Source: Globodera rostochiensis
Taxonomy: Eukaryota > Nematoda > Chromadorea > Rhabditida > Heteroderidae
Length of the DNA stretch: 64,000 bases
Assembly: GCA_018350325.1 (NCBI GenBank)
Contig: JAEVLN010000042.1
Span: 186,001 to 250,000, forward strand
Direction of reading: 5' to 3'
Below, piece after piece: positions 1 through 64,000 of the stretch. The notes beneath the pieces were generated by a model. The model was not told the DNA's origin. It saw only the letters and a program-made list of their open reading frames with translations, and searched no databases. The translations under genes and the position numbers were made by a program. How positions within the stretch are numbered: position 1 is the first letter of the stretch; every line of letters starts with the position of its first letter.

Positions 1-831
1 TTCCCCACTTTTCATTTTGTTGTTGGGGGGGGGGGGGGAATGGGCAATGTTTGTGGTGGAACAAAAATTAGGCGCCCGGGGGGGGGGGGGAGGCGTGCGT
101 TGTGTGTGTAACCATAGAAGGGAATGGGGGGGGGGACCGGAAAACTTTTTCATCATTCCTCAACCACGCCACCACCAACAACACCCCAAATGAATGCACG
201 GGGGGGGGAGGACCCCCCTCCCCAAACTCTCGACATAATCCAGTCCCCCCCCCCCCCACCACCGCCCCCCCCCCAAATCTGATGCCATTATTTGGGTCAA
301 AGGAATGAGAGAGATTTGGGGGGAGAAAGGCCTTTAAACCGAACGAAATGCATTCAGAGGGCTGTGACAACGCACCGAAATTTATTTGCGCATGATCCAA
401 ACACACAGATCCCGCATCCCGCGCAAAGCTTTCGAGAGTTAAGCTCTCTTCAGCTTCGGAGCCAAGCAAAATTATACAAGCTTTGGGGCGCCATGCCATT
501 GGTGGGCTTCCAGTCGGAGGGAATTCTGTGCTTGAGCCCCCCCGGACATTTCTCGAACAAAAATCGACGGCTGCTCGTCCTCGCCCCCGACGTTTTGGGG
601 CCTAACTCCCGACCCTGCCATGCCATCTTAACAAATCTCCCGGACCATATGGCCCCCGAGGGATTGTCCCCACGAACACTCGATCCACCAAAATGCCGAC
701 CCCGATGAAGTTCGACATTTTTACCGTCGGCGAGTTGAACTGCTCCCCCCCCCCCCCCCGACTGGTCGTGACAAATTCCGAAATTTAAAAATTTTATTTT
801 TAAATTCAACCCCACAAAATTAAATAGAAAA
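1..831. other. Left flank, low-complexity spacer without a clear gene
   Basis: There are several poly-G and poly-C tracts of 9-12 bases near 27-38, 79-90, 130-137 and 247-272. The open frames here consist of homopolymer-derived Gly and Pro runs and show no splice structure or recognisable domain. The A/T-rich 50 bases before position 832 probably hold the promoter or trans-splice region of the LIM gene, but no specific element can be identified. Confidence 0.5.
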
Positions 832-2276
832 ATGGGCGGCTTTCTAAAACGCCTTTTCGGCGGCGCAAAGCGTTGGAAAAAACAGCAAAAATTTGGCACA
901 AATTTGAACGCCCCAACTGAACAGCCTCCGTCCACTTCAGAGCCCGAGGACGAGTTCACTGTGGAACATGTGAAGAAGGACTACGATGTGGACCTGTTGG
1001 ACGAGTCACAAATGTATGGAGACAGATTTGAAAACGTCGTCGTTTTCTTTTGTTGAAAATTCTTGCAGAAAATAATTGATTGTTTGAATCCCCGCAGTCC
1101 CGTACTGAAGCTAAGATTAAGCCTAACTTAGGTTGCCTTGGGGTTTGTTAGGCTTAGGCCTAAGCCTAAGCTTAATCTTAGCTTAGGCTTAGGCTTAGGC
1201 TAAGACGTTGAGGGGATTCGGGAAGTTTTGAGTGTGGGGGGATTCGGGCGGGGGTGGGGGGGATTCAGACCGGAAGCGGTGGAAAATCCCGGTTTTGATT
1301 TGTTTGAAGTCCAGGACAGGACCCAGTTTAGACCGGGAATTGTTCCATCGCCGAAGGCGACAAACGACCACCCAAAAAACATTTAAATTTGTTCCATTTC
1401 AGAAGTAGCCTGAAACGTCGCGCTCGTTCAGCAACACCGCGTCGAACGCTGAATATCGAGGTGGTTTTTTGATACAATCAAAATTTCTTACAAAATTCTT
1501 TTTTTTTGTTGCAAAATGCCAACCCTCACCCCCCCCCCCCCCCCAAGTTCAGCCCGCCGGTCCGCAAGGTCCAATTCCGGTGTGTGCATTCTGTCAGGAG
1601 GAGATCGATGGGCCAGGTACTCTCATCAAAAGCAATGGAAGTCATTAATTTGAACACAAAACATTTTGCGCGCGCACAGTTCTGACAGCGCTGGCACCGA
1701 ACGCCACAAAAGCACAGAAGTTCCATCCGTACCATTTTATGTGCTGCTACTGTCAGAAGGTACGGTAGCTTTCAAGAAGCCCGGAGGTCATTTTGGGTAC
1801 CTTTCTGTTTTTACGACTCTCTCCCCCCCCCCAAGCAGCAGCCCGGAGGTCATTTTGGGTACCTTCTAGTGCTGCACGAGACCTAAAATTTTCCGAGACT
1901 CGAGACCGAGACTCGACCTCGAGACCGAGACCCAAAAAACCGGAACTTTTCTCGAGTCACTAGTACCTTCCTGTTTTTACAACTCTCTCCCCCCCCCACA
2001 AATGTAAATTCGTTGGACAGGCCGAGCGTGGACCCGGGCTCGGTCCCGAGTGATTTTGGAAGGTTTTTGGCCCCCGGCCCCGGAGTCTCACTGAGCTGGA
2101 GAACAACCCGGATGCCGACATTTTTCAAAATATGTGCCACTCAGGCGTTGAATTTGCACGGCACGTTCCGTGAGCACGAGCGCCGCCCGTACTGCCACGA
2201 TTGCTTCTACAAACTGTGGAACGGACTGGTGTACGAGCCGGATGTCAACCAGCGCAACGTTGAAAAGTTGATCTGA
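832..2276 (+). CDS. LIM-domain protein (single C-terminal LIM domain)
   Basis: Five exons join in phase: 832-1013, 1403-1460, 1553-1616, 1680-1759 and 2145-2276, giving about 171 residues. All donors are GT (the first is GTATGG) and all acceptors AG. The N-terminal 60 residues are basic then acidic and look disordered. Residues about 92-155 form a complete LIM zinc-binding domain: CAFC, then HFMCCYC (HxxCxxC), then CHDC before FYKL. LIM domains bind two zinc ions and act as protein-protein docking modules at adhesion or cytoskeletal sites. The stretch GTFREHERRPYCHDCFYKL resembles the paxillin/Hic-5 class, but only one LIM domain is present, so it is not paxillin itself. Intron 1 carries a TTAGGC block and intron 4 a small inverted-repeat transposon. 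The start codon at 832 is the first in frame. Confidence 0.85.
1113..1205. repeat. Interstitial telomere-like TTAGGC block
   Basis: Intron 1 of the LIM gene holds about 15 degenerate copies of TTAGGC or its complement GCCTAA in both orientations, with CTTAGGCTTAGGCTTAGGC as the cleanest run. TTAGGC is the canonical nematode telomere unit. The change of orientation inside the block suggests a foldback rather than a simple capture of a chromosome end. Confidence 0.75.
1867..1962. mobile_element. hAT-like MITE, GAGACTCGAG type, with exact 8-bp TSD
   Basis: The ends are TAGTGCTGCACGAG and CTCGAGTCACTA. The 8 bases GTACCTTC occur immediately before (1859-1866) and immediately after (1963-1970). 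The interior is made of repeated GAGACCGAGACTCGA words. It lies in intron 4 of the LIM gene, next to a local duplication of about 66 bp (1782-1860). TIR ends of the form TAGTG and an 8-bp TSD fit hAT-superfamily non-autonomous elements. Confidence 0.75.
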
Positions 2277-2414
2277 TCTGATTGATCCGATGGCATCAAC
2301 GAAAAAAATGTTTGTTTTTCATCACATACTGCGCTTACAGAACAATGAACACATTGATCGGATCATCAACCGGATTGTCAACCAGAATGTATGTAAATGT
2401 TTTGTCGTTATTCT

Positions 2415-3062
2415 TTCCATCGCTCGCCTCCTTCCCTCCCTCTTCTTGCATTCTCTTCTGTCCATCGCTCGCCTCCTTCCCTCCCTCTTCTTGCATTCTC
2501 TTCTCTCCATCGCTCGTCTCCTTTCCTCCCTCTTCTTGCATTCTCTTCTCTCCATCGCTCGCCTCCTTTCCTCCCTCTTCTTGCATTCTCTTCTCTCCAT
2601 CGCTCGCCTCCTTTCCTCCCTCTTCTTCCGTTCTCTTCTCTCCATCGCTCGCCTTCTTTCCTCCCTCTTCTTCCATTCTCTTCTCTCCATCGCTCGCCTC
2701 CTTTCCTCCCTCTTCTTCCATTCTCTTCTCTCCATCGCCCGCCTCCTTTCCTCCCTCTTCTTGCATTCTCTTCTCTCCATCGCTCGCCTCCTTCCCTCCC
2801 TCTTCTTCCATTCTCTCCTCTCCATCGCTCGCCTCCTTCCCTCCCTCTTGTTGCATTCTCTTCTCTCCATCGCTCGCCGCCTCCTTCCTTCCCTCTTCTT
2901 GCATTCTCTTCTCTCCATCGCTCGTCTCCTTCTCTCCCTCGTCTTCCATTCTCTTCTCTCCATCGCTCGCCTCCTTTCCTCCCTCTTCTTCCGTTCTCTT
3001 CTCTCCATCGCTCGCCTCCTTCCCTCCCTCTTCTTGCATTCTCTTCTCTCCATCGCCCGCAT
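2415..3062. repeat. 45-bp pyrimidine-rich minisatellite, about 14-15 copies
   Basis: The unit begins TCCATCGCTCGCCTCC and runs 45 bp; one copy is 48 bp. Because the period is a multiple of three and lacks stops, at least five frames stay open for about 250 codons, giving LLSIARLLSSLFLHS or EEGGKEASDGEKRMQ repeats. It begins about 140 bp after the LIM stop codon, so it may lie in the 3' UTR or in spacer. No splice-supported gene uses it. Confidence 0.85.
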
Positions 3063-3506
3063 TCACTCCACCATCTTCTGTCAGCACTTCACGTCCAACA
3101 TACTTCATATGAACCGTCACGGAACGGTACTTGACCCTCTGAGATTGTTCATATTCAATGTTTTTTTTAGGCCGATGGTCAAAGAAATTCGAATTTTGGC
3201 ATTTTTAGAGATTTTCCGATATCGTTTGAAATATCGAAAGTTATTGCCAAAAAAAAAAGTTCGAATTTTTTTCTTTAAATGGCCTATAAAATTCTGTTTA
3301 AGAAAATTGGAGACTAACCTTTGCCTGCTGATGAACTTTCATTGACACGTTTTCGACCTCGTCCGACTCTTCCGGCTCAAAGCCTTTAAAATGTTTTTGT
3401 TGTGTACTGGTCATCAGAAGGGCACAAATTTATAGAATTGAAACGTCAAAATGTTCAAAAAAATGGCTGGCTAAATATGGGCATTAGGGTGCGAGAGATG
3501 GCCCGG
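3063..3506. other. A/T-rich spacer
   Basis: Unique-looking A/T-rich spacer between the minisatellite and the next foldback. I see no exon, RNA gene or repeat of note. Confidence 0.4.
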
Positions 3507-3813
3507 GCTTATTATTTCCTTAAACTGTTTTCCAAAGTCAACTAAATCAAAGATTTTTGAGAGCATTCGAAAGCTTATAATTAGTAGAAGCTATCAATCA
3601 ACAAGCAAAGCTAATGTAAGTGATTGTTGAACAAATCTCAAAAAAGTTATGGCTAAACAAATCAAATTTTCGCCTTTTCTGTCCATAACTTTTTTGAACT
3701 TTGTCCAATCGCTTAGCTTTTCATTGCTAATAGCTCTACTAATTGTAAGCTTTCAAGTGATATTAAAACATTGGAGATTTAGTCGACTTTGAAAAAGGTT
3801 TAAGGAAATAAGC
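3507..3813. repeat. Long imperfect palindrome (foldback element)
   Basis: The left arm starts GCTTATTATTTCCTTAAAC and the right arm ends GTTTAAGGAAATAAGC. Inner blocks also pair, for example AAGTCAACTAAATC with GATTTAGTCGACTT and AAAAAGTTATGG with its complement. The fold centre is near 3660. No protein is encoded and no clear flanking duplication was found. Confidence 0.75.
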
Positions 3814-4041
3814 TTGGAAAAAAGTAGCTAAATGCCGAACATGGACGCGGCAAAAAGCGAATTAGAAAATTAATTTGTGCAAATCATATCGCCAAAACCA
3901 TTTTGCACGCGGCAGACAGCGCGATGGTTAGACACTACATATGTTTTGTTTTGATATAAATAGCGATGGCTTTCAACAATTTGTTCTCACATTCGCGCAG
4001 CTTTACCAACAAAAAAATATTTTTAACAAACGACAACAAAA

Positions 4042-5465
4042 ATGAGTGAAGAATCGAGACCAACTCTTCATCTTCAGCCACGTCAGGTGCTGGTCAACAG
4101 CTACCGGGATGTGCGTCCGGTACTGCGGCTGACACTCCGACAAATGGACCACCCGTTCATCAAGAAGCTGGAGAAAAGCACCGGAATAGACCGCGAGAAG
4201 GTAGGTTAGATATGGTGGAAAAGCAAATGATTTTGGTAATACTGTGGTTTGCCCCCCTCCCCCTCTCATTTTTCAAAAAAATTTTTCTAAGTCCACAAAA
4301 AGACTTGTCTAGGAAGGAGTACCTCTATTCAAGGGCGTAGACTGACATTTATTTTACCCAATTCCGAACCCCGAACCCGAATTCGGACAATTCAAAATTT
4401 CCAAAATACAATTTTAGCCTCAAAATCATGCAAAAAATATAAAATTACAACAAAGAAGCATCGAATTCATGTTTTTTGAATGATTTTGAGGCTAAAATTG
4501 TATTTTGAACTTTTATTTTTTCTTTCATTTTAGTCCATTTTCGTTTTTCAGCTCTTCTACATCTTGAGCGCATTCATCACGTTCTACTTGCTGTTCGGTC
4601 CTGGCAATGCTTTGCTTTGCACTTTGATCGGTTGGTGATCAAATGTTAATGTGTTAGAAAAGCTTAACATAAACCCCCCGCTTTTAAGGCATTGTCTATC
4701 CAGCATATCAGAGCGTGTTGGCTGTTCGCTCGAGGACCAAAAGTGAGGGAGTTAGTTCCCGTTTCTCGGCAATCCTGCAGAATGAGGGGTCCCAAATTTT
4801 TTTCCAAGTTTTTCGCGCTTTTCTGGGGCGTAGAATCCGAATCTGACCTCCATATCGCCCAATTTCAAAGCCCGAATTCGAATTTTTCGAAAAAGCGATT
4901 TTCCAAATTTAAACAAAAAAAAAACATTTAAAAGGTCGTTTCCGGGCTTTTCTGATTGCTATTACCGAAAATCAAGTACTTGATGAAAAATCTTAGACAA
5001 TATCAATGGTTAGACAAAATCTGCTGTCATATTCATGATCAGCACCCCCTGAAAAACCCCCGGATATACATTTTTAGCTCAAATAACAAAAAATGAATTA
5101 TGGACCCCCATTCTGCAGGATTGCCTAGTTGGCACTCTCAAAAAACAAATTTTTGATGAAAACAAATTATTTTTTCAGGAGATGACACACAGTGGTTGAC
5201 GTATTGGTGCTCGTTCGCGCTGTTCTCCGTGTGCGACTTCTTCGTTGCCCACTACGTTGGCGTACTTCCACTGTACATGCTCCTGAAGACGATCTGTTTG
5301 CTGTACATGGCACTGCCCCAGACGTGCGGAGCGCACAACGTCTACGTGAGCTACGTGGACCCGTTGGTGGACTGGGCAGCCATACGCATCAAAGACGCAA
5401 CCAGCAGCAGTTCGGGAATGGCTCGCAGTTCGGGAACGGCTCGCAGTTCGGGATCGGCTCGTTGA
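4042..5465 (+). CDS. REEP5/DP1/Yop1-family ER membrane-shaping protein
   Basis: Four exons, 4042-4200, 4552-4630, 4689-4742 and 5179-5465, join in phase to about 192 residues. After a roughly 50-residue N-terminus come two hairpin membrane segments, LFYILSAFITFYLLFGPG plus the following LLCTLIGIVYPAYQSV, and later FALFSVCDFFVAHYVG with LPLYMLLKTICLLYMALP. The TB2/DP1/HVA22 signature is clear: GIVYPAYQSVLAVRS, then DDTQWLTYW. Family members insert wedge-like hairpins into the outer leaflet of the ER and stabilise tubules, often with reticulons. The C-terminus has three repeats of an SSG(M/T/S)AR motif from a 21-bp duplication. Intron 3 contains an inverted-repeat element. The gene converges on the four-span membrane gene. 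Confidence 0.93.
4768..5128. repeat. Inverted-repeat element inside REEP intron 3
   Basis: The arms CGGCAATCCTGCAGAATGAG (from about 4768) and ATTCTGCAGGATTGCC (to about 5126) are complementary, followed by GGGTCC / GGACCC. The element fills most of the intron and ends about 50 bp before the acceptor. No clear 8-bp target duplication was found. Confidence 0.7.
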
Positions 5466-5807
5466 AAAGAAAATATGCTATGCCTTCCGGTAGATTGTAT
5501 AATTATTATGTTAGGTCCGTCCTCTGCTATTATGTATTGTATGTGATGATACTGTGATGTTCTATATTTCGTTGTTTCCAATTATGCTTGATAATTGTAG
5601 GTTTTGTGTTCTGTCATTTATGCATCATTTGCTTCGGCACAACCTCGGGGGTTTGCCCTGTATAAATTATTCGTATGCTTCGTTTTGACAACATTTGTGC
5701 GGTTTTTCGAAAAAAAATTTCTTCAAAAAACTGAATTGGTGACAATGGCCAAAAATTTATTAAACCAAAATAAATTACTCAAAATCGTAGTTCAGTTGCC
5801 AGAGCTT

Positions 5808-8238
5808 TCAAAACTCGGCACTGTTCACTCTGTTGAGTGGCGCTGATGAGGAACGACGAATCACCAATTTGATCAGTCCGTCCTCGTCGTCCATGCATTC
5901 GCCGTTGAAATATTCACTAAAACAAAAGAATTCCTAACTGAAAAAACCGGAATTATTGAATTATAAGTTTTGTTAAGAATTGGTCTAAAATTAAAAAAAC
6001 AACAAAAATAGCATTTTCCGGTTTTGGACAGAACGATAAAGGCAAAATCTCCAGTAGGTATATCGAACATTTACAAAACGATCACCCGAATTTAGGCACT
6101 CAGTGAGTCGAATTCGTTATTTATTACCCTCTAGAGCCCGGAATTTTGAAAAAACCTGGATCGGGTTATTGGAAATGACCTGGATCTGGATTAAAAATCC
6201 AGGTTTTCTGGATATCCAGATCCAGAGTGCTTTATGCGAACCTGGATCCAGATCAGAAAAGTTGGATCTGGATTTTTACTAAAATTCAAAAATGGCCATA
6301 ACTCTTAGATTTTTTCAAAATTGTAAAAATAACTCTTTCTCCGTCCTACATAATCCATACATAAATAGGCTCCGCTTGTCACGAATGAGCACATAAGTGA
6401 ACGCGCCGAGCACGAGGAACCACAAATGGAGCACTACCATGGCGGATGAACAAAGTGCCATGCCGGCCGGAATCAGCTCAGCCAGGGAGCCAAAATGACG
6501 GATGGACGGCAAGTAGACGGCCAACGGGTTCAGCAACAGCACTAATCCCAGCGCCATGGAACCCATCATGTTGAGAATCTTGAAGGGTGCAAATATTTGT
6601 ATGAAAATTGACCGATGTTCGGACAATCCGTTAGAAAATTTAGATTGCCATATTTAATAGGTTAAGCACCCCGAACCCTGACAATTGGGGTTAAATCCCG
6701 GCACGGACTATTGCTCAAACTCCTAAATGCAAATTTTGAATTTGAACTGCTTCAAATTCTTTGATGGGTCAGGGAGTGTCTCCATGTTTGCCGACGACCA
6801 CTACCTTACACACACCACACCTTTTAGAGAGTTATTTATATTTGAATCATTAAAAATGCCGAAATTTTACACACACAACTGAGAAGGAAGGGAATGACGA
6901 GGAAATGAATGTCGGTGGCCAAGCCGAGCAACAACAGCAGACTGGCCAACAGAGACACAAAACTGAGCAGAATGGCGGGACGGCCGATGATTTGGCATTG
7001 CCAAGGGGCAAAAAATGCCGTCGGCGATATTGGGGCATTGAGGAGAAGGGAACAGAGAACTGAAAATGGAACTTTCTTATGGCATTTAATGTGTGCCCCC
7101 CCCCCTAGAGTTCGGACTGTACAAAAACAATTGGACTTGAGCCCTTTTCCTGCGGGCGGAAAACGCTAAGCAAAACGCCCAGGGGGAACAAATTCATGGT
7201 TTTCCAATGAACGGTTTTGGATGGTCTACAGATTGAACTCGATCTCGACAGTTTCTTGTGTGTTGCTCCCCGATCCCGAGCCCCAAAATTATTTGTATGA
7301 TTTGCTGTCTCCGGTCTCTGGCTTTGTTTGGGTCGAAACAACAAATACAACTCTCGACAACCCAACCCAACCCAACCCACTCAACGTGGACGAGACACAA
7401 ATGAACACGCCGACCAGCATGGAAGCCAGCCTCAGCCGGAACATGCCACAACAGCATCGATAACTGACCATGATTGAATATCTTTAAGCGCAAAATCTTT
7501 TTAGGCTTTAGAGTTCCCAAAACGATGTTACAGGTTGACGGGTTCCGTGGAGCTGATGGAGCTGCGCGGGCGGAGCCCGCCCAGGCCGACCCCGCCGAGC
7601 AGTCCGGCTGCACTCAGCGTCGACGCGTAAATGGACGCGCTGGACGACTTCAGCGTGCAGATGGCCGAATGGATGAAGTTGAAGTTCAGATTCTGATTGG
7701 GATTTTGGATATCCGATTGATCCGGAACAGTTTTGGAATAGCGTTCCTCCCCGACCCCGAAAAATTTGGTCGTCCCCGACCCCGACATTGCCAACCCCGA
7801 CCCCGACATTGCCAACCCTGGCTAACCCCGACATTGTCAACCCCGACCCCGACATTGCCAACCCCGACCCCGAATTGCCAACCCTGGCTAACCCCGACCC
7901 CGACATTGCCAACTCCGACCCCGAATTGCAACCCCGACATTGCCAACCCCGGTCAACCCTGACCCCGACATTGGCAACCCCGACCCCGACTTTCCCGCCC
8001 CCGAGGGGTCGGGGAGGAACCCTAGTTCAGAAGCCCCAATTTTGATGCCAAAATATATTCATTTCCAGACCACATTGAAATCGATTCGTCCCCGGATTCG
8101 TCCTCAAAAACTCCCTTTTTGTTGTCCAATTAATTAGTCAATTACCCGTTGATGTGAATGAAGCTGCACATTTCGTTCTGACGGACCCGGAAGCTGAAGC
8201 GACGAGCTTCGGCGAAGAACGCCGTCGGGCGAATTTGT
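5808..8238 (-). CDS. Putative four-span membrane protein, nematode-type, function unknown (5' end unresolved)
   Basis: Exons in coding order are 7692-7532, 7463-7381, 7059-6875, 6578-6361 and 5916-5808; these join in phase to a TGA. A further upstream exon (8238-8146) with high GC at third positions reads PTAFFAEARRFSFRVRQNEM, but I could not make its phase meet the next exon, and no start codon is certain. The protein has a Ser/Gly-rich leader, then four hydrophobic spans: LRLASMLVGVFICVSSTLIL; AILLSFVSLLASLLLLLGLA; ILNMMGSMALGLVLLLNPLA; and MALCSSAMVVLHLWFLVLGA. The tail is charged, EYFNGECMDDEDGLIKLVIR. Both ends should be cytoplasmic. I do not recognise the family. The intron between the first two listed exons holds a CCGACCCC-type inverted-repeat element. 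Confidence 0.6.
7738..8022. mobile_element. MITE with CCGACCCCGA word repeats
   Basis: The ends TAGCGTTCCTCCCCGACCCC and its inverse GGGGTCGGGGAGGAACCCTA form terminal inverted repeats of about 20 bp. The interior is a run of ACCCCGACATTGCCAACCCCG-like variants, reading as short degenerate tandem words. The flanking octamers do not match well, so the insertion may be old or the ends eroded. Confidence 0.6.
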
Positions 8239-10060
8239 CTAAAATTTTTTTTTTGTGACAAATGATTCGCTAAAATGATCAATTAATTCATTTCCAATGC
8301 TTAACACCGACTTTTAGTTTTGCGTCTCCTTTCAATTTTTTGTTCTCTTTTTATTGCTAAAAATTATTCACTTCACACCAGCAGCCAGTAGGGATGGGGT
8401 AAAATTGGAAAATAAAAAGCGAAAAATGAAAAGTAAAAATGATAAATTAAAAAGTGAAAAGGGTGCAAAAAGGTTTATTTTATAAATGAATTTTAAAAAT
8501 ATTAAAAAGAAATTGTTTTGTAATTGAAATCATAAATTGTGTGATATTATGGTACAAAAATAAAAATAAAAGAATCTCTTCATTTTCGGGGAGAAGATTT
8601 TTGCTTAAATTATTACCGATTAAAGCCGCCATTAAAAGGGAAATAGCGGGGGCCGAAAGGGAACGCATTGGCCAATTTGGTTAAGTTTTGGGGCGGGGGG
8701 GGGCGGTCGCCGAGAAAATTTTGAATTTTTGATGGAATTTGTTAAGAAAATTGGTCCAAAACTTGCAGATTTTGCCCCATTTTTCGTTTGGGGGGGAAGG
8801 GGGGGGGTCTTTTTATAATTAAGATTTTGAGCCCGCCGTCGGGAGAAAAATTTTTAAATTGTTATTTGTTTTTTCCAGAAATTCGCACTAAATTTTTTGA
8901 AAATTCAACCAAAAATTGACAAATTTGTCACCAAAAATTTCATTCACACCTCCTCCATATTCTCAACATTTTATAAAGTTCAATTAAACAAATTTGCGAA
9001 CTTTTTGCCTGCAGCATTCTCTTCGCTGTTGTGGTGAGCTGAATCGGTCGTTGACCTAAGAAAATTAATTTCCATAAATAATGAAAGCCCCCCGGGGGGT
9101 TCTATTAAATTTTAAATTATTGCCTCTAGAAAATTGGCATGGCCACCCAATGGCGGTGATGGCATCATAATGCAGCAAAGAAGAACAACGAAGTCTGAAG
9201 CTGAAAATTGGCCTAATTTGTAATTTAAATTGAAATTATACAAAAATCCAGAAAATGGTTAAAGGAATGGACCCGCGGATATCCGGCTAAGTTTTCCGTA
9301 TCCGGGCCTTTGTTTTCTTCATATTCGGATATCCGTGACCATCCCTCAGGCTATATATAAAATTGATGCCCTTGGGCAATTTTTGTTTTAATTCAAATTG
9401 AAATTATACAAAAATCCGGAAAATGGTTAAACTTCATATTCGAATATCCGTGACCATCCCTCAGGCTATATATAAAATTGATGCCCTTGGGCAATTTTTG
9501 TTTTTACATAATTCAAATTGAAATTATACAAAAATCCGGAAAATGGTTAAACTTCATATTCGAATATCCGTGACCATCCCTCAGGCTATATAAAAAATTG
9601 ATGCCCTTGGGCAATTTTTGTTTTTACATAATTCAAATTGAAATTATACAAAAATCCGGAAAATGGTTAAAGGAATGGGCCCGACAACAACAAAAAAAAG
9701 TGCACAATTCCTGTAGCAACGAACAACCACCGAAGACAGAACGGACCCCGTGTGAGCACACTTTTAGCGCCATCTGCACCCAATTTTGCTAATTTGGACG
9801 GACACCCCCCGAGGGGAATGGGGGCCCGTCTGGAATGTTTGTGTTATATGGCCGAAAGTTTTTTTTGCGGCGGACGGGGGGGGGGGGGGTAATTCCCACC
9901 TCTCTGTGTGTCTTCAACGCATCATGTGCCGGCGGGCACCTCATTAAGCACATTTGGGGGCGCCCAAAATTGAATGGGCCCAGCTCTCGCCATTAATTGA
10001 CTGGGCCAGAGACGTAACCGGATTCCGGACATTTTTTGGAGCAGGAATTCCATTTGGTTA
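8239..10060. other. Gene-poor spacer with poly-G tracts and a 120-bp class tandem repeat
   Basis: I find no convincing exon. From about 9230 to 9700 a unit of about 120-125 bp, containing AAATTGAAATTATACAAAAA, GGATATCCGTGACCATCCCT and GATGCCCTTGGGCAATTTTT, occurs in three to four tandem copies. Poly-G runs lie near 8694 and 9878. Confidence 0.55.
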
Positions 10061-10074
10061 ATGGTACGGTCGGG

Positions 10075-10290
10075 ATGCCGGCTCGGGATCCTTGCATAAT
10101 CCCAACCCCGACCCAATCCCAGAACCCGGCTCGGGATCCTTGCATAATCCCAACCCCGACCCAATCCCAGAACCCGGCTCGGGATCCTTGCATAATCCCG
10201 ACCCCGACCCAATCCCAGAACCCGGCTCGGGATCCTTGCATAATCCCAACCCCGACCCAATCCCAAAAACTCAACCCGGCTCGGGATCCT
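10075..10290. repeat. 48-bp minisatellite, about 4.5 copies
   Basis: The unit runs CCCGGCTCGGGATCCTTGCA, TAATCCCAACCCCGACCCAATCCCAGAA. The 48-bp period keeps several frames open on both strands. It carries the palindromic core CCCGGCTCGGG. Confidence 0.85.
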
Positions 10291-11104
10291 GGCACAATCT
10301 GATTTCGAATTAAAAATTTCATAGGTTCGTTATTTTTTTAAATTATCACTCCATAAACTACCTATTTTTAATTTCAAATGTTGTGTCCTTGGCATTTTCT
10401 TACATTTCAAACTTGCGCATTTTGAGCCAATACGCAATTTAATGAATGTGTATGGTAATGTGACAGTTGTCTTCTTCGCCCCTCCGGCGGGGCCGCTGTC
10501 GGTCAATTCGCCGAAGGCGCCGATTTTTTTCGCCAATTTTTTTTTGTTCATTAATTAGAGCATTTCGCCCCATTCAACAAACGGCGGATGATGAGACACC
10601 ACCACCCCCCCCCCCACCCCCCGATCATTGAACCTCCGGTGGTGGGGGGAGGGGGGGGGGGACCGGACGAACTTTGGACCCGTCCCGTCCCGTCCCGTGC
10701 CCTTCCCGTTGATTGATCAGTCATTGCCATTTGATGATCAGTCTCCGTTCCTTCAGTAATGATTTTTTGGGGCGCCGGAAGGGCATTTTTTCAGATTTTA
10801 GCGACGCACACACACACACACACACAACGTGACGTCTGTACGTACCGGAAGGAGTTGATGAACGGACGGGGCCCAAAGGTCGTCGTCGTCCGTTTTTTTC
10901 GACGATTTGTGTGGTATGGGAACAATCCGAACATTTTTAAACATCTGCTGCTGGCCTGGCCTAGCCTAAGGCTGATCATTCAACGACGATTATTTAAACA
11001 CAATATTGTTTTTAATTGTCTGATACTTTTTAAGTCTCGTGACCACTTTTATTATGTGCAACTTAATTAGTGATCAGCACCGAATCGAATTATCGTAAAT
11101 CGGA
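10291..11104. other. Spacer, no gene seen
   Basis: Contains poly-C and poly-G runs (10606-10660), a CGTCC tandem (10681-10698), and a (CA)n microsatellite at 10807-10826. There are open frames of up to about 100 codons, but none has splice context or a recognisable domain. Confidence 0.45.
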
Positions 11105-11285
11105 TTCCAACCCTAAAAATGTCGGGACTCAGAATTCCGACCCCCTAGAAATGCCGACCCCTAAAAATGTCGGGACTCAGAATTCCGACCCCTAAAAATG
11201 TCGGGACTCAGAATTCCGACCCCTAAAAATGTCGGGACTAGAAATGTCGACCCCTAAAAATATCGGGACTTGGAGTTCCGGCCAC
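11105..11285. repeat. Short tandem repeat of a roughly 33-bp CCCTAAAAATGTCGGGACT unit
   Basis: Four to five variable copies of CCCTAAAAATGTCGGGACTC followed by AGAATTCCGAC. The word GAATTCCGA recurs in the 44.2-kb array. Confidence 0.75.
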
Positions 11286-11695
11286 CCTGGCTTGGCTTAC
11301 TTACACTCATGTCGTATAAGCAGCATTCACATATATATATACATATTGCCACGTAAACACACACACACATTATCCATTGTTTATTCCATGGGCGGAATTT
11401 GCTCCTCCCCCCCCCCCCTCGTGTGCGTGCGTGATTACTGGTTGGTTAGGTTGGGTTGGTTAGCTGGTTCCTCTGCTGCTGCTGTTGCTGACGCTGGGCT
11501 CTGGTGGCTAATTTGTGATGAATGATGGGAAGGGGGAGGGGGGTGGTGACCAAAAAGTGATCCCCCCGGGGGGGGGGGGGGGGAGAGGACCAAAAAGTGA
11601 TCCCCAAAACATCAACACCAGCCAATGTGTTATGTGTATTATAATCATCATCATCATCATCATCATTGTTTTAGTATCATTGGGCACCAAAAAAA
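11286..11695. other. Low-complexity spacer
   Basis: Contains AT and CA microsatellites, a long poly-G tract at 11566-11583 and a (CAT)n run at 11645-11667. No gene seen. Confidence 0.4.
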
Positions 11696-12272
11696 GTTGC
11701 ATTCCGATATCTCCGACATCCGATTTCCCACATTTTTGGGGAACGGATTTCCGATATCCCCGACATCCGATTTCCCACATTTTTGGGGAACGGATTTCCG
11801 ATATCTCCGACATCCGATTTCCCACATTTTTGGGGAACGGATTTCCGATATCCCCGACATCCGATTTCCCACATTTTTGGGGAACGGATTTCCGATATCC
11901 CCGACATCCGATTTACCACATTTTTGGGGAACGGATTTCCGATATCCCCGACATCCGATTTACCACATTTTTGGGGAACGGATTTCCGATATCCCCGACA
12001 TCCGATTTACCACATTTTTGGGGAACGGATTTCCGATATCCCCGACATCCGATTTACCACATTTTTGGGGAACGGATTTCCGATATCCCCGACATCCGAT
12101 TTACCACATTTTTGGGGAACGGATTTCCGATATCCCCGACATCCGATTTACCACATTTTTGGGGAACGGATTTCCGATATCCCCGACATCCGATTTACCA
12201 CATTTTTGGGGAACGGATTTCCGATATCCCCGACATCCGATTTACCACATTTTTGGGGAACGGATTTCCGAC
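11696..12272. repeat. 47-bp minisatellite, about 12 copies in two variant blocks
   Basis: The unit is CGACATCCGATTTCCCACAT, TTTTGGGGAACGGATTTCCG, ATATCCC. The first four copies have TTTCCCAC and the following eight have TTTACCAC, so a variant arose once and then spread by further amplification. The period is not a multiple of three, yet frames remain open because no phase of the unit has a stop. Confidence 0.9.
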
Positions 12273-15200
12273 ATGTTTGAGTTCGTCGGCGCCCATCTAT
12301 CATCTCAACAAGTCTATAATAGTCATCAAAAAGTATTTTATTTATTTAAAAATATTTATTTTTGCTATAAAAGAAGTACATAATTTATAAATTGTTTAAC
12401 ATAATTAATTCGAAATGTATTCATTCAAATTAGGCGAATTTGATTTGTTGTTGAATGTTACCGATAAAGCAATGCTTCTTCTCCTGTGAAAGTTACTTGC
12501 AAAAACATAAATTTTATTTAGATATTAATTTTCCCATTGAGTTTTTATGATTTTTTGAAATTAAGCTTAAAAATCGTAAAAGTTTACTCCCAACTTTTTT
12601 TTCAGTGTAATTTTGACTCATTTTCTGTGTTGTAAATTCGTCGAAAAAACTGGCAAAATTGTTGAATCTTTTTGAACCCCTCTTTTTTTGTATGGGTTTT
12701 CGTCGATTAATGTGAAAAAGCGGCGTCATTCGACGACCCGAACACCTAAAAGAATATAACTTTTTTGAGAAAAGCCGAATCGGTTAGCTTTTGCTTGATC
12801 AAATCTTTAACAGACGGAGAGCTTCTGAATGATACCAAATTTGTTTGATTTGCTTTCATATTGACTAAGTTATTGCCCGATCGCGCCCCTAATTGTCCGG
12901 GTGCGCAAAACATTACCAAGAAATAATTTGAAAAAAAATATTCATTTTTTTCAAATTCTTTTTTATTGCGCTTCTTTTAATTTGTCATTTAACCAGTAAA
13001 TTTTGTCTGCGGCACTCTGTGCCCCGCTCTATTTCTCTTTTTTTTTTGTCCCTTTTTCGGCAATGTGCGCAAAATTGGGGCAGATGGAACGGGGAGATAC
13101 GGCGTGAGAATAATTTGCGGGGGCTGCCGGTTTCCGTATGACCTTTCACTCTTTTTCTCATCCTCTCCCCCTTTGGCCGTGCTATTATATTCATTTCGTT
13201 GTTCTCTCGTCCACCACTCTGTCTGTCTGCTTTTCCTTTGGTCTCTAACACTTCTCTTGTGTCCTCCCGGTCTCCCTCTCTCTCTGTTTGGTGTACTTCC
13301 TCGTTCTCTGTCCAACTCTCTGTATGCCTTCCCCTTTTTCTAACTCCACCTCCCGATCTCCCTCTCTCTCTGTTTGCTGTACTCCCTCGTCTCTGTCGTC
13401 CTCTGTCCGTATGCCTTTCCCCTTTTTCTCTAACTCTTCCTCGCGCACTCTCTCCTGCTGTGGGCACTTTGCCAAACGACGCGACGCGACGCGTGAGCGG
13501 CGCAGCATAAATACACACACTCATCCACCCTAAGGGGCGAAATGAGGCGGGAGCTTTCTCCTCCCTCCCTCCCCCCCCATCATTCCTCACCCGGCGGGGG
13601 GATTCATCCCATCCAACCCGAATAGCAGCAGCTGCAGCCTCCGAGCAAAGCACACACGTGGGTGGTATAGTTGGGGAATTCCACACACATCCAGCAGTAA
13701 TGGCGAAAGAGGGAGCTTAAGCTTAGGCTTAAATTAGGCCAGAGCAGAGAAAGGCGAGCCCTTGGGGGGCTTTATAGCAAAACAGCGAGGGTCTGTTGTG
13801 CCCTGCAGGGATGTTATTAGACAGGAAGTCGCCCTTAGGGTGGGGGGGGCAAACCTCATCAGCTGCGAGAGACATATGTAGAGAAACATGGGGGGGGGGG
13901 GGGGAACGATGCCGCTGGGGCCCACCCAACCAGTGGATATAAATATGTGGGGGCCCATAGGCAATTTTGTCGTCTTCCAAATTGTATTTGTGTCGTCCCA
14001 TTTGTATTCATTCCATCCGAAGCGCCGGCGGGGAAAAGACCGACCGACCCCCCCCCCCCTTTTGCTTCCATTTCTTCTCCCCGCAAGCGCTTAAAATAAA
14101 TCTCAGCACCGGAGGGGAGAGAAAATCCCCCCCCCTTCCCGCCGGTCGATCAGAATCGATCATCGCGGCGCTGAATAATCCGCTTCGAAGCTGCTTTTCC
14201 GTTCCTTTCCTCATCACAAAACACACCCGCCGGGGGGTATTTTCTGTTAGTTTACTGCTGGTCCCCCCCCCCCCCCAAAAGGTGCTGAAAAGAGGGGATT
14301 TGTGAGCTGCTGCGCGACACAACTCTTTTGAAATTAGTTTTTTGAACCTCCTTTTTTTTATTTAAACTTTTTTTGAAATCACCAAGAGAGTGATCGATTG
14401 ATTGATTCAGAAACCTGATCAACAAACAAAAAAAGAGTGATCACATTCCGGAGAGCGATCAGAAGTTATTTAACTGTAAGCGTTTGCCGCATTTTCTATG
14501 TCAGCAGTTGTTGGTCCCCCCCCCCCTCCCCCACTCAATGTGATGAAATCCCTGCGTCATCAACAAGCATGAATGAATGTGATGAGCTGCTCTGGCTTCT
14601 TTTTTTGTTGCCATTTTACCCCCAACATCCCCTCACAAGCGGCCCACCCACAATTTAAACACTCGCGCTGCTTGCCCCCCACGATTGAGCGTGGCATTTT
14701 GGTGCCGTACTTACTCCGTCCTTCCACACGGTTTGAAATCAAAAAACCCCCGGGTTTTGATTAGAGTCCGGACCCAAGACCCAAAAATTTTTGAGATGTT
14801 GTTTTGTACAAAAAATTGGACCAAAAGTTTTTTGGTTTTGGGTTTTAAGTCAAATTGGAGTACCAAAAGAAACCAAAACCCAAAAGTTTTGACCAAATTT
14901 TGTTTGGGCCGGGCCCAACTTCCTGTCTCTAGTTTTTATTTAAAAAATTCATTAAAATTAATGATATTGGCAAGAAAATTTTTTGCATTTTCTGAAGAAA
15001 TTTTTGGGAAAATGGCAAATAGGTACATCCTCGTTAAAACGACGCAATTTTCACCCTAATTTGTAATGCTGCACGAGACCCAAAATTTACCGAGACTCGA
15101 GACCGAGACTTGACCCCGAGACTCGAAACCGAGACTTGAACCCGAGACTCGATACCGAGACCCAAAAAACCCGAGACTTTTCTCGAGTCGAGACTCGAGA

Positions 15201-18200
15201 CCGAGACTCTCGTGCAGCACTACTAATTTGACTTTTGAGGGGGTTTTTTTTGCCCATAATTTTTTGGTTAATCATTTTTAATGCCAATTTTCTCATATCG
15301 CAAAGACTCTGTGCACTTTCACCTCTTCCATATCAATAATATGTATTTACACTATTAATTCGTATTTTGCGTAATTTATTTTCATCTCCATTTTGTTTTC
15401 GTCAAATTTCTACACAGAATCACGCCATTTTTCTAATTTTTACCTTCCCGTCAACTGGTACTACAGAATTAAAACTACCCATTTTTTAATCAATTCTTAA
15501 TGAAATTGATGAATGAAATGAAACTTATTCGCACTTTTTTTTGGTCCGATTTTTGTAAAAATTTCAAATAATTTCCCCTGCGGCGAGGTATAGGCAACCC
15601 AACAAAACCACAATTTTCGTTTTCGCCCCCGCGGCGACCTAATTTAATCACTTGATAGAAAGTTTACTCTTGGCATCAATACGGATTATGTTTGGGGCTA
15701 AAGTGAATTTTAAAATGTTCTTCGGGCAGGCGCCTGGGGGGAGGGGGGGGGGGGGGGGGAGATGATCTTTGGCACGTGTTATAATCACAATGCTTCTTCT
15801 GCTGATGATGATGTAATTAGTGGTGGTGGTGGTTGTTCGTATAAAACGCGCATTAAAATCCGCTGCGCGATTGCTTTATGGCCTAGCAAATTCTGGCCAT
15901 TGATTCCCAAAGTTTTTGGAATTCAAAAATTTAAATTTGGTACATAAAACGGCGGGAGACGACGCCGCAATTACCTATGTACCTATTTAGATTGGAATCC
16001 AAAGCAAATACCTACATAGTATAGACTTTATCAGTGATTTTGTGAGCACATAAACTGCAAAAAGACACACACAACATTTATGTAGGTTAGCAGGGCTCAT
16101 CCCATACGTACTTGAATGGCAAGTACAGTACTTGAAGACTGACACCCCTCGTATTTGGAAAAATTAAAAGGTACTTATTTTTAGCTTAGCTTTGAAATCC
16201 CATGCTGATCAATGGCGGAAAAGATTTAACCATTTTTAAACGGTTGTAAACGTTTTTTTGAGCGCCCAATTAGTCCCGGCCAAAAAAAAAACCGTGACTA
16301 CTGGACAAAAAAAACGTTTTGAAAAAAACCGGGACTAAATTTCAGTCCCAGAAAGACATTTCAGTACTGGTCCCGGTCCCGCTCAACCCCAATAAAAACC
16401 CATCTAGGTTTATCTGTTCAGTTGATTCATTTTACACCATTGTCATTTTCCGCATTTTGTTTATTTTTTTCATAAAAAATATCGTTAAATATTCAAAAAA
16501 AAAAATTCCCTGCTGTGTCTATCGGCACAGCCGACCCCCCCCCCCCCCCGCAGAAGTGAATCAGATTTCTCAACAAAACAAATTGAATTCCTTAACAAAA
16601 ATGCAACATCAATTTATTTATTTTTGGAGTTTTTCAATGTTTTTGTTACATACAATACATACTGGCTGCTGGTGATGTCTTTAGTGTGCTGGTTTTTGTG
16701 TAGATGAGGTGGTGGTGGGTGACGCATTTATTTTTGGTTTGTTTGACCAATTTGGTCAAATTAATGTCGGGGCGGGGGGGGGCGGGGGTGGGGTGAGGAG
16801 GGGTCGGTCGTGTGATTAGCGGTGGTGCAAAGTCCACCGTCCTTCCGATTCGATTATCATCTTTGTGCAGGCAGCAGCAGCACACACAGCAATTTATGCC
16901 TTACCCCCCCCCCCCACCTCCCACTTCGTCTCCCCTCCTTTCCTTCTCCCTCCCCCCGCAAGTCCGTCCCCATCATGATGGTGGTGGTGGTGGGGGTGGT
17001 GTCTTATCCAAACTTTTCTTCATTCGTTCAAATCAAACAAACCTCCGCCGTTCGACCCCCCAACTCTCTCTCCAGCAACAAGAAGTAAGCCCCCGCTCTT
17101 ATCAAATTTTTTCTTTTGCATCCCACACAAAATACTACTAATGACCTATGTGCGAATGGGAGGAAGACGCGACGCGATTTATATTCATATATTTGGCGAA
17201 GCCCAACCCCTCCCCCCCCCCCAAATGAAAAAGATAAGAAAAGCCTTATAAAGCCAATGATTCCCCCGCCGATTTGGTTCAAATTCCGTTTTTGCCACAG
17301 CATTTGTGCTGTGCTTTGCTTTGCGATTCTGTGTTTTATTGGGGGGGGGGGGGCGGGGGGTTGGGAGGGAATAAAGATGGAAACCAATTTTTGTGTCCTT
17401 CCCCCTCACATTTTTTTTTGTCCGCCCAAAATTTTCATTTAATTATATTTCTTTTGGTCATAAAAATTAAGGGGTTAAGTGGGAGACCGCGGGCGATTGC
17501 TTGGAGTTGGAGGAGTTTGGGGGGGGGGCAGCGATTAAATTCCAATTTCATGCTTAATCATGCGCGAAAATTTTTTAAATTTTCTTGCAATTTCAGCGGT
17601 AGTTCCATCTTGAAGCAGTTCATCTTGTTGACTCATTCAAAGTTTCAATTTTTGCTCCCCCAAGGTCAAAATGGCGGGTGGTGTGGCTGGGGGGTTTTTG
17701 CTGGTGCTGCCCCTCCTAAAAATGCGTAAACGAACGCTTTCCCCCCCCCCCCCCAAAAACGTAACGCATTAAAATGTGGGATGATGATGATGATGTGTTT
17801 ACATTTACAACATTCACAGAAAAACGAATTCCAATTTTGGACTTTCTTTTTCGTTTCACATTTTTATGCATTGCATTTTCACCCAGCGCCGAAAAATGAG
17901 ACCATCGCGCGGTGTATTTAAGTTTAATGAAAGTGTGTTACCGCCGAGCATTTTCCTTGACTCTGATCAAAGTATTCACAGTTTCTAGACCATTTCTCAG
18001 AAAGTTGTTGGTTTTTAATATGTAAATCACTAATTCGATAACTTTTTTGGAGTCAACCCATCTTATCAATCACTACCCCCACCAGGGCTGTGTCGAAAGT
18101 AACAAAAAAAAAAAAGTCGAAATCGAAAATCGAAACTGAAAAATTCGAAATCGAAAGGAAAAAAACGTCGAAAATCGAAAATAGGGTGTTTTTCGTGCAT

Positions 18201-18632
18201 TTCCATCAATTTTTGAGCAATAAAAGTTAATTTTGTTTTTTTTAAATGGGGGGCACCAGCTTTAGTATTACCGCATTAAGAATTTCTGAATCGGCTAAGG
18301 TGTTGAAGCAGTTCAGTTATTGCCCCGGTCTTGATTGGTTATGAGTTGGGGGGGGGGGAGACTCCACTTTTTTCGTTTATTTTTTTAACAAAAAATTTAG
18401 CAAGCTTCTCCCAACTCTAAATATAGGTAGGTATATATCTCTATTTTTTATCCGAATAAGCCAAACTGATGCAATTATGTTGTTAATTAGCCTGTTTAGT
18501 CAGCTAACAATAATAAATTATTGATATTCCTTCGTCACGCGTCCATTTTGTTCTAAATTGACAATATAATCACCCATCCACATCATCACATCTTCTCATC
18601 AATTTCCAACAATTTGCGCATCTTCCAAAGAA
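12273..18632. other. 6-kb gene-poor block
   Basis: No multi-exon gene could be built. The contents include a CT-rich stretch with an 80-90 bp tandem duplication (13250-13460), poly-G or poly-C runs (13890, 14051, 14266, 14517, 15737, 16546, 16909, 17341, 17741), GAGACTCGAG- and GGACCC-word elements at 14755-15230, CAC and ATG microsatellites, and a TCGAAA-word stretch at 18085-18185. Open frames are proline- or glycine-rich shadows of homopolymers. Unannotated short exons or upstream exons of the acyl-CoA synthetase cannot be excluded. Confidence 0.45.
15064..15222. mobile_element. hAT-like MITE, GAGACTCGAG type, exact 8-bp TSD
   Basis: The ends TAATGCTGCACGAGA and TCTCGTGCAGCACTA are near-perfect inverted repeats. 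CTAATTTG occurs on both sides (15056-15063 and 15223-15230). The interior is a chain of CGAGACTCGAGACCGAGACT words. It shares the TGCTGCACGAGACC end with the copy at 1867, so the two are one family. Confidence 0.85.
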
Positions 18633-19033
18633 ATGGTCAAAGACGCCACTCCCGTTTGGATTTCGCTTCCAATCAATCTCGGACGGTTTGCAAATTTTGA
18701 CATTTATTCTCAAATTTTCTTGACAATTAATTAAACTTATAGCTTTTCGATGTGAAGTAAATGTTTTAGAAAAAGAAAAGAAAAAAGGTGCGGAATAAAA
18801 GCTTTTTGAGAGATCGAAATTTGAATTTATTGTACAACAATCCCCCGCAAATTCGAGGTGTTCAGTTCCCTGCATTTCATTAATTTTTCTGTTTTCGGAA
18901 CCGGAAAAGAACTAAAAACGGAGTCCAATTCCGTCGATCTTTATAGTACTAATACGTTATGTAAACGTGTGTTAGCCCGCCACCATCGCGACGCCAAATT
19001 ATAAAAATTTGTAACTTTTTTTATTATTATTAG

Positions 19034-22144
<3,111 letters not shown>

Positions 22145-23656
22145 GGCGTGTGTGTTGTGGACATTTTGCCTCGGAGTGACTGACTGACTGACTCTGACAC
22201 ACCGCATGGCATTGGTACAGTACAAGGCATGATAGAATAACAATGCCGTCATGGACACTCTTTCATCTGACCATCCACCTCAAGGCACATTCCCTCCTGT
22301 ACCCCACCAATCTTCTTCCTCAATCCCAACCTTGTCACATACATACATATTTATCCAACGCGCATTGTTGACCTCCTCCATGCCCTTGATGATGTCCCCC
22401 CCCCCTTCTCAGCTTCTTATTAACTCAGGGATCGCATATGTTCTTATTTGTAAGCAATGTTCTTATTTTAATTGTGGATCCGGAGTACCTACATATTTTC
22501 ATTAAAATTTTAATCTAATATTCATAATAAGAAGTTTTGAAGCGAATTCTTTAATTATTTAATTTCACCCCCCCCCCCCTAACGAAAAATGAGGCAAAAT
22601 TCTGCACGGTTTTTGGACCAATTTCCTCAACAAATCTGTCAGAAATCCCTACCCAGTTTTTCGCGACCCACCCCGCTCATGAAGCTTAAATAAGCATAAA
22701 AAGTGCCGCGGAATCAAAAATAGGCAATATTATTAATAAAAAAATTGTATTTTTGGGAAAATTTCTTCCTAAATTCCTTCTCCCCAACCTCGTAGTGTTG
22801 GGAAAAAATTGTGGTGTTACATCTATGCCAAAACAAATGTTTTATCACATTTTGGAACGTTTCCAACAGTTTGTGCTTATTTCGGACCCCAAAATTTTAT
22901 AAATTTTGTTTTTAGTTTGGACACTTTTTGATGCGATCCCTGTCTTAAAACTTATGGTTGGGCCACCCCACCCCCCCCCCCAATAGACAATTCTGCGATT
23001 TTGTGTAACAATGCTCTCGCCTTTTTTCGACTATTATATATATTTTTTTCATGTCCTCAAATTTCTATTTGTTCCCAATTTGTTTTATGTGTCGATTCTA
23101 CGCGCGTGTAATCTCTCTTTTTTCAACAAAAACACCCCCATAAAGCAATCAAATAACAGATTTTATTGTAATATTTTCATTTGTTGTGTCCAAATTTATA
23201 TATAATGATAATGACGAACATATTAGTAACCGGATCACCCTCTGGAGTGATTGCTCTCAATTTTTTAGTTCCTTTAAAGATTACAACACATCGAAGAATA
23301 ATTTTGAATAAATCCTAATTGTTTTAATGAAAATGTGTGGGGTGTCCGTTTTTGCCCCAGATGAGTTGGTTTGGACTCAATTTAAAAAAATCTATCAAAC
23401 CACAAAATTGTGACACAAAAACAAATCTAAAACCACAAAATTGTGACCGAATCGACGACAAACATTTAATAAAAATGAATGCGGCAAACAAAAAAGAACA
23501 TTTTCCGCTATAAAAAAACAACAACACAGAAGCGTGAACCACATAATTTATATGGACATCAACAAACAAACAAAAACAAAAGCTCCCCCCATCCCGAAGT
23601 ACACATTTTTGAGTAATTTGCAGGAGCAATTCTTTGCCAAATTGGCCGCCTCCCTC
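22145..23656. other. Intergenic spacer between convergent genes
   Basis: A/T-rich. Holds the 3' ends of the acyl-CoA synthetase (+) and p24 (-) genes, a GACT run at 22177-22193, and poly-C runs near 22568 and 22972. Candidate AATAAA-like polyadenylation words are too frequent in this A/T-rich DNA to choose one. No gene seen. Confidence 0.5.
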
Positions 23657-25865
23657 TCATCGCCGTCCTCCTCCTCCGCCGCCGCCGCCGCCGCCGCGGA
23701 TCATTCGGCCAAGTTTGGAGTTCTCCTCGAACAGACTTCGTATGGTCCACACTTGAACAGCGCCCACAATCAACATCACGATGGTGTTCACCTGACAAAA
23801 TTCACAACAAAAATCAAAAAAAAAATAATAATTGTTTTTTTATTTTCTGTCGACGCCTATGGGGGACCGACCGATCGCCAAATGAATGGTTAGGGGGTCA
23901 GCTGAAGAGCAACAAACAAAAAAAGAAAAGAAAGAAACTCGGTTATTAACTTTTTTGGCCAACAAAAAGTAAGCAATTTTAAGACGTTTAAATCTTTAGC
24001 AAAAGGGTCCATTTTGTTAAGAAACCATAGGGACGACCCTTTGAAAAATCTCAATTTATTAACACAAAAAAATAAAAAAGAGCCTATTGTTTTGTTGCTT
24101 TTTGGTTCATGAGCCTGCCCCCCACCCCCCGGGGTTGGGCCTGCACAAGTCCACCAGCCACACAAAACAACGCACCAAAGACCAGAACTGCACGCGATCG
24201 TTGTTCGCACCGACAACAGCTCGGTCACGCGCTTCGCCCGCACGGAATTGGCCCTGGAAGTACTCGACCCGGTCCAGGCGCGACTTGATCGTCGTGAAGG
24301 AGTCCTTTTTTTTGAAATTTGTTTTGAATATGAAGTTTTGAAAAAAAAAAAAAAAGTGAACAAGTTCGCCTCCTTTTGACTGACCTGAAACTGTTGCACC
24401 GTCATGCCGACCTGCTTCAGCATCTCCTGCATGGCCGGGTCGGTGCTTTTGCTGGCAAATTTGGTCACGTCCTCCTCCTCCAAATTGCCGTTCGCGTCGT
24501 ACAAGTAAATTTCTGTACAACAAAAAAAAAATCTTTTTATTTTTTGTTGTAACATTAAAGCCGTTCCGCGACATGCGGAAGTTTTTTTCCAAATTTTTTT
24601 TTGCACAAAAAATGTGAAAAAATTGTAAACTGTCGAAAAAAAAATCCCATTTTTATTAATAATTTAAAGCAAACCGAAAAAGACAACTTTGCGCGTCTGA
24701 TAGGAAAACGAATTGTCAAAGCATAGCTGATAATCTCCTGGCCTGGTAATATCGACTCTAAAATGAAAAGCATTTAGTCCAATAAACCCAACATTTTTAC
24801 ACAAATTTCTACAAGAATTTTGGAATTTTTTTTATTTAAACTTTTTGATAATTTAATGCATTAATTTTGACAACAAAAAAATTGTATTGTCAATATTACA
24901 CACAAACATTTAGAGTCAAACATTTGCGTAACCTTATCAACAAATGCACGCTTTTGAGCAACCAATTTGGCATTTCCGAGAAATATATGGCGAAAATGTC
25001 AACTCAAGTTGCTCTCCTCTCATTTTGTTTGTTTGTTTGTTGTGCACAGTGTTCACCACTTAACCAACCAACCGACTTTTGGTTAGCACAAAAGAAAGTT
25101 GCTTTTCATCACTTTTATTATTAAAACAAAAAATTCAGACAATTTTTTTTTTTGACACGAAAAGCGGTAGTGAAGCTGGTCGCCCACCATTTTTGATTTA
25201 AAAAAAAAGTATTTTTAGGACCGGACAACGGTTGTTTGTGGAGTTATCGAGGGCGTCGAATGCGCAAATATGACCTCCCAACCAAAATTCAAACAATTAA
25301 AAAAAAAAAATCGATTTTTGCATATCCAACTGAAAGGTCTGCTGATCTAAATTCGCTTCTTCGAAAAAATCGGTTTTTAAAAAATCGAAATCGGTCAAAC
25401 AAAGCGGATTAATTCGCATTCTACGTTTATCCAAAATGGGGCTTCATCAGTAATTGTTACCAATTATAATCTCTAAAATTTTTTTAAAACATAATTTTTA
25501 CTTGTGGTCACCGTCTGTCTTCATTTGGTCCTGTTTTAACACATTAGCGTCCAAAATTAGCATAAAATTGATGTTCAAGTCTCCTCCGTCAATCACCTGA
25601 ACGAACGTTTTGATAATGATGAATAAAAATTTAAGTGAGACCTGATAATAAACTTCCAGAATTTTGTGTTTTTCCAACACGGGTTGAAAAAAGCATTGTA
25701 ATTTTCCTGAAATTTGTTGGAATTTTTATGTTTTGACAACAAAAAATGAATCAGACCAGGGGGAATTTCGGCAGTCAAATCGTACTCGCCCCCGGCCACA
25801 AAACTCGACGACAATAGCAAAATAAGAGAAGTGTTTAAGAACAATAACAACAAAAAGTTGAACAT
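23657..25865 (-). CDS. p24/TMED (emp24/GP25L) family COPI/COPII cargo adaptor
   Basis: Seven exons in coding order, 25865-25757, 25706-25642, 25596-25502, 24757-24675, 24512-24385, 24304-24176 and 23791-23657, join in phase to 247 residues. A signal peptide (MFNFLLLLFLNTSLILLL) precedes a GOLD domain at about residues 25-125 with the paired cysteines in GKLQCFFQP and GDYQLCFDNSFSYQ. A coiled coil follows, then RDR, DRVQFWSL and a membrane span, VNTIVMLIVGAVQVWTIRSLFE. The DRV-FWS motif and the span resemble the TMED1/5/7 (gamma) branch. p24 proteins cycle between ER and Golgi and sort cargo, including GPI-anchored proteins. The cytosolic tail is odd: after SLFEENSKLGRMIR comes about ten glycines and RR, from a GGC/GGA microsatellite, instead of a short KKXX-type tail. 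Confidence 0.93.
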
Positions 25866-25899
25866 CTTTTTTAAAATTGTATTAATTACGACACCTTAA

Positions 25900-26060
25900 T
25901 AGAGCCCGGCGAGATCGAGATCCTGACCGAGATTTTCCGAGAGTCCAGGTCTCGAATCTCGGAAATTTGGCGAAAACTCCGAGACCTGGACTCTCGAAAT
26001 TTCGAGACAAATCTCGATCTCGGTCTCTCGATCTCGGATTTTTCAAAAGTCCGGGCTCTA
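25900..26060. mobile_element. hAT-like MITE, CGAGATCTCG type, just upstream of the p24 gene
   Basis: The ends TAGAGCCCGG and CCGGGCTCTA are perfect inverted repeats. The flanking octamers are CACCTTAA (25892-25899) and CACCTTAT (26061-26068), 7 of 8 matching. The interior is a chain of GAGATCTCG and GAGTCCAGGTCTCG words that folds back on itself. The element ends 35 bp upstream of the p24 start codon. Confidence 0.8.
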
Positions 26061-26654
26061 CACCTTATTCAAGCGGGTTCGAACTTCGAATTCGATGACC
26101 CATTTTGGTGTTTATAAGTCCGTTAAATTCATCATACCGGAATATTGATCTTTTTTATGAAACGTTGGAAATGGAAAATTTTAATCGCGCTTAACAGGCT
26201 TTCGCATAACAAATGAAGAATGCTTGAAAATGTTAAATTTTCAAATTTAGCATTTATACAAAACGTCAATGATTAAAAAAAAGTGTCCACAAACAAAACA
26301 AAGCAAACAACTTTTCTTATTTGGTTGCAGTTGTAAACATTCTTCTTGGGCTTACATACTTCTTGAAGTCTGTCTATAGCAAATGAACCAACAAATTTAT
26401 GTTAATTTCGAACCAAACTCTTCCATCGGGGCCGCGCAATACACAAAATTAGGCCTAAATTCGCAGCAAAATGTCTATTTAGTTCAATTTTTTTTTGGGC
26501 TTCGGCCGGCCGAAACCATCCCCCTGGTCCCAAAAATTGTTCTGGTTACGGGCCTGTCACAAATATATGTAATTATTATTTTTTCTAAACGATTTTATTC
26601 AAAAGGTTGGGTTTTCTTCTACCAAAAATTAAACTTCCGGTCTTTTGCGGCTGA

Positions 26655-29600
26655 ATGGACTTCAACTTCCAAGATTTGGTTCACCAAGCGGAGCGGAATG
26701 CCAAACGGCAGGAGCGGAAGGTGCATGAGGCTGAGCGCGAGATGAAAGCGCGTCAGCAACAGCACATGGAGCGGTTGGCGTATGAGAAGGCGCGCGAAAA
26801 GTTGGCGTTGAAACGACGCGCGCCGCCGCCAGCGCCGCAACGGCAACAGTCGCCCCCGGCGCCGGCGCTACCGCTGCCTCCGTTGGCGGCCAAGCGCGAC
26901 CGGACGACGCGGCTGGACACCGTCGCTGGGGGCAACAAAGGTCCGCCGCAACTGCCGCGGAAGCCGTTGGATGGAGGCGAGGTTGGCTTTTTACTGCTGT
27001 TTTGGGTCCGCGCATTTTGTTTTGGATTTTGTGGTTTAAAATGTCTGTTTTTGTTAAGAGATTTCAAATTTAAAAAAAAAGCGGGATTGATTTCCGACCC
27101 ACAAGCGAAAACTGCAATTTTTGGACCAATTTGCTTAACAAATTGAGTCAAAAAATTCAAAATTTTCTTAAAAAAACTTCTGAGTAAGCCGAGCTTCGTC
27201 CGTTTCTGTTCCGGAATTTGAAAAAAATTCATTTCGATAAAGCGAGGCCGCTCTGGCTTTTGGGCTTGGAATGGGAAAATCATTAACTGAAAATGCCCGG
27301 GTCTAATCGCTCCGTTTTAATTTTAAACAATTTTTGTTGATAAATTTAGCCAACATTTGTGATTCCAAAAAAGTCTTCTGCTCCTCACTCTTCCGCTGGT
27401 GCTGGTGCTGCTGCTGTTGTTTCTGTTGCTGCTTCGTCCTCCGTGGCCACTGCTGCACGCAAAACGCAAGCGCCCAAACAAAACTGTATTCAAACGCCGC
27501 TTCAAAAGAACGGAGCACAAATTGGGCAAGTTCAACGCCAGCAACACCAACCAAAAGCGTCTTCTGGCAGTGCCACAGAAAACAAAAGGCCGCGCATTTC
27601 CATGCCGGCACCGACTCAGCAGAAGGCAAATAATTTTGTTTTTTTTACGCATTAATAAATATTCAAATTATAATAAACGAGTCACAAATTTGCCACCAAC
27701 AAATTGTGTGCATTTACACTCCAACCAAGGGCGTACTTAGAAACTTTTCGGGGGGGAGGGGGGCTAATTTGAAAAAAGTCAATCTTTAGGGGTGCATTTT
27801 TGGGTTTTATTGCATTGTCTTAGGAATTTATTTCGAAAATAGTTGGATTTTAGAGGTGCATTTTTCCTTGCATTTTTGTTAATTTCAAAAATGCAAAATT
27901 TTGAGAATTTTGCCTTACTTCTGTGGGGGGGGGGGGGTCGGCGTGCCGATAGGCGCCGCCAATTTTTTTTTTGAAAATTTAACGATAATTGTTAAGAAAT
28001 TGGCCCAAAAATGTGTCCTTTTTTTGCTGTTTTTTTGGCAATGGTGGAGAATTGCGGTCCCGACGAAAACTTTTTAAAAGTTTTTTGGAAGTTTATAAAC
28101 TAAATGCATGTTTTCTAGGGTGTAAAAATGCGTAGAACACGAATCCGAGCTCGGATTTTGCGAATGTCAAACGCCGAACCCGAATTCGACGAACATTTTT
28201 CGAACTTTCAAAATGCAACTTTTTTTTGGGTTGCCAAATTTTTTATATTGCACCTTTCGACCCGTAACGATTAAATTGTTTTGTTTTCTTATTATTACAA
28301 ACGTTTTATGCATTTTTTTCAAGGTTTTAACCTTTTTGGTTTGTGCATAAATTTTTTTTCACGTGCTGAAATTTCGTAAAATTGTTCGAATTCAGGTTCG
28401 GGGTTCGACATCCGCAAAATCCGAGCTCGGATTCGTGTTCAACGCATATTTTTACCCTAGAAAACATGCAATTGAAATTGTTAGGATTTTTTTTCGTCGG
28501 GACCGCAATTCTCCACCATTGCCGTTTTTTTGATATATTTTATTTAGAATTTATTTTTTGGGTAGATAAGGAAGCAGTCAAATTATTTTGGTTCGGTGGA
28601 CAAAAGCTGGAGGTCCTTATGTTTTGAACGAAAAAAATTTGGGAAAATTCTGCGCACACAGCTGCACATTTTAAACAACTTTTGTGAAGGGAGAAATTGT
28701 TCCGAAGACGCAGAAAATATGTTTTTCTTTAAAAAAAATGTTTTTTTTCAAGTTTTGGACAGAGAGGGAGAGAGAGAGAGGGGGGGGGGGGGGGGAAATT
28801 GTTCCGAAGTCTCAGAGAATATTTTTTCTTTAAAAATTTTTTTATTTTCAAGTTATGGACAGAGAGAGGGGGGGGGGGGGGGAATGCGGTTGTGGTGCGT
28901 ATTCCGTATTTTTTAAACTTTTTTTTATAATTTATTATTATTATATTTTTTTCAGCACGACCCTTTCACGGCGCTGATGGCCAAAGCGAATCAGAACGAC
29001 GCGTCGGCGGTGGAGCGTCTCATTGAACAGACGGCGGTCGCCGAGGCGGAGGCGTGCAGCGCGCCGACGAGGCAGCAGCAGCAGCGGAGGAGCAAGCCGA
29101 CGCCGAACAAAGCGCCGGAGGCGGAGGTGGGCGTCAGCGCCGGAAGGGAATTGACTTATGCGGCTGCGGTGCGCGAGCGAATCGCCAAGCAACAGCAACA
29201 GGCGGTCGTGGAGAAAAAGAGACGACTGACCGCCACCGGATACCGGTGGGTTGGGCGGGAGGGGGTGGGGGAGACATGGACATGGTCAGCACATTTTGGA
29301 GGGGGGGGGGTGAGGAGTAATTGGCTAAAATCGTTTAATTTTTTTCGAGATTCTTGATCGGACCTCAGGCTCTTGCTCTAGAATTGAGGCCAGGCACGAA
29401 CCTCAAAAAAAAATGTTGTTTCCCCATCGAAAAAGGAAAAAAGAAACATTTTTTTTTAGTTTTTGACAAAAACATAAATTTTTCGAGTCGAGAGCCGAGC
29501 CCAAGACTCTCGCGCATCCGTGCTGCCGATGAAAATTGGCATTTTAGGATACTTCCTCCCGAAGATTCTGAACCGAAATTGGCATCGTCAAAATCAGTGC

Positions 29601-31981
29601 AACCGCCGCCGGCCCAACAACAACAGCAGCAGAAGATCACGAAGACAGTGCCGACAAATGGCCAAACTTTGGCAACCCCAAAAGTTGCCAAAATTGTCGA
29701 AAGAGACAAACCATCAAAGACTCAACAGGGGGGCAATGTTCAACAAATGAGGTGCAAATTTTTACTAAATGGTTGAAATATAAGTTTTTTAATAAAAAAA
29801 AATTACGGAGATTTAGGAAAATTTTTTGATCAAAAACATAAACAAAAATTTATTAAAAATGTTTTGTTTTTTAAGTCGGCAAACAAATGGGACGTCGGCG
29901 CTATTACATTCGGCATCAAAACAACAGAAAGTGCCGAACATTGCCGCCGGCGGTGGCAAAAGCGTAAACAACAAAACGGTGACAACAAATGCCAACAAAA
30001 AAGCAACACCAAATGTTCAACAACAACAAATCCAGGCACAACAACAGCAAAGTCAGTCCCAACCTGCACAACAACAACAGCAGCAGCCGCAAAAGCGCTA
30101 TTTGCCTGGCGATGTTCGCTACCAGGGCACGCCCTCTGCAGCAAAGACGGCGCCGCAACAACCTGCCATTAAGAAAGGTAACCGATCGAAACGAATGAGT
30201 GGAAAACATGCAAATGTAGAGCAAGCAGGTCAAGACCGTGTTTTCCGGTTACCGGTTCCCGTATGATCTGGTTTTGTTCCGTTTTAAATTCCTTTTCCAT
30301 TCATCGATTTCTTCCACATTCCGCCTGGGTTTTCTCTAATTGTTTTTTGGTGAAAATTTTATCAAAAAATTTGCGCCTTTAGCTGTTGTGCCGACAAATG
30401 TTGGCGGCGGCCCTCCTCCGCCGTCTCCGCAGGTGGACAGCAAAAGGAAAGCGAACACTGCTAGCGCAGAGAGTTCATTGACAACGGCGACCAAATCTGT
30501 TGGCGTCGCTCCCAAAGCGCGCAAAATGGAGACGACGCCCAAAGGCGCCGAGTTGGGGAAGTTCAGGTTATTCCATGGAAAATACTGATTCTTCTACATA
30601 TAAGTAATATGTTGGGACTGACAAAAGGGAGTGCAAGAGAAAGGGATAATAGGGTGCGAGAAGTGATGAGGAGGTGAAGGGGGGGAAGGAGACAAGAAGG
30701 AGGCAAAAGGAGGGGGTGCGTGGAGAGAGAGAGCGGAAGAGAGGATCGACGAGAAAAGAGAGGCAGGGGGGAGGGGTGGGGAGTAGAGAGAGAGAGAGGG
30801 AGACAGCGCGATGGAAGAAATAATGTGTACCTGGGATACAAAAAAAGAGAGGCAGGGGGGAGGGGTGGGGAGTAGAGAGAGAGAGAGGGAGACAGCGCGA
30901 TGGAAGAAATAGTGTGTACCTGGGATACAAAAAGAAAGAGAGAGAGTGAGTGGGGGCACATTTGGAAAGGGCGAAAGAAACGGAACCGGTTTGCTTAATT
31001 TTGCCAACTTCTTTGAAGGGCTCGTGAAATGGAATTGGAAGCGGCGCTGAAGCGTGAGCGTGAAAAGGTGGCACGAATGATGGCCATGGCCAAAGAGGCG
31101 CAGAATCGGAAGCCTAAGCCGCAGCAACAGCAGGCGATGATCTCGGAGAACACGGGCAGTTTGGCACGCATCAAACGGGAGGCACAGCTCCGACGCGAGA
31201 TGGCATTGGCACACCAGAGGTGGGTTGTGGCATTTTTGGCACTACTCAAACAAATTTTGTTTCTTTCCGGAAAGCGAATCAGTAAAAATGTTTTCCAATT
31301 AATTGGACCAATTTTTTTTTGTGCCCTTCCCTACAAACTTTGAAAAAAAAACTTATTGAGTGTCTTGTCCAAGAAAAAATGTCAAAATGTCGGGTTGATT
31401 TGAAAAATTTGAACAAAAAAGAATGAGAGTGCTTGTTTTTTGTGTTCTAATGATGGTTTGGCACCCTCTCCCCCCCCCCCCTTATTTTCCAGGGATCGCC
31501 AACCGTCCTCATCGTCACGGAAGTTCGCCAACTACAGCGAGACGGACGAGGACGACGAAAATGACGATTACCGCGGCAGGCGGGAGGATGAGGAGGACGA
31601 CGAGTACGACAGTGACATGGCCGACTTCATTGACGACAGTATGGTGGACGACATGCAAAGGGAGGACTTTGAGGAGACGCTGAAGTGAGAACAAAAAACA
31701 AAAAAAATTTTTACGAAAATTCTTCATTTTTCACGGTTCAAAAAATCTATGGAAGTCTCATAGCGATTCGGATGCCCTGAAATCACATTGCTTTTGCCCC
31801 CCTAAGAATCATCAACCCGCGCTACAACAAAGAGCAATGGCTGTTGCGCGAGCGGATGATCGACGAGCGTCGCATGGACGCACGCTTTCGTGACGTGGAG
31901 GCGGAGGAGCGCCACTCTTCACGGCTTGGCCTTGTGGAGGACCTGCGGGAGGCGAAGCGGGGCAGCAAAGCACTCGGCTGA
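26655..31981 (+). CDS. SPT2 chromatin-protein homologue (SPTY2D1-like histone chaperone)
   Basis: Nine exons, 26655-26981, 27350-27625, 28956-29245, 29548-29751, 29876-30177, 30383-30566, 31019-31219, 31493-31684 and 31807-31981, join in phase to 716 residues. The N-terminus (MDFNFQDLVHQAERNAKRQE) is a charged helix. The middle is Gln-, Pro- and Lys-rich and disordered (Q tracts at about residues 265 and 345-375). The C-terminus has the SPT2 signature: an acidic stretch DEEDDEYDSDMADFIDD, then INPRYNKEQWLLRERMIDER and RRMDARFRDVEAEE. SPT2 proteins bind H3-H4 and DNA and help keep histones during transcription. Intron 2 has an apparent GC donor (AAG then GCAAAT) and a long foldback. Intron 6 holds a GA-rich duplication. 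Recognition rests mainly on the C-terminal motif and overall composition. Confidence 0.88.
27740..28037. repeat. Dispersed intronic repeat with AATTGTTAAGAAATTGG core
   Basis: SPT2 intron 2 holds poly-G followed by GGCGTGCCGATAGGCGCCG and AATTGTTAAGAAATTGGCCC. Related copies are seen near 8690-8765, 22600-22645, 27105-27150 and 32490-32575, so this is a dispersed repeat family. Confidence 0.55.
28038..28524. repeat. Long foldback palindrome in SPT2 intron 2
   Basis: The arms start GGCAATGGTGGAGAATTGCG and end with its complement. Inner blocks such as CTAGGGTGTAAAAATGCG and GAATCCGAGCTCGGATT also pair across a centre near 28290. The core GAATCCGAGCTCGGATTC is itself palindromic and occurs once in each arm. 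Confidence 0.8.
30730..30945. repeat. GA-rich tandem duplication in SPT2 intron 6
   Basis: Two copies, about 87 bp apart, of GAGGCAGGGGGGAGGGGTGG, GGAGTAGAGAGAGAGAG and GACAGCGCGATGGAAGAAAT. The purine-rich strand could form triplex or G-rich structures. Confidence 0.8.
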
Positions 31982-34900
31982 TGAACTCCGGTACGCCGGA
32001 TTGGAAACGGCGGACAAATTTCACGGGTGTAGGAGGGGGGGGGGCGGGTGCAGACATCCCTTCGGGGGGAGGGGGCGTTGTGCCGATGACGTTCGAGCGA
32101 TTGTACAGATCAGGGTTGGCGGTTCCCGGGAATTTACGGTTACCCAATGCCTGGAATTTGATGCAGTTTAGGGACGCAACCGGAATCCCGTTTTTTGGCC
32201 CGGTTTTTGAGCCCGTTTTTTAGATTCTGGTAATTTTTATGGGCAATCCTGGGGTGCTTCGGTCAGTGTTGTTGACATCCGGTTACTCGGCAGCATAGAT
32301 GCCCAAGGGGGGGGGGTCGGCTCGAGCACTGCGAGGTGCGATGTTAGGGGGGGTAGGGGTAGGGTTGCCGCGACTTCGCGTGCGATGTTGTACGCCAGAG
32401 CGCCGGCGCTCAAATGGCAAGCCAACTGAGCGCCGGCCGTTTTTTTCGCGCGTGATTTTTTCAACTACTTTTTAGGCGAGGGGGCGGGTGAGTCGGCGGT
32501 GCCGATAGGCGTCGTCGGGAAAATTTTTGACATTTTGGCTCAATTTGTTAAGAAAAATTGGTCCAAAATTTACATTTGCGATGTTATTTCTCTCTTTTTT
32601 TCCCCTACGCTGAGAAAAAATTTTCTTTTTCAAAATTTTGGGATTTTGGTGCGAGGTTGTTACAGTGGGGAGTGCCCAAGTGCGGCGTTGGGGGGGGGGG
32701 GGTCTGACCCCCCCCTTGGGCATCTATGCTCGGCAGAGGAAGCGCCAACCCTCTAATGTATTCCTCTGTTTTCGCTTCCGCCGGAATATAATTTGGAAAA
32801 TGCCAGTGACCAGCCCCGGTGGTGGTGGTTTCATAAGTCCCCAGAATTATTTTTTAATACTTGATAAATGGAATTGTTTGTTTAGTGTTGTTGTTGGGTT
32901 GTTGGTTGGACAATTTTTGTTTGAAACAAATTCTCGGTTGATTTTTCAGTAAAAAAGGATATTTAACAAATACTATATTTTTTCGAAGCCCCTAACAAAA
33001 TTAAAAAAAAAACGAAATGCCAACCAAACCCACCCAGCATTTTTACTATCATATTTTTTTTCAATGTGGCACACACTTTTTTAAGGGAAAATGCCAGTGA
33101 TTTGACGACGCTTTCCTCAGTGTGCTCTCCTGGTGATTGCTGTTCTCTTCCAAAAAGTCCCCCCGGGGGTTTTGTCTTTTATTCGTCATTTGTATTGGTT
33201 TATCTGTGATATTCTCTCCCTCTCGTCTTTTTGTAGTCCCTTCACGATTTGTTGCTTTTGCTTTTCTTCGTCTAATCAAAGAAATGTTTCATAAAAAGCC
33301 AATCAAATCAGTCAATAATCTTGTCTCTGATACATAAATCGCAGTTTATTGTGTGAATGTACTAATTATTGTATTTAAATATACAAATTAAATATGTGTG
33401 TGTTTGTGCGGGCTCTTTCATCAACACTCTATTACTATAGCTTGGACTTGAGGACCGATTGAGATTTTGATCGGGAACTTTGGAAAAAATTAATCGAGAT
33501 TTGATTGAGAATCACGATCGGTCCGAGCTCTTAGTTATCACAAGGGTTGTCGGCTTCGGACCACGCTGAATTGGACCACGAAATTTTGCGATTTTCTTAA
33601 TCGAGTGTAAGCCCCAGAAACTGACAACCCTAGTTAGCCACTATTACATAAAAGGCGTAGATTTATATAATTTTAAATTCTAATACCAAAAAAAAATGTA
33701 TCTTTAAATTTGTTTCCAAAAATTTTCTTTGTAAAAATTTATAAATTTTACTGTAATTATTAATAGGCGCTTTCAAATTTTTACATTTGTGGATTGCATT
33801 TGTTTTAATACTTTTTTTTTTTGTCGAGATTGATGGGCTTGATAAAAAGTAAATGGATTGCTTCGGGATTTGTCTTGATGTAAATCCAAAATGAATCTCA
33901 AGACTCTCTCTCTGAGAACGGCTAATTGATGCCGCGCCGTTACACGGCCTTTCATTATTATATCCGATTTTTGTTACTCAAAAGTCATTTTTTGGAGGCC
34001 GTTCATCGCTGCTCGCGCCCACCCGCCCGGAGAAGGCGCGTCGGCAGGGTGGCCAGATCACCAACGAGAAAAAATGGCAAACGGTTTCTAATAAATGCGG
34101 GTCCGAAAAGTGGCATTGTAATGGCAATTTTTCTTAACGAATTTCAAAAACCCCATTTTTTTTTGAAAATTCTGCTTCAGGGGAGGGGGTCAAAAAATTT
34201 TGACTCGAATTGTTAAGACATTTACAACCAAAAACTTCAAATTGTACGAGGAGCATTGTCTCCGACAAATGCTCATTTTCCCTCAAGAGAATTCCAAGAA
34301 ATGGCAAAACAATGGCAAGTGTGGATAAATGGCAAATTTTCAAAATAATGGCATTTGCCATTAATAAAGGGCATTCTGGCCTCCCTGCGCGTCGTCTGGG
34401 CTATAAGGCCCAACAAGTGTGAAAGGGTCCTTTCTTCCATGTGATCAGACTCCCAGGGTCACTCGGGAATGGGAGGGAGTTCCTTCCCGGGGATCCCCCT
34501 TTCTTCCCTGTTCGTTCACCGATCCTTCTGGTCTCCAAAATGTTTATTGTTGAAAGAGTCGGCATCCAAATGCACAGTATGAAGATTGAGGGTCGTCCTT
34601 CCCATCACAGAGTCCCCCGCCGGGGCCATGCCTTTGGGGGTCAAAGGCAGGTCACCGAATGAGCCCCCTCTGTTAGGTTTCTCGGCAATTTATCTTCGCC
34701 GGAGGGGCGGTCTCTCTCTCGAGGGGAAGGACAAACAATCGTGTGGGGAAAATGGAGGCGATGGTAGCCTGCGATAACGTCTGTGGGCGATATTCCTCGC
34801 TCGAGAGTTTAATCCGTCGTTCTTCCCATTCTTATTCCTCTTCTCTCCAATTGTACATATCACACAAGGTTTGGGAAAATGAATTTAGCCGATATTTGGA

Positions 34901-36731
34901 TTCGAACATTTGTCGGGCTCTAAGCTAGAGAATGAATGAACATTTAAAAGCGAACCCCGAACTTTTGATCGCGATTTACCAGGGTTAAAAATCCTGATTT
35001 CACGATTATTCCCTGATCCTTCGACGAAAAGATTCCAGAGGATCAAAAGTCCTGGAAAGTCCGGGAATGCACCCCCCCCCCCTCCTACGACTTTTTTGGC
35101 TTGCCCCCGCCTCCCCTGAAAACTTTTTTTGGTTACGGCCCGGCCAGTGGGTTTGTCCAAAAAAAATTTCTGCCCCTCCACTAGCGCTTTTTTTTCAAAA
35201 TTGGTGACCGTTCCGCGCAGAGTTCAATCACGTGCGCTCCGGTTTGTCAATCAAAGCTTTCCGGCGCCGCATGCCAATTCAAAACCCCATATCAGCTTTG
35301 CCGCGCCGATCCCCGAATTATATTTTTTTAAATTTTCAAATGGGCCATTAAATGATAAAAATTTCAACGATTTTATATTGTTTAAACTAAATTTCTTTAT
35401 CAAATGTCTTCGAGTCCAGTCCCGACGGGGAAGAGTTCTTCAGGAGCTCCCTCTGAGCACACCCCACCTACGATCATCAATGAAGGGTCGTTGTCATTAG
35501 CGGAATTTGTTCAGAGACTTGAGACGCCTGGTCACCAGACTGTGAAATCTGTATGACGCTTTCATTTGTATTCATGCGAAATGTATTTTATTTGAGTTGA
35601 CCTACTGGCGTAAAGGACGAGGTTTGGAAATGCTAGTGACACCGCCGCAGGGAGGGGATCGCTTTGCCGGGCGTGGCAATGATTTGTAAGCAATTTTTGC
35701 GCTTATACATTGATTGCCCCGGTCCGGATTCGGTCGGCACGCCCAAAGATGCCTATTTTACTCTTCCGCGGGCCTATTTTATGCAATTTTTGGTTTTTCG
35801 AAAGATCCGCCTGTGTCGATAGGCCACTTTTTTCCATTTCGGGGGGGGGGGGAATTCCCTCCTCTGCTGGTATAGATTGTCGTTCCCCTGATCCCGCCTG
35901 TCTCAATTGAATTTTCAAGTGTTGAAAACCTGGCATACGAGAGAGCGGGACGTGAGCGCCTTTCCGTCCACGGAATTTTAGAGTTTATCGTAAGTATTAA
36001 TTCAAATCGCATAAATAATTTATGTTTTTGAGGTCGGTTTCTTGAACGGTCGTGCGTATATGATTGAGTACCATTTTTAGAGTGAATGATTGAGCCGTTT
36101 TTGTTCTTAAACATTTTCGATCTGATCCAAATTTGTGTTGTGTAATAATCAGATGCAAAATTTATTCTTTTTTCTCTGGCGTCAAAGATCAGAATAAAAA
36201 CTCCAAAAAGTGCCAAAATATCGTTTTAAAAAAATGTGCTATAACTGACCAAATTCGGTCAATTTTGCGTAAAAACCGCCATAATTCGTCATTCTTTATT
36301 AATTTCCTTATTACAATTATAAATATAATATTTTCACACAAAATATTGATTTATATTGACTAAAAAGTAGCTCTAATTCTAAAATTTTTCAAACTGAATG
36401 CTATTTTTTTGGCCTTCTCTCATGATTCCCTATTCTACAAAAAAATAGGTTAAAACCTTAAAATCCGGGCCCTACTGATCATACCTATTTTTGGTGAGTT
36501 GCCCCCCCCCCCCCCCGCACCGCATTTAAAAAAAAAAATTAGAAGTAAAACACCTTTCTGGGGGTATTCGGGGTCGCAGATCTTCGAATCCCGATCCAGA
36601 ATTTGAACAAAGTCGATTAAATTTTTTTTCCAAAATTCACATTTATTGCCAAAAAATCAATTCAACTGCACAAGTAATGAGAAAAACGCGTAAACACTAA
36701 CTTTTGTACCTCCATATGCTGTGATTGGTGA
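31982..36731. other. 4.7-kb spacer, mostly without genes
   Basis: A foldback with arms AGCATAGATGCCCAAGGGGG lies at 32291-32731. A GATTGAGATTTTGATCGG-word element sits at 33439-33540. A GC-richer stretch at 34380-34940 has no long frame or recognisable RNA. A 50-codon frame at 35404-35556 (start MSSSPVPTGKSSSGAP) has Ser/Pro-rich composition but no confirmed splice partner. I cannot assign a gene here. Confidence 0.45.
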
Positions 36732-37151
36732 TCAGTCCAACGTGTCGTTTGGCTCGGCCTCCTTTTCCTCCGCTCCCCTGCTCCATCTACTGCTGGAGTT
36801 GACTTTTGCAAGCGTCAGCCGTTCCGTGATCGATGCGCACTGGGCCCCAACAAATCCAAGTGTGCTCCCCCAAAAAAAAAAAATCCGATTTTAGCGTTAG
36901 AATAAAAATATTTTTTGGAGAATTATAGAATTTGTTTGAAATTTTATTTTTCACCGTGCAGCAGCAGTAGAAGCGTTGGCGTGAATTTGGGTTATTGGCT
37001 TGGGCCCCCGGGCGTCCGCAGGATCCGCAAATCCGATTTTGCCGGCTTCTAGTAAAACCCCGAATGCTGGCACTGGAGAATTCCCGACTCCCCTTCGACT
37101 TCCACCCTCCCCCCCCCCCCCCCCCCAAGGGGTTGATCGCGGCTCAATCAT
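36732..37151 (-). CDS. Small hypothetical protein, two exons
   Basis: Exons 37151-36955 and 36864-36732 join in phase (CG then GTGAAA; acceptor GGGGAG) to 109 residues ending in TGA. Visible stretches are VLLEAGKIGFADPADARGPK, ITQIHANASTAAAR and TLGFVGAQCASITERLTLAK, followed by a Ser/Glu-rich tail. I recognise no family. The start codon at 37151 is followed by a run of 17 C on the plus strand (G codons in the gene), so the frame is exposed to slippage. A good acceptor (TTGCTTGTAG) lies just before the ATG, so the true gene may have more upstream exons, possibly near 37390-37460. Confidence 0.45.
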
Positions 37152-38387
37152 TCCCTACAAGCAATGGTGGTGTACATGCCAAATTAAGGTCTACAAATTT
37201 GCAAAAATTACCGACCCCTCCCCTCTCTATTGTTAACACTAAATAGGTGTCAAAAAGTTGCAACCAATTTGCCCTGAGGGGGCCTTTAGAGAGAGTATAA
37301 GTTCACGCTCTTCGGATTTGCGGGTGCGGAGAAAGTCGCGCATTGCTTTTTTATGAATCATATTTAATTGTCGTTATACCTTCCTCGTCCGCCGGAGAGT
37401 GACCCAATTCAACGCCGGCGGCGCTGGCGGCGGATCGTTCAAGCGCTTTCCCTAACTTCACCCACCACCAGCGCCAATTGACGCCGCCCAACGCACAACA
37501 ACAACACATTCGTCGCCCTCCTTTCGGGGAAAAGCGATTTCCCCCTTAGGCGCTTTCGCCCCAGGCGAAAGCTTCTGGTGTGAGGGGGGGGGGCGCTTTT
37601 TTTTTTTGATGGGTGGGTCCGAACTGCTCCAAAATCCCATCAAAATCCAATTCCAATTTCGCCCTTTCTTCCTTCTCTTTCCCACTGGCATTCTCTCATT
37701 CATTCATTCCTCCGGGCATGAATGAATGTCACCGCATTTCTCCTCAAAAGAAAATGTTTCAACAATTTATTTAAACCGATGATTCAAAACCCGGTTTAAA
37801 ATCACGCTTTTTATAAATTTTGTAATTTTTCGGGGGTGAGGACGAGGATAGGCTGGAAATTGGTTGCTTCATTACCCTTTTTATTTAACTGACTTACATA
37901 GGGGTGTCGTGGCTCAGTGGTAGATCTCCCCGTTTGGCATGGAGAACGGACAATCTTTTTGAATTAAAAAGCGCGCAAAAAAAATAAATTTAGAAAAAAA
38001 TTGATCACACATTTTTTAAATTTTTGCTTTAATTTTCTTAACAAATATTGTGCCGACGATGGTTTTGGCAAACTTTGAGGAGCCATAACTTTCTTCATAG
38101 TTCTTTCCGGCCAAAAATTTTTTCAGATTCTTACTGCTCAATGAGCAGAATCAAATGGTTTATAATTCATTAGTAGGGCTAAGATTTTTAGGTTTTTATC
38201 TATTTTTTAATTATTTGAGAGAAGAAAAAAAAAGATTTAGCGTTTTTTGAAATTTTTTTTTATAAAAAATGCAACTGATTAATAATTTTACCATATAAAA
38301 AAACAAGTTTTTAAGCCATTATTTTTATTTTTACTTGCTTCTGAACCCACTTTTTAGTACCTTTTAAACGACAAAACAAAACAAAAA
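37152..38387. other. Spacer upstream of the PAN/ZP gene
   Basis: A GC-rich patch at 37385-37500 may contain an exon of the neighbouring minus-strand gene, but no phase-consistent model was found. The rest is A/T-rich. GTGGCTCAGTGGTAGA at 37909-37924 resembles the A-box half of a tRNA but has no B-box. Confidence 0.4.
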
Positions 38388-41300
38388 ATGCCGAATAATG
38401 CCCTCCGGCACTCCTCGTCTCTCCTACTGTACTTGTGGTGGTTGACTGTTGCCGGCACGGAACGGGCACAAATGCGCATTGGTGCCGATGGCAACGGGGA
38501 ACGAACACGGCACTTTCTGGAGATTATTGGCAAAGCCGACAACGGCGGACAAATAACGCCTGCTGAGAACGTTCAGGCCGAAGGTCCTTCAAAAAAAATT
38601 TTATGGCAAAAAAGGCTCTCTTAATTTAAACAAATTTGGGTAATAGTGCAGAACATTGGTCCCACAAAAAAAAGGGGTTTATGAGGGCTTTACGCAATTC
38701 TGAGAAGTACTCGGGGGTTATCGAGGTCGCTGATCACGGATATGGCATCAGTTTTATCATATGACATCTTCTAATCTATGATTTCGACATCTAAGATTTT
38801 TGAAAAAAATCAAAAAAAATTCAAATTCGCTCTTCCGGGGTTTGAATTGGTCGAAATGGAGCTCAAATTCGGATTCTACGTCCCCGAGTACCCCTAGAAA
38901 CACCCTTTGAGCGAATTTGATTTTTTTTTTTTTCAAAAATCTTAGATGTTGAAATCATAGATTAGACGATGTCATATGATCAATCTGATGTCATATCCGT
39001 GATCAGCGACCTCGATAACCCCCGAGTACTTCTCAGAATTGCGTAAAGCCCTCATAAACCCCTTTTTTTGTGGGACCAATGTTCTGCACTATTACCCAAA
39101 TAATTTGGAACTCTAATGACAGGGGGGCAAACGGCGAAAATTCAAAAAATTAAATCATTTTTTGGGCTTTTCAGCAGACAAATTTGTTGTGGGCGAAGAA
39201 GAAGAAGAGCCGCAGTGCCCTCACAGAGAACGGTCCGTGTTCATTGAACATTTGCGCCCATTTGTGGGCCGATTGATCGGCAAAAGTCCAATGGAAATGC
39301 CGTCGGTGGACGAATGTGCCAAGCGATGCACTCAGGTGAAAACAAATGGCCAAAAAATAATTTGATTTAAAAATGCCTCAAGGCAAAAGTAGTGTTTGAT
39401 CATTATATCGGACAGATTGGTCTGGTTCTAGTCCAGCCGTTTCTGGATCCAGAATCCAAGTCCAATGGCACCTATCTTGCAGATTGTGCTTTTTTTGGAT
39501 TTTGTCGATTGTGTTTTTTCGACGAGACCAAGCCAATCCGGATTTTTTTTGAAACATGCCAAAGTGAATTTTGTGCCACATTTTTGAGGTGCCCAATTGT
39601 GCGGGTGCCAATTTTTTGATGGACCTAAACGGTGAGCCCATTTGCACTTTGCACTCCGCCGTCAGTGCCGGTGCCGAGGCTGAGTCACCGCTGGAGGCCA
39701 TGTTCGGGCTGCGACGCTTTTGCCTGCGGCGTGATCGTAAATTTTAGAAAATTCCCCCCCCCCCCCCCAAAAACCGCAACTTTTTTTTGATCAAATCGAT
39801 TTTTAAGCGTTTGATCCGATCGGCAGAGTTTGTTCAGCGCCGTGGACTTTCCAAAAGTTTGCGCGCATTCGGCCCATCGAAATGTCCCCCGAATTTTTGT
39901 TGGAAAATGGGGCGGCGGAGCGCAATTATTCGGCCATTTATTCGCTAGACGAATGCCTGCAGCAGTGCCACAGAAAGCAGGCTTTTCAAAAAAACAAAAA
40001 AAAAAAATTTTGTTTCGAGGCTTAGGCTTCATTTTTGTTTCAAAAATTTTCAGTCCCAATTGTGCCGGCGCCCTTTATTCGCAGCGGGAACGCCGTTGTC
40101 GCCTGTCAAAAGTGTCGCCACAAAATGTGCACGGCATCCGAGCGCACTTTCGGCATGACGCCGAATGGGACTTGTACGAGTTGAACTGCATCAGAGGCAC
40201 GCACACTTTCCAATTGGGTTGGTCCCCGCGAGCCCTCGGTGGCTAAAAAGTCAGGAGTTGGGGTTGGCCATGTTGCGGATCGGGGTCGAGGAGGCGCCGG
40301 GTTTGCCATGTCGGGGATCGGGGACGTCCAAATTTTCGGGGTCGGGGAGGCGCCGGGTTTGCCATGTCGGGGATCGGGGACGTCCAAATTTTCGGGGTCG
40401 GGGAGGCGCCGGGTTTGCCATGTCGGGGATCGGGGACGTCCAAATTTTCGGGGTCGGGGAGGCGCCGGGTTTGCCATGTCGGGGATCGGGGACGTCCAAA
40501 TTTTCGGGGTCGGGGAGGCGCCGGGTTTGCCATGTCGGGGATCGGGGACGTCTAAATTTTCGGGGTCGGGGAGGCGCCCGGGTTTGACATCTCGGGGATC
40601 GATGATGACCCAATTTTCGGGGTCCGGGTCGAGGTCGGGGACCAACCCTACCTTCTAACAAAGGCACCTTACAATAATTTCCCGGGAAAATTCAGCGATT
40701 TTTTGTTGTTGTGTTTTTTTGACGATTTTTGCCAAACATTCCAATCATTTTTGCGACATTTCCAGGCCCCCTGAACCCGACCCGGTGCGCGTTCCACCGT
40801 ATTCGCCATGCCGGCTTTACCTCACCCTTTACCGTACTCCTTCACGGCGTCGCATCCGCCGAGGAATGCCAAAGCGCCTGCATGGCATTCCTTCAGGCAC
40901 TTTCGCTGGGCCAAACGCGACAAACGACAACAATTTGTCGCGCATGGACTCACCATGCGAGCAGTTCAAGGTGGCTGGCTGTGGCGGGCTGAACCTTTTG
41001 ATTTAAATAAAATTTATTTTTTTTTAAACTGCAAACTTTAAAAAAATGATTAATAAAAAATCTGTAACATTTGAATTTTTGTAAAAATTTAAATTCAGAT
41101 GTTTTCTGAGCCATTTGGCGTTGCGTTCGTTGGGCCGAAGTGTGCTGGAACAGATGGATCCCGAACTGTCCAGCGGTGAAGTGGACGAGTGCATGGACTG
41201 TGAGCCCAAAATTTGCAAATTCCACGTTAATTTAAAGGGGGGGGGGGAAGGCACACAATAATTAGACATTTTAATGACACCAAAATCCTAAATTAATTCC

Positions 41301-44300
41301 TTTTAGCGGGCAAATGCCGAAAACCTCCCCCCCCCCCCCCCCCCCCCCGGAGTGTTGCCTCCCCCCCCCCCCCCCGGAGTGTTGCGCAGCTATCGCTTAA
41401 GCGATATTTCTGCACTCCGGTTAGGCACCGAGCATTTTCGGGTTATCTCGAAAAATATTGATCGAAAAGTACCGAGATTTCAATCGAGGATCTCGAAAGT
41501 CTCCGTAAAATTTCGCGATCGAGAATCTTGAAAAATATTGCTCGAAAAGTACCGAGATTTCAATCAAGAATTTTGACCCGGGCTCTAGATCTGACCCCGA
41601 AGCTTCCCAGTTTCGGACATTTTTTCAATTCCAAAATTTTATTTAAAAACAGTTAAATTGGATTGTCACGCGCATTCGCTCACGCTGTCCGGCTTCTCGC
41701 CGCTGAAGCTGTTCCGTGGCCACGTGCAGCCCAAACGCGCGGCAGCTGCTGCAAATTGCGCGCAGCTTCGCATTGACTCGGCCGTGCACGCGTTCCGCGT
41801 CAATTTGCCGTTCACGCGCTGCGCATTTGAGAAGAGCAGCGGCGAGCAGTACACACGGCACACCAACACACTGATGATCAAAGAGGCCAGCACGGAGCTG
41901 ATCACCGCACGGGACAAAACCGTACAGGTACGACGGCGGCATTGGCACGAGTCTGTCCAATTCGATTGGCACGAATCTGTCCAATTCGATCGGCACGAAT
42001 CTGTCCAATTCGATCGGCACGAATCTGTCCAATTCGATCGGCACGAATCAGTTCAATTTGATTGGCACGAATCCGTCTAATTTGATCGGCACGAATCAGT
42101 CCAGTTCGATCGGCACGAATCCGTCCAATTCGATTGGCACGAATCCGTCCAATTCGGAATGTCCTCCTTTTTTGCAGGTGAATTGTTACCTTCGTCGGAA
42201 GCCGTTTGCTGCTGTTGTTACGCCTTCAACAATTGCCACAAATTTTGGCGGGCCTCCTCTGCTGAACGTCCGCTTTCGCACTGTTCACAACAACACTGAT
42301 GATGATGACGATGAAGCAGAGCAACATGTTGAAGCTGGAGCAGTACCTAAAGCTGTACATGCACCGCAACAGCAACAAATGTTGTCCACGCGAGTGCTGT
42401 TGGTGCCGTCGTCTTCTCCATCCGCGGAAGATGACGACGGGGCCAAACGACGGCTCCGTGGAGGACAAAGGCAACAGAGCGAGGTGGTAGAGCAAAACTG
42501 TACATGGGCGAAGACGTTTCAAAGTTTCGAAGGAGTTCAGCGGAATTCAAAGCTCAACGAATTTACAGTATTATTCCAGAGTCCCAATTCCGTCATTCTC
42601 AGGGGTTGGTCTCCAGCCTTTCGGCGGGGGGACAGAATGTTTTTGTGGGTCGGCGATAGAGACCGGACCGATCGATCATTCTCGATCAAAATTTCGATCG
42701 GTCTTCAAGTCTGATCTCTAGTGGACTTGCATAGGCATAAAAAAGGCGTGAACGGTCCGGGAATCCCGTACTTTTTCCCCGCGGGGATCCATCCCGTTCT
42801 CGTCGATCTCTAATCAGGCTCTCCACCATGGATGCCAATGATCATTTTTTGATTTTGCTTAAAGCTCTCAAACTGTCTGATTTAAATGCATTTTTTGAAT
42901 TTGGCCTTTTCTTTGTAGGGTCCGGCTTATCGGCTGGAAGTGCTCGACGCGTCGGGGTTGCCCGTGCAGCAAAAGGTGGAGTTGGGCAAGCCCGGCTTTT
43001 TGGAGATCCGACGGCGCGTCTTTGCCGAGGAGCACAAATTCGACGGGGACAACGACGGCTCGCTGTTGTTGAGCGATTTGAAGGCCATGGATTCGGCAAA
43101 CGTGGCAAATGCCGTGCCGTTGATCGATTCTGATGGGTTGGGTGTGCCGAAATTGTCAAATTTTCACAAACCCCGGCCACCCTCTTCCAGTTGTGTGACA
43201 AACGCGTCGATGGTCACTTCCATTCAACGCATGGACGCCAATCGGATTCGAATTGGCATTCGTTTCAGTGGCTTTGGCGATAAGGTGTTTTTAGCGGGAA
43301 ATGTTCGATTTTTGAAATTTTCAATTTTTAGGCGCGCGTCGCATACCAGGGCATTGTAAAACGTTGTGAATTCGGCTGCCTGCTGGACTGTAATCGGCAC
43401 TTTTACATTGGTGCGCAACAACTTTCCGATTCGGAGGCGGCCAATTTCGGCACCGATGCGCAAAATGTGCCGTCCTCTGCTGCCGGAGGCGATCAAAATC
43501 CGGCGGCACAGTTCAAATCGTTGACGGCACCGGACGGCGGGGTGGACACGGAAAGTAATGATCAGCATCAGCAAGATTATGCCACGGATGGTCAGCTGCC
43601 GTTTCTGGTGGACAACATGTTCGGCACGGGCACGCCGCCAACGCCGCTTCGACTGCACCGGCGTGCCATTCCAATGCCGGCGGAGGGGGCAGAGCGGCCA
43701 AATCGGCACTTTCAACTGCGCGACGACATTTGGGAGGTGCGAACCCACGGCATGGAGGCGGTGGTGGTCAATGGGACGGGCAGAGATGAAGCACCAGTGG
43801 ACGACAAAGTCAGTAAGCATCCGGCAAACGATGTAACCGGAATGCCAAAAAAAGGCATTTTCCGAAATTCTCTATCCAAAAAATGCCATTGGAAACCGCG
43901 TCGTTAGTTTCTTTGGGTCCGTGCCGTCCAATGCCCTTCAAAATTAGAGGCCCGGACTTTTTTGTCGAAACGATTTTTGAGCCCCCCGGCGGGCGCGGGG
44001 ACTCCCGAGGGGGAAAAGCAACGGCGTTTCCGTTAACGGAAGCGGGAAAAAGGCGGGAATTCCGCTCCCGGTAAATTTGAATTAATTCCCCGTTCACGCT
44101 CCCAAAAATAATTCCTTGGCAAAATGTTTCATTTTTGGTGGACCAATTTTCATCACAAAAACCGTTTAAAAATTCAAAAAATTTTCCCCCAAGCCAATCC
44201 GGTCAACTATAAGTACCGTATATTAGGGATGGTCGGAATTCCGATTTCCGACTTTTTTTAGGCCTTGGAATTCCGATTTCCGAAACAGTTTTAAGGCATC

Positions 44301-46103
44301 GGAATTCCGATTTCCGACTTTTTTTAGGCCTTGGAATTCCGATTTTCGAAACAATTTTAAGGCATCGGAATTCCGATTTCCGACTTTTTTTAGGCCTTGG
44401 AATTCCGATTTCCGAAACAGTTTTAAGGCATCGGAATTCCGATTTCCGACTTTTTTTAGGCCTTGGAATTCCGATTTCCGAAACAATTTTAAGGCATCGG
44501 AATTCCGATTTCCGACTTTTTTTAGGCCTTGGAATTCCGATTTCCGAAACAATTTTAAGGCATCGGAATTCCGATTTCCGACTTTTTTTAGGCCTTGGAA
44601 TTCCGATTTTCGAAACAATTTTAAGGCATCGGAATTCCGATTTCCGACTTTTTTTAGGCCTTGGAATTCCGATTTCCGAAACAATTTTAAGGCATCGGAA
44701 TTCCGATTTCCGACTTTTTTTAGGCCTTGGAATTCCGATTTTCGAAACAATTTTAAGGCATCGGAATTCCGATTTCCGACTTTTTTTAGGCCTTGGAATT
44801 CCGATTTTCGAAACAATTTTAAGGCATCGGAATTCCGATTTCAGAAATTTTTTGAGGTCGTTGGCTCCCATCCCTGCCGTATATCCCCTAAAATAGAGCC
44901 ACCTTTTGGGGAGGGTGAAAAAGTAGCTCCCGGGCCCCAGGGGCTCTATATACGGTATATCCAACGAATATTTGATTGGTCCGATCACTTTACTCCCATC
45001 AACCCACCCCTTTTTTGGTCTGATCAGATCAGAAAATAAAATGTTATACCAATTTGAAAAAGCAACAATCAGCACAAGCACAGCCTTAACCCTTTTTCAG
45101 CACGTTTACTCGACGAGACAAAAATAAATTAAAAATCAATTTTAATTTGTCAAGAGTTTGGCGAGAGTAGAAGAAATTCAAAGCATTTTGTCAGATACAA
45201 ATTTTTGCAAAATTTTAATTTTGTTTTTTCAGGAAAATTTCCGCCCCCTAAAGAAGCAAATGTTCGCTTGCCTTCGTGACATCAGCGTGCTGCTTGCAGC
45301 ACTGCAAGCCGTGCTTTTGCTCGTCTGCGCCTATTTGTTATACGTTCGGCTGAGCGTAAACTTTTGTGTTTTACAATAAAATAAATTTTTTTTTTCCGCC
45401 TTAGGCATCGATTTTTGATTTTATTTTTTGAAATTTTGTGCCTTTCCTAGGCATCGGATTTTTTTTGAAATTTCCTCGCCTTAAGCATCGATTTTTGATA
45501 TATTTTTTGAAATTTTGTGCCTTTCCTAGGCATCGAGTTTTTTTGAAATTTCCTCGCCTTAAGCATCGATTTTTGTTTTGTTTTTTAAAATTTGTCGCCT
45601 TTCCTAGGCATCGGATTTTTGTTTTTTTTGAAAATTTTCCGCCTTAGGCATCGATTTTTGATTTTATTTTTTGAAATTTTGTGCCTTTCCTAGGCATCGG
45701 ATTTTTTTTGAAATTTCCTCGCCTTAAGCATCGGTTTTTGTTTTGTTTTTTGAAATTTTGGCGCCTTTCCTAGGCATCGGATTTTTGATTTTTTTGAAAT
45801 TTTTCCGCCTTAGGCATCGATTTTGTTTTGTTTTTTGAAATTTGTCGCCTTTCCTAGGCATCGGATTTTTGATTTTTTGAATCTAAAAAATTTCCATTTC
45901 CCTCTCATATTCATCAGTTTTGGCTGCTGAATGTTAATTTGGCCGCCTCCGCCTTCTTGCGCCGTTTCATCGCCGCCTTCGCACGCGTTCAACCGCCGTC
46001 TCAGCGCCAGCAGCCATCGCCCGAGGCGATTTCGGTTCAGCGGCCACATGAAAGGACAGAAATTATTGGGAATTTAAACCCAAATTTGGCGTTAAAACAG
46101 TGA
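38388..46103 (+). CDS. PAN/Apple- and ZP-domain transmembrane matrix protein (NOAH/NompA-like)
   Basis: Thirteen exons join in phase: 38388-38583, 39175-39335, 39589-39736, 39829-39976, 40054-40217, 40766-40970, 41099-41199, 41653-41927, 42178-42483, 42919-43284, 43332-43808, 45233-45355 and 45918-46103, giving about 951 residues. A signal peptide (SSLLLYLWWLTVAGTERA) is followed by three PAN modules, marked by DECAKRC with PNCAG, DECLQQC with PNCAG, and EECQSAC with CRAW. A ZP region follows from about residue 375 (LDCHAHSLTLSGF, RCAFEK, RIGIRFSGFGDK, CEFGCLLDC), with an acidic Gln/Asp insertion at about 490-560. A single span ISVLLAALQAVLLLVCAYLL lies near residue 870. This order matches apical extracellular-matrix proteins that link epidermis or sensilla to cuticle. 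The exon 4 donor appears to be GC, and the end of exon 9 (42483) is the least certain join. Confidence 0.88.
38632..39108. repeat. Near-perfect 477-bp palindrome in intron 1 of the PAN/ZP gene
   Basis: The left arm begins ATTTGGGTAATAGTGCAGAA and the right arm ends with its complement. Pairing continues through GGGTTTATGAGGGCTTTACG, the CTCGGGGGTTATCGAGGTCG block and ATCTAAGATTTTTGA, with a small centre near 38870. Confidence 0.85.
40214..40650. mobile_element. MITE carrying a 56-bp tandem array, in intron 5 of the PAN/ZP gene
   Basis: The ends TTGGGTTGGTCCCCG and CGGGGACCAACCCTA are inverted repeats. The flanks CTTTCCAA and CCTTCTAA match at 6 of 8 positions. Inside are about five copies of a 56-bp unit with GGTTTGCCATGTCGGGGATC and GGGGACGTCCAAATTTTCGG. 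The intron's 5' splice site (GTTGGT at 40218) falls inside the left inverted repeat. Confidence 0.65.
41420..41590. repeat. Degenerate TCTCGAAAAATATTGATCGA-word element
   Basis: Two direct copies of ATCTCGAAAAATATTGATCG and AAAAGTACCGAGATTTCAAT, ending in ACCCGGGCTCTAGA. It resembles the TAGAGCCCGG element family but lacks a matching left end. Two C18-type tracts lie just upstream (41330-41372). Confidence 0.5.
41935..42165. repeat. 24-bp minisatellite in intron 8 of the PAN/ZP gene
   Basis: Nine to ten copies of ATTGGCACGAATCTGTCCAA followed by TTCG. The 24-bp period keeps several frames open. It occupies nearly the whole intron. Confidence 0.85.
44224..44876. mobile_element. hAT-like MITE containing a 66-bp tandem array, exact 8-bp TSD
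   Basis: The left end is TAGGGATGG and the right end CCATCCCTG, flanked on both sides by CCGTATAT (44216-44223 and 44877-44884). The interior is about nine copies of a 66-bp unit, itself two variants of GGAATTCCGATTTCCGA separated by CTTTTTTTAGGCCTT or AACAATTTTAAGGCATC. It lies in intron 11 of the PAN/ZP gene. Confidence 0.88.
45375..45895. repeat. Tandem repeat with GCATCGATTTTTG words in intron 12
   Basis: Degenerate repeats of CCTTAGGCATCGATTTTTGA, TTTTGAAATTTTGTGCCTTT and CCTAGGCATCGGATTTTT; composite units of about 95-110 bp. The array runs almost up to the last acceptor of the PAN/ZP gene. Confidence 0.75.
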
Positions 46104-46584
46104 TATGAATCGGCCAATGAACGGACGCTGATCTCTGAACACATTTTCTTCACAAAAAGTCCAAAATTTTGCTCAGGCTTAAGTCCGCAAATTTTTTTCA
46201 TTTATTGCTTTTTTGTTCCATTTTAATTGTATTTGTTTGACCTTTTACTCCATTTTTTGTTTGTTGCCTAACCCGACAATGTCCTAAATGTTTTTACAAT
46301 TGAAAATCTTTTAATGAAAAATATATTTTTATACATCAATTTTTGTTGGCACTACAGACTCAACAACATCATATTGGGGCTGCTGGACGGAATTTGACAA
46401 AATTAAAGCAATACCATAGGCAAAAGAATGCATCGAGAGTGAGTGATTGTCGAGAAAACGATAGGCAAAAGAAAGCACGGCATCGAGAGTGAGTGATTGT
46501 CGAGAAAAAATGAAACAACACAAAAAGAGTCAAGAAATAATGATTGAAGACAATTTCAATCCGCCCCCCCTTCCCCCGGGGGGT
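46104..46584. other. Convergent intergenic spacer
   Basis: Lies between the PAN/ZP gene (+) and the hypothetical gene (-). Two copies of a unit with GCATCGAGAGTGAGTGATTG and TCGAGAAAA occur at 46430-46508. No gene seen. Confidence 0.5.
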
Positions 46585-48959
46585 TCAATTGCTGCGGATT
46601 CTCCACGCTGATGTGATGGGAAAATATAAGCCGTTGTGAACTCGTTTGACGAAGGAAAATTCACGGAATGCACGATGCGGAATTTGCAACTCTTTGATCA
46701 TTTTGTTCAGCTCTTTGATCAGACTGAGCTGAAGCAGTTCAAAGTGTTCTTCATCGTCAATCCACACCTGAAAATAATTTAACCGTAATTAGTAAACGCT
46801 TGCTGCTTAAATCCCGGGGGGGGGGGGACCCATAAAAAAAAAATTGATTTTTACGGGGGTGCATCATTTTCCGTTTTTATTGCTTTTTTATGGAATTTTC
46901 AAATAAACGACTTGTTTTTGGTCCAAAAATTACTAATTTTCCAAAACTAAAGGTCCCCCTATAGGTTTTTCTCAAATTTAATGATTTTTGTTATGGAATT
47001 TTCAAATAAATGATTTTTTTGGTCCAAAAATTTGCCAAAACTAAAGGTCCCTTATGGGTTTTTTGAAAATTTCATTTCGGGAGCCTGGCGTTACGTCCCT
47101 GTAATATCAATCAATCAATGCATCGCACACCTCCAACTTGCCGACAAAGGGCAAATCGGCCATGTCCCCGTAGGGCTCCAGCTCCCGTTGCAGGCCCTTG
47201 CCCGGGTTGATGTAGCACCGGTAGAACAGTCCGTTCACATGGCACGCAACGGTTGGCTCAGCGTCAACAATCAGTCGAAGTGTTTGCAAAAAAAATGCGT
47301 CAAATTTGGACAGCAGTCCCACACTCCGTTCGCCCGCAGTTGCCATGAAAAGCATTTGAAAAACGCCGCCGGCACTGTTCTCGGCACTTTCATTGTTTGG
47401 CACAATGTCGTCACGGAACACGCCGACGCCCAACTTACGGTTGAAATCTGATGGGCGAATCAAATAATTTTGATCATTTAAGATCAACGCAATCCCGCGT
47501 CCACACATAAAGTCCCCGATCACTAATCTGATCAGGCTTGGACGGGATTGCGTTGAAATCTGATGGGTAAATCATTTTGATCATTTAAGATCAACGGAAT
47601 CCCGCGGCGTCCAAATATAAAGTCCCCGATCACTAATCTGATCAAAGTAGGCGCTTGGACAGGATCGGGACTTTTCGGAAAAACCGGGACCATTTATAAC
47701 GGAGCTTGAAAAAAACTGGGACGGACTAAATTTCAGTCCCAGAAAAGACTCTTTCAGTACCAGGCTCGGTCCCGTCCAACCCTAGACCAAAAGCTTTTGA
47801 TCAGAGCAGAAATTGATCAAATTTACAGCAATCAAGAAGCGATCTCGATTATCAACAAAAACTCACAAATGTCCTTGGCCAATTTGCTGGGCAATAACTC
47901 GGCCAACCCGTCGTCGTCCAACAATGTCTGTTCGTCCGCAAACGTTTTGCCCTTTTGCAAATAATTGTGCCATCGATCTTTGCTTTCGTCGTCTGTGGCT
48001 TTGGAGAACAATTGCAACTTGTGCATTACATCCTGACGATATTTTAATTTAAAAAAAAATATACAAAATTCATTAAATCGAATACCTAACTCACTGGTAG
48101 CTAACTAACTTATCTGCTGGTTGTGTCAACAAAATTTTGGTTTCCACACTGAAAATTCATTGACATTCCGACAATTTAATTTTTTTTAAATGCGGAAAAA
48201 AATTCTGGAAATTATTCGATTTTCGGGGTTCGGAATTGGTCGAAACGGGAGACCCCTAGAAAGTTTTTTTTCTGTTTAAAAAAAACTTTTCTTTTTTTTT
48301 GTTGCCTCATAATGCACAAGTTTCGTACGTTTCTGGGGCTTTTCAGGGTCGTAGAATCCTAACGGATATTCTCGAAAAAAAATGCATTTTTATTCGAGTC
48401 AAGAAATGTTGTCTCGTTCCAGCCTTCCGCTAACGTACTCCAACAAACTCACGCAGTATCGGCACGGATTGTAGAAGCACGTATGGACAGGAACATCACG
48501 ACAATCGTAGCTCCACAAAGTCCATGTGGCGGCGGTAGGCGAAGGCGCGGCTTCGACAATTTTCGATTTGCTAATTGAAAGACGTGAAAAATCAAACGGC
48601 GGTTCCGATCGGAAGTTGTCAAGCGACGAGGAAAAGGATGAAGGACGGCTTGAAAAAAATTTGTTGTTTTTTAAAAAAAAATAAAAATTAGTTTTTTTTT
48701 TCCAATAAAAAAATGTAAAATTTACCGCTTCTCCGACCTGTTTTGTTGATGATGTTTCGTATACTTTGCAACAATTTCATCGGAATTTGCAGCCTTTGTT
48801 TTTCTATAAAAAATAAATAAAATGGACAATGAATTGAACGTTTTCGTTAAATTAAACTTAGAAGAAATTATGTTTTTTAAACAATTACTTTATATTAAAT
48901 TCATTTGAGTGATTCCGTTGCGTATATTTAGCAACGATGGAGCCGGAATTCTGTGCCAT
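46585..48959 (-). CDS. Hypothetical 336-residue protein
   Basis: Six exons in coding order, 48959-48889, 48803-48726, 48648-48453, 48032-47867, 47447-47131 and 46767-46585, join in phase with GT-AG signals to a TGA. I do not recognise the family. The N-terminus has a short internal repeat across exons 1 and 2 (SIVAKYTQRNHSNE and EIVAKYTKHHQQNR). A Ser-rich segment follows, then a Cys-rich patch, SYDCRDVPVHTCFYNPCRYC. The C-terminal two thirds look globular: GVGVFRDDIVPNNES, FQMLFMATAGERSVGLLSKF, LPFVGKLEVWIDDEEHFELL, then a helix ending HNGLYFPITSAWRI. No signal peptide or membrane span is visible, so it is probably intracellular. Intron 4 has a 112-bp duplication that copies the 3' splice site. 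Confidence 0.75.
47648..47784. mobile_element. MITE-like GGGACC-word element
   Basis: The ends TAGGCGCTTGGACAGGATCG and GGTCCCGTCCAACCCTA are partly complementary. The flanking octamers GATCAAAG and GACCAAAA match at 6 of 8. The interior repeats CGGGACC and TTTCAGTCCCAG. Related words occur at 16265-16390 and 50966-51138. Confidence 0.5.
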
Positions 48960-50071
48960 TGCAATTCGGAAATCGTGCAAAAATTAAGCTAAAATAGAAA
49001 TTTTTTTTGTTAGCAAAGCCGCGTCGCATTATTTAAAACTAAATTTTCTGTTCAGATGAGCGGGACCGGGATTTTAAGGAAAAAAAATTCGGGATTTGGG
49101 ATTAAGGAAAAGGTGGGATTAAGGAAAAGGTAAAATTTTAAAGAATGGAGGGAGGCTCCGATTTTTTTTTTTTTAAATTTAGTCTAAAAAATTCCGGTAG
49201 TTTTCGGAGGTGGCTGATCATGAATTTTGCAAAAAGGCGCCTAAAAACACGAATTTTATGAAGGTGTCCCTAAGTTTTGCCAACATAACGAGCCAACGTT
49301 ACGTTTTTGCCAACTTACATTTTGCCAACCCAGCAAAAATCTTACGTTTTGCCAACCCAGCAAAAATGGTATTTTTGCCAACTCATTAAAAACCTACATT
49401 TCGATCGATTTCGAACCCCGGACCCGAATTCGAAGGTTTTTCGATTTCAAAATTTTTTCGGAATCTTTTGGCCTCAAAAATTCAAAAAAATGGTCAAAAC
49501 AATCCAAAAGCAAAGTTGGCAAAATGTACAGTTGGCAAAACGTACCGTTGGCAAAACGTAATATTTTTGCTGAGTTGGCAAAATGTAACATTTTTGCTGA
49601 GTTGGCAAAACGTAAAGTTGGCAAAAAGTAGGGTAACCTTTTATGAAGGATCCTGACAAAAAATTCAAAATTTATTTTATTTTTTATGAAATTTTTTAAA
49701 AAGTTAGTCGTGATCTTGGCAAGAAAAAAATTCTGAATTTTTATTTCATTTTTCTTGAGAAATTTTTTGAAAAAAAGGTCGAACTAGGCACAAAAGTCAA
49801 AAAAGTCGCCAACAATGCCGAAATAACTTCAAATACCCCGAAATAGGCCGAGCCTATTTTAGGCTCGAAAAGGCTTTTTTAGGCCTGTTAAAACAAGAAT
49901 TTTCGGGTTAAGAAACGTGTTTTTGTGAAAAAATAGGCCTAAGCCTAAAAATCCCCACCCTAGTCATACATATTCATGCATTTAGAGGCATTTGTTGTTT
50001 GTTGTTTTAAGAATTCAATTCTAAAATATTGTTGAAAATACGTAAATTTTTAGCGGACAACAAAATAAAGA
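48960..50071. other. Divergent promoter spacer with a word-based inverted repeat
   Basis: Separates a minus-strand and a plus-strand gene, so both promoters should lie here. From about 49256 to 49650 runs of TTTTGCCAAC face runs of GTTGGCAAAA, flanked by direct copies of TTTTATGAAGG. AGGCCT/TTAGGC words occur at 49845-49965. No exon seen. Confidence 0.6.
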
Positions 50072-50679
50072 ATGGCTGATGTTTACGATTTGCTTAGCAA
50101 TCTCAAAAAAAGGATGACACGGACACGACGACGAAAGGCTACGACCGCAAATGTTGGTGTTGGCGAGGTCTCCATTTCTGGTGAGTTAGTTCTGCTCCGC
50201 TCAACCAACTAGAGCCCGGAATTTTGAAAAATCCGAGGCCGAGATCGAGAAATTTGGGGATGGGCCGAGACCTAGATTTTCGAGATCAAAAATTTTCGAA
50301 ATTCCGAGAGTCTAGGTCTCGGAGTTTTCGACAAATTTCCAAGATTCGAGACCTAGACTCTCGGAAAATCTCGGATCGAGATCTCGATCTCGGCCGGGCT
50401 CTACAACCAACTCGTTTTTGCTTTCATTATTTTCTTTCAAACTCTGGTTTCTTCAGAGTAGTAAAGTAGTGTCTTGCAACCTTTTTATGTTTTTTTACAA
50501 TTTATCCATTTTCAGATAAATCGAGAAGCGGCGGTAGCAGTGGCTTCAGCATGCTCTGCATCACCCTGTTCATTATTGTGATGGCCATTGTTTTGTTGGT
50601 CGTCGTCTTCTTTGTTGTTGTGGTGATTTGGCCGGGCATAGTGGAGGACACACCGCTGGAGAACATGTTCGGTGATTGA
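50072..50679 (+). CDS. Small single-pass membrane protein
   Basis: Two exons, 50072-50180 and 50516-50679, join in phase (G then AT) to 90 residues. The N-terminus is basic ([15 protein letters not shown]), then GSSGFS, then a strongly hydrophobic span, [20 protein letters not shown], continuing FVVVVIW, and a short acidic tail ending ENMFGD. The charge pattern puts the N-terminus in the cytosol. No family recognised. The donor is GTGAGT and the acceptor TTTTCAG. The single intron contains a complete inverted-repeat element with target duplication. Confidence 0.75.
50210..50403. mobile_element. hAT-like MITE, CGAGATCTCG type, exact 8-bp TSD
   Basis: The ends TAGAGCCCGG and CCGGGCTCTA are perfect inverted repeats. 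CAACCAAC flanks both sides (50202-50209 and 50404-50411). The interior consists of CCGAGATCGAG and GAGTCTAGGTCTCGG words. It has the same ends as the copy at 25900. Confidence 0.9.
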
Positions 50680-50965
50680 TGCTTTTTCTGTTGACATTTG
50701 GACGTCTGAATCGACCGTTTACCGACGACTGAAAACATTTCCAATCCAATTGATAAAAGTTCCCGTTCAGGGATTTTGTTTATGTCTGTAATTCAGTGTA
50801 ATAAATGATGCTAACTGTTCACATACCAATTTCAAGTCCATGAGGTGAAAATATCCTCTATAAAATCTTTCATTTTTCTATTTTTTGCTCATGCATGAAG
50901 CTTATTTGTGTTAGCTGCACTAGAATTGTCATAATTTTGATGGTCCGTGACGATTCAGTTCCGGT

Positions 50966-51138
50966 TAGGGTGGCACGGGACCGGGACCAGTACTGAAATG
51001 GTCAATTTTTTCCATTTTGGTACTGAAATTTTAGTCCCGGTTTTTCAAAATTTCTTTAAAATCCCCTAATAATGGTCCCGGTGTTTTACTCCCTCCCGGT
51101 CCCTGTTTTTCCAAAAGTCCCGGTACCGTGCCACCCTA
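50966..51138. mobile_element. hAT-like MITE, GGGACC type, exact 8-bp TSD
   Basis: The ends TAGGGTGGCACGGGACC and GGTACCGTGCCACCCTA are inverted repeats. GTTCCGGT flanks both sides (50958-50965 and 51139-51146). The interior repeats GGGACC, GGTACTGAAAT and TAGTCCCGG. It lies in the spacer between two small genes. Confidence 0.9.
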
Positions 51139-51510
51139 GTTCCGGTGACGCCGTTTCAATAGTTTACACAAAATTTTGTTAGACTAGCCGCGTAGAATCC
51201 GAATTTGAGCTACGTTTTGGTCAATTTAAAACTTCCAACATTTTGTCAAAAGCAATTCCATTTATTTTTGGTCGTATGGATTATCCGGGTTTGACTTCTA
51301 GAACCCCGAACCCGAATTGGAACATTTTGTCAAAAATACAGAAATTCCATTTGTTCAAGATTTTGATCGGATGCTTTACTTAAGACCTCTGTGATTTGTT
51401 TTGTCACAAATTGTAGTTTATTGTTTTTGTGTGTGTCTGTTTTACATATTTATGGGATTAATAATATTGAATTTACTTTTTAAGCAAATAGCCAAATAAC
51501 ATATTGAACG

Positions 51511-52267
51511 ATGCCAATATCGGCGACCGAACCTTCCGAGATGAAGGGTAAGTAAAAGTTTTTGCACAAAAAAATTAATGGGTTTTTTTTTCTATTTTTC
51601 ACATTTTTTAGCATTAAAGCTGTGGAAAGCCGACATCAAACATTCGCGCTTGATCGTTGAGAAGGATCTCGTCTGGTGGAAGAAGGCATTTGCTGTGGCC
51701 AACTGCTGCTCCTCCATCAACTGCAACTGTTGCCCCAAACCGGGTAGGCTGACCATCCATCATCTAAACTTATTTTTACCAGAATTTTCCCGAAGCATGC
51801 TAATTGCGTCTAGCAGCTCATAACTTTTTTTTAAACTGACTAATCTTCATAATCTTTACATCATTTGAAAGCTCTAAATGATTAGAAGGTATATTTCAGC
51901 AACACCGAGCTGCTCCGATGCACCAATAAAAAGTTACAGATGAAAAAGTGTAAAAATCGGAATTTTTTGTTTTCTGGTTGTTCAATTTTATCCAATGCTT
52001 TTTCAAATGCTTACAATAGCTTCTTTACGGCCTTTTTTCGAATGATATAAAGATTATGAAGATTTGTCAATATTGAAAAAAGTTATTGAGCTGCTAAAAA
52101 CGTTCCTGAGACGCAGTTGGCCCCTACCCGGATTTTCCTAATTTTTTAGTAGGTTTTCTGTTTTATGTAAGCCTAAGCCTATAGCCTGCCTGATCACTGC
52201 TTTTTTTTAGCTACTAAATCTGATTTTTCTCGATTTTACAGGTGGTCGCCCTGTCTCCAAAAAATAG
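51511..52267 (+). CDS. Small cysteine-rich cytosolic-type protein, 64 residues
   Basis: Three exons, 51511-51547, 51612-51743 and 52242-52267, join in phase (G then CA; G then GT) and end in TAG. The protein begins MPISATEPSEMK, continues LKLWKADIKHSRLIVEKDLV and WWKKAFAVANCCSSINCNCC, and ends PKPGGRPVSKK. Five cysteines cluster in a CC-x4-CxCC block. There is no signal peptide, so the cysteines may be lipidated or bind metal rather than form secreted disulfides. No family recognised. The very small last exon is supported by phase and a TTTTACAG acceptor. Confidence 0.6.
51813..52102. repeat. Foldback element in intron 2 of the small Cys-rich gene
   Basis: The ends TAGCAGCTCATAACTTTTTT and AAAAAAGTTATTGAGCTGCTA are inverted repeats. 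Inner blocks also pair, for example CTTCATAATCTTTA with TAAAGATTATGAAG. The flanking octamers do not match. Confidence 0.75.
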
Positions 52268-53597
52268 AGGCGCACGCTGAGTGATTTCTTCGTTCCCCGT
52301 GATGGAATTGGCGATTGAATTGTTAACCAATTTTAATGATCTGTTTATGTCATCTAACCAACTCAATGTGTGTATATTTCGACGCATTTTATCGCAATAA
52401 AAAACCTGGCTCAGTTTTTGTTTTTTCAAATTTTGAATTGTGTTTAACATTTTTGGAAAACAAGGTCCCCTAATGGAAAATTGAACAAAATGCCCCCTAA
52501 GGCGGACAAAACGAACGGAAATTTTTTGATTCGGTTTAGTCAAAAAAAACAACTTATTTTGCCCAGCTCCGATCGGCTTTCCGAATCGCATGAATTTGGA
52601 ACGTTGAGATGAGACAAATAATGTGTTAAAATTTTTTGAAATTGGAAAATTGTTGAATTTAAAAATGATCAGAATACATTGTTGGATATACTGTAGTGGA
52701 TGGTCAGAAAACGGGTTGGTAGGCTTTGATCTTCCAGAACTCGGAAAAATTTATAAATTATATACGATAAGCGTAAGTTACAATAAAATAATTTTGAAAA
52801 TTAATTAATTGTTTCGAACAATGCAATTTGTGCTTTTGTCGACTCCCGTACAACCCGTCCGTGCTCTTTTGCCCTCTAAACTGTCCCCTAAATGTCCCCT
52901 AAACTGTCCCCCTGTCCCCTAAATGTCCCCTAAACCGTCCCCTAAATGTCCCCTAAACTGTCCCCCTGTCCCCTAAATGTCCCCTAAATGTCCCTAAACA
53001 ATTTGAGGCGAGGGGGTGGTGAGTAAAGAAGTGCTCTCTCCCTTTTGTCTGCCATCTCTAACTGCGCTCTCTGCTTGAAGTTGTTTTCTCTGTCGCGGTA
53101 TGTTAAGTGTCCGAGTGGGGAGGAAGATAACGCAAACAGAGAAAGCGCAGGTTAGAGATGTCAGACAAAAAGGCGAGAGAGCACTGTTTCAGTGCATCGC
53201 CCCTCGTCCCAAATTGAACCTATCACAAAATTTTGCAACAAATGCACTTGGACATATATATAGTGCCCCATTACGCATAAATTCATGCACAAGCTCGCCT
53301 GCAGCCCTGTCCCGCAGGCGATAGTCGAAAAAATGGCCACGACTATCTGATTCCGATTATTCCGATTGCTGCCGGAAAATCCTTACTTTGAAGTGAAAAT
53401 GCTAGCGGTTGTCAAAGGGTTGGATGTGAGAGCTTGAGCCTGTGCCATTCTTTTTGTTTCGCAAAGCGCGACGGATAATTTTTTAATTTATTTTTTTCAT
53501 TTTTAGTTATTTTTTATTATTGTTTATTTTAGTTTAAAAAAAGGAACAACCGTTTTATTATTTTAACTAAGTTTTAGAATTTTTTAATAATTTAAAC
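52268..53597. other. Spacer with CCCCTAAA repeats and a palindrome
   Basis: About ten CCCCTAAATGT or CCCCTAAACTGT words lie at 52862-52996. A long inverted repeat at 52998-53216 has arms TTTGAGGCGAGGGG, then GTGCTCTCTCC, GTCTGCCATCTCTAACTGCG and their complements. No exon seen. Confidence 0.6.
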
Positions 53598-53970
53598 ATG
53601 CCAATTTCGACCGATTCAACCAATGGAGGGGAAGACATAACAGCAGTTGATCAGGGTAAAGAAAACGATTTATTAATATTTATTAAAATTCTTGCCCAAT
53701 GTTTCAGAATATTTGTGGCCAGACTCATCTGAAGAAGTGCGTCTTTTACGGCACAGAATTGCCGAATTGGAACGCCAACAAACGATCAATTTGCCAATGA
53801 TCATCAAAATGGAGCTGGAGTTGAAGGAGTTCAAGCAAGAAATGAGGGCAAAGAACGAATTGGTCGGCACAAAGCTTGAACAGATGGAGGAATGGAAACG
53901 AATTGCGAAACTCGAGCTTCAAAATGTGAATTTTGATCAACAAAAATGTTTATATTTAATAGTTTCGTAA
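53598..53970 (+). CDS. Small coiled-coil protein
   Basis: Two exons, 53598-53655 and 53708-53970, join in phase (G then AA) to 106 residues ending in TAA. After a polar start (MPISTDSTNGGEDITAVDQ) comes an acidic and basic heptad-like helix: EEVRLLRHRIAELERQQTIN, then MELELKEFKQEMRAKNELVG and KLEQMEEWKRIAKLELQNV. This predicts one long coiled coil, likely a dimer. The last residues (QQKCLYLIVS) could instead be intron read-through if a donor at GTGAAT (about 53928) is used. It starts with MPIS like the preceding small gene, but the rest is unrelated. No family recognised. Confidence 0.6.
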
Positions 53971-56900
53971 AACACCTTCTTGAATTGAAACATTGGAAGG
54001 AAGCCGAGAACCATTCACTTTATTCATTATCAGCAATAATTTGATGAACGTGAAGCTTTAAGCTTTTAAAAGCTATTGTTAAGCCAAAGCAAAACAATTA
54101 GAGAATTTGTGAAAAAGATATTTCCATAAAACTATAAAAAACCCCGATTTTGTGCTTTTTTCACATTAGTAAACTCTTTAAAAACGAATTGAACCGCTTG
54201 GCTTTTTTGTTGTTGTTTTAAATGATGCTTCTCGCTGAAGTGTGAAAACAGGATCCCGATCCCGGCAATTGTATGAATGCCTTAGGCTGCTTGTCCCCAA
54301 AAAACCTCCGTCCAAAAAGCGTTGGTGTATTTCGTGCCCCTCTTTTTACCACCAGCCAAAAAGCACATTCACTCTTCAGCAGCAGCACAAGCAGCAGGAG
54401 GATGAGAAGCTTTGCTGCTGCTTTTATTTGTGTGTGTGAACGTTTTGTGTTTGCGCAATCGCCCGCCCCCGCGGGGGTTCTTCGGACGGATGCTTCTCAT
54501 TCATTCACTCACACTCTCTCTCTCTCGCTCTCTTTTTCTCTGCGAACAGTTCTTCTTTCTCTCTCTCACACATTGGAGAAAGACCCATCCATCCGATGGG
54601 ACGGGGGATGAAGCATTTCATTAAGCCGAACACATCCCCCCCCCCCCCCGCCTGCGCCGTCATTAAAATCCATTCATCGATTTGTAATGCGATTGATGGT
54701 AGCGGATAACGCGATGATGATCATTCATGATGGTGGTGGTGATGTGATTGAGGTGAGATCATGTTGTTGTTGTCGTCCACGTTCATATAGATGCTTCTTC
54801 AATCAAATCCCCACACAATCGCATTTCCTGCGGCGATATATGTATTTGTTTTACCCATTTTTGTCGCTGGCGTCCGTGTACGTGGTGAAAAAGTGGGGGG
54901 GGGGAGGGATGGTCTGCTGGCAAAAAGTGGGGATAAGCCTAAGCCTAATTGGAAAAGCATTCGATCCCCTGACAAAAATGATTGGCTTTTTTAATGCAAT
55001 TTTTCGTCAAAACCAGCTCGCTTATACGACGAACATTCTCCTCATTGTTCCGCCGTCGGCCGCCGCCGCCCATTCGCATCTGCAAATATTTGTTTTTGAA
55101 TGCCTACTAATTACCCTTAATGAGTGCTGTTAATTGATCCCCCCCCCCCTTTGATCCTCCCCCCCACCCCCCGCCTCCGAAAAGTCTCCCAAATCTTTTT
55201 GTGGCTCGGGAGGCGCGCCGTTCCGCCGTCATCGTTTGGGAAAAAGCTTTTTGGGGGCTGGAGGGGGGAGGGGTAACCTGTTTTTGTTATGGGAGGGGGG
55301 GGGGGGGGGGATTTGCTGACGCTTTTCTCTTCGGAGAAAGTTGCGCCCGGGGCGAAAGAGCGGCGGGGCAAACAAATTGGCCTCAATTTTAGGGAATGTT
55401 TTGATGTGCGGGACGACCATTTTTATAAAAGCATCCAAAACCCCCACGGCAAATTGATGCTTTTTGTTCCTGAACCTGAAAAATTAACTTTTTTTGGGAG
55501 TAAAAAAAATGCGAATGTGTGCCGAGTCCCGTCCTCTTTTTTCTCGACCGACCGACCGACCCAATCAATCAATATACTCAAAAAGCGATGTTTGGTTCGG
55601 CGCTCGGTTGACCCCAAATTGGACGAGTCTGACCCTAATGCGCTCCTGGTCTCGACTCGAGTGCCGAAACTCGGCCAATCGATCTTTTTGGGGCTCGGTT
55701 GACCCGGCTCCAAAATCTGAGCGCCAACATTTTCCGAACTGCTGTTGGTGCAGTTTGAACCCGAAAACGAGAGCCCCGAAGATTTGGTTTCTCTCTATCC
55801 GCGAACTCTTTTTTTCGGGGCTCGATTGACCGACTCGAAAAATATTCAAAATTATGAAATCCAGTTCCCCGGATCACATCAGCCACAATTTCCCCAACAA
55901 AATCCGGTCTTTTGCCCCAATTTGGCTCCCCCCCCCCCCTCCTCCCCTCCACACATCCAGACAATGTCCCCGCCCCCTGCCGTGTACGGCCCCAGCAGTC
56001 GCCTTCCATCCGGAGACAACAATCGTCGACCGCCATTCATCACCCCCCTCCCCTCCCCCCTTTCGCGTAAAGTGTCAATTGTCCTAAATGAGGAGAGGGC
56101 GGTGAGAATTGCGCACTTAAGCGGGCGCTGGAGGGGACACAACAAAGTCTCGCGCCCGCCGCACATTTTGAATTTGGCACAATTTTTGGCGTTATGAATC
56201 ATTCCCGTGTTTGTTTGTTTGTACAGCCCCCCGCGTGTGTGCATAACCAGGCCATGGTCAATTGGGCACGCTGTGGGGAGGGGGGGGGGCAATAAGGTCA
56301 ATAGTCAAACTCGAAAAAGGGCGACCTGCGCGCATTTTCATATTCACTCATTCATTCCCCCAAATTCCATTATATAAATGGGGGGTGGGGGGCTTCACTA
56401 AAACGCAGTTTAAAGCCGGGGGCATTATTATCTGGGGGGGGGGGTGTTAGACAAAAAATTTAATTTTTGAAACCTAAAAATGTCCTCCTGTGCCTTCTTG
56501 GACAAGCTACAAAGCGTCAAATTGGCCGGAAGCCCCCGGGGCGTTTTGGAGCCATCCGGTGCCCGCGGGGGGAGGGCGACTCTGGGCATTGTGCCAATCT
56601 TGTCCCAGCGCCTAGTTTAGACGTCGGATTTCATTTCATTTCTGGCAGCAGTTAGGGCCCAACCAAAATCGGTGGATTTTCACAATTTTTCCGGGACTCA
56701 AAATGCCGCGGCGGGTTTTTTTTGTCTCGGACAAATCTGACCGCGGCTTCTTGCTCCCAATTTTTTTTTAAATTTTTCATTTCTTCACCACACATTACAC
56801 ATCATCCATTCCATCTCATTTTCATTGGATCCTTTCCATCCAAAAATTGATGGCATTGGCATCAATTCGGCCCCTCCGCCGGGGGTGGTCTTCTCTTCTG

Positions 56901-57840
56901 TGCCAAAAATTAATAGGAAGTCCATTAAATATGCCGGACGGATTCATTGTTTGGCATTTTGTGCTTTTTTGGCGCGTCCCAAAAGAAATTTGAATTGCTT
57001 TCCCCCCCCCCCCCCCCCCCCCATATTTTGTACTATAAAAGTCCGCCCACCGCCCGACCCCTTTTTTAACGTTTTATTTCCATTTTTGGCCTCCACTTTC
57101 CCCCGCCCGCTGTTGAAAGTGAAAGTCCCCGCCGCGCCTATTCTTTTCTCTTTCCCGCCACTTTTTTTGGCACATTTTTTTTTTGTTGCCCCCATAAAAG
57201 CGCATTTTTTTGTCGCCTCCAGCAGCCCCTAAGGGGTTTTGCCCCCCCCCCCCCCCCCCGAGGGCACTTTCCTGCATTCCCCAATACACCGCGGGGAGCA
57301 TTCAAATAAATTGTTTTCATTTTTCATTCAGTTTACTTACAGTTGGTTAGATTGTTCAAATTTGGCATTTTTGGAAGAATTGGAACGGGAAATTCCTTCC
57401 ATCCGATCATTTTTTTGATCATTCATTCATTTTATTAATAATACGTTGGTTAGAGTGTTCAAATTTGGCATTTTGTTGACAGTCTATCCCGATCATTTTT
57501 TGGATAATTCATTCATTTTAATTAATAATTATTATTACTCACAATTAATTAATTACACAGTCCAAAGAATTTTGCGCAAAAAAAAAATTTGCACAAAGCC
57601 CGTAACACAAAAAGAGAAGAAGTAAGTGATCAATTGCAATTCGTACAATTTTTTGCGCAAATTATTGACTACTTTTTCTATCACTTACAAATTAGGGTAT
57701 ATTTGAGTTTTGTTCATTAATAATTAGAGACATTTTTCGTTGTGCCGTGCCGTAAAGTGCCATTTTATGAGACGATCAGAACTTCAAATTTTGCTTGTCG
57801 GGTAGCACTTCCTAATGAGAGGGGGGAGGGTAATCAGCTG
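53971..57840. other. Gene-poor spacer
   Basis: No phase-consistent gene. Contains TCTC microsatellites (54511-54560), poly-C and poly-G tracts (54641, 55140, 55300, 55930, 57003-57022, 57243-57260), three copies of GGGCTCGGTTGACC-like sequence (about 55605-55830), and small TTAGGC remnants near 54933. Open frames are Gly- or Pro-rich homopolymer products. Confidence 0.45.
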
Positions 57841-57854
57841 CTAATCGTTATTAA

Positions 57855-58115
57855 AGCGACACATATCTATGCCCTGGGGGGATGTTCTAACCGTCATTAA
57901 GGCGATACATATCCATGCCCTGCGGGGAGGTTCTAACCGTCATTAAGGCGATACATATCCATGCCCTGGGGGGATGTTCTAACCGTCATTAAGGCGATAC
58001 ATATCCATGCCCTGCGGGGAGGTTCTAACCGTCATTAAGGCTATACATATCCATGCCCTGGGGGATGTTCTAGCCGTCATTAAGGCGACACACATCCATG
58101 CCTTGGGGGATGTTT
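57855..58115. repeat. Tandem repeat, about 56-bp unit, five copies
   Basis: The unit runs GTCATTAAGGCGATACATAT, CCATGCCCTGGGGGGATGTT and CTAACC. Alternating copies have CTGGGGGGATG or CTGCGGGGAGG, suggesting a higher-order pair that was amplified. Confidence 0.85.
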
Positions 58116-58339
58116 TAGGTAAATTTTCCGGTCATCTCTCTTTATGGGTGAGGGAATTTTTTTTTGAAAATCCAATTAGCGCCCCGTCATTTTCTCTGAC
58201 ATCCGATCCCCCCCCCCGCTCACCCAAATTCAGTGAAGCGTTGCAAAATGTCCATGTGTCGGCTACGATTATCATCATCCAAATTCGCCCAATTGCGTGA
58301 AGCAATGGGCGACGCGACCTTTTATGGAAGTGAATGTTG

Positions 58340-59035
58340 TCATGTGGGGCTTCTTGTCTGATCAGTGATCGGGGCTCCAAAATGTTCTTTGTCTGATCAG
58401 CAGTGATCGGAGCGCCTTCGAAATATTTTTTGTCTGATCAGTGATCGGGGTTCCTGAAACTGTTTTTGCCTGATCAGTGTTTGTTCTCCCTATTTATTTT
58501 GGTGGTGGGGGCTCTTGTCTGATCAGTGATTGAGGTTTCCGAAATGTTTGGCGGGTTTTTGTCTGATCAGTGTTAGTTTGGTGGCTTCTTGCTTCGATAT
58601 TTTGGCCTCAAAATCTGACTGATCAAAAGTGACGACATTTTCAAGGCTTATCGATCAAAAAGCAGCGCGACTTAAACCTTTATGGCCCCCTTCCTTTTGC
58701 ACATATCATCGGTTCCAATCAGTTTGTTACGCCAATTAACCTTTTTTGGTTTGATCATGCTGCTCTAAATATGTTTCCGATCAAATCTAAATTCTTCTGA
58801 TCAGACATTCCGTTTTCGATCAGTCGTGGGGAATCCCCGAAATTTGGGCAACTGACTGATTATCATCAATCAACGATTCCATGACTTAGGTTTCCGATCA
58901 AATCTAAATTCTTCTGATCAGACATTCCGTTTTCGATCAGTCGGAGGGGAATTTCCTGAAATTTGGACAATTGACAATTATCAATCAACGATTCCATGGA
59001 TCTACATATGTTTCCGATCAAATTCCCACAGTCTG
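58340..59035. repeat. TGATCAG-rich repeat region
   Basis: Six spaced copies of GTCTGATCAGTGATCGGGG-like sequence (58357-58580) are followed by two to three copies, about 120 bp apart, of TTTCCGATCAAATCTAAATT, CTTCTGATCAGACATTCCGT and TTTCGATCAGTCG. Confidence 0.75.
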
Positions 59036-60030
59036 ATAGCCTATTTTAAGCCCTCCTCCCCTAATCGGTGGATTAAAAGCATTGATTTTGTCGACGCTTT
59101 TCAGTCGACCGGGTCACTCAACTCACTCACTCAATGGACACACAAATAATGGGGCGAGTGACCGCGACGGATAAAGCTTTTACTCTCTCTCTCTCTTTAC
59201 ATCGTTTCAACAAAAGAGGCCGCCGCCGCCGACCGACCCGCCGGATCAAATTGCCGGCGGCACATCGCGGCGGAGGCGGAAGATCCCCGGCGGGGGCAAT
59301 CCGTCCCCCGGCAAGACAAAGGGCTTTCTTTTGAGGCGAGAGTGCTCTATATCCGTCTTCTTGGCCATTGTTTTGTGCCCCCCCCCACTAAAATTTTGGC
59401 CATCCGACAGCCGGTGGCTTCTCGTGCAGCAAAAATGTTGTCCAACCAACCAAATGTGACGAAATGAACACGATCCCCCCATTTTTGAAATTTTTCTAAA
59501 CGCCAATTGTAAGCGGACAAAATGTCCATAATCCGGTTAAAAAATGTCTCCCGAGGGGAGGGCGTTTATGACGAATTTTCTCGGCCTTCGTTGTTTTTTG
59601 TCTCTTCTCCAAATATCTTCTCCCCGAAGGCGTTCAAAAAAGAACAACAAAAACGTCGAAACAGATTGGAAGAATTGGAGCGTGAAATGGCGGTCACTGG
59701 GCTGCCCGGGGGGGGGGGAGTTAAAGCCGATGAACCCCCCGGGGGGATCGGAACCATCCTTTATAACGCACTCGCTTATATATCCATATGGTGTTTAAAT
59801 CAACAATTGATGACCGAGATTATTCGCTGCTTAACCGGTCTTTAACAGAAGTTCAGCAAGTTTACCCGAAAAAAACTCAAATGTGCTGCGCGACCTGCTT
59901 GCTGTTTGTCCCGTTCTTTGGTCTTTCTCGTCTGCCAAAAGCCGGTCTACTAACATTTTTGACCACCCCGCTGCATGCCGGGCACATTTTCACTCTGATC
60001 GTTTAAAATGGCATTTTTTGTAAATTTCAT
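59036..60030. other. Spacer with one unassigned coding-like patch
   Basis: At 59632-59735 one frame reads AFKKEQQKRRNRLEELEREM, followed by AVTGLPGGGG, which looks like a charged helix. It runs into a poly-G tract and I found no partner exons, so I do not call a gene. No other feature was seen. Confidence 0.3.
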
Positions 60031-60034
60031 TTTA

Positions 60035-60540
60035 AATTTTGATCAATCTGATCGGCGCTGAGCTCTCCAAACATGCTTCGAAGCTTTCTTTAAATTCTGA
60101 TCAATCTGATCGGCTGAGCTCTCCAAACATGCTTCAAAGCTTTCTTTAAATTCTGATCAATTTGATCGGCTGAGCTCTCCAAACATGCTTTAAAGCTTTC
60201 TTAAATTCTGATCAATCTGATCGGCTGAGCTCTCCAAACGTGCTTCAAGGCTTTCTTTAAATTCTGATCAATCTGATCGGTTGAGCTCTCCAAACATGCT
60301 TCAAAGCTTTCTTTAAATTCTGATCAATTTGATCAGCTGAGCTCTCCAAACATGCTTCAAAGCTTTCTTTAAATTCTAATCAATCTGATCGGTTGAGCTC
60401 TCCAACATGCTTCAAAGCTGTCTTTAAATTCTGATCAATCTGATCGGTTGAGCTCTCCAAACATGCTTCAAAGCTGTCTTTAAATTCTGATCAATCTTAT
60501 CGGCTGAGCTCTCCAAACATGCTTCAAAGCTTTTCGGGTT
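60035..60540. repeat. 58-bp minisatellite, about nine copies
   Basis: The unit runs TTCTGATCAATCTGATCGGC, TGAGCTCTCCAAACATGCTT and CAAAGCTTTCTTTAAA. It is rich in palindromic words: TGATCA, GAGCTC and AAGCTT. Confidence 0.9.
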
Positions 60541-61732
60541 CTGTTTCTAAAGTGATCAGCGACCGACCAACCGCCGCACACTTAAACTTGTGCACAATTC
60601 CATTTCAACATAAATCCTCAAATCGCTTCTTCTGTTTCCAGTCGCCTCCTCCCCCCCCCCATTCTTCACTCCACAAACATTGGACTTGTCCGGTCGCCTG
60701 AGGGGATGATCCTTCCTCCCTCCCTCCCTCCATACCTTCCAACTAATCGTCCATTTTGCAGCACAACGATTTTCCCCTCCGGCGACGGATGGATGAGGGA
60801 AGAGGGGGGGGGGGCTAAATGCCCAAAACCAAACGCGTGTTGTTCCCTCCCCCCCCCCCTCAAATTGGGTATTTTCAAATGCTTCTTCTCCTCTCCACAT
60901 TTGTGAAAAGAAAGTTTTTAGTTTCCCCTCAATCCTTTTTAGTTTCATACAATTAAATCCGTTAAGCCAGGCTTAAGCTATGCTTAGGCTTAGGCCTAAG
61001 TCTAAGCCTAGCTTCAGTACTGGACAGAATCGGCAATCGTGGTGGGCTTCGGACGGGTAGCCAGCCGCCAAACTTGATTTTTGGAACCAAATGACCGAAT
61101 TCTGGCCCGGGGTTCGGAATTGGTTGTAACAGAGGCCAGAATCGGATTCTTCGACCCCGAAAACCTCCAGAAAAAAACATGTTTTTCATGACATCTAATA
61201 ATCACTGACGCATTTTCCGGGAGCCCCCCCCCCCTAAAGTGTCCGTAGAGTTTTTTTAGTTTTGAAACTTGGCACACTGGTGGTAGCACGCCGCCTCACA
61301 TTGCTTCAAAAACTGGCATTCCTCTTTGCTGCGGACGCCGGGGGCGAAATATAAGCACGCAGACTCAACTTTTCGCATTTTAACTTAACAAAAATTGATC
61401 TCTTTTGAGACCTAAAAGTTTACCGAGACTTTGAGACCACGACGCGCCAAGCAGTTGGACTTTTTGTCGCGTTGAGACCCGAGACTAGAGAAAGGACTTA
61501 AGAACCGATCGAGATTTTGATCGAAAAGCTCGAAAAAAAAGCCTCGATCGTGCTTCGTTCAAGATCACAGAAAAATCTCAAATCTCGCAAAAATCTCGGT
61601 AAAATTGTGTCGATTGATTTTTCGATTGAGAATCTCGAAAAAAAATCTCGGCCGTCCTTCTTGCCGCCGCCGGCCCTGTAAAAAGCCATTTACAAAATTT
61701 CAAAAAAAAATTTTTGTCCGCCGCGTTAGTTA
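60541..61732. other. Spacer with TTAGGC and GAGATTTCGA words
   Basis: A TTAGGC/GCCTAA block in mixed orientation lies at 60961-61012. A stretch of ATCTCGAAAAAA and GATTGAGAATC words lies at 61490-61655. Poly-G and poly-C runs occur near 60650, 60807 and 60850. No gene seen. Confidence 0.45.
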
Positions 61733-61999
61733 CAGGGGAGGGTCGAAACCTTTCGATTTCGATTTTGATAATTTCGAGGTTTTTCTACCGATTTTCTTTT
61801 CGAAAAAAATCGAAATTCAAAAAAAATTTTTGTCCGCCGCGTTAGTTACAGGGGTGGGTCGAAACCTTTCGATTTCGATTTTGATAATTTCGAGGTTTTT
61901 CTACCGATTTTCTTTTCGAAAAAAAAATCGAAATAAAAACACTTTTAATTTCGAAGATACTTTCGATTTCTGAAAAATTTTCCTTTCGACCCACCCCTG
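61733..61999. mobile_element. hAT-like MITE, TTTCGA type, exact 8-bp TSD
   Basis: The ends CAGGGGAGGGTCGAAA and TTTCGACCCACCCCTG are inverted repeats. GTTAGTTA flanks both sides (61725-61732 and 62000-62007). The interior contains two direct copies, about 115 bp apart, that include the left end and its flank again (CGCGTTAGTTACAGGGG at about 61838), so a partial tandem duplication happened after insertion. Confidence 0.85.
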
Positions 62000-62384
62000 G
62001 TTAGTTAAGCAAGGCCGTCCCAGACATTCGTAATTCGGCAAAACGTTCCATTAATTCAAAAGACGCGCCGCTGTTTTCAAAAGTTGTTTGTGTTTTGCGC
62101 GGCATAGACAAAACGCCAAATGCCTTCGGGCGATGAGCGGACGGAGGGCGGACGGCTAATTAGATCAATCCGCCGGGGAGATGAAAAGAACACACAATGA
62201 ATGAATGAATGGTTGATGACCCCAGAGGGGATGATGATCGCTTTATGTATGTTTTAGGATGGTCCGTCCGTTTTTGGATGCGTTCGTTGACCGGTTCGGG
62301 ATCAAAATTAGCCGTTCAGAAAGCTTTTCCCCTCCTTGCGAGAGAAAAACACCCAAAAGTGTCTCTAAATTGAATAATTAAAAG

Positions 62385-62541
62385 TAGGGTTGAGCCCGAC
62401 CCCTCGGGGGGTCGTGGTTTTCGTCCCCGACCAAAAAAGTCGGGGTTTTTCCCAGCCAAAACCCCGAAAATTTCAAAAAAAGTCGGGGACGAAAACCCCG
62501 CCTAAAGAGAAGTCGGGGTTTGGGGACGGGACTCAACACTA
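62385..62541. mobile_element. hAT-like MITE, GTCGGGG type
   Basis: The ends are TAGGGTTGAGCCCGACCC and GGGGACGGGACTCAACACTA. The flanks ATTAAAAG (62377-62384) and ATTAAAAC (62542-62549) match at 7 of 8. The interior has GTCGGGG and CCCCGAC words that pair with each other. Confidence 0.85.
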
Positions 62542-62549
62542 ATTAAAAC

Positions 62550-62728
62550 TAGAGACCAGAAACTTGGACCCAAGAACCGAAACCAAAAAATTTTTTGGGG
62601 ATTTTTTGGTTTTGGTATTTTTTGGGTTGACAATTTTGTACAAAACCCAAAAAAATTTAGAAACTTTTGTCCAATTTTTGTACAAAAACCCAAAAACTTT
62701 TTGGCTTTGGTTTTGGGTCAGGTATCTA
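62550..62728. mobile_element. Second MITE adjacent to the first, exact 8-bp TSD
   Basis: The ends are TAGAGACCAGAAACTTGGAC and a degenerate GGTATCTA. ATTAAAAC flanks both sides (62542-62549 and 62729-62736). The interior repeats CCAAAAAATTTTTTGG and GGTTTTGGG words. The left target copy is also the right target copy of the preceding element. Confidence 0.8.
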
Positions 62729-63194
62729 ATTAAAACCCAGCTTAAAGTGTCACAGGTCTGGGCCGGTGCCGAAGTCGCCGCGCGCTTGGAAAATTTTTGA
62801 ATTTTAAATTAACAAATTTTCAAAAATTCTGCAAATTTTTTCCCCGAATTTAATTAGAATTTATAGCAAATGAATGAAATGCCCTAAATGGACGAGCCCA
62901 TTTAGGGCATTTTGCATCCAATTAAAAGGGCATATTTGCCCACGGTCATTTTCTTTTTCACATATTTTTATTCCATTCCCCGGCGGGGGAATAAACGCTG
63001 CGGAGGGACGGACAATTTGCCCCGGGCGTAATAAAATATTTTTTATTTATTTTCCCTCCGGGGGGAATGAATGAATGTGTGTGTGGACAACTGCTTGAAT
63101 TGTGTGAAGAATCGTCAGTCAGTCCAGCAGCAGCACAAAGTCCATTTGTACATTCCTTTTGGACGAAAGCTCTTCATTTCTTCCCCGGTGAAAG

Positions 63195-63442
63195 TAGGGT
63201 TCAGCCCCGTTCCCGAACCCCGACTTTTCTTTAGTCGGGGTTTCGTCCCCGATTTTTGAATTTTTCGGGGGTTTTTTGCTGGGAAAAACTTTGAACCCCG
63301 ATTTTTTTTAGTCGGGGTTTTCGTCCCCAATTTTTGAATTTTTCGGGGTTTTTTTGCTGAGAAAAACCCCGAACCCCGACTTTTTTAGTCGGGGGTTTCG
63401 TCCCCGACTTTCCCGCCCCCGAGGCGTCGGGGCTGAACCCTA
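63195..63442. mobile_element. hAT-like MITE, GTCGGGG type, exact 8-bp TSD
   Basis: The ends TAGGGTTCAGCCCCG and CGGGGCTGAACCCTA are perfect inverted repeats. GGTGAAAG flanks both sides (63187-63194 and 63443-63450). Inside are three copies of a roughly 70-bp unit with AACCCCGACTTTTTTAGTCG and GGGTTTCGTCCCCGA. Confidence 0.92.
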
Positions 63443-63450
63443 GGTGAAAG

Positions 63451-64000
63451 AAAGTCCATTGATGGCTCGGCTCTCTCACAAATTGCTTTCACAGTGTCCA
63501 ATCACTTCCGATCACGTATGCTCACATCCTCTGATCACAATCACTCACATCAATCAGTGTGACTTTCCCACGTATGAATGCCCCCGGGGGGACATTCCAA
63601 GTAATTTAAAAAAGTGTAAGCATAGCATTTGAGTTCTCTGTGGCCACAAAACTTGGCCAAAATTGGCGCAAATCCATAGACACCAAATGGACGGAAGCGG
63701 GCAAAAACTGCAAAAAAATTCATTTTTGTTCAAACAAATCGAAATTTCTATGTTTTCTGAGTGATTTTTGAGGAATTTTGAACACTAAAAGTACCATCAA
63801 TTTTTATTTTTTCCATTTTTAAAACATTTAAAGTCGTTTAAAAGCCTTTTTTGTTTATTTCCAGCACTTTTCGCATTGTTTGCCCCCCCCATCCCCTCCG
63901 GACTCAACTTAAGCCTAAAAAAGTGCAAATTGCCGGGGGCAATGAAAATCGCTCGAAATCCCCCCCCCCCCAGGGCCAACCGCGGCGCCGACCCAATGCT
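63451..64000. other. Right flank, no gene seen
   Basis: A/T-rich with poly-C runs near 63883 and 63960 and short TGATCAC words at 63500-63560. No exon or RNA gene recognised. Confidence 0.4.

Follow-up and report, generated by a model that had tools for sequence, protein, structure and literature searches.

The MITEs found in a 64,000-nucleotide stretch of the Globodera rostochiensis genome (the window) are hAT MITEs. Five of their seven families have interiors that can be aligned with subterminal arrays of transposase-bearing hAT elements. They probably arose by deletion of the transposase between direct copies of these arrays, the repeated word being the predicted binding site. The superfamily is a known one. 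The elements are short, non-coding and present in many copies with common sequence.

Elements and target site duplications

The initial annotation of this DNA listed nine hAT-type MITEs, each with inverted ends and an octamer repeated on both sides. All are real, though they make ten elements when those at 62385 and 62550 are counted separately, and the ten fall into seven families, F1 to F7, not ten separate interiors (Table 1). The octamers were confirmed as 8-bp target duplications, exact in eight elements and agreeing at seven of eight bases in two. Short terminal inverted repeats of the YARNG type are present, with the right ends of the elements at 1867 and 62550 decayed, and in most copies bases 6-10 agree between both ends. 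Together with the hAT-bearing relatives described below, these features support the assignment to hAT.

Table 1. MITE copies in the window (positions are those of the window)
Family	Position	Strand	Length (bp)	Ends	Word	8-bp duplication	Remark
F1	1867..1962	+	96	TAGTGCTGCACGAGACC (left)	GAGACTCGAGACC	GTACCTTC, exact	short form; misfit to predicted F1 product
F1	15064..15222	+	159	TAATGCTGCACGAGACC/TAGTGCTGCACGAGAGTC		CTAATTTG, exact	
F2	25900..26060	.	161	TAGAGCCCGG	GAGATCGAGATC	CACCTTAA/CACCTTAT, 7/8	
F3	44224..44876	.	653	TAGGGATGG/CAGGGATGG		CCGTATAT, exact	
F2	50210..50403	.	194	TAGAGCCCGG		CAACCAAC, exact	
F4	50966..51138	.	173	TAGGGTGGCACGG	CGGGACC	GTTCCGGT, exact	
F5	61733..61999	.	151 (core)		TTTCGA	GTTAGTTA, exact	core 61849-61999
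F6	62385..62541	.	157	TAGGGTTGAG/TAGTGTTGAG	CCCCGACC	ATTAAAAG/ATTAAAAC, 7/8	
F7	62550..62728	+	179	TAGAGACC/TAGATACC	ACCAAAACC	ATTAAAAC, exact	
F6	63195..63442	.	248	TAGGGTTCAGCCCCG		GGTGAAAG, exact	

The F7 MITE abuts the first F6 MITE, and the right-hand duplication of the latter is common to both. At F5, the bases 61733-61848 are part of a tandem copy (period 116) that includes flanking DNA of the MITE. The array of the F3 element consists of 9.4 units of 66 bp (GGAATTCCGA).

A first screen of the window for YANNG 12-bp inverted pairs (up to two mismatches, 80-1500 bp spacing) gave 69 pairs, nine with an adjacent 8-mer duplicate at up to one mismatch and six with an exact one; at each of 24 shifted positions there were none. 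When border duplicates of 4-12 bp were compared, six exact ones had length 8, two had length 4, and the other lengths gave none. With strict YARNG at both ends, duplications border eight of 36 pairs and again none at 24 shifts. These eight include one at 34045, absent from the earlier list, and both of the nested starts 61733 and 61849. Three listed elements (1867, 44224 and 62550) were missed because their ends are more divergent, and 50210 because its two-letter duplicate was removed by the simple-sequence filter. hAT elements have the target preference nTnnnnAn, which fits 39 of 65 distinct exact duplications from the window and the fetched loci, against 5.1 expected.

Arrays at the ends of transposase-bearing elements

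The words of the interiors have a source, since they are found again in the subterminal arrays of hAT elements of this genome that carry a transposase. Of the 30 best PF05699 loci, 12 are transposase-bearing elements with an exact 8-bp duplication; others with such a duplication are L001, L017 and L013+L092, the last with CAGGGGTGGG ends and the duplication CTTCGTAT on either side. In all 12 elements tested, the share of repeated 7-mers is 0.05-0.71 at the ends and 0.00-0.01 in the middle. When the 5' 300 bp were compared with the 3' 300 bp, 13 of 16 elements had a direct repeat between the ends that spans 40 bp or more at 80% identity or better, as against 0 of 302 end pairs taken from different classes; the three misses are L011 (179 bp, 79%), L025 (122 bp, 74%) and L001 (30 bp, 90%). 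An inverted match of that quality was the best one in 0 of 16, and the best inverted matches between arrays, which reach 40 bp in nine of 16, have 65-77% identity. A hairpin or foldback reading, in which long inverted repeats would make up most of the element, was rejected on these counts. Steady homogenisation of the two arrays was also considered and gave a mixed result, in that the similarity of 5' and 3' ends within an element is sometimes no higher than between copies.

There are eight word classes among the transposase-bearing elements, seven of them with the direct repeat. Repeated 7-mers are shared at 0.57 within classes and 0.018 between them, and in the dimer-domain tree the classes match clades, six of them well supported. 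The zf-BED domain (PF02892) is above the cut-off in three of four transposase N-termini, and that of L019+L091 (F7 type) scores 13.4 bits, under the cut-off of 20.6. In Hermes, the subterminal repeats are bound by BED fingers, and some 220 bp per end are required (PMC10368747); Herves has at both ends a repeated motif to which its transposase binds (PMC3143072). By analogy with these two elements, we predict that the transposase of each lineage binds that lineage's own word.

Kinship of the miniatures and predicted deletion products

Transposase-bearing relatives align for F1, F3, F4, F5 and F7. The initial annotation had suggested looking for a hAT transposase that shares the ends of the MITEs, and one is found in L013+L092, whose CAGGGGTGGG ends are identical to those of F5. 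The PF05699 dimer domain is present in the aligned relatives of F3 (L017), F5 (L013+L092) and F7 (L019/L020); those of F1 (L121) and F4 (L120/L123) are one-ended and are among four additional hAT 3' sides. The longer F1 MITE matches the array of L121 at 81% over 125 bp, and the F3 element matches L017 at 82% over 123 bp. Kinship of F4 is based on 36 aligned bases (89%, at the end of L123) plus the word, which is common with L120; the L120/L123 end matches the TAGGA type at 18 of 20 bases, and the long non-coding F4 form L117 has no good direct repeat (37 bp, 73%). For F2 and F6 the end or word type alone is in common with transposase-bearing elements: the first ten bases of the F2 MITE at 25900 equal the ends of L008/L009, with a weak match to L008 (score 43-44 of 161-194), and F6 has a similar end to L029 and no aligned transposase relative among the hAT loci covered, which were 30 of 100 hits seen whole and four more seen on one side. 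Nearness to hAT loci was tried as a test of parentage and set aside; among the best-scoring copies, a hAT match lies within 5 kb in 3 of 41 for F5, 7 of 40 for F7 and 1 of 40 for F1, and in none for F2, F3, F4 (40 copies each) or F6 (39), with about 0.4 expected for each family.

The proposed parent would be a transposase-bearing hAT element with like-facing word arrays at both ends. Gap repair or recombination between direct array copies would delete the transposase gene and leave a miniature, possibly by abortive gap repair over long homology or by single-strand annealing. The N-terminal BED finger would bind the word, and word and transposase may diverge together, giving families that differ. 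The direction, we infer, is from long to short.

Deletion between the direct array copies was carried out in silico, and the predicted miniatures were compared with MITE copies. For F7 the product has 182 bp and the copies 177-188 bp, with 81-97% identity in seven of seven. The F5 product likewise agrees with its miniatures in both length and sequence. Identity is 86-94% in three of three F5 copies, 72-97% in 15 of 17 distinct F1 copies and 71% in the one F3 comparison. Within the window, the F7 MITE has 81% identity to the product of L019+L091, the flanks of which are without a match, the F5 core 86% to that of L013+L092, and the longer F1 MITE 89% to that of the long non-coding form L075. 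The match is in register for F5 and F7 and, with a long non-coding form as the reference, for F1. Part of the low identity of the off-register control comes from its being 40 bp shorter. The product fails to fit two short F1 copies, and among the genome-wide matches listed, 16 of 28 F1 pairs are shorter than it (91-138 bp).

The long non-coding forms bear on the reverse order of events, in which short array elements would predate the others, with long or transposase-bearing forms resulting from DNA captured between the array halves. The middles of long F1 and F4 forms do hold pieces of other genomic repeats, some of them common to families (L083 and L117, 81% over 141 bp) and found elsewhere in the window. 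Capture may explain these non-coding forms. As a general route it is improbable, since with end arrays in all eight transposase word classes a fitting transposase would have to be gained repeatedly. Captured RNA genes were also looked for in these middles: ARAGORN (bacterial settings) gave 0 tRNA genes in six loci, and a search of five loci against Rfam at E 0.1 had no match.

Repeat growth and shared interiors

Array length differs among copies, and the 66-bp units of the F3 element are of the kind expected from plain slippage or satellite growth in MITEs that are otherwise unrelated and independent of any transposase. Arrays can indeed lengthen in this way, but slippage does not set the choice of word, and identical words at both hAT ends that track transposase clades make it an unlikely origin.

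The initial annotation had each interior consist of one word and, unlike in ordinary MITE families, differ from element to element. Repeated 7-mers are above all 200 dinucleotide shuffles in ten of ten elements, but against the window's own array-rich background just four of ten are in the top 5%, with F6b on the 5% line and F4 and F7 at 9-11%; strict 7-mer repetition was therefore dropped as proof of a single word. Exact end patterns occur 558 (F1), 546 (F4) and 408 (F6) times in the genome, and reversed-pattern controls 0 times. In the genome search, 40 candidates per family were scored out of 121-1112 (the best 40 of 412 for F4, of 121 for F2 and of 307 for F6), and the scored copies of each family have a common interior, often over part of the length. 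This holds for seven of seven families, an outcome that the initial annotation had itself named as speaking against its reading. Conserved ends before varied interiors do occur, as with the similar blocks TAGAGCCCGG/TAGAGACCGG and TAGGG (TAGAGCCCGG precedes different words in L001, L008 and F2), yet the words that differ go with separate clades of transposases. New interiors made between conserved ends by capture and amplification or on a hairpin template are unsupported, as copies share their interior and the best high-identity matches between ends are direct, and we regard this as very improbable; the interiors are likely inherited.

Comparison with known elements

Hermes, Herves and other hAT elements make 8-bp duplications. 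Foldback elements such as FB, TU and Galileo have arrays of subrepeats as long inverted repeats; their ends are likewise composed of subrepeats, whereas the good end-to-end matches here face the same way. According to the available text on Hermes and Herves, in which Ac, Tag1 and Tol2 are cited, short terminal repeats, a zinc finger and a subterminal motif repeated at both ends and varying by element are shared features. Here, by contrast, the motif is in dense arrays, 13 of 16 elements have a direct repeat of 46-179 bp between their ends, and a single genome contains eight word classes side by side. The same text on Herves remarks that some hAT elements seem less liable to internal deletion (PMC3143072), whereas miniatures are plentiful here. 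Ds and other derivatives of abortive gap repair are also non-autonomous, with both ends kept and a deletion between direct repeats. The repeats described in the available text are 5-8 bp (PMC8700633); here the common stretch, located inside the end arrays, runs from tens of bp to well above 100 bp. The families mar (Drosophila) and BniHAT (Brassica) are hAT-type MITEs too, and the openings of their abstracts do not mention a word-array interior. Coral CMITEs, as far as the available text describes them (PMC2872659), have ends that vary between families, a partly kept interior and tandem arrays of elements; they differ in being linked to piggyBac and in having one interior across families, where here a separate word goes with each transposase lineage. 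Outside subscription journals, the literature matches listed contain no recognisable description of these nematode families, and a Meloidogyne genome paper, in its available part, handles MITEs in bulk only.

What the arrays may mean

How MITEs originate, and what makes certain transposons produce so many, are questions on which these elements bear. Within one genome they are parallel cases that allow a letter-by-letter comparison of parent, deletion homology and product. The coexisting pairs of word and transposase are a means to read changes in the recognition code of DNA transposons. More tentatively, there may have been a radiation of cyst-nematode hAT lineages, in which long, private, same-facing address arrays at both ends recruit the transposase and also supply the homology by which it is deleted, a self-miniaturising design, and changes in the word and in end bases 6-10 found lineages that are blind to each other. 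If this is true, every hAT lineage would automatically breed MITEs made of pure binding sites.

Elements of the window and their duplications

The at least nine hAT-type MITEs with 8-bp duplications listed in the initial annotation are real, and correspond to ten elements with hAT-type ends, eight of them with an exact duplication and two with 7 of 8 bases. A mechanical screen of the window found such duplications at the border of 9 of 69 inverted pairs with YANNG ends (8 of 36 for strict YARNG ends), and 0 at 24 shifted positions in either case. The genome searched is a 92.6-Mb assembly of 80 contigs. Loci L031-L090, chosen for holding F4 or F1 copies and in some cases near copies of each other, gave 39 border duplications in 259 pairs, two of them the window's own elements again, with at most 2 at each other shift. 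For L001-L030, the loci around the best transposase matches, 13 of 152 pairs are duplicated at the border, and shifts of +3 and -5 also yield 24 and 11, which originate inside TACCG arrays. Among 65 distinct exact duplications, T is found at position 2 in 51 and A at position 7 in 52; both occur together in 39, where about 5 are expected.

Features of the window, with positions in the 64,000-nt stretch
Feature	Position	Remarks
F1	1867, 15064	
F2	25900, 50210	
F3	44224	
F4	50966	
F5	61733	
F6	62385, 63195	
F7	62550	
Further element	32294-32728	inverted ends, not YARNG, and 8-bp duplication (CATAGATGCCC, CTCGGCAG exact)
Further element	34045-34387	inverted ends CAGGG[T/A]GGCCAGA; duplication 7/8
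Adjoining hAT elements	62377-62736	one common duplication, ATTAAAAG-[F6]-ATTAAAAC-[F7]-ATTAAAAC
Tandem copy	61703-61934	period 116, at start of F5 element, with flanking DNA and duplication
Interstitial TTAGGC array	1148-1201	TTAGGC is the telomere repeat of many nematodes
Word-like tandem arrays	7774-7989, 10078-10265, 11133-11270, 11702-12271, 40280-40628, 45392-45878, 60031-60533	some (CGACCCC) similar to F6 word

Adjoining elements are also seen in L025 (438-2050), where GTATGTAC is present three times; a newly made target duplication may itself be preferred as a target. Translated from the window's frames, a host acyl-CoA synthetase has as its top two among at least 120 matches listed a protein of Globodera pallida (96% identity) and one of Heterodera schachtii (86%), over 72% of the query; this single protein makes a Globodera genome likely.

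Ordinary families with shared interiors

The suggestion that new interiors are continually made between conserved ends is not supported, as the scored copies of each of the seven families (F1-F7) share that family's interior. In DNA searches of the genome the best 40 candidates per family were scored (of 1112 for F1, 121 for F2, 277 for F3, 412 for F4, 144 for F5, 307 for F6 and 268 for F7), and their interiors are mostly about 75-97% identical; many matches are partial over the query, above all for F5 and F6, and the F3 search used the first 136 bases only. Exact end patterns occur 558 (F1), 546 (F4) and 408 (F6) times, and reversed-pattern controls 0 times. Shared interiors and many copies are ordinary MITE behaviour, the outcome that the initial annotation had named as refuting its proposal.

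End bases 6-10 (base 6 in F1, bases 8-10 in F6) differ between subfamilies and are mostly alike at both ends of one copy. Within the first 100 ends listed for each family, they match in 28 of 28 F1 pairs (15.1 by shuffling), 13 of 16 F4 pairs (3.8) and 9 of 14 F6 pairs (2.9). Fetched elements are likewise matched, in a comparison whose automatic labelling filed F5 copies as 'other' and some unlike elements as F4, and which counts two window elements twice. Shared descent of subfamilies accounts for much of this count, but not for the joint change of both ends at the start of a subfamily. L013 and L014 differ in their ends, which are matched within each, and are identical in the dimer domain.

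Transposase-bearing elements as the probable source of the words

A search for hAT transposase elements, following the initial annotation's proposal to look for one sharing the ends, gave aligned kin for F1, F3, F4, F5 and F7. The 30 best of 100 matches to PF05699, the hAT transposase dimer domain, were retrieved together with 1.5 kb of flanking sequence per side (L001-L030); 12 have a complete end pair and an exact duplication around the domain, and L001 and L017 were further added as duplication-bearing hAT elements. A further stretch completed the F5-type element L013+L092, which measures about 2.85 kb, has CAGGGGTGGG ends and is bordered by CTTCGTAT on both sides. In the F7-type element L019+L091 the flanks do not match. 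The word arrays lie at the ends and hardly reach the middles: in all 12 elements tested, repeated 7-mers are concentrated at the ends (0.05-0.71, against 0.00-0.01 in the middle). F5 aligns to L013, L014, L024 and L026, F7 to L019, L020 and L022, and F3 to L017 and L018. Four more hAT 3' sides, one end of each, were taken from the remaining 70 matches: L120/L123 have F4-like arrays (aligning to F4 of the window at 89% across 36 bp, with an end agreeing with the F4 TAGGA type at 18 of 20 bases), L121 has an array that matches F1 of the window at 81% identity across 125 bp, and L119 and L122 have further words, read by eye.

The words follow the transposases. Six small clades are well supported in the tree built from the 30 dimer domains, with one word type per clade where the word is readable; six loci are without an assigned word and several deeper forks lack resolution. 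Word classes, named by us from ends and words and taking in three long non-coding forms, coincide with these clades. Repeated 7-mers are shared at 0.57 among the 20 same-class pairs (lowest 0.24) and at 0.018 among the 151 pairs from different classes (highest 0.14). The TAGAG-ended lineages L001, L008, L015 and L019 have four different words.

Two inverted copies of an F7-type transposase-bearing element lie at about C3:1839620-1845489 (L019 from 1176, L091, L020 to 2059); the right-end flank ATTTAGAC of one is the reverse complement of the other's flank GTCTAAAT, which looks as after an inversion. Five dimer-domain matches follow one another at about 2.75-kb spacing in G000:C11:100852-112057, where an element or segment is repeated in tandem.

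Direct repeats and predicted deletion products

In 13 of 16 transposase-bearing elements (L001, L011 and L025 fall below), representing 7 of 8 word classes, the 300 bp at either end have a direct repeat in common that is 40 bp or longer and at least 80% identical; this is so in 0 of 302 comparisons between ends of different classes. Inverted matches of this quality occur in none of the 16 elements, and at 65-77% over at least 40 bp in 9. Of the three long non-coding forms compared, the two F1 forms pass and the F4 form L117 falls below (37 bp, 73%). It is worth noting that long F1 and F4 forms (L066, L075, L082-L084, L117) hold other genomic repeat pieces between their arrays, partly common to both families and also found in the window at 27900 and 32470.

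Products were predicted in silico by joining the element ends once across the common direct repeat. For F7 the prediction is 182 bp (184 with two further end bases), and seven copies are 177-188 bp with 81-97% identity; for F5 it is 139-144 bp, and three copies are 135-151 bp with 86-94% identity. For F1, the non-coding long forms L075 and L083 predict 171-172 bp; the 17 distinct copies were selected for similarity to the one in the window, which favours its length, and 15 of them show 72-97% identity to the product, the two short ones 57% and 54%. The first 100 F1 ends of the genome-wide listing give 28 pairs, 16 of which measure 91-138 bp. The F3 product has 71% identity to a copy of 190 bp, which exceeds the predicted 144 bp. 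No parent among those tested fits F2 (0.61-0.66), F4 (0.54) or F6 (0.46-0.54). Shifting the cut by 40 bp out of register gives a product with a lower score in all F5, F7, F3 and fitting F1 cases, in part owing to its reduced length, and with a higher score for the two short F1 copies. In-register deletion thus explains F5 and F7 well and F1 and F3 in part; for the rest it is an extrapolation.

Predicted binding sites and proposed mechanism

Hermes BED fingers are described as binding subterminal repeats, with about 220 bp of each end required in cells (PMC10368747), and Herves transposase as binding a motif that recurs at its two ends (PMC3143072). The words here are predicted, by analogy, to be transposase binding sites. 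A BED finger scores above the Pfam cut-off in three of four N-termini tried, the F7-type N-terminus reaching 13.4 bits against a cut-off of 20.6. In the published description of abortive gap repair following excision, the deletions run between direct repeats of 5-8 bp (PMC8700633). The arrays here offer same-oriented stretches of tens of bp or more.

Subterminal motifs specific to a family, BED fingers and deletion derivatives have precedents, and no account of these families was found among the open-access papers listed. What differs here is how dense the arrays are and that they face the same way, the long deletion homology, and the many private words side by side. Same-facing arrays would give the homology for deletion of the transposase between them, and a miniature made of the arrays alone would retain what the transposase requires.
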